Shown here piece after piece: positions 1-64,000 of a stretch of DNA of 64,000 nt. The position numbers and the translations under genes were made by a program. The notes beneath the pieces are model-generated. The model saw nothing but the letters and a program-made list of their open reading frames with translations, was not told where the DNA came from and did no database searches. Within the stretch, counting starts at the first letter, position 1, and each line of letters starts with the position of its first letter. Location of the stretch: the NCBI GenBank assembly GCA_010119095.1, contig SAAG01000001.1, forward strand, positions 20,823 through 84,822, written 5' to 3'. The stretch is from Candidatus Altimarinota bacterium (GTDB lineage Bacteria > Patescibacteriota > Gracilibacteria > BD1-5 > UBA6164).

Positions 1-123
1 ATCATGTGCATTGGAATCTAGACAAAAAATACATCTATTATTACAAGCAGATGCTATACGGACCCAAACACGATTTTGTTTAGTTACTTTTTCTCTTGAT
101 AATATATTTACTTCATTATTCAT
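1..123 (-). CDS. Radical SAM protein, N-terminal part (cut by window edge)
   Basis: The first 41 residues of a protein that continues beyond the left edge. It carries the radical SAM cluster motif C-N-N-R-C-I-F-C at residues 27-34 (CxxxCxxC), preceded by a short basic segment and the sequence VWVRIASA that forms the first barrel strand. It follows a carbamoyltransferase and a DUF5989 gene on the same strand, so it probably belongs to the same transcript. The substrate cannot be judged from this much sequence. ATG at 123 is the only plausible start. Confidence 0.8.
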   Translation of the reverse strand, partial: MNNEVNILSREKVTKQNRVWVRIASACNNRCIFCLDSNAHD

Positions 124-148
124 TATTAATGCTTGATTATAGTATAAT

Positions 149-301
149 TTAAAATATCGTATAAATAAATGGTCCAACTCATGGTATTTCAGCAATTATG
201 ATAATTGTTAAAACAAATATAAGTGCGAAAAATATAGGTAATAAATACCACAAATTTCTTTTTTTTATAAATAGCATGAAATCTTTAAAAAATGTAAACA
301 T
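149..301 (-). CDS. DUF5989 family small membrane protein
   Basis: A 50-residue protein with one membrane helix (about residues 19-38). The N-terminal FKDFMLFIKKRNLWYLLPI stretch and the C-terminal ending GPFIYTIF match the DUF5989 family as I know it; that family is typically found beside NodU/CmcH-type carbamoyltransferases. Here it starts 3 bp after the stop of such a gene. Gly41, in the PGVGPF segment, is encoded by TGA. The function is unknown; a membrane partner of the carbamoyltransferase is an inference from context. Confidence 0.8.
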
Positions 302-303
302 CC

Positions 304-2001
304 TTATTTTTTAGAAATAAAATAATCTCATAAAACCAGATAATCCATTCAACAATTTAAAAATGTATTTAAAGCATCAATTGGTGAATATACTATTGGT
401 TCAGAAGATAAATTAAATGATGTATTTATAAGTATAGGAAATCCTGATACTTTTTCAAATTCTTTTAATAATAAGTAGTATTTTAGGTTTTGTTTCTCAT
501 TTATAGTCTGTACTCTCGATGTTCAATCAAGATGTGTAACTGCAGGAAACAGATTATCATTTTTTGACTTAGAGACAAAAAGCATATATGGGTATTGTCA
601 GTTTAAATCATAATATTTTCACAATTCTTCTTCTATTATTGAAGGTGCAAATGGACGAAAAGATTCTCTGAATTTTATTTTTAAATTTATTTTTTTCCAG
701 TTTTCTTTGTTTAGAGGATTTCATAATATACTTCTGTTTCACAATGCTCTTGGTCAAAACTCTGCTCTTCACTGAAACCATCATATTACATTATTTTCCA
801 TAATCAATTTTGATACATTTTTGGTCATTTTTTCAATATCAATTTTTTCGAATGAAACTTTGTTTTCATAATCTTTCAATATAAGTTTTATGTTTTCATA
901 ACTAAATTCTTCTCATAAATATATATTTTCGAAAGCTTTAGATTTTTCTCATAAAATACAGCTATATATATAATAACAAACTCCTACACTACTTCATCAA
1001 TCACCTGGCGATGGTTGAACATATATGTTTTTAAAATTACTTTTTTTAAAGAGATAATAATTTGCTACACAATTTAATCAAACTCATCAAGAAATACATA
1101 AATTTTCTAACTTTGTTTCACTATAAATATAATTTACAATACTAAATAATAATTCCTCCGTTACTTTTTGTATAGATGCTGCTATATCTTTATGAAACTG
1201 TGTTATTTCTTCATTTTTATTTCTTGTCTTTTGTCAAAACAATTTTTCAAATTTATTATTAATCATTTTCCTTCAATATTGAAAAGAAAAATAACTCATA
1301 TTTATATCAAAACTTCAATCATCTTTTATTTGTATTAATTTATCTTTAATTATATCAACATATATTGATTTTCAATATGGAGCGAGCCCCATCATCTTAT
1401 ATTCTCAATCATTTACAGCAAATCACAAGTACGATGTAAATGCAGAATAAATTAATCCTACAGAATTTGGAAATATTATTTTTTCTTTTACTTCGATTTG
1501 ATTTTTCTCTCATATTCACCATGTTGTTGTCGATTCTTCTCAAACTCAATCAACAGTTAATATAGCTGATTTCTCATAACCAGAACTAAAAAATGCTCCT
1601 GCTGCATGAGATAAGTGATGATCTATATATATTACATTTCATCTATATCAAGTTTTTTTGTATAAAATTCTTTTAAAAAACAATTTAGATTTTAACCATT
1701 CTTTTATTCATCTAATAAATCCATAGTATCAAAAAGGGTAAGTTTTAATGTAATTTTTTAAAAAATTTTCGAACTTGATAAATGGCTTTTCGTAAAACCC
1801 TACATAATCTATATCACTGATACTTATATTGCAATAATTTAAACAAGCTTTTATTGCATTTTCAGGAAAAGAACTATCGTGCTTGATTCTAGACAATTTT
1901 TCTTCCTCTACTGCAAAAATAATCTCTCAATTTTTCAAAAGTGAAACTGAAGAATCATGAAAGAAACAAGAAATTCAAAGAATGTATAAATCTTTTTTCA
2001 T
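304..2001 (-). CDS. Carbamoyltransferase, NodU/TobZ family
   Basis: A 565-residue enzyme of the family that makes carbamoyl-adenylate from carbamoyl phosphate and ATP and transfers the carbamoyl group to a sugar or antibiotic hydroxyl. The N-terminal ASKHA-like domain starts LGISCFFHDSSVSL, with HHLSHAAGAFFSSG and the signature NDGEYKMMGLAPYG, in which both TGA codons fall on conserved glycines. The C-terminal domain ends with SSEPIVYSPIDALNTF, typical of the family. Its start lies 2 bp upstream of the stop of a small TM protein and it is followed by a DUF5989 gene, the usual arrangement. It probably decorates a surface glycan made by the neighbouring genes. Confidence 0.92.
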
Positions 2002-2002
2002 T

Positions 2003-2194
2003 TTAAAAAGGTAAATTTTTATTATCTAAATCATATTTATCAGCCCTAATCCATCATTTTATTTCTTTATCTTTAAATTTAAATATTTTATAAGGTAAAA
2101 ATAAAAATATATAAAATATAAATAATATTATATTTAATATACAGTCTCATATTAATTTTAACAATTCTAATATTTTTTTAATAACATTTATCAT
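2003..2194 (-). CDS. Small single-pass membrane protein in carbamoyltransferase operon
   Basis: A 63-residue protein with one strongly hydrophobic helix (about residues 13-36) and a basic, Trp-containing C-terminal tail (FKFKDKEIKGWIRADKYD). It overlaps the SGNH gene upstream by 17 bp and ends 1 bp before the carbamoyltransferase start, so it is translationally linked to both. Small SxtJ-like membrane proteins occupy this position in related loci. The resemblance is by context and layout rather than clear sequence identity. Confidence 0.7.
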
Positions 2195-3209
2195 CTAATA
2201 ATTTATTAGTTTTAATATATTCGTATAATTTTTCAGATATTATCTTATGTCATTTTTCATTAAAATGACAAACAGGATCATGTCTAATTTCTTTGACTTC
2301 AATTCACTTAAAAAATTTATCTAAATATAACATTTTTATGTTATTATATTGAGATAGTTTATTTTCTATTTTTGTATATAATGGATTTACTCATTTTATT
2401 CATGTAGAAAATTCTTCACTATAAGAATTATTATCCAATGATGGTGAAAAAATTAATAGTACTTTCTTATTATTTCACTTTGATAAATAATCTTTTAAAA
2501 TTATATCTAACTTGTTTATTACATAATTAATATTACTAATACTAGTTTTTTTTACATCATTTTTAATTTTTATTTTTAATAATTTATTATATATATATGA
2601 ATTCTTAATTAAATATAGATTAATATTTCTAGGTATATAACTAAATAATATTGGTTCTCAATAATCATTAATAACTACTTCACTATCATAAAGTACTCAA
2701 TTAATATATTTATATATATTATCATCATCACTCCATATATGCCAAATTAATAGGTCAGTATTATCTCACAGTTTTTCTTCATTATATTTTATAATCTCTT
2801 GAAGTAAATCAAATCATGGAATTGCCATATTTATAATTTCTGTATTATCTAGCTTTTTAGATAAGTTATATAAATAAGTAGAATTTCCTCAAACTCAACT
2901 TCATTGCATAATTGAATCTCAAATTCAAAGTATTCTGCATTTTAATTGTTTATCATATTTATAATTCAAGAATGGGCCTCTATATTCACTATCCCAATAT
3001 GGAATATCATTTATAAAAGATACTTTTTCCATATCTACACTTTTTCTAGATTTTTCTTTTGCTACAATTTCAATTTTATTTTCTATTAATCTATTTACAT
3101 CTTTATCAAAGAAAATAGATAATATTATATCTAAAATAATTAGACTAATAATAAAAATTGAAGTTCCTAAAAATACTTTTTTTAAGTGTTTGTTAATAAC
3201 ATTTTTCAT
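2178..3209 (-). CDS. Membrane-anchored SGNH/GDSL-type hydrolase-like protein
   Basis: A 343-residue protein with an N-terminal membrane helix (about residues 12-33), a linker, and an SGNH-type domain. The GDS nucleophile motif (ILGIGDSIMQGSG) is at about residue 95. The C-terminal block DPVCHFNEKGH supplies the Asp and His of the usual catalytic pair. It overlaps the small TM gene downstream, and the upstream paralogue ends inside its first codons with the same sequence (TNKLL..KCY). The position next to a carbamoyltransferase suggests acyl- or carbamoyl-modification of a surface polysaccharide outside the membrane; this is inferred. Confidence 0.75.
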
Positions 3210-4212
3210 TTAATAATTTGTTAGTAATAATATAATCATATAATTTATTTCAGACAATATTGTGTCAGTTTATATTAAAATGTACATCATCAAGATTAAA
3301 GTCCTCATTATTGTATCATTTAATCATATCAGACAAATCTAGAATTAATACTTTATTATTTGTTTTAAATACATTAATAAACTTATCTTTCATATATTTA
3401 TGTTGAACAATATCAAATTTATTATTAATTCCCAAATAAGGATGCATCAAAAATACTACTTTATTATTAACATTATTTTTTAAATATTTTTCAACTTCTT
3501 TTTTAATTTCTGATAGTATGTATTGTTCAGTAACATCTTTTTTATCAACTGTTGATATATTAAGTGATATTTTAATCTTTAGCAATTTATTATAAATCAA
3601 AGAATAATTTATCAAAAAATTATTTAATTTTTCTGGAATAATATTAAATAAACTAATATTTCAATATTTGTTTAAAATAATCTTTGAGTTATATAAAATT
3701 CAATTCGAATATACAAAGGGTATAAAATCATCATGCCGAATATCCCATAAAAGCAAATCAGTGTCATGCAATAGTCATTCTTTTTCTAATTTTACTATTT
3801 GTTGTAATGGCATTGATCATGGAATAGATATGTTTATAAACTCTGAGTTTTTAATTTTTTTAGAAAGTCTATAAAAATAAGTTTCATCCTCATTGACTCA
3901 AGCTCACCAAATTGTACTTCATCACATTCATAAAACTCTGCAATTTAATGTCTTTTTTTTCTTATAATTATAATATGGTCATCTATAGCCCATTTCCCAA
4001 TATGGTTGTCAGTTAGTATAAATAATATTCAAACTATCTATATTATCTTTTGACACTATTCACATATTTGATTTACTAGAAATTTCTACCTTATAATTTT
4101 TAAATTCTTTAATATTTTTTTCTAAAAAAAATCACAAAATTATATCTAAAAAAATTATAGATAAAAAAAACATTAATATAAAATGAATTATTTTTTTTAT
4201 ATTTTTCTTCAT
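3193..4212 (-). CDS. Membrane-anchored SGNH-like protein, paralogue with altered GDS motif
   Basis: A 339-residue tandem paralogue of the gene at 2178-3209: same N-terminal helix, same Tyr/Trp-rich linker (QPYWEMGYRGPYYNY versus IPYWDSEYRGPFLNY) and same C-terminal ending. The nucleophile block reads LGMGGSTIWGAG, so Asp of GDS is Gly while Ser is kept. The C-terminal DDVHFNINGH block retains Asp and His. Stop and start of the two paralogues overlap by 17 bp. Either specificity has drifted or activity is weakened. The gene is divergent from the HAD gene at 4326. Confidence 0.75.
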
Positions 4213-4291
4213 AAATTTAATCTTTATCAATTTTTTTTATATATTTAATACTATAATTCTATTTTTTTTTTGTTTTTAATCAAAAAATAAT

Positions 4292-4328
4292 TAAATTGTA
4301 TTTATGTATAAAATAAATTGTATTTATG
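4292..4328. repeat. 15-bp direct repeat at the HAD gene start
   Basis: TAAATTGTATTTATG occurs at 4292-4306 and again at 4314-4328, the second copy ending in the start codon of the HAD gene. The first copy gives an out-of-frame ATG that hits TAA after ten codons. This duplicates the translation start region; it may be a simple slippage product in the divergent intergenic region. Confidence 0.6.
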
Positions 4329-5033
4329 AAAAGTAAAAAAGTAATTCTTTTTGATTTAGATGATACACTATATGATTATCAAAGTAATCATATTAAATCT
4401 TTAAATGAAGTGTATAAAATCTTGAAATATGACATAAATATATCAACCAAAAAATTTACACAATTATATGAAATATCTAAAATGGAGATACAAATATGAT
4501 TGATATGAACTGCTTCTTCTCATAATAGAATCCTGTATTTTCAAAGACTAGTTGAAAAAATATATAAAAAATGTGATTTTGAGATGATTATAAAATTATA
4601 TAATACTTATTGGGATTTCTTCCTAAAAAACATAAAACCATGAAAAGGTGTAATTAAAATGTTAAGAAAAATAAAAGAAAAAGGATACAAAACTGCTATA
4701 ATTACAGATTTAACAACACTTATTCAATTAAAAAAAATAACAAAATTATGATTTAGTGATTATATTGATGTATTAGTTACTTCTGAAGAGGTTGGTTGAG
4801 AAAAACCAAACCCAAGTGTTTTTTTATTAGCATTAAATAAATTAAATGCATTACCCAGTGATGCTATTATGGTTTGAGATAACTTAATAAAAGACATTGA
4901 ATGATGAAATTTATTATGAATAAGTACAATTTTATTTTCAAATAAAAATGGAATCGACTATAAATTTGATAATGATTATCAAAAACCAACATATCTCATA
5001 AAAGATTTCTCTGAAATGTTAAAAATTATATAA
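4326..5033 (+). CDS. HAD-family hydrolase (YjjG/phosphatase-like)
   Basis: A 235-residue haloacid-dehalogenase phosphatase. Motif I is FDLDDTLYD at residues 9-17 (both catalytic Asp present). Motif II is ITDLTT near residue 122, where Thr is the expected phosphate ligand. Motif III Lys is in GWEKPNPSVF, read as Gly-Gly-Glu-Lys with one TGA. Motif IV is MVGDNLIKDIEG with TGA for Gly. Downstream lie a kinase fusion and a sugar nucleotidyltransferase on the same strand, spaced 11 bp, so it may dephosphorylate a sugar-phosphate intermediate. The exact substrate is unknown. Confidence 0.88.
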
Positions 5034-5044
5034 TCAATATAAAA

Positions 5045-6253
5045 ATGATTTTAAAAAATAACTTTATTAAATTCTTAATTATTTGAACGATATCAACAAT
5101 AATAAACTATTTAGTTTTTTATATATTTTATAAATTATGAGTTTATTACATTGTATCGAGTTCTTTCTGATATATTTCTTGATTAGTATTATGATATTTC
5201 TTAAATAAAAATTACAATTTTTATTTAAGAAATTATAAACACACTTTTTACAAATACATTCTAGTTTACTCTATAAATCTTTGATTTTCTCAAATTATTC
5301 TTTATTGTTTAGTGAACGAATTAAATATATCAGTATATTTATGAAATTTTCTAATAATTATTTATACTACATTTTCAAATTATATATGACTAAAATATTA
5401 TGTATTTAGAAACAAACCATTACTTACAATTTCAATATGTTGAAATTCTGGGACTTGAAAATCAACTTTAGCAAAATTTTTTTCTGAAATAATATGAGAA
5501 AATAATTTAAGCATTTTAGTTTGAGATTCTTCACATAAATGGTGAAGAAATAATCCCAATCGGTGAAAAATAACACATCTTAATCCCAAATGAAATAATT
5601 TAAAAAAAGAAGAAAATGATATAAAAAAAATTGTTAATTGATTCCCTATAAAAAGGAGGAAGTATGATCATTGAATCTGAGAACATACAGATATAATTAG
5701 CATCAATAGCAATACTTTTATATAATATGAATGACTTCACTGATTATACTGAAACTTATGAAAATTTTTTGACATAAAAATTTTTCTTGAATCTGATTTC
5801 GCTATTGACAACAAGATTAATAGGGATATAGATGAAAGAAATCGGGATTTAGATAAATTACTACTTAGCATCGAAAAAAGAAAAAACGACTATTATAAAT
5901 ATATTTTACCTCAAAAAAATCAAGCAAATATAATTATAAAATATGAAAATAATTCTAAAACATCTTTAATTAAGATTGAAATTAAAGATTGAATAAATAA
6001 AAAATTGAAATCCCTAATAAAAGATATTCCTTGATTAATAATAAAAAATAATAAAATAACAATCAACAAGAATTCTGAATATAATATAAATGTTAAAATA
6101 CTTAAAAAACATTGATTAAATTTCATCTTTAATTTTAATCCTAATATATTTATACATAAATCTCATAAAGGAATCTTATTTATAATATTAATATGAATCA
6201 TAGAGCAATATGCAAATAATTATACCAATGTCTTGAGTTTGAAAAAGGTTTAA
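5045..6253 (+). pseudogene. GtrA-like membrane domain fused to uridine-kinase/PRK-like P-loop kinase, interrupted by in-frame TAA
   Basis: The reading frame spans 403 codons. Residues 1-115 form a GtrA-like domain with four hydrophobic helices and the family's FLNKNYNF turn. From about residue 127 a P-loop kinase follows: Walker A CGNSGTGKST, then GDSSHK, THLNP, RKYDHGIGEHTD, EGLHGLYG, and a C-terminal RNRDL..KRKNDYYKYILPQ block, all in the order seen in phosphoribulokinase/uridine kinase-like proteins of polysaccharide loci. A TAA at 5723-5725 (codon 227) falls immediately before the EGLH motif, yet the frame continues with conserved residues on both sides. So this is a single nonsense change, a recent loss or a sequencing error. 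It overlaps the next gene by 44 bp. Confidence 0.75.
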
Positions 6254-6968
6254 AGACAAATGATATTCTTTAAACAAATATCTATTGGAAATACAATGAA
6301 AAACAATTATTGAAAAGATAATTAGTAATTTTGATATTAGAAATGATCTATTTATTTTTATCTCTAATACTGAAGATTATAAAAAAAATAACTTAAATGA
6401 TTTATTTGTATGACTTAAGATAAATTATAAATATATTTCTATCGATACCCACAAACTATGACCTGTTTACACAATATTAGAGTCAATTAAATATATTGAC
6501 TTAAACTTACCAACGATTGTTAACTACTGCGATTTTTTTTGGAAATGGGATTATGAAAATTTTAAATATGCTATGAAAGAATATGATTGATGAATTGTTG
6601 TATACAAATGATTTCATCCACATTTGATTCATGAAAATTTATATGCATGAGTTAAAACAAATGATAAAAATGAATTAGTTGAAATAAAAGAAAAATATTC
6701 TTATACAAAAGATAAAATGGATACTTGGCAATCAAGTTGAACTTATTATTTTAGAGATTGAAATATTCTAATTAAATATTCAAAAGAATTAATTCAAAGA
6801 AATATAAAATGTAGAGATGAATACTATGCAAGTTTAATATATAACTTACTAAAACAAGATTGATTAATTACAAAAATTTATGAAATCCCTTATTTTTTAC
6901 AACTTTGAACTCCAAATGATTATGAAGAATATAAGTATCGGGAGACAATTTTTAATCCCACAAATTAG
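6210..6968 (+). CDS. Sugar nucleotidyltransferase-like protein
   Basis: A 252-residue protein of the NTP-transferase fold. It begins MQIIIPMSGVGKRFKDKGY, the nucleotide-binding loop of the family, followed by NKYLLEIQGKTIIEK; Gly in GVG, GY and GK is TGA-encoded. The block PTIVNYCDFFW carries the metal-binding Asp. Such proteins make or guide NDP-sugars and are often next to HAD phosphatases and kinases, as here. The start overlaps the kinase frame by 44 bp; ATG 6210 is chosen because it puts the nucleotide loop at the N-terminus as in the family. Convergent with the GDPD gene, overlapping by 17 bp. Confidence 0.85.
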
Positions 6969-7533
6969 CATACTGTTCTGCCACCATAACATAATCAAGC
7001 TTATATCATAAATCTTCCATCATTTTTTTGTATGTAACTATATCCTCTTGTCTTCCCCATCTATCTGGACTTACTAAACAACTTTTAAATCATTTGGTTT
7101 TTTCTATAAAATCTTTATCTATTGGTAATTTTGTATTAGTATCAATAAATATGTAATCTACATTATCTTTATACAAAAGTGCTTGTTCTATAACTTCATC
7201 TTCAGAATATCTTATTGCGATATTTCTGTTTCATTCTCTAGTACTTCTATAAATATATGGAAATTCTACATCAAGTAAAAAATAATCTTTTATATTATAT
7301 TTTTTAACTAGTTCTATAACCTTATCCTCAATTCAAGCCTCTTTGATATTTAGAATAATTAATTTATGATTATATAATTTTAAATATTCTTCTAGAGAAT
7401 CTCAATTTTCAAATGGCTCATGATTTAAAATCAAGTCTTTTCAATTAGCTCTTATATCAATCTCTATTCAACAGTCAACAGAAATAGTTTTTAACCTTGA
7501 AATGGTATTAACTCTATGGATTATTTTTATCAT
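6952..7533 (-). CDS. Glycerophosphodiester phosphodiesterase-like protein
   Basis: A 193-residue TIM-barrel-like protein. The N-terminus HRVNTI is followed by GIEIDIRANGKD and LNHEPFE, matching the HR..N, E.D.. and H catalytic pattern of the GDPD family. Later blocks IFIDTNT and VSPDRWGRQEDI also recur in small bacterial GDPD-like proteins of glycan clusters. It is shorter than typical GlpQ (about 250 residues). Its start overlaps the end of the GT39-like gene by 7 bp. The substrate is unknown. Confidence 0.7.
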
Positions 7534-9083
7534 TTTTTTCAAATTATTTTATAAATTCCTATTCTTAGCATTTTTTCATCATTTATGTTATAGAAAACAT
7601 AAGCCTTATTTTCTATATATTTTTCTTTTACAACTTCAAAAGTATATAAGTTTTCAATATCTTCACATATTTTTAACATATTTTTTCCAATATTATTTCA
7701 TCTATAGCAATCATATGACAATATGAAATAATTATTTTCATTTTTTATTTTATCATAAATTAAATTGAAGTCTTTATATCTTTTATCATCAGAACTAATT
7801 CAGTAGATATTATATTTTTTATCATGTATTAAAAATTCTGGAAAGTTATTAAATACCCTACTTTCAGAATCTCATAATATCATTAAGTTAAAATTGTTTC
7901 AAAGTATATCTACATTTTGTTTTAAAAAAAGATATTCTTCAAAAGGAGAATATAATTCTTTAATATTTCAAATATAAAAGAAAGGTAGAGTTAAAAATAT
8001 AAGCAATATGATTTTTATGTAAATTAATTTCATATAATGTATGAGGCAATATAATCCTATTCAACTTAAAATTACAAATAAAGGAACAAATAAATTTTGT
8101 AATCTTTCCTGTAACAAAAAAAGGGTATCTGCATTTATCATTACTAATAGTATTGAAAATATATATATTATTATTATGTAATACAATATTATTATCTTAT
8201 ATCTTACTTTATTTTTAATAAATAAATACCCTGAAACTATTAATCATATAACTAATAATAAGATATATATATAAGGAGTTAAGTCTGATGTAAAATATCA
8301 AGGTAAAAACAAATAATTATGAATATCAAATCATCCTGAATTTTTATCAAATGTAAATAATAAAACCTTAATTCTACTTATAGATAAAGGAATAATAATC
8401 AAAACTGCTAATATAGAATTTATCAATAATTTTTTATTACTGTACTTCTTATTTAAAAAATAAAACAAAAATAAAAATAAATAAAAAACACTAAATAATA
8501 AATATAAATTTCTTGTGTATATTGCCAATAAAAAAAATACTAATCCTAAAAACAAATATAAATACTTTTGTTTTTCTAAATAAATCACATAAAAAAATAA
8601 TGATATAGAAATAAAAAAATTTCATATAATCATAAATTCATCAGTAGAAGAAAATTTTATATTATAAGGTAAAGCTACTCCTAAAATCAATATCGCATAA
8701 TATAAAATTTTCTTTCATGAAAGTTTATAAGCAACTATTGAAGTAAATAATACTGTTAATAAACTAAAAAGGATTTGGCATAAAAATATGATATTATATG
8801 AAAACCCTAAATTCTTTACTAAAAATGAATAAAATATTTTAGGACTTAATCCATAATTCATTTGCTCAATGAATTGATCTTTTATAAAAATATACTTATC
8901 TAGTATTTCACTGATAGTATAAGTAGAATTATATAATCAATTCATGAAAAATATACCATGATTATTCTCGTGAATTGGTATCTGATAAGGCAGATACAGA
9001 CGAAGAAGTAGTCAATAAAGTAGTAGCAATAAGGTAATAAAAATTATTTTATTATCTTTTAAAAATCTAACTATTTTTTTCAT
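7527..9083 (-). CDS. Multi-pass membrane glycosyltransferase-like protein (GT39/PMT-type topology)
   Basis: A 518-residue protein with about ten hydrophobic helices and a soluble C-terminal domain of about 150 residues. The first loop after helix 1 is IPIHENNHGIFF and lies where GT39-type transferases carry acidic catalytic residues. A long run of helices spans residues 100-370. The family is not identifiable by a single motif, so the call rests on topology and context. It overlaps the GT2 gene upstream by 13 bp. Two broken relatives occur nearby, at 11332-11872 and 16119-16565. Confidence 0.6.
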
Positions 9084-9778
9084 GATTTTAATTTAAATAT
9101 ATACTTAATTGTCCTTAAAATAGTTTTATATCTTGATTTGAATGTAGTGTTCCACTTTGATACTCAATATCTTCTATCTATAAAATTAACATCTATATTT
9201 TCAATTGTATATCCGTTTTTCTTGGCTAAAACAAGTAAATATAAATCTAAGGAAAAATCAGTCGGTGGATTATTAAAAAGATTATAAAGATTTCTATGAA
9301 AAACTTTTGGTTGAGCATTTATCTCAAATAATTTTTTAAAGAAAACTAAAGAACAAATTATTCACATTGTGTTACTAAAAATAACCTGAGATAATTTTCT
9401 TTGTTTTCTATTTCATTTTATTAAGATTTTATCTTTATTTAAAGCAATATATTTGTCATATGCATCAAATATATATTTTGTATCTGTTTGTAAATCAGAA
9501 TGCATCCATGATAGTATATCTCAAGTAGACTCTTTTAATCATGTTAAAATAGCTCATCAATATCATTTATTTCTTTCATATGAAATTACTTTCAAAAAAT
9601 TATAATTACTTTTGATTTCATTAAAAATCTTCTTTGTATTATCAATTGATCAATCATCAACAAAAATGAGTTCAAAATTATACTTTGAAGCAAAAGTTTG
9701 AAACTCATTTAATAATATTAGTATATTTCATTCCTCATTATAAAAAGGAACTACAATAGATAGTAAATTATTTCTCAT
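9071..9778 (-). CDS. Glycosyltransferase family 2 (DPM1/PglD-like)
   Basis: A 235-residue GT-A fold enzyme. The N-terminus LLSIVVPFYNEEGNI and FVDDGSIDNT are classic GT2 sequences; the DGS glycine is TGA. The metal-binding motif is MHSDLQTD, followed by INAQPKVF and DFSLDLYLL, as in undecaprenyl/dolichyl-phosphate sugar transferases. No membrane helix. It starts 11 bp inside the end of the nucleotidyltransferase gene and overlaps the GT39-like gene by 13 bp. It may supply the lipid-linked sugar used by that protein (inference). Confidence 0.9.
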
Positions 9779-10538
9779 TATTTAAAGTTTTAAAATAATC
9801 ATACCAATATTCATAAGTTTTTAAATCATTAGGAGTTCAAAACCCAATATATTTATCAACTTCAAATACTTTACCTTTCAATCATTTTTTTATTGAATAA
9901 TCTATTATTGAATCAATATAAAATTCTCAATTTATTGTATCATTATTTTCTCTTAATTGATTATATCAATCAAAAAAATCTCAAGCTTTTTTGAAAGTAA
10001 ATGCTCAAACCATACAATGATCATTCATAGGATTATTACTAATGGCTTTTTTTAAAGAAGTTCTTTCTATATTTCAATTTTCATCAACAACACAATAAGA
10101 ATATTGATCAGGATTATAAGTTACCCCATGATAATTTCTAAAAGTCCAAACCATAAAATCTATATTTTCATCTTCTATATATTGTTTATATTTTTCTTCA
10201 TCATATATCATAGCATTATCACAAGCCCCTACATTGATTACATCATCTCTATCAACATAGTCTTTAATCTTGTATGTAGTTGCAGCTTGTCATTCTGGTT
10301 TTATATCTGATACAACAATTGAATTTGGTATATTTTCTTTTAATTCATTATCTATATTATATTTTTCTACATGGTCTTGCAATACTATAAAAACATTTTT
10401 GTCTGATTTTGGTAAGCTATCAAATGCTCTAAATATCATTTTTTTTCATTTAACATCAATAAGAGGCTTAGGTAAAATATATCATTTATCAACAAATCTT
10501 TGTCCCTTTCAAGCAAGTGGGATGACATTTACTATCAT
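9768..10538 (-). CDS. Sugar nucleotidyltransferase (glucose-1-phosphate thymidylyl-/capsular type)
   Basis: A 256-residue NTP-transferase. It begins MIVNVIPLAGKGQRFVDKGY, the nucleotide loop GKGxRF, then ILPKPLIDVKGKKM. VGACDNAMIYD carries a metal-binding Asp and the C-terminal half contains EFYIDSIIDY and VDKYIGFGTPNDL, matching family motifs. TGA encodes the loop glycine in LAGKG. Overlaps the aldolase gene upstream by 7 bp and the GT2 gene downstream by 11 bp. Confidence 0.88.
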
Positions 10539-11344
10539 ATTTTATTATTATTAATTAAACTTTTCCTATATTTTTCTTGCTTCATATTCTTGATATAATT
10601 TATATAAAATTCATCAATATATGATGGAACAAGTGAATTTATTTTTATACTATTTTCTATATAATTGTGTGCATATTTAACTTCTAAATCATCCCCTAAA
10701 GCAATTATATCTGGAAATAAATATTTTGAAATAGTTTTTACTTTTGTTTTAAAATCAAATTTTTCTAATTTTAAATAATCAAATATAGTTTTTTCTATTT
10801 CATTCAATATAATATATGTGTCATCAAATGATACATCCGAATGAATTACTACACCATGATTTTTTAGAAATATTATTTTTTTATAATTAGATTTATTATT
10901 AAATTCTTTATATAATCATAATCAAGGTGAAAAAAATCAAATAATATCAAAACTATCTCAAAACAATTTTCATAAAATTTTCTCTCAATTTTCAGAACAT
11001 AAAAGTACATTGATATAAATATTATGTGTATGAATTACATACTTACTCTTAATTATCAAGTGAAAACCTGTTTCAATTGATGATTTTTTATCAGATCTAT
11101 TATTTTTTTCTATAATATTATTTAAATCATCATCACTCAATATATTATTATTAAACAGTTCTTTACTACATCAATCAATATCAATAATAGATATTGAGTC
11201 TTTAGTGTGTATATCAGAAATGCTATACCCAGAAGATTTTATGTATAAATAATTTCAATTTTTTACAGAAATATTTCATCAGGTTGATTGAAAATTAATT
11301 ATATCTTTTCAATATTTTACAGAAAACTCTTTTATTTCTTTCAT
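10532..11344 (-). CDS. Class II aldolase/adducin-family protein
   Basis: A 270-residue protein. GGNISVKNGNYLYIKSSGYSI near residue 20 and the zinc-site block VIHTHNIYINVLL near residue 125 follow the class II aldolase/RhaD/AraD pattern; a later KNHGVVIHSD gives the third metal histidine. Catalytic Glu is probably in SSIETGFHLI. It lies inside a nucleotide-sugar gene set and could act on a sugar phosphate. The true stop is TAG after a TGA-encoded Gly. Confidence 0.82.
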
Positions 11345-11872
11345 AATATTTTATAAAATCAAATTGTAATATAATCTAAATTATTATAAAACTCAGGTAT
11401 TATGTAAGTCTCAGCTTTTATTTTTTTCTCAACTATTGGAATTAAATTATACTCTTCAATAATTTTTTGGCAATCATATCTTAAATTTTTATCCGACTTA
11501 CTCTTTTCACTATCATCAGTAATAGTATTAAAAAACAGATAATGAAAAAAATAAGTAAGAAAAAACACTTAATATTGATTGGATAGTAAATATATCCCAT
11601 ACATCTGTATTAAATAATTTTAATATTAAATAATATATTATTCTGTTTGAATTTCAGTCATTTGCAACATATCATAAATACATTGATTCTATGAAATATT
11701 TAATCTTACTAAAATATGGTACATTTATTTGGCTTAAATCATTTAAAAAAGTTATTCAATGATAATTTTCATAAGATAAAAATGGTGTAGTAATTATAAA
11801 TTTAATATAAAAAATATATATTATTAATACTAATGATATTAGTACTAAAATAATTTGTTTTTTGTAATTCAT
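11332..11872 (-). pseudogene. Internally deleted, frameshifted copy of the GT39-like membrane protein
   Basis: The first 117 or so codons (start 11872) resemble the N-terminus of the gene at 7527-9083: YENYHGITFLNDL versus HENNHGIFFMNGL, followed by similarly placed helices. The frame then stops at TAA near 11520. The +1 frame continues from about 11568 to 11332 and ends TIGFYKILGKK, like RIGIYKIIGKK at the end of the intact protein. About 300 central residues are missing. This is a remnant pa­ralogue with an internal deletion plus a frameshift at a T-rich run. Confidence 0.65.
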
Positions 11873-11888
11873 AAACTGATTATTATTT

Positions 11889-13244
11889 TTAATCTCTAAC
11901 AACACAATTATTATACTTGTTTAATACTTTTTGCCAATTTAAATTGTTATCATTTTCAAGCAAATTATTACCCAACTCAAATCATAAATCCATAGTATGA
12001 TCCACATTGCAATGTAAAAATAATCATTGTCTTCAGCTTATATATATGTTTTTATATTTATTATGTATACCACTTAATACATCATCTAGATTAGTTTCCC
12101 GTCAAATTTTATACATAGGGTAAACATTTGGTTCATAGTGAAAAAATGTATTATCATAATCTATAGAATAGTTGTTATTTATAAGTCCTGATTTTTGGAG
12201 TCAAATAAGAGATTCTTCAATCATATAATTATAATCGTATTCATCTTTCCATGCAGGGATTTCTACTGTATAAATTGTATAATTATCCTCACTTTGTGAT
12301 GATTTATCAAATCTTTTTGGAATTGACACTCTTCAAAATATAAATTCTTCTTCTGGAAAGTAAAAAGTTTCTCATTGTATCAATGGAGATTGATTAATGT
12401 ATAAATAAGCTATGTAAAGCCCTCTATAACTTAATATGTTTTTGTTTTCATAGTTAATATAATGAGAAAATATATCAATAGGGATAGTTGTGATTAGATT
12501 TTCGTAAATTATACTACTTCCATTTATTTCAATTATATTTTTATCAGGAATTATATTATATTTATCCTCACCTAGTATAAACTCCACCTTGTTTTCAATT
12601 AATATTGATTCTATATTATCAACTATCTTTCAAAATCATCATTTTGGATACAAAAAATATCTCTTACTTTTTGATAAGACTTGCCATGCAAGAGTAAAAG
12701 GATTTAATCTAAATCTTTTTTTCATTATGGAATTTGATAGTTCTCACAAAGGAGTACCCCATACCTTTTTAGCATAACTTTGATAAAAATACTCATATAT
12801 ATAATCTCAAACTCTTGATTTTGCTGTTTTCTCAAAAGTATCTTTTTGTTTAAATTTAACTTTATAATAAAAACTTTGAGCTAAACTTCAAACAGATTTT
12901 AAAATAGAAATCTTTTTAAATAATTCAAATGAATTTATTGGATAACTTATAAATCAATTATTTATATATAACTTACTTAGTCTGATTATATTATTTAACT
13001 TTATGTTTAATTCTCTAGATATAAATCTGATTATATTTGTTAAGTATGATTCTTGAAGTCTATGAGATCATATATCTAATCTATCTCAGAGATTTGTTAC
13101 AATAGTTCTACTAAGTCATCATAAAGTATCATTTTTTTCTATGACAAGCACTTCTTCTTTATATTTTCTTGATAATACATAGGCCGTTGATAATCCTGAC
13201 AATCATCAACCTAGTATTATGTATTTATATTTATTTTTTAACAT
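11889..13244 (-). CDS. FAD-dependent amine-oxidase/UDP-galactopyranose mutase-like protein
   Basis: A 451-residue flavoprotein. The N-terminal Rossmann motif is YIILGGGLSGLSTAYVLS, followed by VLVIEKND and GGLSRT; three of these glycines are TGA. Further blocks YGKKVWGTP-like (YAKKVWGTPLGELS) and YPKGGFGKIVDNIE resemble protoporphyrinogen-oxidase/UGM-type proteins of polysaccharide loci. The C-terminus contains YISGRQGLFLHCNVDHTMD, the second flavin-binding motif. It overlaps the AsnB gene by 14 bp. A role in galactofuranose-like sugar formation is possible but not shown. Confidence 0.8.
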
Positions 13245-15153
13245 AATTTTTATAATTATCTGTTTCTATAAAGAGTTCAAACCATATCATAAAGTTTAAA
13301 AATGACCATAAAAACCTACCGTTATCTTTTCTGTTTAATAAATGTTCTTCTAACAAGTTTTCAACTACATCATAATCAATAAACTCTGTTTTTAAAACTT
13401 TTTCTTTTGAAAAATATTTATCCGTGATATCTTTTAAATCTGTTATTAACCATTTTGAATATGGTATCTCCATACCAAAATTTGGTCTTTTATAAATTTC
13501 CTTTGGCAAAATATTTTTAAATGTTTCTTTTTGTATTATCCTTCTATCTGTTAGACTTACTTTGAATCTTTCAGGTATAGAAAAAGCAAAATCAGTAATA
13601 CTCTTTTCTAAAAATGGAAACCTTGTTTCAATACTATTAGCCATAATCATCCTGTCATTTTTTATCATCAAATCTCAAATCAAAAATAATTTAAAATCTA
13701 TATTGGCAAGTTTTGATAAATCCTCTTTAAAATTTAATCAAGCAAAAATATCTCTAAAAAATGAGACTGTTTCATTGTAATTTATTCATTTAAATAGTGT
13801 AGTTTGAGTCTTATGATTTAGTATATGTCTCCAATAGTAATGTGATGTAGGTATATCAAAATTGCTTCACTCTGTAAATCTCTTGGCTTTGAAATCAAAG
13901 CTTAATTTTTTTGTACTAACTGGAAGTTTATGTACCAAGTTAAATATTCCACTTCTGATAAAATTTGGAACTAAACTATTATATTTTTTTCTTATTAAGT
14001 ATGCTTGATGAGTTTCATATGCTGAAAAGTTTTCATCTCATCATTCACCAGATAATAAAACTTTTACATATTTTTTAGCTTCTTTGGCAAGTAAAAATGT
14101 AGGAATTGCTGATCAATCTGCATAAGGTTCATCTGTAAAAGACATATATCTATGTAGATTATCCCTTATATCGTTTGAATTTACTATTATTTCATGATGA
14201 ATAGTTTCTGCATAATCAGACATTATTTTTTGATATTTTGACTCATCAAAACTGGATTCATTTACCTTTATAGAAAAAGTATGCATTCATTTTGATTTAT
14301 TGAGATACTTTAACATCCCTACAATCACACTTGTATCAATTCATCCTGACAATGTTGATCACAATAGAGCATCGCTATTTGTATTTCTTGAAATAGAATC
14401 TTCTACCAAATAAAAAAGATTTTTTTTAGCATCTTCAAATGATAAATAATAATCGATATTTTCTTTTATTTTGTAATACTCTTTAACTTTATAATCACCT
14501 ACTTTTAAATCATATTCTATAAAATGTCCTCAATCAAGTTCATTTATTCATTCAAAAGCTGTTAACTCTCCTGGAATATATCAAAGTCAAAAGTAATGAA
14601 AGATTGCTTCTTTATTGATTTTTTTTTCAAATCAATTTATTTGTAAAAGTGATTTGATTTCTGAAGCGAAATATAGATTACTCCTGACTTCAGTGTAAAA
14701 TACTGGTCTAGTTCAATAAAAATCTCTCACTATATATACTTTTTGTTTATCTTTATCAAATATAGAAAATGTAAAATATCAATCTATTTCTTCAAGCAAT
14801 TTTATAATCCCTATCTCTTTATATAGGTAAGCCAAGGTTTCAGTATCTCCTGATGACTTAAAATTGTATTTACTTTTTAAGTTGTACTTTGAATTTAATT
14901 CTTGATAGTTTGTAATTTCTCAATTGTAGGTCAATACAATACTAGCATCTTCAGTAACAAATGGCATATTAGCATTGTCAGATAAGTCCATTACAGATAA
15001 TCTGGTTGCTCAAAAAATGATATTATTTGATTTATATATCCCTCTACTATCAGGTCATCTATGAGCCAAAAAATCCAACATATTATTGATGTTAGACTCT
15101 TCTTGCAGTACTAAGTTTTCATCTTTAAATATTGATCAAACTATTCCACACAT
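13231..15153 (-). CDS. asnB: Asparagine synthase (glutamine-hydrolysing), AsnB type
   Basis: A 640-residue protein. The class II amidotransferase domain starts MCGIVGSIF with nucleophile Cys2, and continues with AHRGPDSRG. The synthetase domain has the ATP-pyrophosphatase PP-loop SGLSGGIDTS (residue about 270), and ends with SIETRFPFLEKSITDFAFSIP, a conserved AsnB block. Both domains are full length. In glycan loci such proteins often amidate sugar carboxyl groups rather than make free asparagine. It overlaps both neighbours by 13-14 bp. Confidence 0.93.
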
Positions 15154-15521
15154 CTATCTTTTTTAAATAAATTATTTTTTAAATAAAATGACCCTAAAAA
15201 TATTATTCACACAGACAAAAGTTTACTTAAAAAATAGTTTATATCAAGATAAGAATAAAAAAAGTACAAAAAAATAAATTCCCCTAAAAATACTCATAGA
15301 GTTTCAATTAAAAGAAACTTTAAATAATATTTTTTGAAATTTATTTTGTTTTGAAAGATAAATGGTGTAATCAAAAAAGCTACCAATGATCAAATTAGAA
15401 ATGATGTAACAAATGATACATATACTTCAATTTCTAAGAGTTCTACCATTGAAAAATAAATACATAAATCTGTACTTAGAGGTAGAACTGAGAAAAATGA
15501 ATATCTAATTAATTTTTTCAT
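15141..15521 (-). CDS. GtrA-like membrane protein
   Basis: A 126-residue protein with four predicted helices and short charged loops, starting MKKLIRYSFFSVLPLSTDLCIYF. Length, four-helix topology and basic N-terminus match the GtrA family, whose members help transfer lipid-linked sugars. Its C-terminus overlaps the AsnB start by 13 bp. No catalytic motif is expected. Confidence 0.65.
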
Positions 15522-15533
15522 TTTACATTATTC

Positions 15534-16070
15534 TTATGGTTGTCTTTGTTCTTCAATAACTTTTAAGTAGTCCTTTGCAAACTTAAATCATGGATCAATT
15601 TCCAAAGCTTTTTTTATATTTTTCTCAGAAGATTCCAAGTCTCAAGTCACTGAGTAAATAACACCTATATCATATAATAAATTTTTATTTTTCCAATCAG
15701 TTAACTCATTTGCCTTATTTAGATAATCCAAAGCTCAACTATAGTTATTTTCTATTACAGCTAATCTTCACATTAATCTAAGAATATCTGGGTTATCCTT
15801 GCTTATTTCACTTTCTTTCTTCAATCTTTCTTCAGCTTCCTTGTAAGATCAACTATTAATTAGATTTTCTACAACTTTTAAATCTACTGGGATAATTTTT
15901 ATTACTTGTTTTTTTGTTGGTTCTTCTTTTTTAACAGATCATGAATCAACTAAAGCTTCTTTATTTTTTCATGATTGTTCATCTAATCATGTTTTATTTT
16001 CAGTTTTTCAATTGTTAGCACAACTACTTATTAACAACATAGCTATAAAAAACAATACATATATTTTCAT
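15534..16070 (-). CDS. TPR-repeat lipoprotein
   Basis: A 178-residue protein. The N-terminus has a lipoprotein signal with lipobox LISSC (Cys at about residue 17). A Lys/Glu-rich linker is followed by two TPR-like repeats (SYKEAEERLKKESEISKDNPD and YSGALDYLNKANEL..., then GDLESSEKNIKKALEIDPG). Probably a periplasmic or surface scaffold. 13 bp separate its stop from the GtrA-like start. Partner unknown. Confidence 0.8.
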
Positions 16071-16118
16071 ATTGAGTAATTATAAAAATAAACATTATTA
16101 TTATCTCTATTTTTATAA

Positions 16119-16565
16119 TTATTTCAATTCTTTTTTATTAATAATTGAATATAATCCAATTTTAACTTTACTATTTAGACAATAAGACTCTCTATCATAT
16201 GTCTCACAATTAATTATTTTCTCTATAATAGGCACGAACTCTATATTTTCGTATTTTTTATTAATTAGACAACTAGCTTTATGGTCAGACTCAATATGTA
16301 AAGTATAACAACTTGTAGAAATAACATATATGTTATTTTCTTTGAAATTAAATTTTATATCTTTTTCTATCTCAGGGATAAAAAAATACCTATAATTTAT
16401 ATTTTTTTCTGAAAATATAGAATTAATCTTAGATTTAAATTCATCAGGATAATCTGCTAACCATAAACTATCATAATATATATTATATTTTTTATCACTA
16501 TTAAAATTATTCTTTATGTTTTTATAAAAAAATAGAAGATAGTATATAATAATATATGTAATCCA
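16119..16565 (-). pseudogene. C-terminal remnant of a GT39-like membrane protein
   Basis: Directly after the TAA of the RsmI-like gene, the same frame stays open for 148 codons without any ATG. It encodes one hydrophobic helix and a soluble region that ends with KVKIGLYSI, resembling the tail RIGIYKI of the intact protein at 7527-9083, and has a comparable Tyr/Cys-rich C-terminal domain (SCYTLHI, FVPIIEK). It looks like the end of a lost glycosyltransferase placed behind an unrelated gene by deletion. Confidence 0.55.
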
Positions 16566-18377
16566 TTAATTAAATAGTTTAATAAAATATACAGTATTAT
16601 CTATTTTATTATAAATATATTCTACCTCTTCATCTAATAATGCTGTATTGACTTCAAATAACTTATTATATTCTCTTTCTGTTCAGATGTCTCCAATTAT
16701 CTGTAATCAATAATTTTTATCAAATAATTCTTTAAATGATTTTAAATCATTTAAAATATTTTTTCAAAAACTATAAAAAATAATAAGAGTGTCTGAAAAA
16801 TATTCTCAAGAAAAAAACTTATCCTTTTTTAAGGTGTCAATACATGGGTAAATTGCATAAATAAATGGGGCCCAAAAAATAAACTTATATTCAAACTTAC
16901 ATGATAACATAACTGTAGATATGACATTTGGTCATTTTATTCATACGATATTGTAATCCATGTAAAACAAGTTTATATATTTTTTTATTATATCTCATGG
17001 ATCCAATATACAAGGAGCTCATCAATCAGTTAGATATACAATCTTTTTTCAGTCTTCTAATAAATTATTTAGTTTTTTTAAATCTTCTCATAATAAATAT
17101 ATTTTATTTAACTCTTTATCGATTTTGATTTTTGAGCTTTCTTTTGTATCAATATCATTTTTTAAATCATCTCAGTAATAAAAGTTTTTGTTCTCTATAT
17201 CTATTCAAGCTCAAGTTAACAATTTCTTTACTCAATCAATCGTTTCACAAAAAATATGATCTGCATTTTTAATTATATCCAATGTCTTATTTGTAAATCC
17301 AAATATATTACTTAATGGTGATGATAAAAAATAAAATATTTTTTCTTCTCAATACTTATTGTATCTCATATATCATTTAAAGTCGTCCATTATTTTATGA
17401 TACAAAAACAATGTGATTTTTTTATAGTTTTTACTATAATATTTTAATGATTCACTATTAAAACTATCTTTTGTATCAACATAATTAACATATCCTAAAT
17501 CAGTTGGATACATTACCTCAATATAATAATTATTTGGAATTTCTATGTTTTTTAAAAAGTTTAGTAAATCTTCTTTATCATTAAAATTAAGTATTAATGT
17601 TGACTTAGATATCAAATCTCATAATCAAAATAATTTGATAAATTTATTTGTTTTTAATACAAAATAAGTAATTATTTCATTAATTTCGTCTTCTCTATTA
17701 TTTTTATAATCTCAGAGATATATAAAGTTTCCATAATTTGCATGTGATATTGAATAATAATTTATTAATTCACTATGATACTGATTTACATATACTTTAT
17801 TAAAATACTTATTTAAATATATATTGATTTTAATACTTTCTTGTCAAAATATATAGTCGTCTCCATAATAAAGAACCAATATATCTGAAACATTATTGAA
17901 ATTTATATTAAAAATATCTGAAACATCTTTAATTTCTATGTTTTTTAAATCTAGTTTATTTAATAATCAAGTGAGTCACAATGAATTATTTGTATATATC
18001 ACTTTTGAAAAAGACAATAAATCTAAATCCAATTTTGATAAATTTCATATATCCCCATCTACTCAAATATAAAAAATTGTTTGATCTTCTAAACTTTGAC
18101 AATTTTTTCAAAGCTTAAAAATCAAAGGTATGTCAAAATTATCATTTAAATACTCTAACAATTTAATTGTAGGTAAATCTACTGTTTTTTGCTTATCTAA
18201 AGGAGTAATTTGTCAAAATGAGAATTTTTCTCATATAATAATTTTATATTTATACTTTTCATTTCCTAAAAAAACTATATTTAATGAATTGTCATAATAA
18301 TCTACTTTAACTTTTATTTTATGATATAAATAGTATTTTATAATAAATCTTTCAGCATCCCTTAAATTAAGCCTCAT
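16566..18377 (-). CDS. Unknown N-terminal domain fused to an RsmI/tetrapyrrole-methylase-like domain
   Basis: A 603-residue protein. The first 330 or so residues match nothing I recognise. From about residue 345 the sequence follows the SAM-dependent tetrapyrrole methylase fold in the RsmI order: SSPLSNIFGFTNKTLDIIKN (compare PIGNLEDITLRA), ADHIFCETIDGVKKLL (compare ADVIAAEDTR), IVYLTDGGAPCILDPGDII (compare VSDAGTPLISDPG), IVGIKGPNVIST (compare PIPGPSA), then FIFGAPF. RsmI methylates 16S rRNA C1402, but related folds modify tetrapyrroles and, in borosins, peptide backbones. Its position beside radical SAM and nitrogenase-like genes makes a small-molecule or peptide substrate plausible. It starts 7 bp downstream of a radical SAM stop. 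Confidence 0.7.
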
Positions 18378-18384
18378 ATTTTAT

Positions 18385-19344
18385 TTATTTAGACAATATT
18401 GGTTTTATAAAATCCTCTCAGTATTTTATTACATATTTTGAAGTAAATCATGTACAATCATTAAAATAAATACAATTTTCACAATCTTTTTTCATATAAA
18501 ATCATGTATCGAAATTATATTTTTCTCATTTTGGTTTCCTTCTATCTAAATCGAACTGAAAGTCATAATTATGATACTCTTTATCAAAAATACATCTTCA
18601 AATATTATGAAATTTCATAGTTATTTTTAGCTTATTTTCTGATATTTTTTGTAATTCATTATAAAGTTTTAGTATCTTGGAAATTTCAACTCAAACATCA
18701 TTTGGATTAGCTAAATATTTATCATGAAATTCTTCAGGAAATAAATCAACTGGGACATACATTGTAATATTAAGTAAATTTACGCCAAGTTTAATCATCA
18801 ATAGTAAAAAACCTTCAAGTTGATTAACATTATCTTTAACGAGCACAAAATTAACTATCGTATTTATTCATTCTTTCTTACAATTCAACATTCATTGAAT
18901 AGTCTTTTTATAAGCTCAAGGTACTCACATAATCTTATCTGACAATTCTTCTTCATAAGCATGTAAAGAAAAATTCATATCTTCTATTTTGTGTTCTTTT
19001 AGTTTTTTAACAAATTTTAAATCATTTAACCTAATTCAATTTGTTTGAAATGTCTGTTTTAATCATAAAGAATTTCAAAACTCCAATATATTGAAAATTT
19101 CTGGATGCATAGAAAAGTCTCATCCTTCATAAATTATACATCAAGCTCAATTATTTTTTCTTTCTAATACAGTATTCTTAATTCTTTCAAATGAATAAAA
19201 AGTTTGATAATCTTCTTCTTTTCTTAGTCATGTGTTTTCATCATCAATTTTTGAAACTTGAGCATTACAAAAACCACATTTCGCATTACATACCATTCAC
19301 ACAAATACTCATTGTGTATAATCTTTCTGATAATTTGTAGACAT
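18385..19344 (-). CDS. Radical SAM protein with C-terminal cysteine cluster
   Basis: A 319-residue protein with C19-N-A-K-C23-G-F-C26. IIYEGGDFSMHP follows, in the place of the usual GGEP motif, and NFSLHAYEE forms the later barrel strand. Near the end a second cysteine group (CENCIYFNDC) suggests an auxiliary iron-sulfur site. It follows a TPR gene by 36 bp and precedes the RsmI-like gene by 7 bp. Substrate unknown. Confidence 0.88.
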
Positions 19345-19380
19345 AATTTATATGTAATAAAAATTTAATAAAATACTTTT

Positions 19381-19863
19381 TTACTTAATACTATTTATCA
19401 TATTTTGTATTTTTTTTACAAAACTTTCATCATATTTTGATGTTTCAGTATTATTTTCAGACTTACTATCAGAATCGCTTTTAATTTGAAGGAAATTTAT
19501 TAAATTTTGATTATTAGGCTCCATTTTTTGTGCTAATTTTAAATATTTATCAGCATTTTTTTTATCATTTAAGTTTGTAAAAACAACTCAAAGATTAAAA
19601 ACTACATTAAAATTCTTTCATTTGGTTAATAAATCTCATTTTTTATAATAGACTAATGACTCTTCAAGATTTTTTTCAATCATATATATTTCTCATAATC
19701 ATAACAAACAACTTATATAATTTTGTAATAAATTATCATCTTTGCTAAAATCCTCATTTTCATATGATGTATAAATTTCCATTAAAATTTTCTTTGCTTC
19801 TTCTACTTTTCATTGATTTTTCAATGAGTATCATTCTTCAAGTCTTTGTCAGATTGTATTCAT
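19381..19863 (-). CDS. TPR-repeat protein
   Basis: A 160-residue helical protein with about three TPR-like units (residues 3-40, 45-78, 79-115: EEGYSLKNQGKVEEAKKIL; GEIYMIEKNLEESLVYYKKG; GVVFTNLNDKKNADKYLK). The tail is Ser/Glu/Lys-rich. No signal peptide, so cytoplasmic. It starts 23 bp after the stop of the NifD/K-like gene and probably acts as an adaptor for the array's enzymes; that is inference from position. Confidence 0.75.
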
Positions 19864-19886
19864 ATTATAGTAATTAATAATAAAAT

Positions 19887-21146
19887 TTACATATTCAACA
19901 TATTAGCAATTCTATTGATAAATAATAAAGTTCATTTATATCAAAAATAAGGCTCATAAGTGTAAACATGATAATCATAACTTGGAAAACCAAACTGCAT
20001 AATTTTTGTTTTAGAATATCAATTTAACTTATTGTGAGAATTAGAAATAAATAAGTCTATATTATCTACATCCTCCTCATTATTAAAATAACCTACTACT
20101 TTATCTTTATCAATAACTATTGATTTATTGTTACTGATGTGTTTTTCTTCTCAATGAATATATATTTTTTCTAGTTCAAATCATAGAGTATTAGATAAAT
20201 CAACAATTCAATTTAATAAATATGGGTCTCAGTAAAAAGAAATCTTTTTTCAGATAAATGTATGCGGGATAACCCATTTGATTATATCTATCTTATTATA
20301 TAAAGTTAATTCTTTTTCTATAAATTTTTTAGCTTTTTCTTCGACATTGAAATGTTCTCAAATAGTATTTATAAACTCTCCTGTTTTATCAAATCAAAAA
20401 GGCAAGTCTAACTCTAGTAAATCTGCATCTAATCTATTAGCTATTTTTTTTGCTGCTTTTCTTCAGTATGGTAATGAAATAATTGTTCATGCATTTTTCA
20501 CATTTAAAATATCTTCAAATTTTCATCAATCAAGCCATATTGATACTACATTTAGTCCAAGTGATTCAATAATTCTTTTTAACTCCTCTACATTTGCTAT
20601 ACAATCTCATTCTCCTCTATCAAAAAGATTTCAAATTATAGCAATATTTGTTTTTTCTGTTTTTCATCAATCGATATCAATATTTTTCGCTATAGAAAAT
20701 AATAAATCACTATATCAATCTAACCAACAATCTGTCATTGATCTAGAAGGAATATTGAAAATTGGTTTATTTGTTTTATACGATTCTTTAACTTCTTTTA
20801 TTATTCAATCGTAATCTGTTCAGACTATTTGACTCATTGGCATTGAGGAAACAAATAATTGCTTTACAAAATCTTGTTCATATACAATCTTTAATGTTTC
20901 AATAAATCTATTATTTCTATTTCATATTACATTATCTGCATCAGCAATTGTAGATAGAAATTTATGCTTTCAATCTGCTTGCCTTAAATTAGAAGTGATA
21001 TCATGATTTCATTGAACAAAATCATTTTTAAAGAAAAAACAATCTGGACTATCTATCCATAGATATGAATCTTTTATAGCATTAATTCATAGTAAGACTC
21101 AAACAAGATAGGTTACTGGAAAATTATTATTCATATATTGTTCCAT
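19887..21146 (-). CDS. Nitrogenase component 1-like protein (NifD/NifK/BchN superfamily), small subunit
   Basis: A 419-residue protein. SPDCFFF (Cys36) sits where NifD has HGPxGC. The middle has TDYDGIIKEVKE and FNIPSRSMTDCWLDGYSDLLFS, as in the component 1 family. The second domain starts TNIAIIGNLFDRGEGDC with ESLGLNVV. The third domain has IGKKISFYGDPYLLNGIVD and ends with FGFPSYDY and FGYKGTLLFINRIANML, the family's GFP..D and GY.G...L...I.N signature. Cys at the first and third cluster positions of NifD is absent (Thr/Val and Ser respectively). No FeMo-co ligand pattern is evident. It starts 9 bp after the large subunit, so the two form an operon and probably a heteromer. Confidence 0.85.
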
Positions 21147-21155
21147 ACTAGAAAA

Positions 21156-23042
21156 TTATTTATTAAAATACTTACTGTAATTTTTGTAAAATTTCATTTC
21201 ACATAAATTGATAAGTCAATTTATTGTATCTAATGCCCCTTTATATCAAACAAAAAAGTTTTTTAGATTTATTTGGTTTAATCATCTTTCAATTATTCTA
21301 TTATCAAAGTATAAATCTGAATAAATTAAATCAAATTTACTTTCTTTAAACTTTTTTTCAAAACTTTTTTCATCAGAAAAAAATCATATTTTAACTTTTT
21401 TATTTTTTAATCATATAATTTCTTTTATTTCCTCGTGATTTCAATCTTGCTTAGTATAATCATTATCATTCCTATTATTGTTTGTAAAATTGTCATATAC
21501 ATATATTTCTGTATTAAATCACATCTCATCTAGAAAGTCTATTATATCAACATTATTCATATAATCTGAATTTATAAATTTTTCAACCTCTTTTTTCCCA
21601 ATCAGAAAAATTCATACAGTATATGACTTTGATTTTACATATTCAACTTTATTTTTATACATATCTTTATAACTTTCTCACAACAAATCTTTTGAGACTT
21701 TGATCCCTAATTTCTCTCATATAGATGAAATCCATTCATCAGTATATTTAATAGAATATGGATAAACTGGAAGTATATAATCTACTCATAATGATTGAAA
21801 AGGATATTCAAAAATCTCTTTCTGAAAATTATTTGGCGAAAATACAAATAACTCTGATTTTAGCATCAGTGGTAATAATCTAACATCTATAGTAGGTAAA
21901 AAAGATGTATTTATTTTCACTCATAATTTATTAAGCTCCTCTAATAAATTCTTTTGATATATATTCTCATGAAATCAAAATATAGATATAGATTTAGGTA
22001 TCTTTTCTAATTTATTTTTATCTATATCATCCAAATATTTTTCAAGTAGCTCGATTTTTTGTTCAAAAGGAGTTTTTTCAAGTTGTCATTGTAAAATAAA
22101 TGGTATATCTATTTTATCTTTTGCTTTTTTAAGTACAGAAAAAATATCATCTCATACAATTCTTGGAACACAGCAACAATTAAAACTAATTACCTTTGTA
22201 TTATTTTTTTCTATATTATCTTGTATATATTTCACTGCTTCTGATAATTTATCAGTTCCTTTTCACATTACGATATCTTCTTCACTCAAATCAGTAAATA
22301 ACCCTATTGAGTTTCATTCATTTTTTCATGATAAATATTGTTTTTTTTCATCGTCAGTTAAATAAAAATATTTATCAAAACTATGATCATAAAATCAAGA
22401 AGGAAAATTAAAAAAATGATATCCTTTATTCTTGTTATTTGGAGAAATTCCTTTACATTCTCTTTCTGCATGGGAAATAGATGCTTCAGGTAAATTTAAA
22501 CTTATACTCTGATCCAGATTTCTAAAAACACCTTCATGTATTAAAAATCTATATTTTTGTAATGGATGATTCCAATTTTGTATTATTGAGAAAGGAGGTC
22601 TTTCTGCTTTCCAAAAAATCTGGTAATATTCTTTTTTTGCCTTAATATCAATAGATAAGATTTTTAATAGTTCATCAAATATTAAATCACTTCATTTTAC
22701 TAAAAAAAATACCAAAAACTTTAAAAAACTTTCGTTTTGAATTTCACTATGAACTCACATACATATGTTATTTGTACACAATAAGGAACCACATTTTTTT
22801 TCTCAGAGATTATCTTTTATATTGAGGGGTAAAATCTCTCATGATAATTTATCAATGATTATTATATTAAATTTATCATTAATCCACTCTATACTTTTTA
22901 TTTCTATCAAAGATGAAAAAGCTGGAAAAACTGAAGTAAATAATTTTGTAAAAAAAACACTTGTTTGTAGTGATGGCTTAAATTTCTTACCCAAGAAATC
23001 TTTTGGTTTTATAACTCTATTTTTAAAAATTGTTTTCTTCAT
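21156..23042 (-). CDS. Nitrogenase component 1-like protein, large subunit with extra N-terminal domain
   Basis: A 628-residue protein. About 150 N-terminal residues are not typical; they contain Cys84, Cys89 and Cys94 (KKCGSLLCTNNICMG). The component 1 region follows: ECKGISP with Cys196, GKGTDKLSEAVKYI (compare FGG..KL..AI), and ISFNCCCVPRIVGDDIFSV with Cys289-291, matching the xCxxEIIGDDI block of NifK/NifD. The C-terminal domain ends FVGYKGALDTINGLINLC, the family signature. The cysteine equivalent to HGPxGC is missing; the small subunit carries that one. The two subunits might therefore share ligands for one cluster (inference). Longer than NifD/K (about 500). Confidence 0.82.
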
Positions 23043-23745
23043 AGTATTTTATTGTTTTATCAAAATTAATTAATTCAAATACTCATTTATCTATAAATTC
23101 TTTATATAAGTTTTTTATTTCTTTTCTTGTTACTGTAATTCAATAGTATCACTTAATTTCATTATAAGGTTTTATTGGATAAATCAAAAATAATTTTCTT
23201 ATAAAGAATTTACTATGCAAAAACAATAATATTTCTGGGATATCTAAATAATTATATTTCTGGGATATCTAAATAATTATATTTCAGTATAACAGTATGA
23301 AAAAATAATTTTTCACTAATTTTATTTTCTTCTAAAAATGCTAAAAAAATTTTATATTTTATAAATGCTTTATTATTTCAGTATATGTAATTAAAATTAT
23401 CCTCTTTTAATGAGTTACATGGTATTTGTATTATATCAATATATTTAAAAATTTCTTTATTAATCTTTTCTGTATCATTTATAACTCAAGATGTTTTAAT
23501 TATAATTTTTTTCAAGGACAATATTCTTTTATAAATAAGACTAAGTCCAATAAATTATTATAATTAAAAGGCTCAACTCATCATATATAAATATCTCATT
23601 TTTTATCTTTGTTTAATAAAACTTTTTCCTTTAATTTATCTATATCAGTATTTCCTTTTTTCCAGTCAAAATCACTTACATAATTTTTTGAACAAAAAAT
23701 ACATTTATTTTTACAATCGTTATTTATATCTACTATTATTTCCAT
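23023..23745 (-). pseudogene. Radical SAM gene broken by a 1-nt deletion and a 25-bp tandem duplication
   Basis: The start encodes C11-K-N-K-C15-I-F-C18, a radical SAM motif, followed by YIGGVEPFNY. At about 23510 a seven-base A run (coding strand) puts the frame out; with one more A the protein continues CPGKKIIIKTSGVINDTEK. At about 23230-23280 a 25-bp direct duplication shifts the frame back. Removing one copy and adding one A gives an intact protein of about 232 residues, ending TIKYYEENNF. It lies between NifH-like and component 1-like genes. Confidence 0.75.
23229..23283. repeat. 25-bp tandem duplication inside a radical SAM gene
   Basis: The unit ATTTCTGGGATATCTAAATAATTAT (shown here in part: ATTTCTGGGATATCTAAA) occurs twice head to tail, with the first bases starting a third copy. 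Its length is not a multiple of three, so it shifts the reading frame of the gene at 23023-23745. Copies are identical, implying a recent event. Confidence 0.85.
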
Positions 23746-23750
23746 AATAA

Positions 23751-24581
23751 TTATAACTTACTTGGATTAACTTCAAATGACTTAAAAAAACTATCAAATT
23801 CTTCTTCTGACATAGGATTTGGTAGTGTTTTACTTTCTTTCTTTACTGTTATTATATCATCAACTAATGTGTCAAACACTTTTATTATTTCAGCTTCATC
23901 ATTATATTCAGACAAAGTCATAGCTTTATATTCTGCACATGAAATCATATCACTTCTTGGTATATAAGCTATTACATCTAGTCCTATTTTTTTGACAAAT
24001 TTATTTATTATTTCTTTATCAAGAGTATTACTTCTTGCATTAACTATTACTCATCCGATATAAACTCAGTTTCTACTATATTCTCTAACTGCTTTACATA
24101 TATTATTACATGCATACATACTCATTATTTCTTCTGATATTACTATAAATATTTTTTCTCAGTATCACATCCTTAAGGGTGATGCAAATCATCAACATAC
24201 TACATCTCATAGTACATCAAAAAGTATTACATCATAATTTTCTTTTAGTAAATCTACATCATCAAAGATTTCAAACATTTTTGAAATTCATCTTCATGCA
24301 CATCAAGTTCAAGGAATAGGTCATCCTGCTTCAATACAATCGATTCAATTAAATCACTTTACACTTAATTCTTTTATTGATACATAATCTTCTTGTTTAT
24401 TCAACATTTCCATAATTGTTTTTATTCTTTTTCATCAGGTAAGTTTTTTTGTTGAATCTGCTTTTGGATCACATCAAACTTGCAACACTTTCATTCATTT
24501 TTTTGAAAATTGTGCAGATATATTACATGAAATTGTTGATTTTCAAATTCAACCTTTTCAATAAATTGCTATTCTTTCCAT
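23751..24581 (-). CDS. NifH/BchL-like nitrogenase iron protein (reductase component)
   Basis: A 276-residue protein very close in layout to NifH. P-loop YGKGGIGKST is at residues 7-16; GCDPKADST at 36-44; PGTGCAGRGI at 90-99 with Cys94; FDVLGDVVCGGF at 121-132 with Cys129. These two cysteines correspond to NifH Cys97 and Cys132, which hold the [4Fe-4S] cluster bridging the dimer. Arg97 follows Cys94, as in NifH. EEIMSMYACNNI matches switch II neighbourhood. Six or more of the conserved glycines are TGA-encoded. It starts 1 bp before the stop of the upstream radical SAM gene, and the component 1-like genes follow. It should pass electrons to those subunits with ATP hydrolysis. Substrate unknown; nothing else suggests N2 fixation. 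Confidence 0.93.
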
Positions 24582-24582
24582 A

Positions 24583-25704
24583 TTAATCTAATTTACTTAT
24601 AAAATTATTTATATAATTATATTTATCCAATATTTCTTTATTTTCTTTGTAATAAATTTTAATTTTATCATCAAAATCATCTAAGGAATATTTTTTATTA
24701 TTATTTTCAACATTTGTTTGCTTAATTTTTTTTTCTTTAGAATTTATAATTTTTATTGGAGAAAACTCTGCTCATCAATAAATCTCCTTGTAACTTTTCC
24801 GAACTCATTGACACGATATTTTATAAATACAACTTTCACATTGATCAAATTGAGTTTTTAATATATCTTTTTTTCTCTCCTTCCAATTAAACTGATCATT
24901 ATTATTAATATTATCTATATCACTAATATAATCAAGATTTTCTCCTAGAAACCTAACTAATAAGGCTCTGTAATTTTCCTTATCCATACTATAAAATATA
25001 CAAGGTGGAATTGTATCAAAAGTTATTCTTATATTATATTTTAATGAAATATATACTAACTTTTTCATATAATTTGAAAAATCGCTATATGAAAGAGTTA
25101 ATTCTTCCCAATTTTCTTTATTATCATCATTTAGCCATATAAAATTTATTCTAATATCATTGATTTTTTTTACCTTATAAAAGTATAAAACTGTTTCTAT
25201 AATTGTGTCTAGATTTTTTCTATTTAGAACTATATTTATACTTAAGTTATCTCTCAATAATCAATTATTATAAAATTCATTAAAATTATCAATTGCTTTC
25301 AACTTTTTTTTCAAACCTCCTTTAACTTGAGTCAAATAATCTTCTACTTCATCTAAATGTGAATGAATTGAAAAATTAACTCTTGTTAATCATGCTTCTA
25401 CAACTTTTTTTGTAAATTCATAATCACTAAATTTAACACCATTAGTAACAATATTTATATTTATAAATCAGTTATTTTTACAATATGAAATAATATCAAT
25501 TATTTGAGGATGAATGGATATATCTCATCATAAAAATCAAATTGAGTTATATCATTTTTTTGCATATGAATCTATTTTTTGTTTTAAGACATCAAGTGTA
25601 GTAAACTTTGAATCCCAATCTTTTGATTTTGAACTCATACAAAACTTACATCTATTATTGCAAGCTTTTCATATGTTTATTTCTATATGTTTAAAATTAT
25701 TCAT
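24583..25704 (-). CDS. Radical SAM protein with C-terminal cysteines and extended tail
   Basis: A 373-residue protein with C15-N-N-R-C19-K-F-C22, FLGGDISIHP in the GGE position and IVTNGVKF and VNFSIHSH barrel blocks. CESCIYKISC near residue 300 is a short auxiliary-cluster-like group, followed by a charged tail of about 60 residues. The upstream DUF483-like frame ends directly before its start, and the NifH-like start overlaps its stop region. May act with the nitrogenase-like enzyme. Confidence 0.88.
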
Positions 25705-26476
25705 TTATATATAATTAAAAATTAATACATCATCTATTATTATTTTATCTAAAACATTGTTAAGTTCAATCTTATAATTATTTATAATCTTTATTTTATA
25801 TCATTGTTTTATTTTAGCTATATTTTTATCTCAAAACTTATTATAAAAACTTCAAAATCAAATATTATCTCAATTTTCATCTAACGATACCCACTCAAGA
25901 TTTTTAAATACTAAATACTTTCTTTTTTCAAAAATTCAAAGTCTATTAAATCCTGCTATTTTATTAATAACTAATTGTATTTTATAGTTTCTTTTTCAAA
26001 GTACAACTGATTTTTTACAATTCATTGAACATGGAATATGATAAATCAATTTATTTTCAAATATATCTAGAAAAAAACTTCTATTATCTTTATTATTAAC
26101 CTCATTTTTTAGGTATTTATAAAAATCATTATCTTTTACTCATCCAAAATCATTAAATTTTTTTTATGCAACAATCTGGATAACCCAATAATTTTCAGAA
26201 TAAATTATAATTCTCTTTATCTAAGAATATTTCTTTATACTTTTTTAAAATATTTTTATCTTTAAATAAGAATAATGTTTTTCAATCCTCTGAATATCAA
26301 TTAATTTATTTTTTCAATAATACATTTATCACATTTTCAACATCTTTAACATTTTCTAATCTAGCTATAAGTTTATAATCTAAAGATAGTAATACCACAT
26401 TTAATATACCATCATTATGTATATTTTCTTTAAGGTTAATAACATCTTGTATAAAATTTAGATCTATTTTAGTCAT
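25705..26476 (-). pseudogene. DUF483-like protein, interrupted (in-frame TAA and +1 A insertion)
   Basis: The start encodes 56 residues up to TAA at 26306-26308. The same frame then continues to LLGYPDCCIKK, the cysteine motif of DUF483-like proteins. An eight-A run next to this motif puts the frame out; with one A fewer it reads CCIKKFNDFGGVKDND and goes on to IPCSMNCKKS and a normal end at 25705. The intact neighbour at 33478-34341 shows the same cysteine order. Either recent decay or homopolymer error plus one nonsense change. Confidence 0.65.
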
Positions 26477-27371
26477 TATCTTTTTTCTTATTTATATATT
26501 TCGAAAAATAGTCCATAATACTATGTAGTTGAATTTGAGAATCATTATTATTAACAATATGTTTTTCAAACTCTCTGAGGATTAGTAACTGTTTATCAAA
26601 AGAAATAGTTTCTAAATTTGTGCTATTTAGTTCTCATAAAAACATATAATCTTTAAGTTTTCTTCATAGATTAAGTGAAACTAAATCACTGTAATATAAT
26701 TTTATGTCAGTATCGATAAATAAATTTTCATTTATTAGAGAAGAATTATATCCTTTGTTTTCATTAAATCAATACAGTTTTATTGATTTATTAATCATAG
26801 ATTCATCTATTATTTTTTTCACATTTAATGATAGATTTATCAAATTATCTTTATTCCAATTTTTTGTATAGTATACTGGTAAAATATTGAAATTATTAAA
26901 TCCGTATTTTAGTAAATTATTAAATTGTATATATGAAATATTTTCTTCTCATGGGTTAATCATAAGATTAAAATACAACTTTTTTTTAAGATTATGTTTA
27001 TTTGAAAAATTAAATATTTTTTCATATTCAAATTTGTTTTCACTATCAATACTAAAAAAAATTTTATCAAAATATTTATATAAATATATTCAAATTTCAT
27101 CATTTAATATTGAAGCATTTGTAACAATAGTGAACTTTCTTCATATGTATTTTTCTGAGTAATTTATTATTTTTTTTATTATATCAAACTTCAAAATAGG
27201 CTCTCATCAAAAAAATTTAATTCAATCTATATATTTATAATTTGTTTTTATAAAATTATAGATTTCATCTAGTTTACTATCATCTATTTCTTCATTAGTC
27301 TTATGTATATCACAATAACTACACTTATAGTTGCATTTAGTAGTTAAATTTAATATTATATTATATTTCAT
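26469..27371 (-). CDS. Radical SAM protein
   Basis: A 300-residue protein: C13-N-Y-K-C17-S-Y-C20 close to the N-terminus, then IKFFGGEPIL (GGEP motif, two TGA glycines), TIVTNASIL and FFSIDSE. The C-terminal 100 residues lack a SPASM cysteine set, unlike several neighbours. Starts 1 bp before the end of the upstream radical SAM stop and overlaps the downstream frame by 8 bp. Confidence 0.9.
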
Positions 27372-27372
27372 A

Positions 27373-28296
27373 TTAGTCTCTTATTGCTATAAATTCATTG
27401 GATCAAAACTTTTCTATATATAACTTTAATATTCCGTTACAAAAGTTATCATATTTACAGAATTTACAATTTTCTATTTTAGTTCTGTCTCAAATAATTC
27501 TTGATTTTGTATAAACTTTATCTTTAAAATAAAATAGTTTTTTTCATATACAAAAAGGCATATCACATGGGGCTCAAAAAGAGTCAGCTATATTTATATT
27601 ATATTTTTTTATTATATCTTCTGAATTATTTATTTTCTCAGCTATTTTTGTATAATTAACCAACATCTTATCTGCTTGTTTATACTTATAAATATTTGTC
27701 ATTATAGATATATTTAGAACAAATTCTCATATATTTTTAAAGTTCTCTCACAAAAACTTAAAGTAGTTTCATAAAAAATTTATATTTAAACTATTAAGTA
27801 CAATGTTTATCTCTACTTTATTATATTTTAATAAATTTTTTATCCCCAATACAGCTAAGTCAAATTGTCAGCTTGTTTGAGTTATATAATTATATATTTT
27901 TTCATTACTAGAATGAAATGATATAAAAAAATCTATCTTATCTAGATATTTTATAATTTTATTGAAATTACTTTTATTTCAAAAATAAACAGCATTTGTT
28001 TGAACTCTAATATAATCTCAATTATTATATAAATATTCTATTATTTTTATAAAATCTGGATTTATAGTTGGCTCTCCTCATGTAATAACAAATTCTATTT
28101 TCTTTCAGTTATATATCTTTTTTAATTCTATTATTTGATTTTTTACATCTTCAAATGAAAAAAAATTTGTACTATTTATATCTACAAAACAAAAAATACA
28201 TTTCTGATTACACATCATATTTATCCTCAAAACTACTTCTATTGAATCAATATTATCATGAATTGCATCTATAAGATTATTATCAATTTTATTCAT
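27373..28296 (-). CDS. Radical SAM protein with SPASM-like C-terminus
   Basis: A 307-residue protein: C29-N-Q-K-C33-I-F-C36, EFVITGGEPTINP, VQTNAVYF, DFFISFHSS. Two later cysteine groups (APCDMPFC and ENCKFCKYDNFCNG) resemble SPASM/twitch auxiliary clusters of peptide-modifying enzymes. The start overlaps the upstream radical SAM stop by 8 bp. Confidence 0.9.
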
Positions 28297-29221
28297 CTTT
28301 AGAGAAATTATTTATATAGTCTACATAAAATCACTCACAGTAATAATTATATTTACATTTAAAACATTTATTTACATATGTTTTACCATTTTCTAAATCT
28401 ATTTCATTCTTAACAGTATTGTCAATTATTAATTGTTTTCAGTTATCAAAAGTTTTTCTAAGCTCTATAGTCCCATAACTTGATATATCTAGTCAAGATT
28501 GTTTAATAATACAAACAGGGATGTCCATTATATTTAGTATATCTAATTTAACAAGATTATTAACTAACTCCAATTGTTGTTTAGTTAATTTTTTAATATA
28601 TTCTATAAACTTATCATAATGAAAACCGTATTTTAAATAATTATCCTGTCAATATCATTCAGGCCTTATTGTATTTATTAATATTTTTTTTACTCATAGT
28701 AAATAAAACTTCTTTATATAAACATATAAGTCATTTAAATTAGTTTTATTTAAAACAAAGCTTACATATATATCAATATTTTTTCATTCTTTTAAAGTCA
28801 TCATTAATCCTAAAAAAGCTTTATTAAAACTTCATTTTATTTGAGTATTATAATCATGTATTATAGAATTTGATCAATGAATAGAAAAAATAATCTGTGT
28901 CAATCCAGAATTTAATATATTATTTCTTATTTCATCATTATTCATCAGGCTTCAATTTGTAACCAATCATATTCTCTCATATCATAAATCTTTAGCAAAT
29001 TTAATATATAAGTGCAAATTTTTATTTAGAGTAGGTTCTCAAGTCGTAAAAATAAGTGACTTACTATCTTTTATTCAATCTTTTATTAGTTTATATATAT
29101 ATTTATCCTCATTTCATTTTAAATACTTGTGATCGCTTTTATCTCATTCACTACAAAAAATACAATTTTGATTGCATAAGTGATAAATTGGAATATTTAA
29201 TACTATATCTTTATTTCTCAT
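28289..29221 (-). CDS. Radical SAM protein with SPASM-like C-terminus
   Basis: A 310-residue protein: C16-N-Q-N-C20-I-F-C23, IFTTGEPTLNKN, GLVTNGSL, IIFSIHGSN. The C-terminal group IPVCIIKQSG and NKCFKCKYNYYCEGFY supports auxiliary iron-sulfur binding. 48 bp separate it from the HemN-like gene upstream. The domain pattern is close to that of its downstream neighbour, suggesting duplication within the array. Confidence 0.9.
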
Positions 29222-29269
29222 CAATAATAATAATTAATTATATCAATCTAATCTTTTATCATTTAAAAT

Positions 29270-30604
29270 CTACCGTGATGTACAAAATTTTCATTGCTTA
29301 TCAAAAAATAAGTTAAATTCTTTATTAATACTTTCTATATCATAATCATCCTTTAAATTTCAAAAAAATCCACTTTCAATATAATCTTTTAACAAATATT
29401 CAACTAATAATTGCATTATTTCTTTATCGCTTATTGTTGAGTAAATTCTTTCATTATTTTCTACTAAAATACCTTCTTCAAATAATTTATTTAATTTCTC
29501 TTTTATTTTAATATAGTTTTTTTCTCAATAGAGACTAATACATCTACTCTTTATTATTGAACAAACAATTCTCTCAAAAAAATATGAAACAATTTCAAGA
29601 TATTTATCCATAATAATATAACTATCAAAATATATTTTTCATTGATCAATGTAACTATAATAATTTTCAAAGCTTGTTCTATAAACTCAGATCTCTCAAT
29701 AAATATTTCCCATTGCTCAAACTCAAATTCATATTATATTATCTCTTCTTGTTTCCATATCAACTTGGCTATTTGGAGACTTATTGTACTTAGATATTAT
29801 ACTATCCCATTTCAATTGTGTAACATTTATTAACTCTTTTTCTTTATCTCAAAAATCATAAGACAATCAATCTTTCTTATGAAAATAATTTAGGGATATA
29901 TTGTCTATTTTTAAATATATCATTTTTTTTATGATTGAATCAACATCTTCTACTGTCTGATTAGTCAATCATATCATTAAATCAACATTTATAGCAACTC
30001 CATTTTTTTTGAAAAATTCAAAATATGCATTGTAAAATTTCTCTTTATCATAATAACGATTAGATTCAATAAGTAATTTACTGTTATATGTTTGGATTCA
30101 AATAGATACACGATTACAAAACTTACTAATAATTAATAATTTTTTATTTGATAATAAACTTATATTTAAATCAATATTAAACATTGAAGATTTGTTAGAT
30201 AAATCAAAATACTTATCTAATATATCAAATAGTAATGTAAAATTATCATCAGATAATAAATTTGGGGTTCCTCATCACATATTTAATGAAGTATATGATA
30301 ATTTTTTATTTCAATTTAATTTATAATATATTTTTAATTCTTTATCAAGATAAGATAAATATTTTTTATGATAGTTATTGTCAATATTTTGGATCTTATA
30401 ACAATAGCAATAATTACACAATGTAATACAAAAAGGTATATGAATATAATAGTTATTCTCTTTTTTTATTACTTTTTTTATTAGTGATATATAATTATTA
30501 TCATCAAAATTAGTATTCTTATAAAAAGCTGTTGAAAAAATTAGTCCAGAGTGTTTTGAAATAATTTTATATGCATAATATATATTGTTATTTGAATTCC
30601 ACAT
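29270..30604 (-). CDS. HemN/HemW-like radical SAM protein
   Basis: A 444-residue protein of the coproporphyrinogen-oxidase-like branch: IHIPFC59ITLC63NYC66YC68 (HemN-type CxxxCxxCxC), MGGGTPNLL, VSIGIQTYN, and LIGLTNQTVEDVDS. The C-terminal HemN domain follows with IIGIGVGAMGNIYG, NYYSYI and a winged-helix-like end. Family members include HemN, HemW and the haem-degrading ChuW/HutW; the genome region has no other haem genes. It may act on a tetrapyrrole or as a SAM methyltransferase-like enzyme. 29 bp separate it from the next radical SAM gene. Confidence 0.85.
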
Positions 30605-30633
30605 ATTTATTAATTAGTAACTAAGAAAATAAT

Positions 30634-31446
30634 TTATAGACAAATATCTTTTATAAAACAATTATTGCATCTTCAATCATTATAACAAAATAAATCTTTT
30701 CAGCTCAACCTTTTTATATCTTCAATTCAAATTTGATTTTTTATAGTTACTTCAAAATCATAATAATCCTTGAATATTCAAAAGAAATCAATACTAAATT
30801 TAAAAAATCTTACATTTAATCAAAGTTTTTTAATAGATCCAAATAATAGATTTATAAAGTGTCTATTGTCATTATAATTGTATTCTAGTAAATTTTTATA
30901 TTTATCATAAGGCCTATCAAAAGGAAAATAATTTATAAATTCTATATTTTTAACTTGGTACTTTTTGTTTAGTATTACTAAATCTTTATATATTGTTTTT
31001 ATATTTAAACCATTTAAATGAATTATTACCTTATAATTAATTCATGATTTTTTTATTAATTCAATATTATTTATAAGTTCTGGTAAACTAATTCATCAAT
31101 TTACTAAAGTATCGTGAATACTTAAATTAAACGAGTTAAAATAAAATCCTATCCCTGTTAACCCTTTCTTAATCAAATTTTGCAATTTTTCATTATCAAT
31201 TGAATATGTATTAGATATAAGCCCTATAGACTCAAATCAGTTATTATTACAATATTCAATTATATCAGATAAAAATGGGTGCAACAAAGAATTTCATCAA
31301 TAAAAACTAATTATTTTTTCATTTCTATTTTTTTTTATAACAGAGAAAATTTCTTCTTTATCAAGAAAATTATTCTTTTTTCTATATGATTGTTCTAAAC
31401 AATAAAGACAATTATTATTACATGTATTTACTATTCTTAAATCCAT
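30634..31446 (-). CDS. Radical SAM protein
   Basis: A 270-residue protein with C9-N-N-N-C13-L-Y-C16 and, instead of GGEP, FYGGNSLLHP. GIGFYFNSFN and IIHLNGLN give later barrel strands. C-terminal CYNDGRCNNCFIKDIC provides extra cysteines. ATG at 31446 overlaps the TAA of the PEP-synthase-like fragment upstream. Confidence 0.85.
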
Positions 31447-31712
31447 TATAATGCAGTTATTGGTCTAACTTGTAAAATATAAACTTTGCTATTTTTAATT
31501 GTCCATTCAATATCTACTGGAAAATCAAATAATTTTTCAATATCTTTTATAGTATTTATTAAATTATTATAGGACTTTTCTTTTACTATATTATTTTTTT
31601 TTCAAAATTCAATAATATCTAATTTTTCATCTAAATATTTATCCTGTTTATTACTCTCAGCAATAAGAATATTAAAACTGTCATCAAAATAAATATATTT
31701 CATTCAATGCAT
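31446..31712 (-). pseudogene. Fragment of PEP-synthase/PPDK-like ATP-binding domain
   Basis: An 88-residue frame whose end, FDFPVDIEWTIKN..VYILQVRPIT, matches the last strand and signature of the pyruvate,phosphate dikinase/PEP synthase ATP-grasp domain (compare PQDIEWA...LQSRPIT). The rest of that domain is missing upstream, where another short frame intervenes. So it is probably a remnant, although a small expressed protein cannot be ruled out. Confidence 0.5.
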
Positions 31713-31785
31713 TCTTTATATAATTTTTCTTTATCAACTCAGTATTAAAAGGTTTTTTAATAGACTCTTTTATATTATAATTTGC

Positions 31786-32121
31786 TTAGCAAAACATATA
31801 ATAATAACATCTTAAACATTTTCATTTTTTGATTATAGCTTCCCTGAAGTTATAATAGTTATAGTTTATAAAGTACTTCTCTATTAGATTGTGATTATCA
31901 AAAACACAAAATGGAAATCAAACAAACTTTAATAAAATATCGTTTTTATTAAGCTTATCAATTAAGTCAATTATTCTATTAACTAGAACAATTTTATTAT
32001 ATGTAACGAAAAAAGAATAAAATATAATCTTATTATTTCAAGCTTTAATTGAATTTAAAATATAAATTAAAACTTGTTTATTGCTATTAAAATCATCGAT
32101 ATTTATTCTAACTTCCTTCAT
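31786..32121 (-). CDS. Small protein, possibly the C-terminal part of a lost radical SAM protein
   Basis: A 111-residue protein. FVGFPFCVFDNHN and the final KGKCLRCYYYMFC resemble the C-terminal regions of several radical SAM genes in this array (for example IPFCVIDKE and CKKCSMNNLC in the gene at 39891-40820). The radical SAM core is absent. It overlaps the end of the PqqE-like gene by 14 bp. Either a free-standing partner protein or a gene end. Confidence 0.5.
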
Positions 32122-33484
32122 GTATTTTTTTATTATTTAAGTTTGTAAATGGATCTAAAGCCCCATAACTTCAATTGTAAATATTTGCTTCCATTCTAGA
32201 TCATCCCCTACATTCATCTTTATATTTACAATCAAAACATTCTCTAGGTAAAAATCATTGATTTAACATCTTTTGTACAAATTCTCATTGCCATACTTTT
32301 AATATATCATTATCAAATATACTTCATAGATTACTATCAAAAGCACTCATAATCTGAATATATCAATCATTATTGATAATTGTTTTAACATTATGATGAA
32401 TAGATAGTTCTCATTCAATGATTTCAGATGACATTTTTAAATCATTTATTATACAAAATGGAACACTGTCTACTATTTTAAAATTTGTATTATATAGATT
32501 ATTTAGTTTATATATTTTTTTTATTGCCAATCATAATAACTCTTTACTAATTCAACTTGATACTTTTGTTGAATATAACCTAAAAAAATGCCAATTTTCA
32601 AGAGTGAAATTACTAAGAACAAAATCATACAATTTTTCCAAATATAAAATATTTTTAGTATTAAGTATAGTTAAAAAATCCAATGTTAGGTTTTCATAAT
32701 TTTTTACTTTCTTTAATTGAATTACTTTTTTTTCAAATTTTTTTTCAAATCATTTTAACTCATTCAATCACAATATATTTTTTGCTCACAGTTTGTTTGT
32801 ATTATAATAATCTTTATTATTAAATTCATGCATTGAAACCATTATATTGAGTGAAAAATCTTTATTAAGTTTTTCTAAAGTATTATCAAAAAGCAAAGAT
32901 CAATTTGTATTTACTCTAATAAAAATTCACTTATTTCTTATATAAGCTAATATATCAAATAAATCTTTTGAGGTAAAAGGCTCTCATCAAGTTATTATTA
33001 TATCTCTTGTTCAAGCATCATACAATTTATCAATTACCTTCTTATAGTCTTCTAAATTTAATCATTTTATTAAATTTCTTTTTTCCAAAGAATAATCATA
33101 ATCATTAAAACAATAATTACATAGCAAATTACATTTTGAAGTTATTGTTAAAACAGTTCAAAATGGAATTTTATCATAAAAAATTTTCTCTTTAAAAAAA
33201 TTGAAATCTCTAGCTTCATCAATAATTATTAAATTATTGATACTGCTAACCAAATCTTCATCATCTCATATTATTTGCCAATTATTAGATTTATACATAT
33301 ACTTTTGTGTCTGAAAATCATTATGTATAAAAAAAACTGACGAAAAAATACTTCACTTTTTAAAAATTACTTCTATTGTTCAAAATCACTTTTCAAGTAT
33401 ATTATAAATACTGTAATCTAAAATAACAGTACCATACTTAACTTTTGGAAAAAGTACTATAGAATAAAATATTTTTGTTATCAT
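32108..33484 (-). CDS. PqqE-like radical SAM/SPASM protein with N-terminal peptide-recognition-like region
   Basis: A 458-residue protein. The first 110 or so residues hold a segment resembling PqqD/RRE domains (ILEKGFGTIEVIFKKG). The radical SAM motif is C118-N-L-L-C122-N-Y-C125-FND, with IIITGGEPFTSKD and VNTNGSLL. The C-terminal SPASM-like group is ECFDCKYKDECRGGSRM. This architecture is typical of RiPP maturases. The DUF483-like gene upstream overlaps its start by 7 bp, and a small frame overlaps its end. Confidence 0.88.
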
Positions 33485-34341
33485 ATGAAAATTAAATTTT
33501 TAATTTTAAGTTCTCCAATAATATGTCATGGAACCAATATAAATTTTATACTATCTTTATCAAGTTTAATTTTACTGGTATAGTATAATCTATTATTTAG
33601 AAATACATACATACCTTTATAGTACAAAGTCTCTTTGTCATAATATCAATTTATAAATATCCTTTTTCATGGGATGTTTAGAAATGGAAGTTTAAGAAAA
33701 TTAAAAAACTCTGAATCTATATCTAACTGATTAAGAAAACTTAATATATTTTCTATATAATCTTTTGTTTTTTCACAATTAAAACTACACATTTGGTAAT
33801 ATGGAAAACAAGAAAATGTTTTATCTGCTTCTTTAACAAAAAAATTTGGGGCCATCAAAGGACATATATAAATTGATTTTGACAAAACATGTTTATACAC
33901 TTCATCAAACCCTATATCTAATAATCATTCTGTTCAATTTAACTCATAATACTCATCTGTACAACAATTTGGATATATATTTGATAATAACTGATTATAT
34001 GATTTAAACAAATCTTCTTTATTAATACTTGTAATTAATGTGTACTCCCATTTTTTAGAATAACTTATTTTAAAATATACTCTTTCTTTTAATAAAGAAA
34101 TATATGTTTTTTTTAATTCTAAAATTTCTTTTATGCTTTTATTTAAATCTACAATATACGGAATTTTCTTATTTTTAAGTAAAAAAATCATTAAATTATT
34201 ATTACTATAATTGAGTGAAGCTAATAATTTTCAATACTTAATAAAATCTTTTTTTGAAACAAAGTCTCATGTTTTACTACATAATGATGAATATTTACAT
34301 GAAATTTTATTATTTAAAATACATTTAGACTTATCTTGCAT
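33478..34341 (-). CDS. DUF483-like cysteine-rich protein (intact copy)
   Basis: A 287-residue protein with 11 or more cysteines. The motif YPNCCTDEYYE corresponds to GYPxCC of DUF483-like proteins, and FSCFPYYQMCSFNCEKTKDY to the later IPCSMNC block seen in the broken copy at 25705-26476. N-terminal CILNNKISCKYSSLC is an additional cysteine group. Function unknown; the conserved cysteines suggest metal or cluster binding. It lies between a carbamoyltransferase (3 bp) and the PqqE-like gene. Confidence 0.65.
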
Positions 34342-34344
34342 AAA

Positions 34345-36456
34345 TTAATTAAATTTGTTATAAAAATCAGAGTTATATCTATCAAAAAAATATATTAATT
34401 TATTTTCATATTTTATTATATTATTCTTTATTGTATCCAATAATTTAACTAAGTCATCACTGTAATTTAGACTATTACCTTTTACCGCTAATCAGAGTAT
34501 TGAATTAAAATAATAATTATGATAATTATGATATCATAATGTTATTATAATCAAATCATCTTTGTACTTAAATTCTAGTATATAATCATTATACATGCTT
34601 GAATATGAAATATCAATTTCTTTATTTCAGTTAAATAGAACTTTATAAAATATCTTCCATAATTTTAAATAAACTTCATTAAAATAGTCTTTTGGGTTTC
34701 TTCAATATTTTATAAGTTCATCATACTTATATTTATCTAAATCAAATTTAAATTGATTACATATACTATGTTTTGATAATACATAATCTCAAATAACTAA
34801 ATAATCAATATCTGTAGATAAAAACATCTCAACTGCCTGCTCTGGATTCTCGATAATTGGTTCTCCTGCTGAGTTAAATGAAGTATTCATTATAACTGGA
34901 GTTTTAGATAAATTGTAAAACTTTTTCATAACCAAATAAAGCCTTTCGTTACAGTTTTTGTTTATTGTTTGATACCTTGCTGTTCAATCTATATGTACAA
35001 CTGATGGAATTTCTTTTCTTTTAGATTCTTTTACTACTCATGTAAAAGTCATATATGGACTTGAATAATCTGTTTCAAAATAATCCTTTATATTTTCCTC
35101 TAATATAATCGGGGCAAGTGGTCTCCATCTTTCTCTTAGCTTAATATCATTTACTCTATCTTTCATTTTCATTGATTTTGGTGAAGCAATAATACTTCTA
35201 AAGCCTAAAGCTCTTGGTCAAAATTCACTTCATCATTGAAACCATGCAATAACTTTATCATTGTTTATTTCTTTAGCCACATAATCACTTAATTTCTCAA
35301 AGTTTTTTATAAATTCATAATTTATATATTCTTTATATTTATCAATTACTATTTTTATTTGGTTATTATCATATTTAGGTCATATTCAATAATTGCTAAT
35401 ATTCACTCTTTTTTTATTGTTTCAATAGTCATAATATCAATACATTGCTGCTCATAATGATAATCATTGATCATTACAGGCTGGTTGAACAAATATATTT
35501 TTAAATTTAGTTTTTTCTAAAATCATAGTGTTTGCAAGACAATTAAGTGCTACTCCTCAAGATAAGCACAAATTATCTATTTTCTTATATTCATATGCAA
35601 TATTTGCTAAATATACCATTGCCTTTTCTGTTTCTTGCTGAACTTTTGCAGCTATGTCTGCAAATATACTATTTTCTATTCATTTTTTTCTATCTATTAA
35701 ATCCTTAGATGATAGTCAATATATATTCATCATATTTTTTATGACATAAAGCTGTGTATATTCTCAACTATTAAACAATCATAATTCCCTCTCTTTTTTT
35801 GTTCACTTTAAAAATATATCACTCAAATAGACATTTCAATTTTCATATTTAAATATCTCAACATCCTTATATCTATCAGCATTTCAATAAGAAGATAGTC
35901 ACATAAAAGATCATTCAGACAATCATATAAAATCAGAATGGAGATAGTAACATGCTCAAATTCAATATAAACCTTTTTTATTATCTAATTGAGTAGATGA
36001 AAGTTTTTCTATTTTATTGTTTTTCCCATACCGAATTGTTTGCATTTCTTCATTTCATGTTTCTTGATCTACTCATGATCAATCTACTGAAAGTATCATT
36101 GCTTCATTAAATTTTGATCAATAATATCAAGATGAACTATGAAGATAATGATGGTTAACTTTATCTATAAATACTACCTTCTTTCATTTTAGTTTTTTTA
36201 AGTCTTTGAATCAAGGGTAATTAACTATTACTATTTCATCAACCTCTTTCATATCAACAGCTTTAATTAACAAGTTTAATGCCTTTTTATGATATAACTC
36301 TTTATTATTTATAAATTTAATATTTGGAGCTTTCTTTACTCTAAATAATCTCTCAAGAGAAATAGAAAAAATACCCTCACGACTAACACATGACAAAGAC
36401 AAATCGTGACTTCATAAATTATGATTAAATCAAATATACAGTGTATTATTATCCAT
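34345..36456 (-). CDS. Carbamoyltransferase, NodU/TobZ family, with C-terminal extension
   Basis: A 703-residue protein. Conserved blocks in order: FNHNLGSHDLSLSCV, HHYLHSSSYYGS, DGSGVDQET, LSGGVALNCLAN, GGSEFGPRALGFRS (substrate/adenylate region), RERGRPLAPI, and TSFNSAGEPIIENPEQAVE. About 130 residues follow beyond the usual end (after IGDYVL) and match nothing I know. The family transfers carbamoyl groups using ATP. In this array it could carbamoylate a modified peptide or cofactor; a similar enzyme supports HypF-like chemistry. Only 2 bp before the downstream radical SAM neighbour. Confidence 0.9.
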
Positions 36457-36458
36457 AA

Positions 36459-37343
36459 TTAATTAAAGGTCTTATAATTAAAATAAAAACATTTATTACA
36501 CAACTTTAGGTAATCTAAATTATTCTTTTTTTCTAGAAATTCTTTCAAACTATATTGTCAAATTTCTCATAAATATCAAGTTTCATATAATTCATTCAAC
36601 GAACATTGATACACTCATCAATTTGAATTGATATATAAATAATCATACTTCATAACTTCGCAAAGATCATTCTCTTTTCTCCTTATAAAATATCATTTTA
36701 GTTTTTCTTCATCAAAAAACTGATTATGAATTTTCTTATTTATTATTCATCACCAATTATGGACTAGAGATATTCAATAATCTTTATTTAGTGATTTAGC
36801 TAATTTTATAAATCAGTTTAATTCTTTAATATTTAATAAAGATAGCATAAATTCCATGGAATAATTTATATTCATTTTATTAGCTTTCTTTAACAAATTC
36901 ATAAAATTTGCATAATAGTCTCATCAAGTAAGTTTGTTGTATAATTTTTCTTCTAAAGAAAAAACAGAAAATGTAAGAGAAACATTAAATCCTCTTTCTT
37001 TTAAACTTAATATTTTCTCTAAGTGAAAATCTTTTATAGATCATCATTTTGTCATAAAAAATAAATTTATTGTAGGAATTTCTTTAAATAGATATTCCAT
37101 AAAATCATTTATTTCTTTGTGCAAGAAAGCATCTCAAAGTCAACAAACCATAATCTCTTCGTAATTTCACTCTTTTAATAGTGAAACTATTTTTCTAAAA
37201 TTATCAAAACTTAAAAAAGAAAATGATTTTAACTGTTTTCTTGGACATACAATACATTCCATTGTACAATAATTTGTGATTTCTATTTCAATTCACCTTG
37301 TGACAGCACTACATTCAAAAACATTATCTTTTTTTTGGTTCAT
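36459..37343 (-). CDS. Radical SAM protein
   Basis: A 294-residue protein: C26-T-M-E-C30-I-V-C33 in a typical setting (IEIEITNYC), then VCGLGDAFLHKE in the GGEP position, and SLTFSVFS. A late cysteine set (LCEVMKYD, VYQCSLNE, LCNKCFYF) is SPASM-like. The end of the upstream radical SAM gene overlaps its start by 20 bp. Confidence 0.88.
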
Positions 37344-38223
37344 TATCAATTATTTTATCAATTAAATTATAAGTCAAAAAATCTCATGATTGTTTTGGTA
37401 TATCATATACTAATCTTATAATTTCATTGATATTATACAAATTTATTAAATTATTCAAACTAATATCATTTTCTTTTAGTGATAATAATTTCGTCTTATC
37501 ATTAATTTTACTTTTTAATGTATTTGAAATATTTTTATACTGCTTTTGAAGCCATAATAGAGAATCTAAATCTGAGTAGAAATATCAATCTGTATCAAGT
37601 ACAAACTGCTTTTCTATTGAAATTCAGTTAAAATATCCATATTTAGTAAATGATATTCAATTTATATTATTCTTTATATAATTATATATATTTTTTAGTT
37701 TTGAAAGATTATTAATATGCCATTTTTTTGTTGAAAAAACTGGCATAAATGCAATTTTTTTAAATCCATATTTAACTATTTCATCAAAACATATAATTGA
37801 ATTGTCTAAATAATCAGGATCATTTATAAAATTTATTACAATATTTTCTTGATATAATGATATAAGATCCATATCAAGTTTATTTCATTTATCAATATTA
37901 TCTATTGATAGATATATCTTAATATTATTTTTTTTAAAAAATTCTAATTTTTCTTTATCAAGTAATATTCAATTTGTTCAAACAGAATAATTACTTATAT
38001 TAAATTTTATATTATCCAAAAAATATCTAATCTTATCAAACTCCAAAAGTGGTTCTCATCAAAAAAAATTTATATTATACTTAGCCTTATTTTCGCTTAT
38101 AAAATCAATAAACAAGTCTAAATCATCAATAGATAAAGACTTGTTTTTAAACTCTAAATCACAATATTGACACCTTTTATTGCAGTTATTAGTTAAGATT
38201 AGCTCAATCAAAATATTATCCAT
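37324..38223 (-). CDS. Radical SAM protein
   Basis: A 299-residue protein: C14-N-K-R-C18-Q-Y-C21, INFFGGEPLLEF (two TGA glycines), SVGTNGILL and IYLSIDNID. The domain plan is like that of the gene at 26469-27371 and it too lacks a C-terminal cysteine set. 72 bp separate it from the preceding gene. Confidence 0.9.
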
Positions 38224-38295
38224 TTATTGTATATCTTTTTTTGAAATATTTATACTAATTAAAAGTATTATCTTATATTTAATTAATTTAAGATT

Positions 38296-39093
38296 CTAAT
38301 AATTTATAAAGTTTAATTTTATAAAACTATTACACTCTTTATAATAGTCAAGATAGGCATTTAATAATGGATATATATAATTTTCACGAACAACTCAATC
38401 TTTAAAAGATTCTTGATTTTCTTCTAAGTAATCTAGATAAAAATCACTATAAGTATCAAACTGGTTCTTGTCTTGTAATGAAAACATATAATTTCACAAA
38501 TTATATAAAAACAGTTCTTTATCATTATTGAATAATTTTTCATTTAGTTTATTAACTTTTGTAGTAGTGAATATCTTATATGATTCCGGTACTACTCAGC
38601 TTAACAAGTCTTTAATATTTTTCTTTTCTAATTCTATATTACTAATTCTTCATTTGTAATCAGAGCTTATATTACCTGAAACACTTGAATATAAATCAAA
38701 TTTAGTATTTTGAGTTTCTTTTTTTCCTGATTCTAATATATAATCTGTTTTACCCTCAGCATAGTCACAATAACTAATTAAATTATCTAAATAATTTTTA
38801 TATAAATATAGACCATTTTTTACTTCAATTACACCACTATATTTCACTAATTCGCCAGAAAATGAATTATAATCATCCACCTTTTTTGCATCTATATTTT
38901 TTTTAATTACTGTTTTTTTTATATTTTCATCATTACTAGGATTATTTCAGTCTAAATTTTGTATTCAAGTATTATTTGTTGCTAAATCTTTATTATTTGA
39001 TGACTCATATTTGAAATTAACCAAATAATAATACCCAGATAATAAAATTACCAAAATAACAATATTAACAATTAGTATTTTTTGTTTTTTCAT
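38296..39093 (-). CDS. Membrane-anchored extracytoplasmic protein of unknown function
   Basis: A 265-residue protein. A lysine-rich start and one helix (residues 6-27) are followed by an Asn/Ser/Lys-rich linker and a mostly helical, Tyr-rich domain. Two cysteines only. I do not recognise the family. Being the only exported protein in the array besides the precursor, it could bind the product at the cell surface (speculative). Start overlaps the Rossmann-fold gene by 29 bp. Confidence 0.6.
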
Positions 39094-39898
39094 AGTTAAA
39101 ATTAGTTAATAAATAATTAAAATTTTTAAAGTAATCTTTTTTTAAAAAACTATTATCCCTTTCTATATCTAAAATAACCTTTTCCATAATAAAATCAAAT
39201 ATGATTTTCTCTTCCTTTTTTTCAATAATTCTTCATTCTTTATCTATAAATACTATTATTCATTTCCCATCTTCATATTTATAGACAAATTTTGAGAAAT
39301 TATTTAGGACTATCTCTATAATATATTCAACATCCTTAATATCTCTACTTATAAATTTATATTTAATATTAAATAAGTCTGTATTAACACCTAATAAATT
39401 ATTTAACATATATTGAGTATCAACTAAAATAGACTCTTTAGTATTAATTTGTTTTTTCAAGTTATTTTTATTTTGTAAAACTAGACAATTAATTTTAAAA
39501 AAAACATTTTTATATTTAGTAAAAAAATTATTAAATATTTCTGTTTTTGCTTCTAATAAAAATAAAAAAAATTTTTTGTTTTCAATACAAGATTCAAGTA
39601 ATTTAATATCAAATGTAACTGGTAAATCAGAAAGTATCTTGTAATCATATATTTTTGAGTAAACTAAAACTTCTTCATAAATACTAATAGGATATGCACA
39701 CAATACCAATAAATCTACCTTATTATCTAAACACTTCTTGTAATCAGTGTATACATTTATTCAATACTTTTTTTCAATTATATTTTTAGTGGTCTTTGTT
39801 CTACATACTCATACAACATTGTAATTGTTTTTTTTAAAGAACTCAACAAACTGTTTTCATTGCCATCATAATCATAAAACTACAACATTTTTAATCAT
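39065..39898 (-). CDS. Rossmann-fold protein (Gfo/Idh/MocA or thiazolinyl-imide-reductase-like)
   Basis: A 277-residue protein. The N-terminus NVVVLGLGGQGKQFVEFFKK is a dinucleotide-binding motif (three glycines by TGA) and VVGVCRT follows as the second strand. DLLVLCAYPIS and ILSDLPVTF match the Gfo/Idh/MocA plan (compare EKP). The C-terminal part is less conserved. NAD(P)-linked reductases of this kind act on thiazoline or imine groups in peptide pathways. It starts within the end of the upstream radical SAM gene (8 bp overlap). Confidence 0.65.
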
Positions 39899-40820
39899 AT
39901 ATAGGATTTATGCAATTATCTCAATATATCTCATAATAATCTTTTGGTAATCCTCTACATAAGTTATTCATAGAACATTTCTTACATTTATTTGAGGTCA
40001 TCATCCATGTTAAATTTGTATTTCAAAGATTTCACTCGTGAATTGTAATAGAATCTTTATTAATTTTTATATTCTTTAATATTTGACTCCAATACTCTTT
40101 ATCTATAACACAAAAAGGAATATTTTCTAATACAAATTTTTTATTAAACAGATATGCAATTTTTAAACTCTTCTTTAAAGAATCGATTATATCTTTATAT
40201 TCAGGAATAATACTTAATTTTTCATCCTTAGAAAACATATCTAATGAATATGCTAATACAATTTGTCCTCTAGTAACACTAAAATTACACAAAAACTTAA
40301 CCAATCTAGGAATATCTCTATAATTATCTTTTGATACTACAGTATTTGTATCAAAGATAAAATTATTATCAATCTTTTTTAATATCTCAAAATTTCTAAG
40401 TGCATTTTTAATTCAATCAAAACTTCATTTTACCTGAGATATTTTATCATAAACTTCTTCATATCAATGAATAGATATTGTAACTCCAGTCATTCATTTT
40501 GAATGCATCTCCTTTAGATATTCAAGATTTTTAAATCAGTATCAATTACTATGAACTCTTATATGTTCAAATCAAAGTTTTTTAGAATAATCTATATAAT
40601 ATCATAAATTATCATCTAAAGTAGGTTCTCATCAAGAGAATATAACAAATTTTTTTCAATCATTAAATCACTTTTCTAAAAGTTTTATTACTTCTTTTTT
40701 TGATAAATTCTTATTATATTTAAATCTTAAATCTTTTTGATAACAAAAAACACACTTTACACTACACTTATATCATAAAAATATTTCTAATCACTCTAGA
40801 TCTTTTATATCTTTAATCAT
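39891..40820 (-). CDS. Radical SAM protein next to the Ser-His-Gly precursor (possible HxsC counterpart)
   Basis: A 309-residue protein: C19-S-V-K-C23-V-F-C26, FSGGEPTLDD, VHSNGYG and ISIHGYEE. The C-terminal group TSNKCKKCSMNNLCRG is SPASM-like. It starts 8 bp downstream of the precursor stop, so it is the nearest enzyme 3' of the precursor. In His-Xaa-Ser systems a second radical SAM protein, HxsC, pairs with HxsB; I cannot confirm orthology from sequence alone. Confidence 0.85.
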
Positions 40821-40828
40821 ATTATATA

Positions 40829-41554
40829 TTACCATCTACTTCCATGACTTCAATGTGATCCATGACTTCAATGTGATCCATGACTTCAATGTGATCCATG
40901 TGAACCATGTGAACCGTGACTTGCATGTGAACCATGACTTGCATGTGAACCATGACTTGCATGTGAACCGTGTGATCCATGTGATCCATGTGATCCATGT
41001 GATCCATGTGATCCATGTGATCCATGTGAACCGTGTGAACCGTGTGAACCATGTGAACCATGTGATCCATGTGAACCATGTGATCCATGTGAACCGTGTG
41101 AACCATGTGAAATTGTTGTAGTAGAAGCTGGAGTTCATGAATAATGTCAATTTATCAATCAACTTGCATGTGATGCTGTAGTTGTAGCTGTACATGTTGT
41201 TTTTCAAACTGGATCAGCAACTTGAGATCAATATACTGGAGCATTTGTTGTCGCTCAAGGAGTTGCAGAATAATGTCAATTTCAAGCTGAGCTCGCATGT
41301 GCTGACTGTCCTGTAACTGTACATGATTTCCATCAAGTTGAATTATCAGCATTAGTGGCTCATGGCAGATCTACATTATGATGTGGAGTAGCAAGATTCC
41401 AAGTATCTGATCATGCTAGAACATCATCTAGTCATGATAATAAAACTGCTCAAACTCCTAATCATAAAGCATCTTTTTTGCTTATCTTTCAACTTTCATC
41501 AGTTAGAAACCCCTTAATTTTCTTTTTGATTTTAGGAAATACTTCTTTTTTCAT
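40829..41554 (-). CDS. hxsA: His-Xaa-Ser repeat precursor protein (HxsA-like)
   Basis: A 241-residue protein, visible only with TGA read as Gly. A basic leader (residues 1-22) is followed by DALGLGVGAVLLSGLDDVLA, a hydrophobic stretch that may be a leader or membrane-targeting segment. Residues about 60-147 contain two similar units, each with one Cys, an HAS motif, and GHYS.TP..TT. Residues 149-238 are 30 consecutive Ser-His-Gly or Ser-His-Ala tripeptides, then Ser-Arg-Trp. The glycines in the repeat use GGA, GGT and TGA, which shows selection on the peptide rather than the DNA. It fits HxsA, the substrate of the HxsB/C radical SAM enzymes. Confidence 0.9.
40838..41110 (-). repeat. 30 tandem 9-bp repeats encoding Ser-His-Gly/Ala
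   Basis: A tandem array of 9-bp units (coding strand TCACATGGN with variants) that gives 30 Ser-His-X tripeptides. Variation is mostly at third positions and by exchange of GGN, TGA and GCA. The opposite strand also stays open, but that is a by-product of the repeat. Such arrays change length by slippage. Confidence 0.9.
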
Positions 41555-41590
41555 AATAATGAAATAAATAATAAACTAATATAAAACAAT

Positions 41591-43105
41591 TTAAATAGCA
41601 TCACACTGGCTAATAACAGGTCCATCAAAAGATAATCACATATTTATCCAATTTTCAAATACTGCCTTATCTTCTTTATTTCTTAACTTATCAAAAATAT
41701 AATCAAAAATTGCTATATCCAAAATCATTTTACTGTCTTTTAAATAATTTGGGATAATATTACCACTCATCTTATATGAATTTATTGGACATACTCCTAT
41801 GTATGGCTTATAAACACTATCATTATATCAAGGTAATCAATCTAAAGTACTCGCTTGAACCATTACTTTTGTAGTTTCACTATTTATCATTGCATTATAA
41901 GCTTCATATCATGGGTAATTCGAAAAGTCAACATTATTCAAATCAGTCATCATAAAACTATCATCTCACATTCTTCATAACATCCTTCATTCATCACAAC
42001 TATAAACTTTTCAATCATAATTATAAGCAACCTGACCAACACATGCTCAACAAGGACTTCTTAAGTCTAGAAAATTTGGGTCAATTGGTGTTAATATCTT
42101 ATATAAATATATTGCAGATAACTTCTCTCTGAATAATATTCATTTTTTATTTAATTTCAATATATAATTCATTGACTTTTTAAAAAAGTCCATAAATTCA
42201 TCATTTGTGTATCATAAATCTCTTAATTGTGTAGATGCAAATCAGTATGGGTTTAGAGCTCTTAAAAAAATTCAATCTAATCATAATCAAACATATGTAT
42301 CAATTGTTTCTTTATATCTATCTAAAGTCTTTTTAGTAACTGTAAGAAGTGCTCCTACTCTTTTCTCTACATTATTTTTTAGATATTGTTCATTGATTCT
42401 TTTTATCCAATATGTGACTTCCTTAAAACTATTTCAACTTTTAAAACTCCTGTTGTAATTATGAGTTTCTTCATCTCAATCTAATGAAGTAGATATATCT
42501 ATTCATTGTGAAACAATATAATCTAATTTTTCATCATCCATTAAAGTTAAGTTGGTAACAAGTGCAAAAACAACATTTTTTCATAAATGTAATGCTTTTA
42601 TTTTTGCATATTCAACAATATATTTGATAACTGGCCAGTTAAGTAAAGGCTCTCATCATTGAAATTCAATAATTATGTTATTATTTGATGTGTAAAAAAT
42701 AGTATCAACGACTTTTTTTGCAGTATCTAGAGACATGTCCATATTTCTAGCTGTAACTGGTGCTGCTGCTGCATGACAGTATTGACACTTATGATTACAT
42801 CTTAATGTCACTACAATAATATGTAAATTTGGTCAATATGCTAAAAATTCACTTTTTTTTGCATACAGCTTTGTCATATCTTTTTCATAATTTTCTCATT
42901 TTATAAATTTTCTATCGACTAATTCTTCATACTTATCTCATGAAGAAATATCTCAAGAGATAAAATCATTAAACTCTTTATTAGTTAAAAATGAATATTT
43001 TCAAACATCATTAGTAATCAAATATGAATCTTTATCAAATTTTTTAAATCTAAAAAATCATAGTTTACTATTCTTTATTTTTTTTATTTTATCAAAATCC
43101 AACAT
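41591..43105 (-). CDS. hxsB: His-Xaa-Ser system radical SAM maturase HxsB
   Basis: A 504-residue protein closely following HxsB. N-terminal SFLTNKEFNDFISG and NLHIIVVTLRC103NHKC107QYC110H hold the cluster motif. Then EFQGGEPLLNW, LVTNLTLMDDEKL, ISTSLDGDEETHNYNR, LLTVTKK, GIFLRALNPYGFA, DLRSPCGACVGQVAYNYDGKVYSCDEGRMLGRMGDDSF: the last run (about residue 370) is the HxsB hallmark, including the DEGRMLG box and auxiliary cysteines. It sits between HxsA-like and HxsD-like genes, as in known Hxs loci. It should install bonds in the Ser-His-Gly repeat. Confidence 0.93.
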
Positions 43106-43128
43106 TTAAAAAAAATTATCAATTAAAT

Positions 43129-43320
43129 CTAATTATTATCAATGTAAATAACATAATTCATAAGTTCATTAAAAATCTCGTCTATATCAGACTCTGCTTC
43201 TATAACCAATTCTCATTTTTCATATTTAATATTTGCAATATCTTTATAATCACTTATTGCCTCATCAATAGACTTTTCACTATAAATTTTATAATCTATT
43301 TTATAACTTTTTTTTAACAT
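43129..43320 (-). CDS. Short HxsD-like protein
   Basis: A 63-residue acidic protein: IDYKIYSEKSIDEAISDYKD then GELVIEAESDIDEIFNELMNY. The order (Asp-Tyr strand, YS..I..A..Y helix, short strands, FNEL helix) matches HxsD. It lacks the C-terminal helical extension of the longer copy. 16 bp after the longer HxsD and 23 bp before HxsB. Likely a peptide-binding partner of the maturase. Confidence 0.7.
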
Positions 43321-43336
43321 CTTTATAATTTAATAA

Positions 43337-43933
43337 TTATTTTTTAGTTTTTTTCACTTTTTTATCTTTAGTAAATTTTTCTTTTACATCTTTAACTGCA
43401 TCAACATCTACTTTTATAGATGGCTTTTCTTCAGATTCTTTTTCATATTCTTGTTCGATTTCTTTTAAAATTCTTTCTATTTCATCTTCATCTACTTTAA
43501 GTTCAGGATCATTTTCTATTTCCTTTAAAATATCATCGATATCCTTATCAAAATCTATTTGATTTTGATCTTCACATAAACAATCATCAGTGTTAATCTC
43601 TACAAATCATCATGTTTGTAAACTATTTGCAATTGCTGCTCATACTATTTTCTCTCTTATATCTTTATTATCTTTTTCAAGCTTATCTCTTAGATAAACA
43701 CTTAAAAGTTCATCAGAAAAATCTCATATAACTTCTTCCGGTTTATTTTTTACTCATTGTTTTTTAGTAAATTGTAAAACTATATTTTTATCTTCATCTA
43801 AAAAAAAGAAAAAATATCCTTTGTCTAAATAGTTATAAGCTGCTTTCAATACAATATCTTTTGAGAAAATTTTTGAATCAATTAATAATTCAAATTTATC
43901 TCATTTTACTTTTTCTTTTAAAAATTCTTTCAT
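43337..43933 (-). CDS. hxsD: HxsD, His-Xaa-Ser system partner protein
   Basis: A 198-residue protein. Residues 10-105 follow HxsD: FELLIDSKIFSKDIVLKAAY, then FFFLDEDKNIVLQFT and SDELLSVYLRDKLEKDNKDI with the terminal IREKIVGAAIANSL. A further 95 residues are acidic and then lysine-rich (ends KKVKKTKK), probably disordered; this tail is longer than in typical HxsD (about 100 residues). It is the first gene of the array; a possible promoter lies just upstream. Confidence 0.85.
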
Positions 43934-43965
43934 TAAAAAATAATTAAACAATTAAATTTAATACA

Positions 43966-43992
43966 AGTATAATTTTTATACAGAAAAATCAA
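43966..43992 (-). promoter_or_regulatory. Possible promoter of the Hxs/radical SAM array
   Basis: On the minus strand TTGATT (43992-43987) and TATACT (43971-43966) are separated by 15 bp, in the 83-bp gap before hxsD and after the RluA-type gene. The boxes are close to consensus but the spacing is short, and the region is AT-rich throughout, so the call is weak. Confidence 0.35.
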
Positions 43993-44016
43993 CTTTTTTT
44001 AAGTATTTAGTATAGA

Positions 44017-44946
44017 TTAATAGTTTAATTTGTTTTTAACTATTATTTTTAAATCATGTTTTAAGTCTCAATAAAATTCTACTTCTTTTTCGTATAACAA
44101 AATTTTTAATTTATATGAATGTAAAGCTTGTCTTTGTAGTCAATATTTCTCATATACTTCTTTATTTATTTTTACATCTCCATATACCTTATCTCATATA
44201 ATTGGATATCCTATACTTGAAAGATGAACTCTTATCTGATGAGTCCTTCATGTCTCAAGTTTTAACTCTACTAAAGTATATTTATTATCTATATAATCGA
44301 TAACTTTTCAATGAGTAATTGCTAGTTTTGGGCTAATAGGATTTTTCACTGTCATTTTTATTTTATCTGTACTATGTCTTCATATATAACTTTCGATTTT
44401 AAAGTTCTTTTCTTTTATTATTCAATTTACAATTGCAATATAATATTTATCTACTTCTCTTTTTTGAATTTTATCTTGTAAATATCTCATCATCTTGTCA
44501 TTTTTTGCAATCATAATTAATCCTGATGTATCTTTATCTAACCTATGAACAATTCAAGGTCTTTCTACTCATCAAATTGTTGATAGATTTTTAGTATGAT
44601 TTAATAATGCATTTACCAAAGTTCATGTTTTTCATCATTCTCAAGGCACGGGATGAGTATTTACTCAAGCATCCTTATTGATTATAATCATATTATCATC
44701 CTCAAAAACTATATCAAGTTCTATATCTTCGGCTTCAATTTTTGATTTTTCTATAATTATTTTAATTAATAATTCATCTTTATTTTTGATTTTTATATTT
44801 TTATTTATTTCTTTTCAATTTATTAATACATTTCATTTATCTATAATTTTTTGAATATAGCTCCTTGAAAAATCATTAAAAAGAGTCGATAAATACATAT
44901 CAACTCTAACTTGTTTATCAGATAATACACAAAAATGATACTCCAC
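44017..44946 (-). CDS. RluD/RluA-family pseudouridine synthase
   Basis: A 309-residue enzyme. An S4-like N-terminal domain (RVDMYLSTLF) is followed by the catalytic block HRLDKDTSGLIMIAKN, where Asp is the nucleophile, and TGRTHQIRVHLSSIGYPIIGD. INKDAGVNTHPV is also conserved. GTG at 44946 is the start: a TAA lies 13 codons upstream in frame and no ATG is available. It modifies rRNA uridines, most likely in 23S rRNA. Confidence 0.92.
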
Positions 44947-44962
44947 TTTATATAAATTATTA

Positions 44963-45367
44963 TTATAATCAAAACTGACTTTTTATATCATCAATTTGTT
45001 TTTTCTCTTCATTTTGTTTTTGCTTATCAGCTTTTTCCATCTTATATAAATCACCTAATTGTAACCACTCTTTTTGTTGTTTTACCAATAATTTCTTAAT
45101 ATCATCTGGGTGTTCTTTAGATAATTCTCTAAATTTTTCTCTCTCCTCTATAAATACTTTAGCTAATTCATCAAATTGAAATTGAGAAAGTGTCGGTACA
45201 GCATCAATTACTCTCTTTTTTTCCATAGTATTCAATGAAAGACTATGTTTTAATAAATCCAAGAACTCTTCTTCATTTACATTTACCGCATCTAAATGCA
45301 ATTTCAATAATTCCAAAACAATACCATCAACATCTTTTTCGTTTAATTCATTTTTAATATCTGACAT
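44963..45367 (-). CDS. Conserved helical protein of unknown function
   Basis: A 134-residue, charged, mostly helical protein without Cys, signal or membrane segment. It is rich in Glu, Lys and Gln in its last third (KQQKEWLQLGDLYKMEKADK). The true end is two codons past an internal TGA (Gly-Leu then TAA). It overlaps nothing, lies 16 bp before the RluA-type start and is divergent from the LCP gene. Family not recognised. Confidence 0.65.
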
Positions 45368-45562
45368 ATTTAATTTTTTTGACTAAGTATTAAATTATGT
45401 AATTTCAAATAAGTATACATATATTTTTTAAATTTCAATTTTTTTTAATAAAAATAATATTTTTTTATTGAAATATTTATTTTTTTTATATAATTACTTA
45501 AAATAAATATTATAATTTGATTTTTGTTTTTTGTTAATTTAGAAATTAATAATTTTTTAACA

Positions 45563-46987
45563 GTGTGATTTAAAACTAAAAAGATTAATAACAATGTATG
45601 GAGTATTAAAAAAAGCATACTTTTTTTTGCTTGATTTTTATCAATAGCTTTTATATGCTTTCTGGGTATATCTATAGTAAAAAATATAAAGGATTTAAAT
45701 TTTAATTTCAATCTATGAAATGTTCTTAGTGGGTTCAAATTTAATCTTCTAACTGATAATAATGAAAGTGATAAAATAAAGATACTTCTTATATGAAGAT
45801 GATGAGAAAATCATAGTTGATGAGAGTTAACAGATTCGATTATACTTGCATCTATAGATTTAGACAAAAAAGTGATTTCTATGCTTTCTATCCCAAGAGA
45901 CTTATATGTTAAATATGGTGATAGTAGATATTGAAAAATAAATTGAGTGTATGCCTATTATTTATGAATCGAAAAAAATGAGGCTAGTGCAATGGATTAT
46001 TTAAAAAATAAAGTAAGCCAGATTACTTGAGAAAAAATTGATTATTATGTAAATATCGATTTTTCATGATTCCAACAAGTAGTTGATTTACTTTGATGAG
46101 TTGTAATAACTGTTCCGAATAATTTTGCAGACTATGCTTATCCTACAAAAAATTGATGATACACAACTTTCATATTAAAAAAATGAACTTGGACTATTGA
46201 TTGAGAAACAGCTCTAAAATATGCAAGAAGTAGACATAGTACAAGTGATTTTGATAGATCTTTGAGACAACAACAAATCCTATCAGCAATAAAAACTAAG
46301 ATGATTAGTGAATCATATTTAAAAAATCCTGTAAAAATAAGAAAGATGTATAATGCAATTAGTCCTTATTTTACTACTGATATTGGAATAAATGGGATAC
46401 TTAAAATTGCTTCAGAAATAAAAGATTTTTCTTGAAGTTGAAGTAGTGATCTAATATCATTAAATTTAAATAATTCTTGTGTTTATTGAGCTTATTCTTG
46501 TAATGTTTGATGAATTTTATATACTCCTCCAATGGAAAACTTTTGATGAGCTTCAGTATTACTACCAAGATGAGCAACAAATTATGTAGTTGAAAAATAT
46601 TGAGAAATACAAAGATTTGCAAATGTTATTTTTAATTATCCAAAAGTATTTACTGATAAACAAGAAATAAATATCTTTAATTCTCAACCTGTGGCTAACC
46701 AAGCATTATATCTAGCAAATGATTTACAACAATTTTGATTTAATATTCCTGCAAAAGATTCTGTTTGAAACACTGCTTGAGAAAATTATGAGTTAACAAC
46801 TATATTGTATAATAATTTGTGAAAAGATACAGAAACTCTTGATGCTTTAAAGCTTTTTGTTAAATGAAAATACCAAGAAGTAAAGACTCCTCGTTATTCT
46901 AAAAACCCTAATACCAAAATAGAAATTATAATTTGAAAAGATTTAAAAGAAGTAACTGATTTCAATTGAGAAGATTCAGTTAAATAA
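45563..46987 (+). CDS. LytR-CpsA-Psr (LCP) family protein
   Basis: A 474-residue protein. Residues 15-37 form a membrane helix. The LCP core follows: ILLIGRGGENHS, DSIILASIDLDKKVISMLSIPRDLYV, VDLLGGVVITVP, and the arginine block GTGTIDGETALKYARSRHSTSDFDRSLRQQQIL. The family transfers lipid-linked glycopolymers to peptidoglycan or proteins. The C-terminal LytR-C-like domain starts at about residue 385. No ATG fits the start; GTG at 45563 is the best candidate. Confidence 0.9.
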
Positions 46988-47181
46988 ATAATCTTTTTTT
47001 TAATTATCTATTATAACCAAGTAAAAGTTATTTTCCTATTTTTTGAAATAAATGAGAATGTTTACTTTACAAGATTTTAACACCTGTTAAAACTGGTAAT
47101 TGATTTCGAATTTATTACAAAAAATTAGGAAAACCCAACTAGTTTGGATATATAAAATTCTTATTCTTTTAAACATAAATT

Positions 47182-50100
47182 ATGAATAGATTCAAAAGAA
47201 ACTCATCAAATTTTATAAGATACAAATCCCCTAATAAATCAATTTTTAGCGACAAAGCTAAGTTAAAAAAAATTTGAATTTATAGTTTGATATGATTTTG
47301 AGGATTATTGTTTTTATTGACGATAATAGTTTATGTAAAATACATACTTCCTCTTCCTGATGTAAAAAATCTAGAAAAACTTAATCTAGCAAAATCTTCA
47401 ATTATATATGATAGAGAGTGAAATGAACTTTATAAAATATATAAGGAAAATAGAACATATGTATGATATGAAAATATATCAAAAAATATGATAAATGCAC
47501 TCGTTGCATGAGAAGATAAAACTTTTTTAAAAAACTCTTGAGTTGATTTAAAAAGGATGTTATGAGCATTTATATATTATGCATTATGAAAAACTGATAA
47601 AGTTGAATGAACTTCTACAATAACACAACAACTTATTAGAAACACTCTGATATGAAGTGAAAGAAAAATAGAAAGAAAGATAAAAGAAATTTATCTTTCT
47701 TATAAAGTTAGTTCTTCCCTGTCAAAAGAAAAAATACTTGAACTTTATTTAAATAAAATAGATTTTTGAAGTAATTCATATTGAATAGAACAGGCATCAA
47801 AGACATTCTTTTGAAAGTCTTCTAAAGATCTTTCTGTATTAGAATCAAGCATACTTGCATCTCTACCAAAGTGACCTTCATATTATTCTCCATATACTCA
47901 CCCAGATAGACTTATTTGATATGTTTATATTTATGATGAAAAAGAAAGTGATAAAGAAGAAAAAAATCAAATAAAAATACTTAGTGATAAAGAAAAAATT
48001 GAGAATGCAAACACTCTTGCTCCTATATTGAAGTATATTGAATGATTTAAATCTAAAGAAATTTCTGATTCAACAAATCTTATTTGTTGAATTAAAAAAG
48101 AAAATCATAAAAATAAATCTCTAATTGTTGATAAGGATTGATGTAGTTTAATAGATTATTCAAAATTATTAGAGTTTCTAAATAGTATTAAAATTGAAAA
48201 CAACTGAAAAATAATTGAGTATCAAACTTGAAGAAAAGATTTTATTCTTCAGAGAATGCTTGAGGATAATTATATAGTTTTTGATGATTATAAAAAATCA
48301 ATTGTATCATCTATATGATTTAAGTTTGAAAAAAACAAAGAAAGAATAAAAGCAGCACATTTTGTATTATATATAAAAGAATATTTAGAGAAAAAATACT
48401 GAAAAGATTTTATGGATACTTGATGATTAAAAATTTATACTACAATTGATCCAAAACTTCAAGATAAAGCTGAAGAATTGATTGAAAAATATTGAGAAAC
48501 CAATGCTAAGAGATTTTGAGCAAACAATGATGCTCTTGTAAGTATAGATAATGAAAATTGAGAAATACTTGCTATGGTTTGATGAAGAGATTATTTTGAT
48601 GAGGAAAATTGATGAAATGTAAATATGATTACTTCTCATCTACAACCTGGATCAAGTTTTAAACCATTTGTTTATGCTCAAGCTATTGATCACAATAGTA
48701 TCTGATCTAAAACTCCAATATTTGATTTACAAACAAACTTTCCTTGATGATACACTCCTTCAAATTTTGATTGAGGATTTAAGTGACTTATGAATGTATC
48801 TACTGCATTAAATAATAGTAGAAATATCCCTGCAGTTAAAATGGTATACTTATGATGATGAGAAGAAAAAGTAGTTAGTTTGGTTAGAAAACTTTGACTT
48901 GAAAGTGTAAAAACTGACTGAAGATATTGATCTTCTATATGACTTTGAACCGTTGAAGTAACTCCACTTGAAATGGCTAAAGCATATAGTGTAATGGCTA
49001 ATTTATGAGAGAAAAAAGAAATTACACCTATATTAAAGATACTAGATTCTAAATGAGTTGTAATAGAAGAAAAATCAAAGAATAAAGATAAAAAATGAGA
49101 ACAAGTTTTAAGTAGTGCTACTGCATATATTTTGAATAATATATTAAGTGACACTTCTTCAAGACCAGCTTGATGGAATGGTTTTATTTCTCTTTCAGGT
49201 AGAAAAGTAGCTGCAAAAACTTGAACTTCAACAAAACAATATGTTAAAAACTGAGCAAAAATTAAACTTCCTAGAAATCTATGGACTATTTGATATACTC
49301 CTCAAATTACTACTGTAGTACGGGTTTGAAATACTGATTGAAAAGAAGTAAATATGAGTTGAGATTGATTAAATGCAGCTTGACCTATATGGAGAGATTT
49401 TATGACATTTGCTCATAAGTGAAAAAAAGTTAGTGATTGGAAAAGACCAGGTTGAGTAAGTACAATTGCTATATCAAAGCTTACATGATTTCCTGTAGAA
49501 GAGTGATTTAGAAAAGACTTGATAGTATCTTCTATGTTTAAAAATATCCCTACATGAAAATGATGATGACTTAAAACAGTTAAAGTTGATGCTTTATGTA
49601 ATTGAAAAATAAGTGAGTTAACTCCTCCTGCTTGAATAAAAGAGATTTATATTCTTGATGTTCATTCCCTGATTCCAACTAATAAATCATGGGAATGACC
49701 TGTACAAAATTGGGTAAAAAACTGATGATACAAAGAAGAATTTTGAGAATTACTTGATTCTTCAGATTCCCTAAAAGATACAATATGTGAAAGAGAAGAA
49801 AATCCAACTTTATGAAATATTCAAATTGCATCAAGAATAGTAGATAAATGACAACTTTTTGCATGAAAAAATTATATTGAACTTGCCTACAAGAGTGACA
49901 CTCCAATAATAAAAATTGACATACTTCTCGATGAAATAAAGATAGATGAAATAAGTCTTTCAGGTAAAAATGAATGAAGTTATAAGTGAAATTTTACTAT
50001 TCCAGATACTTATAAATGAGTATATAATATTACAATTAGAGCAGTTAATAATACTTATTATTCAATAGATGAAATAAAAGAAATTGAGATCGTAGATAGT

Positions 50101-50394
50101 GATCAAGTAGCTCCAAGTATTACAATAAAAAATCCTATAGATAAAAGTATAAAACTATATAATAATTGACAAGTATTTAATTTAAGATGAGAAGTAAGTG
50201 ATTCAAGTAGTTTAAAAGCAATCAATGTTTATATTGATTCAAATCCTTATAAATTATGATTAACTGATAGAAGCTTTGTATTACCTATATCATGAGAAAA
50301 CTTAGACATTTGAAGTCATATTCTTACAGTTGAAGCAATTGATAATGCTCTAAATAAGTCTAAAGAAGATGTAAACTTAGAAATTATCGAATAG
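47182..50394 (+). CDS. Bifunctional penicillin-binding protein 1A-type (GT51 and transpeptidase)
   Basis: A 1070-residue protein. A basic cytoplasmic tail and one helix (about 40-62) precede the GT51 domain: ALVAGEDKTFLKNSGVD, GTSTITQQLIRN, ILELYLNKIDFGSNSYGIEQAS. The transpeptidase domain has the active serine in QPGSSFKPF, STALNNSRN as the SxN box and AAKTGTST as KTG. About 300 C-terminal residues include two Ig-like/beta-sandwich segments rich in Asp and Ser, unusual in length. It builds peptidoglycan. Followed by an intrinsic terminator. Confidence 0.95.
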
Positions 50395-50440
50395 TGCAAA
50401 AGATTAAACATATCAACTTGTCAAGATAATTTTTGACATT

Positions 50441-50467
50441 AAAACTCTACATTTGTAGGGTTTTTTT
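50441..50467 (+). terminator. Intrinsic terminator after PBP1A
   Basis: AAACTCTACA, a 3-base loop and TGTAGGGTTT form a stem of about 10 bp followed by seven T, on the plus strand 46 bp after the stop. Confidence 0.8.
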
Positions 50468-50555
50468 GTTATATATGTTATTATTTGTATGGTAGTATTA
50501 AAGCTAAAGAGTAAATATATTATAAAAATATTTATTACTTAACCCCATTAAACTC

Positions 50556-51887
50556 GTGAATTTAAAAGCTTTTATAGACAAATCTGTTATGAATAAAATC
50601 TCTACAAATCCTAAAAATGTAGAGGATTTATTTAGTGTTCCATGAGAAAATAAAAGCAATTATGATTCAGATTTATCATTAACAAATAACAATAAAAACC
50701 AAGAGGATACATTTATAGTTACTTACATTAATGATATTATAGTAAGAGCATTATGATTATGAGCATCAGATATACATATTGAACCAAGTGATGAAGTATT
50801 AAAAGTGAGATTTAGAGTAGACTGAAAATTTATTAAACATAAAGATTACCCAAAAGAACAAAAAGAAAGCTTTATTGCTAGAATTAAAATAATGGCTTAT
50901 CTGAGAATTGATGAGCACAGATTACCACAAGATTGAAAAATAAACTATAAGTTATATGCATGAAAAACTATAGACTTGAGAGTATCTATTATCCCAACAA
51001 TATATTGAGAAAAATGTGTAATAAGAATATTAAAAAAAGATAGTAAACCACCTGAGTTAAAAGAGCTATGAATTATGCCGTATAATATGGTTAAGATAAA
51101 AAAACACTTGCAAGATAATTATTGAATGATTTTAGCCGTTTGACCAACTTGATCAGGTAAATCTACTACATTATTTTCGCTTTTATCTCAATTCAATGCT
51201 GATGATAACAATATTTCAACATTGGAAGATCCTGTAGAATATAGAATACCTTGAGTAAACCATATACAAATAAATTCTGCTATCAATTTTTCTTTTGCCA
51301 ATTGATTAAGATCACTATTAAGGCAAGATCCCGATATAATAATGGTATGAGAAATAAGAGATGAGGAGACTGCAAAACTTGCAGTTGAAGCAAGTATAAC
51401 TGGTCATATAGTTTTTTCCACTCTACACACTAACTCTGCAGTACATACTATACAAAGACTTGTTAATTTATGAATTGATCCTCTGCTTATAACCTCTTCA
51501 TTGAGATTTATTATCTCTCAGAGATTGTGAAGAAAACTTTGTGTGAATTGTAAGGAAAAATACACCCCTGACCAGAGAATTAAAGAATATATAGTTTGAA
51601 AAGTATGAAGATATATAAAAGATAAAGAGAATTTAGTATTATACAGACAGAGTGAAGTTGGTTGTTCTAAATGTAATAATACTTGATATAAATGAAGAGT
51701 TTGATTTTATGAGGTTCTTGAGATGACTGAAAAAATGGAAGAGTTAATTCTCAGACAGGCAAACAAAAACCAACTTGAAATACAATCTGTTTGAGATTGA
51801 ATGGTTACAATTAAAGAAGATGCTCTCATAAAAGTTGTATTATGAGAAACAAGTATCGAGGAAGTCTTAAATGTTTTGTGAAATTAA
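50556..51887 (+). CDS. pilB: Type IV pilus/type II secretion ATPase (PilB/GspE)
   Basis: A 443-residue ATPase. N2-like domain with [31 protein letters not shown] is Walker A (two TGA glycines); [20 protein letters not shown] is the Asp box; [20 protein letters not shown] is Walker B/His region; [13 protein letters not shown] and [20 protein letters not shown] form the zinc-binding cysteine set typical of PilB. No long N1 domain. GTG at 50556 is used; ATG at 50589 is an alternative. It drives pilus extension for attachment or DNA uptake. Confidence 0.93.
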
Positions 51888-51921
51888 TTTTGTTTTTTTA
51901 TTTCTTATAAATTTCTGAAAA

Positions 51922-52086
51922 ATGAAAAGCCCAAATCTAGAAAAATATTTTGACTCGCATATTAATCCAAATCTGGATCAAGAATTATTAAAAATTCTAA
52001 AATATATTAATCCTGAATATATTGAAGCTTTTCAAAATTTTAGGTTATCTGTATTATGAACTCTTGCAGTAGAAAAAGAATCATAA
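51922..52086 (+). CDS. Small hypothetical protein
   Basis: A 54-residue protein (MKSPNLEKYFDSHINPN...), helical and without membrane or cysteine features, 34 bp after the PilB-type gene on the same strand. Ends with VEKES before TAA. Function unknown. An inverted repeat (CTATATTTTT...AAAAATATAG) follows at 52095-52118. Confidence 0.5.
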
Positions 52087-52182
52087 AAAAAGTGCTATAT
52101 TTTTGCAAAAAAAATATAGATATGATAAAATAAATTAGCCTAAAAAAATTAAAAACAAAAATAAATATTAAAATAAAAACAA

Positions 52183-53142
52183 ATGAACTCTAGTAATGAT
52201 ATACTAAATAATTTAGAAATCCCTGAAGAACAAAATTCTTTATACTCTAAAGCATGAGATAATAATTGATCCTATAGTGATGAATTATATCAAAATGATT
52301 ATTTATTTCTGAAGAATATTCTAAATAATGATGAAGAAGTAAAAGAAGAAATTGAAAGAATTAAAACTCGTATGACATATTGAAAAATAAAGTCATATTT
52401 ATCTTTTCTTTCAAAATATATTCTAACTTCATTTGGTATATTTCTATTGCTTATGGCAACAACAAATTATAAGGCCTATATAAACATTGCAAATAGTTAT
52501 ATAAAAAAGGATACTTATGCAAAAAATAGTGATTCTATATTAAACTCAGTAAAAGCTACAAATATAACAAACACTAAAAAAAGTGAAACTAAAAAAACAA
52601 AAAAAGAAGATGAAAATTTGAATAATTCATTGAAATCTTTTGTGAATTTAAAAGAGGAAAAACCAAGTCTAGATATTGATATTACTCCATATGAAAATAG
52701 AATTATTATACCTAAAATTTGAAAAAATATTCCATTAGTTGATGTTGCTAATAGAGTTATTTCATGACAAAATGAGTTACAACAAATATTTATGAAAGAG
52801 CTTGAAAAAGGAGTAGTAAGATATCCTTGAAGTGTAAAACCATGAGAAATATGAAATTCTTTTATTTTTTGACACTCTTCGAATTTTCCATGGATAAAAT
52901 GAGATTACAATGATATTTTTGCAACTTTAAATAATGTAAAACACTGAGATGATATAATCATATATTATAATCAAAAAAAATATACCTATACTGTAAAAGA
53001 AAGAAATATTATTAATCCATGAAATATTGCGATATTTAAATGAAATAGAACAAAAGCACAAGTTATGATAATGACATGTCGGCCAATTTGAACAACTTTA
53101 AATAGATTAGTATTAACTTGAGAATTAAAAAAAGAATCATAG
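52183..53142 (+). CDS. Sortase family transpeptidase
   Basis: A 319-residue protein. A cytoplasmic acidic region (about 85 residues) precedes one membrane helix (86-105), then a Lys/Asn-rich linker and the sortase barrel. The catalytic His is in FIFGHSSNFPW, the Cys in IMTCRPIGTT and the Arg in LNRLVLTGEL. The type is class E/F-like, without certainty. The long N-terminal cytoplasmic tail is unusual. It anchors proteins with an LPxTG-like signal. A strong terminator follows. Confidence 0.9.
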
Positions 53143-53160
53143 TTTTTTTATTAATTATAA

Positions 53161-53194
53161 AATACTCTAGGTAGTTTTACTAGAGTATTTTTTT
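53161..53194 (+). terminator. Intrinsic terminator after the sortase gene
   Basis: ATACTCTAG and CTAGAGTAT form a 9-bp stem with a 9-base loop, followed by nine T, 19 bp after the sortase stop. Confidence 0.85.
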
Positions 53195-53254
53195 ATTTGA
53201 TTTTTGTTATTTTATTTATAAAATGATTTTATATTATATCATAATTTTGGCTTA

Positions 53255-54214
53255 TTGAAAACATTAATAGTATGAGTTGGAGCATTTTGATTTGCAATAT
53301 TAAAACATATATCAGAAAAGCACCCAGATAAAACCATCTATGCTTATGAAAAAAATGATTTAGTATCAAGTTATCTAAAAAATTTTAAAAAACATCCATA
53401 TTTCTTTGAATGAGTTAAACTAGGAAAAAATATAATTTTTGTAGATAAAATAGAAGATGAATTAAAAGATGTAGATTTACTTATATTGTCCCTACCTTGT
53501 CAATTTGTATTACCATTTTTTCAAGATATAAAAAAGTATTTAAAACCATGATTAACGATACTTAATCTTGCTAAATGAATTAATAATAAAACACTACATA
53601 CTGTTTGAGATGATTTAAAAATTACTCTAAAGTGAATCTCTTATAATTATGCATGTTTATCTGGTGGAATGATAGCTTCAGATATAGTTAAATGAAGTAT
53701 TATTTGAGCAACAGTATGAACTGAAAGTGAGGCTTTATGAAACACTTTAAAAGAATATTTTGAAACTCCTATATTTGTTGTTAACTTCTATACTTGAAAA
53801 ATAAAAAACTCTGAACTAGCATGAGCTTTAAAAAATATATTTGCTATTTTTACTGGTTATCACGAGTGACTTTGAATGTGAGCATCTAGTCTTGGGTACT
53901 TTTTTTGTGAATATTATACTGAGTATAAGAGATTATTCACTCTACTTGGTTGAAACAATGATATCAAGTTTAACAGATTTGCTATTTGATGAGATTTAAT
54001 AGCTACTTGTTTTTGAAATTCAAGAAATAGATACCTTGGAAAACTAGTATGAGAATGAAAAAATCCTACTGAAGTACTTGAACAAATGAAAGCAGAAAAA
54101 AAGATTGCTGAGTGATATGAAACACTTAAATGAATTTATGAAATCATAAAAGATAGAGATGATTTCCCAATTACAAAAGAACTTTGAAAAAAAATATTAT
54201 TTCCTAATAAATAA
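53255..54214 (+). CDS. gpsA: Glycerol-3-phosphate dehydrogenase [NAD(P)+]
   Basis: A 319-residue protein with Rossmann start TLIVGVGAFGFAILKH, LLILSLPCQFVLPFF, LNLAKGI, LSGGMIASDIVKG, and the catalytic ELAGALKNIFAIFTGYHEGLGMGASS with the conserved Lys. NSRNRYLGKLVGEG matches the end of the GpsA signature. No ATG is available in frame; TTG at 53255 gives the normal length. It makes glycerol-3-phosphate for lipids. Confidence 0.93.
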
Positions 54215-54219
54215 ATTAT

Positions 54220-54648
54220 ATGAAAGTGAGAATTAAATCTCTTGATTGAAAATGAGTTAATTATGAAACTGAAGGGGCTTGTGCATTTGATTTTAGATGT
54301 CTAAATGATGAAATATTTGAACCTGGTGATTTTAAGTTAGTTGAAACTTGATTAGTTGTAGAAATACCAAAATGATTTGTGCTTATGACATCTCCAAGAA
54401 GCTCAACTTATAAAAAACACTGACTTATACAAGTAAATTCACCTTGAATAATTGATAATGATTATTGTGGTGATAATGATACTATTAAATTTCCATATTA
54501 TAACCTATCTTGAAAACAACAAATTCTTGAAGCAGGTACTAGAATAGGACAATGAACTTTTGTAAAAATAGAAAGATGAGAATTTGAACTTGTTGAGACA
54601 ATGTGAAATAAAGACAGATGAGGAATCTGAACAACATGAATAAAATAA
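54220..54648 (+). CDS. dut: dUTP diphosphatase (dUTPase)
   Basis: A 142-residue trimeric dUTPase. Motif 1 is CAFDFRC, motif 2 SPRSSTYKKHGL, motif 3 NSPGIIDNDYCGD, motif 4 RIGQGTFVKIE and motif 5 NKDRGGIGTTG with TGA glycines. Catalytic Asp is in motif 3. It starts 5 bp after gpsA, and dCTP deaminase lies 1.4 kb away. Confidence 0.93.
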
Positions 54649-54652
54649 AAAT

Positions 54653-55582
54653 ATGAATAAAAAATATATATATCTAATCTGATCATTATCAGTAATTTTT
54701 GCTGCAACCCTATGGAGTTTGGATTGAATGCTAATTAGACCTCAATTTTATCATTTCCCTGCTATAACTATCGTGTTTTTAGAACATTTTTTATGAAGCT
54801 TAATACTAAGTCCTTTTTTATTTTTATCTTTTGGTAAAATAAAAACAATAAATAGAAAAGTATTTATATCTTTGTTTTGGGTTTGTCTATTTTGAGGGCT
54901 AATATGAACATTGTCAATTACTGAAGCATTTTTTGCTGCATTTAGATGAGAAAGTTCATTATCAGTTATTGTTATATTACAGAAATTGCAACCGATTTTT
55001 GCTATTGTATTAGCTGCAATACTATTGAAAGAAAAACTAACAAAAATATTTTATTTATGGGCAATGATAGCACTTGTATCAGTTTACTTTATAGTATTTC
55101 CAGATATAAAATTAGGAATTAGTTGAACTGATTTTTTCAATATACCTGCTATTTATGCAATTGTTGCTGCATTTTCTTTTTGATCATCAACTGTTTTATG
55201 AAAAACACTTGTTGATGATTTGTGATTTTCTCTGTCAACTGCTCTAAGATTTTTATTTACATCTATATTGGCTTTTTTCACATTATTAATATCTTGAAAT
55301 TTTTTCTCTATAAGTAGTTTGGAATTATTACATTGGGAGTTATTATGAGTAATTGTAGTTACTTCTGGAGCATTTGCTATGGTATTATATTATTATTGAT
55401 TAAAAAAGATAAAAGCTTCTTCTGCCACTATATTTGAACTTGCCTGGCCTCTTTCGGCAATATTTTTTGATTATATATTTAACTGAAAATTGTTAACTCC
55501 TATTCAATTTATAGCATCATGAGTTTTGATACTGTGCTTTTTTATGATTATAAATGAGTGAAAAAAGATTGAAAGTAAATAA
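54653..55582 (+). CDS. EamA/DMT-family transporter
   Basis: A 309-residue protein with ten hydrophobic helices in two homologous halves. The first half starts AATLWSLDGMLIRP, the second AAFSFGSSTVLGKTLV. No substrate clues. Starts 4 bp after dut and is followed by a shared terminator. Confidence 0.85.
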
Positions 55583-55592
55583 TTCATAATAA

Positions 55593-55626
55593 AAAAAAGC
55601 TAGATAAAATTATCTAGCTTTTTTTT
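55593..55626. terminator. Bidirectional terminator between EamA transporter and dcd
   Basis: A perfect stem AAGCTAGATAA/TTATCTAGCTT with A and T tracts on both sides, placed between convergent genes. Confidence 0.85.
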
Positions 55627-55627
55627 A

Positions 55628-56179
55628 TTATATATCTTTTTTCTCTTGATAAGATACAAAGTTTTCTTCTCAGTCTTTAAATCTTCCTACTTTTTTGTAA
55701 TCTTTTTCACAAGGGCTTGAAATCTGCGAAAATAGTATTTGTGCAACTTCCATTCATGGTCTTAATATAATTGGAACTCTACTAAAATTACCAAGTTCAA
55801 AAGTTATATTTAAATAATGTCATGGGTTTATTAGTCAAGCAGTATTGTGTACAGCTAATCCAATTCTTGCTAATCAACTTTTTCATCATAATTGGACTAA
55901 ATATTTATCAGATCAAAAATAATCTTTTGATGTTCATAAAATAGTCTCATTTGGATGAAGTATAAAAGCTTCTCCATCTTTAATTATTACTTCTTCATAT
56001 TCAGGTAATATCTTGTTTTCAGGATCAACATAAGGAGTAGATGAACATTTTACTACCAAAAATTTATTACCTAGTAATATATCATAACTAGCTGGTTGTA
56101 ATCTACTAGGATCAAAATCTGATATAACTATATCTTTTGCCTCTAGGGCTTTTTTTATATCTACATCTGATAAATACAT
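55628..56179 (-). CDS. dcd: dCTP deaminase
   Basis: A 183-residue protein: MYLSDVDIKKAL, SRLQPASYDILLG, FILHPNETILG, the catalytic GKSGLARIGLAVHNTAG (Ser and Glu replaced at flanks as in family variation), INPGHYLNITFELGN, and MEVAQILF. The family deaminates dCTP to dUTP, which the neighbouring dUTPase then hydrolyses to dUMP. Confidence 0.9.
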
Positions 56180-56318
56180 AAATTTATTATTTAATTATAA
56201 AGTCATTGTCTATATGTTATTTATATGAATAAAAAAATCAAATCAAAAATAATTTGCATATATCTCGTATATAGATATAATGATTTTTGTATATATTTTA
56301 TATTTAATACTTTTTTAT

Positions 56319-57845
56319 ATGTTTTCACTTGTAAAATCTATCGCAATTAACGGATTATCTGGAACAATTATAGATGTAGAAGTAGATATCAATTTCTGAA
56401 TGACTTGTTTCACAATAGTCTGACTTCCTGACCAATGAATTCAGGAAAGCAAAGAAAGGATTAGAAGTGCTTTAAAATCTAGTTATGCAAAGCTTCCTAC
56501 AACTAGAATCACAGTCAATCTAGCACCTGCAGATATAAGAAAAGTGGGGCCTAGTTTTGATTTACCTATTGCTATTGGTATATTGTTATCTGATGAAGTA
56601 ATACTAGATAATAAACTAATAGATTGAAGTATATTTTTATGAGAATTAGCTTTAGATTGAAAACTGAGAAAAGTATCTGGAGTATTACCAGCGACTATCT
56701 GAGCTCGTGAAAATTGATTTAAAAGGATATTTATACCAAAAGAAAATATAAAAGAGGCATCTATCGTAGATTGAATTGATGTAATATGAATTGAAAGCTT
56801 ACATGATTTGATAGATATACTAAACTCTAGAAAAGAGTATGAGATAGCACCAAAGATAGACTTAAAAAGTCTGAAACAAGATAAGTTAGAAAAATATGAT
56901 TTTTCACATGTGATAGGTCAAGAGTTTGCAAAAAGAGCCTTGATGATATCAGCTTCTGGATGACACAATATAATTATGAATGGTCCTCCTTGAAGTGGTA
57001 AAACTATGTTAGCAAAGGCACTCAAGACTATATTGCCTGATTTGACACTGGATGAATCAATAGAGATATCAAAAATCTATTCTATCTCAGGACTTTTGAC
57101 AACAGAAAATCCTATAATAATAGAAAGACCTTTTAGAACAGTCCATCATACTGCGAGTAGTATAAGTATTATTGGAGGTGGAAGAAATGCTAAGCCCTGA
57201 GAGATAAGCTTAGCTCATAAATGAGTACTGTTTTTTGATGAAGTATTAGAATTTAATAAAACAGTACTGGAAGTGCTTAGACAACCACTAGAAGATGGTA
57301 ATATAACTGTTAATAGAGTTAACTCAACTTTTACTTATCCTGCTAAGTTTATGTTTGTAGGAGCTATGAATCCTTGTCCTTGCGGGTTTTTAACTGATCC
57401 AAAAAAGCAATGTATATGTAGTGCTAGAGATATAGAAAAATATAGATCAAGACTATCTGGTCCTCTAATTGATAGAATTGATATATTTATAGAAGTCCCT
57501 AAAGTAGAAACTGAAAAATTTGGTAAAGATGCTCCAAAATGAGAATCATCAAAGGAGATTAAGGAAAAAGTAGAAAAAGCTAGAGAGATGCAATTAAAGA
57601 GATTTAATTGAACAAAAATCACTTTCAATAGTGAAATGTGAACTAAAGATATAGATAAATATTGTCGTTTAAGTGATGAATCTGAAAACATACTTAAACA
57701 AGCTGTAGCTAGTCTAGATCTATCAGCAAGAAGTTATTACAAGATACTAAAACTAAGTCGTACGATAGCAGATTTAGAGTGAAGTAATGATATAAAAACA
57801 ACTCATATACTTGAAGCTCTTGGATATAGAAAAAAATGAAGTTAA
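56319..57845 (+). CDS. comM: ComM/YifB-family Mg-chelatase-like ATPase
   Basis: A 508-residue protein. N-terminal lon-protease-like domain (FTIVGLPDQGIQESKERIRSA). AAA+ core: MNGPPGSGKTMLAKAL (Walker A), VLFFDEVLEF (Walker B), FRTVHHTASS and GAMNPCPCGFLTDPKKQCICS, a Cys-rich zinc-like site of ComM, then RLSGPLIDRIDIFIEVP. ComM is a helicase that widens natural transformation branches; with PilB it supports a DNA-uptake system. Confidence 0.93.
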
Positions 57846-57913
57846 AAATATTTTTGATTTACTTTTAGTTATTTTCAATTAAAATCTTAAAAATTATCTT
57901 ATTATTCCCTACA

Positions 57914-58510
57914 ATGAAAGCACTTATTTTTGATTTTGATTGAGTAATACACGACACTTTTGATTTTCATAGAAACAAAATTGAAGAATACTTTAAAATA
58001 ACTTTTTCAGAGGAATATTTTAAAAGTATACATGATGGAAATATATTTGCATCTTCTCCCCCTGAACCAATAAAATCTGAGTGATGGGAAGGTTATAGAG
58101 ATTATATATATAAAGATTATTCGAGTTTAATTATGGATAATTCAATAAAGAGAAATTTATTGAAACTTAAAGAAAGCTATTCATTACATATTATATCTTC
58201 ATGATGAACAAATAATGTGAGTGATTTACTTAGAAATAACGAGTTTATTGATACATTTAATGATATATTATGTTATGAATTTCATAAATCAAAAGTTTAC
58301 AAATTTAACTATATATTGAAAAAATATAAATTAAAAGTTGAGGAGTGTTTATTTGTAACTGATACACTTTGAGATATACTTGAAGCAAATGAAGTTGGGT
58401 TAAAAACAATAGCTGTTGATTTTTGATACCATGAAAGAGAAAGATTAGAAAAATGAAATCCTTATAAGATAATTTCTGATTTTAGTGAACTTTTTAACAT
58501 ATTAAAATAA
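57914..58510 (+). CDS. HAD-family phosphatase (phosphoglycolate-phosphatase-like)
   Basis: A 198-residue protein. Motif I FDFDGVIHDTF, motif II IISSGGTNN, motif III HKSKVYKFNY with Lys, motif IV LFVTDTLGDILEAN. Ends 2 bp before the pseudouridine synthase. Substrate not defined. Confidence 0.88.
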
Positions 58511-58512
58511 CA

Positions 58513-59490
58513 ATGAAACAATTTAAAATTACTGAAAATGATGCAAATCAGAGACTTGATAAATTTTTAAAAAAGCTGTTTCCTATGGCTACTAGGAGCT
58601 TGTTGTATAAGTTTAATAGAACTAACAAGATAAAGGTTAATGGAAAAAGAGAAGATAATGAATATAAGTTGCAAATCTGAGATGAGGTAAAGATATTTTT
58701 GGTGGATAATGATTTTGATAAGTTATCAAAAGTTGCTCTTAAAACCCCGGGGTTTTGAACCCCCGGGGTTGGACTTGATAGAAAAGATATAGTTTTTGAG
58801 GATAATTTCTTACTTGTTGTGAATAAACCTGCTGGAATCAATGTGCATCCAGGGGACCATAAGACAAAAGAAACAAATCTAATTAGCCAGGTACAAGATT
58901 ATCTTGGTGATAAACTTAATAGTCTCACATTTAAACCAAGTCTTGCTCATAGAATAGATAGAGATACTTCTGGAATTGTGATTATCGCAAAGAAAAAAGA
59001 TATGCTTACTAGACTAGTTGAAGATTTTAAAAATCATAAAAACATTAGAAAATATTACTTGGCAGTAGTTTCTGGACATCTTGATAAAAAAGAATGAATT
59101 ATAGATAAAAAACTTGAGAGAATAGAAAATGCTCAAAATGAGAATAAAGTTTTGGTTTCTGAAAATGGGTTAAAAGCAGTAAGTTATTATAAAGTTATAG
59201 ATGAATTTAAATATAAAAATGAAGACTTATCTCTAGTTGAGGTAGAAATCAAAACTGGTAGAATGCATCAGATTAGAGTGCATATGACAAGCATCTGACA
59301 CCCCATTGTATGAGATAAAACTTATGGAAACAAATCTCTTAATCACTATCTACAAAAAGAGCTTTGAGTCTGAAGACAGCTTTTACATGCTTCAAAAATA
59401 GAATTTACTCATTATTGAACTTGAAAAAAGATGACTTTAGAAGCTAGGTTAAAAGATGATATGAAAGCATTTTTGGAGAAAATTAAGTAA
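58513..59490 (+). CDS. RluA-family pseudouridine synthase with palindromic insertion
   Basis: A 325-residue protein. S4-like region NQRLDKFLKKLFP, then KPAGINVHPG, catalytic AHRIDRDTSGIVIIAKKKD with Asp, and TGRMHQIRVHMTSIGHPIVGD. Between the S4 domain and the catalytic domain lies KTPGFGTPGVGL, encoded by the GC-rich palindrome at 58741-58770, which has no counterpart in the paralogue at 44017-44946. Presumably active, with the insertion in the linker. Confidence 0.9.
58741..58770. repeat. GC-rich palindromic element, copy 1 (in frame in rluA-like gene)
   Basis: AAAACCCCGGGGTTTT (58741-58756, perfect palindrome) is followed by GAACCCCCGGGGTT. Strongly GC-rich against an AT-rich gene. It is read in frame as TPGFGTPG. 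A second copy of the same design lies in clpB. Confidence 0.85.
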
Positions 59491-59513
59491 ATTATTGTTT
59501 AATAGATTAATTT

Positions 59514-59813
59514 ATGAAAAAAACAATATATAGCACATTATTACTATTGTCAGTGATGGTTAAATCTGTCTTTGCAAGTTCTTATGAATTAAATTGAGAT
59601 ATGATTAAATCAGATGCAAATAAATCTATTCATAATACATCTATAGTTTTGTATGTCCTATTGTGATTATTGATTGTATTTGGTTTATATCTTATATTTA
59701 GTAATAGTAACCCTAGAAGATGAAAGATTATGGTAATTGTTTCTTTGGTACTTATCTTATTAATTTGGTTTATATCGTGAATGTTAATTACCTTTAACTC
59801 AGCTTCTATCTAA
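59514..59813 (+). CDS. Small secreted/membrane protein, VirB2/TrbC-pilin-like
   Basis: A 99-residue protein with a signal-like N-terminus (residues 3-21), a short extracellular part and two helices (residues 45-64 and 73-92) joined by a basic loop (NPRRGK). The layout resembles TrbC/VirB2-type pilin-like proteins that CPR genomes often carry next to type IV pilus genes. The next gene has the same plan. Family call is by topology. Confidence 0.6.
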
Positions 59814-59824
59814 ATAAAAATAAC

Positions 59825-59851
59825 TTGCTTTTTTCCTCTACTGAATATAAT
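59825..59851 (+). promoter_or_regulatory. Possible promoter of the second pilin-like gene
   Basis: TTGCTT (59825-59830) and TATAAT (59846-59851) with 15 bp between, 28 bp before the ATG. The -10 box is perfect, the spacing short. Confidence 0.4.
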
Positions 59852-59879
59852 TTAATTTGTTATCAATTAACAAAAAAAT

Positions 59880-60233
59880 ATGAAAAAAATAATATATAGT
59901 TTACTTGGAGTTGTCTTTCTTGGTTTAAATTATGTTAATGCAATGAATCTAGATAATAAAAAAACTGATTCATGATTAATATGAAGTTCTGATTCTGCAG
60001 ATACAGCTATTCAATGATTAATATGAAAAGCAATTTGATTTTTATATTTAGTTGCTGTTGTGTATGCATTATGGGGATGATTCCAAATCCTAACTGCGGC
60101 TTGAAAAGAAGAACAAGTAAAAAAATGAAGAACTATTATTGTACAAGCATTAATTTGACTAGTAGTTATCTGGCTTGCTAATTCAATTGTTTGATGGGTA
60201 GTAAATTCTATTTTATCTAGTTGATGAAATTAA
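59880..60233 (+). CDS. Small membrane protein, VirB2/TrbC-pilin-like
   Basis: A 117-residue protein: signal-like N-terminus, then AIGFLYLVAVVYALWGGFQIL as helix 1, AAGKEEQVKKGRTII as a basic loop, and ALIGLVVIWLANSIVGWVV as helix 2. The loop followed by helix 2 is the typical CPR pilin-like pattern (G.IL..G.ee...G...). Many glycines are TGA. Followed by a strong terminator. Confidence 0.75.
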
Positions 60234-60244
60234 GATTTTATAAA

Positions 60245-60276
60245 TAAAAAAACTGAAGTTAAACTTCAGTTTTTTT
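60245..60276 (+). terminator. Intrinsic terminator after the pilin-like gene
   Basis: AAAAAACTGAAGTT and AACTTCAGTTTTTTT form an 8-10 bp stem with flanking A and T tracts; it may also serve the convergent peptide deformylase gene. Confidence 0.85.
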
Positions 60277-60282
60277 ATTTTT

Positions 60283-60753
60283 TTATTTCACCAATTTATC
60301 AACAAAAAGTACTCCATCAAGATGATCTATCTCGTGCTGAACAATACGAGCAGAAAGTCATGTAAGATATAGTAAAACTTGTTTTTTATTGTCATCTATA
60401 TAGGCTATTTTTATATTTTTAGGTCTAAGTACATCTCATTTTTTTCATGGAACAGATAGACATCATTCTTTTTCTATGCAGGTTTCTTCTGAACTATCTA
60501 TTATAATAGGATTCATCATAATAACTGTAGGAAATTTCTCATCTTCCCGATCTTTTAATAAACTAGCAACTATCAATCTTTTGTTATATCAAACTTGAGG
60601 TGCAGCAAGTCATACTCATCAATTATCAGGATCTTTTATGTATTTTTTCATTTCTTTTCACAACTTGATATATTTATTAAACTCATCAGGTTTAATCTCA
60701 TCACTTACTTTTCTAAGAATTTCATTTTCTGTTCAAGTTTGGATTTTTAACAT
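60283..60753 (-). CDS. def: Peptide deformylase
   Basis: A 156-residue protein with all three motifs: GVGLAAPQVG, EGCLSVPG (metal Cys) and QHEIDHLDG (metal His pair and catalytic Glu). The motif glycines are encoded partly by TGA. It removes the N-formyl group from new proteins. Ends in the shared terminator region and lies 46 bp after clpB. Confidence 0.95.
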
Positions 60754-60799
60754 AAATCATTATTTTATATTTATTGTTTCTTTATTATATCTCAAATTA

Positions 60800-63406
60800 T
60801 TACTTTTTCAAAATTTTTAATTTATCGTTTTCAATAGTAAGTTTTACCTTGTCTCAGTCTTTTATTTCTTCTTTTAGTAAGTAATTTGATAATTCATTTA
60901 AAACTATATTTGTAATTGCTCTTTTCATAGGTCTTGCTCAAAATTCTTTATCAAATCATACAAGTATAAGATAATCTTTTAACTTTTTATCAAAACTAAC
61001 TTCTATGTTTTTTTCACTTAATATTTTTGATACATTTACTAACAATAAATCTACTATTTTTTCAAGCATCTCTTTACTAAGAGAATTATAAACGATTATA
61101 TCATCAATCCTATTTATAAATTCTGGTCTAAAATAATTTTTTAATTCCCCCATTACAGCTTTATTAATCTCATCATAAGTTTTATTTTTTTCAAGCATTT
61201 CTTGGATTTTTTGACTACCAATATTACTTGTTAAAATAATAATTGTATTTTTGAAATCAACTGTTTTTCATTTACTATCAGTTAATCTACCATCATCAAG
61301 TATTTGTAATAGAGTATTAAAAACATCAGGGTGAGCTTTTTCTATCTCGTCAAAAAGTATAACGGAAAATGGTTTTCTCCTAACAGCCTCTGTTAATTGT
61401 CATCATTCTTCATATCATACATACCCTGGAGGTGCTCAAATTAGCCTTTGAACAGAGAATTTTTCCATATATTCACTCATATCAATCCTGATAAAAGCAT
61501 CTCTAGAATTAAATAAGTTTAAAGCTAAAGCTTTTGCAGTTTCAGTTTTACCTACTCAAGTTGGTCCTAAAAATAAGAAACTTCAAATAGGTTTTCAAGC
61601 TTCAGATAATCAAGTTCTTGATCTTCTAATCGCATTAGCTATGGAAGTAATTGCTTTGTCTTGTCAAATAACAGATAATTTTAATATCTCTTCTAAAACT
61701 AGTAATTTTTCTTTTTCAGTTTCAACAAGTTTTGTAACTGGAATGCCTGTCCACTTTGAAACTATTTCTGCAATATCTTCTACTTCTACTTTATCTCTTA
61801 GATAAGATTTTCAAGTATCTTTAATCTCTAGTAACTTATTGTCAATTTCTAATATTTGCTTTTCAAGAGCTGGAATTTCTCCATAATTAATCTTTGCAAC
61901 TTCTGCAAAATTTGCCTCTCTTTCATAATCTTTTGATTTTTGTCTTAAAGCATCTATTTTTTCTCTTATTTCTTTTGAAGAATTTATCAAATCTTTTTCT
62001 TTTCTCCAAGTTGATTCTAAACGAGTATATTCTTCTTTTTTTGAAGCTATTTCTTGTTTAAGCTTTTCTAATCTTTCCAACCCCGGGGTTCCTTTAACCC
62101 CGGGGTTAATTTCCGCCTTTTTAGCTTCCAATTCTATTTCTAAACTCCTTATCTTTTTATCCAATATATCTAAGTCAACAGGTTTTGATATAGTTTTTAA
62201 TTTTACTGAAGACAATGCTTCATCAATAAGATCAATTGCTTTATCTGGAAGTTTTCTATCAGGTATATATTTTACACTTAATTCAACTGCTCAAACAATT
62301 GCAGAATCAGATATCTTTATCCCATGATGAGTTTCGTATTTATCTTTGATTCATCTCAAAATTGCTAAAGTATCTTCCTCACTTGGCTCATCAACAAGTA
62401 CAGATGCAAATCTCCTTTCTAGTGCTGCATCTTTTTCTATATATTTTCTGTATTCATTTATAGTAGTTGCTCAAATCATATGTAAACTACCTCTTGCAAG
62501 AGCAGGTTTTAACAGATTTCAAGCATCTGCTTGTCATTCTTGTGCTCATGCTCATACTATAGTGTGAAGTTCATCTATAAAAAGTATGATATTGCCATTT
62601 GATTTTTCTACTTCTTTAATTACTGCTTTCAATCTCTCTTCAAACTCTCATCTATACTTAGCTCATGCTAAAAGAGAACCCATATCTAGTGATATAATCT
62701 TTTTTTGAATAAGATTTTCAGGAACTTCTTTTTCTACTATTTTTCTAGCAATTCACTCAATAATTGCAGTTTTACCAACTCAAGGATCTCAAATCAAAAC
62801 TGGATTATTTTTTGTTCTTCTTGAAAGGATTTGGAGAGTTCTTCTTATCTCTTCTTCTCTTCAGATTACTGGATCAATCTTTCATTTACGAGCTAATTCT
62901 ACTAAATCTATTCAGTATTTTTTTAGTGCATTTAGTTTATTTTCTCAATCATTTGAAGTTATCTTTTCCCCATTTCTAAATTTCTCTATTACTTTTTGTA
63001 CTTCATCATATGTTATATTAAATTGACTCAAAATAGATTTTATCTTATCACTTCCATTTTTTATAATTGAAAGCAATAGATGTTCTTCTGTTGCAAATTC
63101 ATCCTTGTTTTTTTCTGCTATATTTTGAGCTTCATTAAGTATATTGTTTAATTCATTACTAAGAGCTAAATTGTAATTTCAAGTAATTTTTGGAAGATTA
63201 TCAAGTTCTTTTTTTACACTTGATTTTAAAACTAGTAAATCCACTCAAAAATCAAGTAACATCTCTTTTACTATACTATCTTCACTATGAAGCATAGAAT
63301 AAAGAAGATGTAATCAAGTTATCTCTGAGTTTTTATTCCTATTTGCTAGGTCTTGGCTTTCTCCGATCCTAGTACTAGCATTGATTGTAAATTTTTCTAT
63401 ATTCAT
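60800..63406 (-). CDS. clpB: ATP-dependent chaperone ClpB
   Basis: An 868-residue disaggregase. Clp N domain (residues 1-145), then NBD1 (Walker A GDPGVGKTAI-like at about 208), a coiled-coil M domain (about 410-530), NBD2 with [14 protein letters not shown] and [20 protein letters not shown]. The M domain contains NPGVKGTPG at about residues 433-441, made by the palindromic element at 62079-62108 and absent from ordinary ClpB. The promoter carries a CIRCE operator. C-terminal D2-small domain is complete. Confidence 0.95.
62079..62108. repeat. GC-rich palindromic element, copy 2 (in frame in clpB)
   Basis: AACCCCGGGGTT (62079-62090), a 4-base spacer and TAACCCCGGGGTTA (62095-62108). Coding strand gives NPGVKGTPG. 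Same core as copy 1 in the rluA-like gene. Confidence 0.85.
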
Positions 63407-63451
63407 TTTTATTTGTATTAAGAGATAAAATATTATTATCAATTAAAATAC

Positions 63452-63478
63452 TTAGCACTCTTATATTATATGTGCTAA
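63452..63478 (-). promoter_or_regulatory. CIRCE operator of clpB (HrcA site)
   Basis: TTAGCACTC, nine bases, ATGTGCTAA. The consensus is TTAGCACTC-N9-GAGTGCTAA; only two positions differ. The palindrome extends further as AATACTTAGCAC / GTGCTAAGTATT. HrcA would bind here and repress clpB except under heat stress. Confidence 0.93.
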
Positions 63479-63493
63479 GTATTAAAAAGTCAA
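63465..63493 (-). promoter_or_regulatory. clpB promoter (sigma-70 type)
   Basis: On the minus strand TTGACT (63493-63488) and TATAAT (63470-63465) are exactly 17 bp apart, with the -10 box inside the CIRCE spacer, so HrcA binding would block RNA polymerase. Confidence 0.88.
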
Positions 63494-63504
63494 AAGTTTT
63501 TATT

Positions 63505-63532
63505 AAAAAAGACTAGATTTTTATCTAGTCTT
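63505..63532 (-). terminator. Intrinsic terminator after ridA
   Basis: GACTAGAT/ATCTAGTC stem with a 4-base loop; on the minus strand it is followed by a T run. It separates ridA from the clpB promoter. Confidence 0.8.
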
Positions 63533-63542
63533 AATATTTAAT

Positions 63543-63899
63543 TTAAAAAGCTGCAATTACCTCAATCTCTATCTTAGCTCAAACTGGAAGTTTTGAAACC
63601 TCAACAGTACTTCTTGCTGGTTTTGTAATAAAATATTCTCAGTAAATTTCATTTACTTTCGTAAAATTATTCATATCGTCTAAAAATATTATTGTTTTAA
63701 TTACATTTGTTAAATCAAGTCAATTTTCACTTAAAACCCCTTTGATATTATTGATTACCTGCTTTGTTTCCTCATCTATTGATCATTCAACTAGTTTTCA
63801 ACTTTCTGGATTAATTCATATTTGTCAGCTACAAAAAAGCAAGTTTCATGATTTTATATAAGGCGAATATGGTCAAACTGCTTTTGGATAATTTCACAT
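63543..63899 (-). CDS. ridA: RidA family enamine/imine deaminase
   Basis: A 118-residue protein of the YjgF/RidA family: PKAVGPYSPYIKSGNLLFCSGQIG, then GVLSENGLDLTNVIKTIIFL and ARSTVEVSKLPVGAKIEIEVIAA with the conserved Arg and Glu. It hydrolyses reactive enamines from amino acid metabolism. Several glycines of the signature are TGA. Confidence 0.93.
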
Positions 63900-63961
63900 A
63901 GATAATTAATAATTAATAATTAATAATGAACAATTTTTGTATCCAATGATAATAATCTTTT

Positions 63962-64000
63962 TTATACTAATAAGCTAAAATACAATTCATCATCAGTAAC
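63962..64000 (-). CDS. End of an upstream gene (12 codons)
   Basis: The frame GTT...GTA TAA reads VTDDELYFSLLV and stops at 63962; the rest lies outside the window. The tandem TTAATAA repeats at 63902-63926 separate it from ridA. Product unknown. Confidence 0.3.
   Translation of the reverse strand, partial: VTDDELYFSLLV

Follow-up and report, generated by a model that had tools for sequence, protein, structure and literature searches.

A nitrogenase-like NifHDK trio in the variable tail of an Hxs peptide locus of a Candidatus Altimarinota bacterium

The window analysed here is a 64,000-nucleotide stretch of contig SAAG01000001.1, and its minus strand, to which all gene coordinates below refer, carries 30 co-directional open reading frames (ORFs) between 16566 and 43951 when called with translation code 25. 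The array is 97.5% coding, remnants counted in, and 28 of its 29 intergenic gaps are at most 80 bp, with 10 overlaps among them and one longer gap of 419 bp, so the single co-directional array of about 27 kb given in a preliminary description of this DNA is real. The same description counted about 27 genes; the ORFs are more numerous, but since several of them are remnants (23023-23745 and 31446-31712, and possibly 25705-26049 and 31786-32121), the working genes may number fewer than 27. The reading of TGA as glycine was checked on the NifH-like gene only, where 18 of 21 TGA codons fall in mostly-glycine columns of an alignment with six standard-code relatives, and none of the 21 in a mostly-tryptophan column.

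A His-Xaa-Ser (Hxs) locus forms the head of the array, which starts, as previously proposed, with HxsD (43337-43951), a 204-aa protein with a long acidic C-terminal extension, which scores 55.4 bits against NCBIfam TIGR03976 (cut-off 50) and is co-located with HxsB in relatives. It adjoins a 63-aa protein of no family (43129-43320), homologs of which are present in 9 of 9 nitrogenase-like-positive and 18 of 23 examined negative Hxs loci. HxsB (41591-43105) is a radical SAM/SPASM maturase of 504 aa (TIGR03978, 489.2 bits, cut-off 370), and the HxsA precursor peptide (40829-41554) has 241 aa (NF038313, 95.9 bits, cut-off 55); all three Hxs proteins therefore exceed the curated NCBI cut-offs. The precursor gene is an addition to the preliminary gene list. 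HxsA is built of a leader, then HASGxxNGHYSGTP-type motifs, then a C-terminal HGS repeat (27 HGS in all), and contains 36 histidines; of 32 Hxs loci examined, 27 have a relative of it. Between loci its HGS core is nearly constant and the tail enzymes vary, hence the tail may act elsewhere than on the core. Sequence analysis of the locus identified no substrate residue and no second precursor.

Twelve intact radical SAM genes in the array, HxsB among them, exceed the Pfam PF04055 cut-off, and the thirteen reported earlier are correct provided that one broken copy is counted. The array, 27.4 kb of a 1,534-kb genome, thus holds 12 of the genome's 24 radical SAM matches (23 of them above the cut-off), with a chance expectation of 0.43. 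No array protein reaches the TIGR03977 cut-off of 267.9 for HxsC proper, the best being 82.0 bits for the HxsC4-like radical SAM protein at 28289-29224, which is also the best array match to HxsC4 (NF038332, 127.3 bits, cut-off 500). Three others are HxsC-like: 39891-40835 (CX3CX2C and a C-terminal CX2CX5C; 88 bits to HxsC4 and 79 bits to HxsC, both below cut-off), 27373-28296 (79.4 bits to NF038332, cut-off 500) and 24583-25704, directly upstream of the NifH-like gene (96.2 bits to NF038332, same cut-off), and all three match PF04055. This holds also for 37324-38223, 30634-31446, 26469-27371 and 18385-19344, for 36459-37349, with a weak SPASM match (PF13186, 20.5 bits, cut-off 21.5), for 32108-33484, with SPASM-like C-terminal cysteines (CX2CX5C), and for the previously noticed HemN-like protein at 29270-30604, whose best NCBIfam match, of HemN/HemW/HutW type, scores 110.7 bits and lies below the curated cut-off. 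The broken gene (23023-23745) consists of three ORFs in different frames with a partial PF04055 match (27.8 bits, 23500-23745). No NifB model is among the NCBIfam matches listed for the radical SAM genes of the array. A PqqD-like N-terminus and two DUF483-like proteins had also been described, and neither family is among the Pfam matches listed at E<=0.05.

The remaining tail genes include the carbamoyltransferase of the preliminary description, which lies at 34345-36456 and is of the NodU/TobZ type (PF16861, 218.5 bits; PF02543, 97 bits). The Rossmann reductase-like protein and RsmI-fold methylase of the same description were recovered with matches below curated cut-offs: weakly, an oxidoreductase-like protein at 39065-39898 (PF01408, 23.2 bits, cut-off 24; NF040723, 30.4, cut-off 450), and a 603-aa protein at 16566-18377 with an RsmI/tetrapyrrole-methylase-like domain in residues 349-569 (PF00590, 24.9 bits, cut-off 27.8; TIGR00096, 39.5, cut-off 167.9). 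No other tetrapyrrole-pathway family is among the Pfam matches listed for the array. There are also a TPR protein (19381-19863, PF13181), a 265-aa protein of no family with an N-terminal hydrophobic segment (38296-39093), a 287-aa protein with 9 cysteines and no family above cut-off (33478-34341), a 111-aa ORF with a C-terminal CX2CX5C, perhaps a remnant (31786-32121), and the C-terminal end of a PPDK_N (ATP-grasp) protein (31446-31712; PF01326 profile 255-311 of 328), a longer relative of which (241 aa) occurs in genome G030. Leftward of the array lie a second, related carbamoyltransferase (304-2001; PF02543, 286.3 bits), whose family occurs in 4 of 9 nitrogenase-like-positive and 3 of 23 negative Hxs loci, and radical SAM genes spanning the left edge of the window, with further related ones 5-6 kb past it. 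Tail content differs widely from genome to genome; halogenase-, glycosyltransferase- and UbiA prenyltransferase-like genes in other Hxs loci suggest a natural-product-like pathway.

Within this tail, the nitrogenase-like enzyme noticed earlier is encoded by three genes. The NifH-like reductase (23751-24581, 276 aa; PF00142, 302 bits) has a P-loop and the two cysteines of the bridging [4Fe-4S] cluster, at positions invariant in nine aligned sequences, the window's own included. Subunit D (21156-23042, 628 aa with an N-terminal extension; PF00148, 73.6 bits) scores best against NifE, and its AlphaFold2 model (pLDDT 83.9) is matched by Foldseek to NifD/NifE, with NifE among the best folds, while the model of subunit K (19887-21146, 419 aa; PF00148, 149.8 bits; pLDDT 85.7) gives a TM of about 0.75 to NifK, NifN and the protochlorophyllide reductase DPOR. 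The NifH fold, P-loop and cluster cysteines, together with the predicted component-1 fold of D and K, place the trio in the nitrogenase-like superfamily. The NifH-like protein is below every NCBIfam equivalog cut-off listed, and the trio fails those of nitrogenase (nifH 318.9 against 394.35, nifD 26.7 against 653.55, nifK 53.1 against 427.3) as well as those of DPOR, COR and CfbCD (CfbC 300.1 against 402, BchL 221.1 against 345.15, BchX 179.9 against 331.2, BchN 43.5 against 419.95, BchZ 36.7 against 529). The invariant cysteines are C196 and C291 in D (31 aligned rows) and C36 alone in K (23 rows); in these alignments neither a fourth [4Fe-4S] ligand nor a further invariant cysteine for a cofactor was identified, and the ligand set of nitrogenase (six P-cluster cysteines plus the cofactor cysteine) is not kept. 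Since only three invariant cysteines remain, the D/K pair is predicted to be a [4Fe-4S] reductase resembling protochlorophyllide reductase, and not a dinitrogen-fixing enzyme.

It is known that in DPOR the ligands of the single bridging [4Fe-4S] cluster are one aspartate and three cysteines. In fold and in a cysteine content suiting one such cluster, the modelled D/K pair is like DPOR (BchLNB) and CfbCD as they appear in an excerpt of PMC12552129; unlike them, it is far under their equivalog cut-offs, has its invariant cysteines split two in D and one in K, and lies in an array without other listed tetrapyrrole-pathway families. The group IV methylthio-alkane and isethionate reductases also have a NifHDK-like trio beside radical SAM genes, the radical SAM partner of the former (Mar) being MarB (PMC11423573, in part), but their neighbourhood is unlike this array, and in MarDK there are an active-site cluster and six cysteines for a P-cluster (PMC12552129, in part), ligands that the D/K family does not keep.

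The co-occurrence of a NifH-like enzyme with HxsB, which the preliminary description proposed to survey, was found for component 1 or its K clade in 60 of 64 positive genomes over three groups: 10 of 10 in the class of the window's genome (353 genomes searched, HxsB in 49), 16 of 18 in a sample of 198 Elusimicrobiota (31 with HxsB) and 34 of 36 in one of 273 Myxococcota (96 with HxsB). With relatedness ignored, Fisher p equals 1e-9, 3e-13 and 1e-15, respectively, whereas the order taken by itself gives only a weak association (p 0.012; counted by genus, 5/5 vs. 23/34, p 0.12). The four K-positive genomes with no HxsB match at E<=1e-60 are G461 and G811, where the K matches are strong, and G573 and G734, where they are weak. 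A K-clade scan of named records led to 38 genomes, of which all 38 have HxsB, 15 of them overlapping with the two phylum samples; outside the window's lineage the named relatives belong to Elusimicrobia, Myxococcota/Deltaproteobacteria and Omnitrophota. In the K tree, HxsB co-occurs on both sides of the branch separating Patescibacteria from the others. Of the two separations regarded beforehand as damaging to a link, Hxs without the nitrogenase-like enzyme is common (39 of 48 HxsB genomes of the order) and the enzyme without HxsB is rare (4/64).

Physical linkage (at most 26 kb on one contig) was seen in 6 of 10 genomes of the class, where the distance is 10-24 kb, in 10 of 16 Elusimicrobiota and in only 1 of 34 Myxococcota (G359); in this last group separate contigs mostly carry the genes, and in G586 they share a contig at a distance of 124 kb. 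In the other four of the class, the contig with HxsB breaks off inside HxsA, right at it or no more than 3.5 kb from it. Elusimicrobia RBG_16_66_12 has HxsD-HxsB-HxsA-rSAM-rSAM-NifH-NifD-NifK in one direction within about 9 kb, and its HxsA has the HGS repeat; its K gene is in two overlapping reading frames. This conserved linkage and the strong co-occurrence in three groups support the earlier proposal that the Hxs, radical SAM and nitrogenase-like genes form one system.

A novel nitrogenase paralog of groundwater Elusimicrobia, reportedly described by Meheust et al. in 2020, is said to co-occur with radical SAM proteins. K relatives are found in Elusimicrobia, and in genomes named GWA2_69_24 and RBG_16_66_12, so the two paralogs may be the same, with the difference that here the paralog is linked to HxsB and HxsA, in Patescibacteria and those other phyla. 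The Hxs prediction itself reportedly dates from 2011. It was made by Haft and Basu, as cited in an excerpt of PMC9062424, and the present array shares with it an HxsA-type precursor, HxsB and HxsD above curated cut-offs, while it differs in the lack of HxsC above cut-off and in adding eleven further intact radical SAM genes, a nitrogenase-like NifHDK and a long variable tail. No described product of the Hxs peptide system was found in the literature consulted.

We consider it probable that this is an Hxs peptide locus, of a kind predicted to yield ribosomally made peptides, whose nitrogenase-like trio performs ATP-driven reductive tailoring of the Hxs product, with no nitrogen fixation; because HxsB is alongside in nearly all positive genomes, the nitrogenase relative likely helps to finish a peptide product. 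To hypothesize, HxsA would be made and then presented by HxsD and the 63-aa protein, and HxsB and the HxsC-like enzymes would modify its residues, by analogy with other radical SAM peptide maturases. From fold and cysteine content, the NifH-like dimer would hydrolyse ATP and pass low-potential electrons to a D2K2 core with a single bridging [4Fe-4S] cluster per pair, which, like protochlorophyllide reductase, may reduce an unsaturated group in the cavity that holds the cofactor in nitrogenase. The likeliest substrate would be a group that radical SAM enzymes build, either on HxsA itself or on some small molecule destined for attachment to it, and the carbamoyltransferase, the methylase and other variable genes may decorate the product. 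More speculatively, it is possible, though we hold it only tentatively, that nitrogenase machinery was recruited for peptide tailoring as such, the NifH-like and D/K proteins directly reducing radical SAM-rebuilt groups on HxsA, in a RiPP class common to Patescibacteria, Elusimicrobiota and Myxococcota.

Rather unlikely, and partly overlapping with reductive tailoring of the Hxs product, is that the nitrogenase-like and radical SAM enzymes make a small-molecule cofactor or metabolite (e.g., tetrapyrrole-like or aromatic), with HxsA as a carrier or metal-binding partner. Protochlorophyllide reductase and Cfb have only [4Fe-4S] clusters and tetrapyrrole sites (PMC12552129, in part), the array has a tetrapyrrole-methylase-fold protein and a HemN-like enzyme, the tails of relatives resemble small-molecule synthesis in their halogenase-like, UbiA and PPDK_N/PEP-utiliser genes, and the HxsA core is little varied; yet the methylase and HemN matches vary in presence among relatives besides being below cut-off, and the other tetrapyrrole families are absent from the listed matches. 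Because HxsA is in the array and the enzyme so rarely occurs without HxsB, of the peptide or cofactor maturation proposed earlier the peptide is favoured, though the enzyme may act either on it or on a partner small molecule.

The NifE score of D, the NifN/NifE folds and the histidines of HxsA would suit a scaffold of NifEN type, building a metal cluster or inserting it into HxsA, which we find improbable, as the array's radical SAM genes have no NifB among their listed matches and the cysteine triads are cut down to 2+1 invariant residues. Still less credible is that the Hxs head merely marks a hypervariable island with the nitrogenase-like genes as passengers, e.g., in sulfur or nitrogen assimilation: the wide tail differences, the separate contigs of Myxococcota and the sulfur assimilation served by other group IV relatives (PMC11423573, in part) would fit, but the co-occurrence is strong in both genome sets, is present to either side of the branch leading to Patescibacteria and also holds without neighbourhood, and the Elusimicrobia run is compact. 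A true nitrogenase within a reduced genome, suggested by the nifH score of the NifH-like protein, has practically no chance, being refuted in substance by the missing P-cluster and cofactor cysteines, besides scoring below the nifH, nifD and nifK cut-offs.

With reductive tailoring of the Hxs product as the preferred reading, a nitrogenase paralog found in three bacterial groups gains a testable partner, the Hxs peptide system. If the link holds, nitrogenase-type chemistry reaches natural products of peptide type, and some 20-50 kb is given over to a single pathway of metal and radical chemistry by bacteria whose genomes are small (1.0-1.5 Mb in 9 of the 10 positive members of the class, with 2.7 Mb in G058) and which presumably live on other cells. 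HxsA/HxsB also serves as a marker by which a cultured host could be located.

Gene content and order, the repeat of the precursor HxsA, linkage, co-occurrence and invariant cysteines were observed directly in this study, and the array at 16566-43951 (minus strand) is probably an Hxs locus whose nitrogenase-like reductase performs ATP-driven reductive tailoring of the Hxs product, not nitrogen fixation. HxsA would be modified by the maturase HxsB and HxsC-like enzymes, while the NifH-like protein would, as in DPOR, send electrons via a single [4Fe-4S] cluster for the reduction of an organic group carried by HxsA itself or by a molecule attached to HxsA. That the NifHDK-like enzyme acts directly on HxsA is a tentative proposal, and that the locus makes a small molecule, with HxsA as its carrier, is rather unlikely; the carrier explanation overlaps partly with reductive tailoring, and our estimates for the three are not additive.

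The Hxs system was predicted by Haft and Basu, according to a citation in PMC9062424. Its head passes the curated NCBI cut-offs in the window, with HxsD at 55.4 bits (cut-off 50), HxsB at 489.2 bits (370) and HxsA at 95.9 bits on the HxsA4 model (55). The HxsA precursor, an array member that the preliminary description did not name, has 241 residues, with 27 HGS and 36 His; a collagen-like surface protein at 40829-41554 was rejected, as the Pfam Collagen match (45.6 bits) reflects the HGS repeat and the HxsA4 score is higher. No radical SAM protein of the array reached the HxsC cut-off among the NCBIfam matches listed, and HxsC4 was the top NCBIfam match for four of them (79 to 127 bits vs. 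a cut-off of 500).

The nitrogenase-like trio consists of the NifH-like protein and the component 1 subunits D (NifD/NifE-like, 21156-23042, minus strand, 628 aa) and K (NifK-like, 19887-21146, minus strand, 419 aa), none of which met the nif, DPOR, COR or CfbCD model cut-offs among the NCBIfam matches listed. A component 1 fold is predicted for both subunits (AlphaFold2 mean pLDDT 85.7 for K and 83.9 for D): in Foldseek, the K model matches the NifK/NifN/DPOR fold (TM approx. 0.75), and the D model matches the NifD/NifE fold with probability 1.00 and a query-normalised TM of 0.37-0.43 among the 50 matches listed. The P-loop and cluster cysteines of the NifH-like protein are kept in all nine sequences compared, including that of the window. 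The sole invariant cysteines are C196 and C291 in D (31 sequences) and C36 in K (23 sequences), unlike methylthio-alkane reductase, whose P-cluster has six cysteines, while DPOR and Cfb contain [4Fe-4S] clusters only (both as described in PMC12552129); this comparison suggests one [4Fe-4S] cluster per D/K pair. A NifB-like cofactor maker among the radical SAM proteins of the array was also considered and rejected, as the best 25 NCBIfam matches per protein included no NifB model. In the relative G072, contig 68 carries a second NifD/NifK-like pair (L077:13645-17554), and the sole NifH match of that genome lies on a different contig. TGA is read as glycine in the window's genome; in the alignment of P0122 and other relatives (A3), the conserved GDD motif is given as WDD in many entries, from which it appears that certain public protein sets render the TGA codons of such bacteria as Trp.

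The preliminary description had joined Hxs to a nitrogenase-like enzyme. In the order BD1-5 (77 genomes searched), component 1 and NifH occur in the same nine genomes, all nine with HxsB (E ≤ 1e-20), which is present in 48. Across the class Gracilibacteria (353 genomes), component 1 was found in 10 genomes and HxsB in 49, with both in 10 of 10 positives; G079 is the sole class genome beyond the order with either, and has both. Among evenly drawn samples, relatives of K (the K clade) were found in 18, HxsB in 31 and both in 16 of 198 Elusimicrobiota, and in 36, 96 and 34, respectively, of 273 Myxococcota; the two samples were assigned to their phyla by the record titles of their centres (L146, L157). 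HxsB was taken at E ≤ 1e-60 in the class and in both samples; scoring of HxsB in the class, and of HxsB and the K clade in the samples, was confined to the first few candidates of each genome, so that misses and match numbers are provisional. Nitrogenase-like subunits are strikingly expanded in some Elusimicrobiota and Myxococcota genomes, G380 having 16 K-clade matches and G377 having 9. The K-positive exceptions without an HxsB match at this threshold are G461 and G811, with strong K matches, and G573 and G734, with weak ones. Fisher tests, with relatedness ignored, gave p values of 1e-9 (class), 3e-13 (Elusimicrobiota) and 1e-15 (Myxococcota); the order on its own is a weak test (p = 0.012, or 0.12 when counted by genus).

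A partial scan of named genome records with one peptide pattern returned 49 K-clade loci, in metagenome-assembled genomes or bins whose records carry the label Elusimicrobia, Myxococcota and relatives, Deltaproteobacteria, Bdellovibrio, Spirochaetes or plain bacterium. HxsB (E ≤ 1e-20) was found in all 38 genomes behind them, 37 above the cut-off and the remaining one as two contig-end pieces; the check took 38 loci, the other 11 (L140, L144, L149, L152, L162, L170, L171, L172, L174, L175 and L179) being second loci of genomes already included. Fifteen of these 38 genomes recur in the Elusimicrobiota and Myxococcota samples, which means that this set and those samples are not independent of each other.

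HxsB and NifH-like genes lie on one contig, with 10 to 24 kb between them, in 6 of the 10 class positives; in the remaining four, the contig with HxsB stops within HxsA (G030, G072), right after it (G055) or 3.5 kb past HxsB (G058). The draft assemblies break in or just past the HGS repeat of HxsA (contig ends of L069, L074 and L075), which conceals the linkage between Hxs and NifHDK. By counts taken by eye from tables, as were the overlap counts of these sets, HxsB and the K clade lie no more than about 26 kb apart on a single contig in 10 of 16 Elusimicrobiota and in 9 of the 38 scanned genomes. Elusimicrobia RBG_16_66_12 has HxsD-HxsB-HxsA, two radical SAM genes and NifH-NifD-NifK co-directional in about 9 kb, its HxsA with the HGS repeat and its K gene in two overlapping frames. 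The Myxococcota pattern is mostly co-occurrence without neighbourhood (by the same counting, within about 26 kb only in G359, 1 of 34; on the same contig but 124 kb apart in G586). A reading of the nitrogenase-like genes as passengers is disfavoured because co-occurrence with HxsB persists there where the genes are not adjacent. In the K tree, all 11 Patescibacteria sequences lie on the same side of a supported branch (95/90), and the HxsB link is present on both sides.

The window belongs to contig 59 of 220 in a 1.53 Mb genome. Its array comprises 30 minus-strand ORFs, with gaps of at most 80 bp in 28 of 29 cases and 97.5% coding including remnants. An assembly artefact is ruled out by recovery of the gene order in independent genomes, including the one-contig G079 (24 kb from HxsB to the NifH-like gene), and random clustering by the 12 intact radical SAM genes in 27.4 kb (0.43 expected by chance), of 24 matches genome-wide (23 above the cut-off). 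A thirteenth, split into three ORFs (23023-23745, minus strand) between the NifH-like and NifD-like genes, and an 88-aa PPDK_N stump (31446-31712, minus strand) reveal gene turnover in the window's own array. No gene was called at the broken site in the mapped relatives G030, G033 and G072, of the same NifD type. In G030 (L068:231-1965), a 241-aa PPDK_N protein has a PEP-utiliser mobile-domain protein as its neighbour, and the two may form a split ATP-grasp pair.

To the left, 304-16070 encodes a second carbamoyltransferase, an asparagine-synthase-like amidotransferase, UDP-galactopyranose-mutase-like and class II aldolase-like proteins, a GT2 glycosyltransferase and GtrA, and two further radical SAM genes lie beyond (contig C59, 14646-21017). 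Members of these two radical SAM families were found in 7 of 9 and 6 of 9 positive genomes, frequently at the far end, which would give the cluster a possible extent of about 50 kb.

Meheust et al. in 2020 reportedly described a 'novel nitrogenase paralog' in Elusimicrobia, said to have radical SAM genes nearby; therefore, the radical SAM part of the neighbourhood may already be known. Our literature search, with most subscription journals outside its scope, found no publication connecting Hxs with nitrogenase, and within the literature searched the association with Hxs and its product seems to be new.

Among related Hxs loci, the head is constant and the tail varies. HxsD, a 63-aa protein, HxsB and HxsA each occur in 9 of 9 positive loci, and in 20, 18, 23 and 18, respectively, of 23 loci without nitrogenase-like genes (compared out of 39 in the order, all picked by HxsB). 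The tail past HxsA is variable, with radical SAM genes numerous in some loci and few in others, these counts being lower bounds since our home-made profile overlooked genes detected by Pfam. Twenty hand-picked tail proteins were scanned, 10 from G063, G018 and G051 and 10 from G030 and G031, and no family was found for six (three per set). Tryptophan-halogenase-like flavoproteins occur in the tails of Hxs loci in small genomes (L090:4399-5715; L068:7556-8821). Such a protein stands with an L-PSP/FkbO-like protein in the negative locus of G063, and with a UbiA prenyltransferase and the PPDK_N/PEP-utiliser pair in the positive locus of G030, while the negative locus of G018 has a glycosyltransferase and a sugar epimerase. 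Judged by these families, the Hxs tails look like natural-product tailoring.
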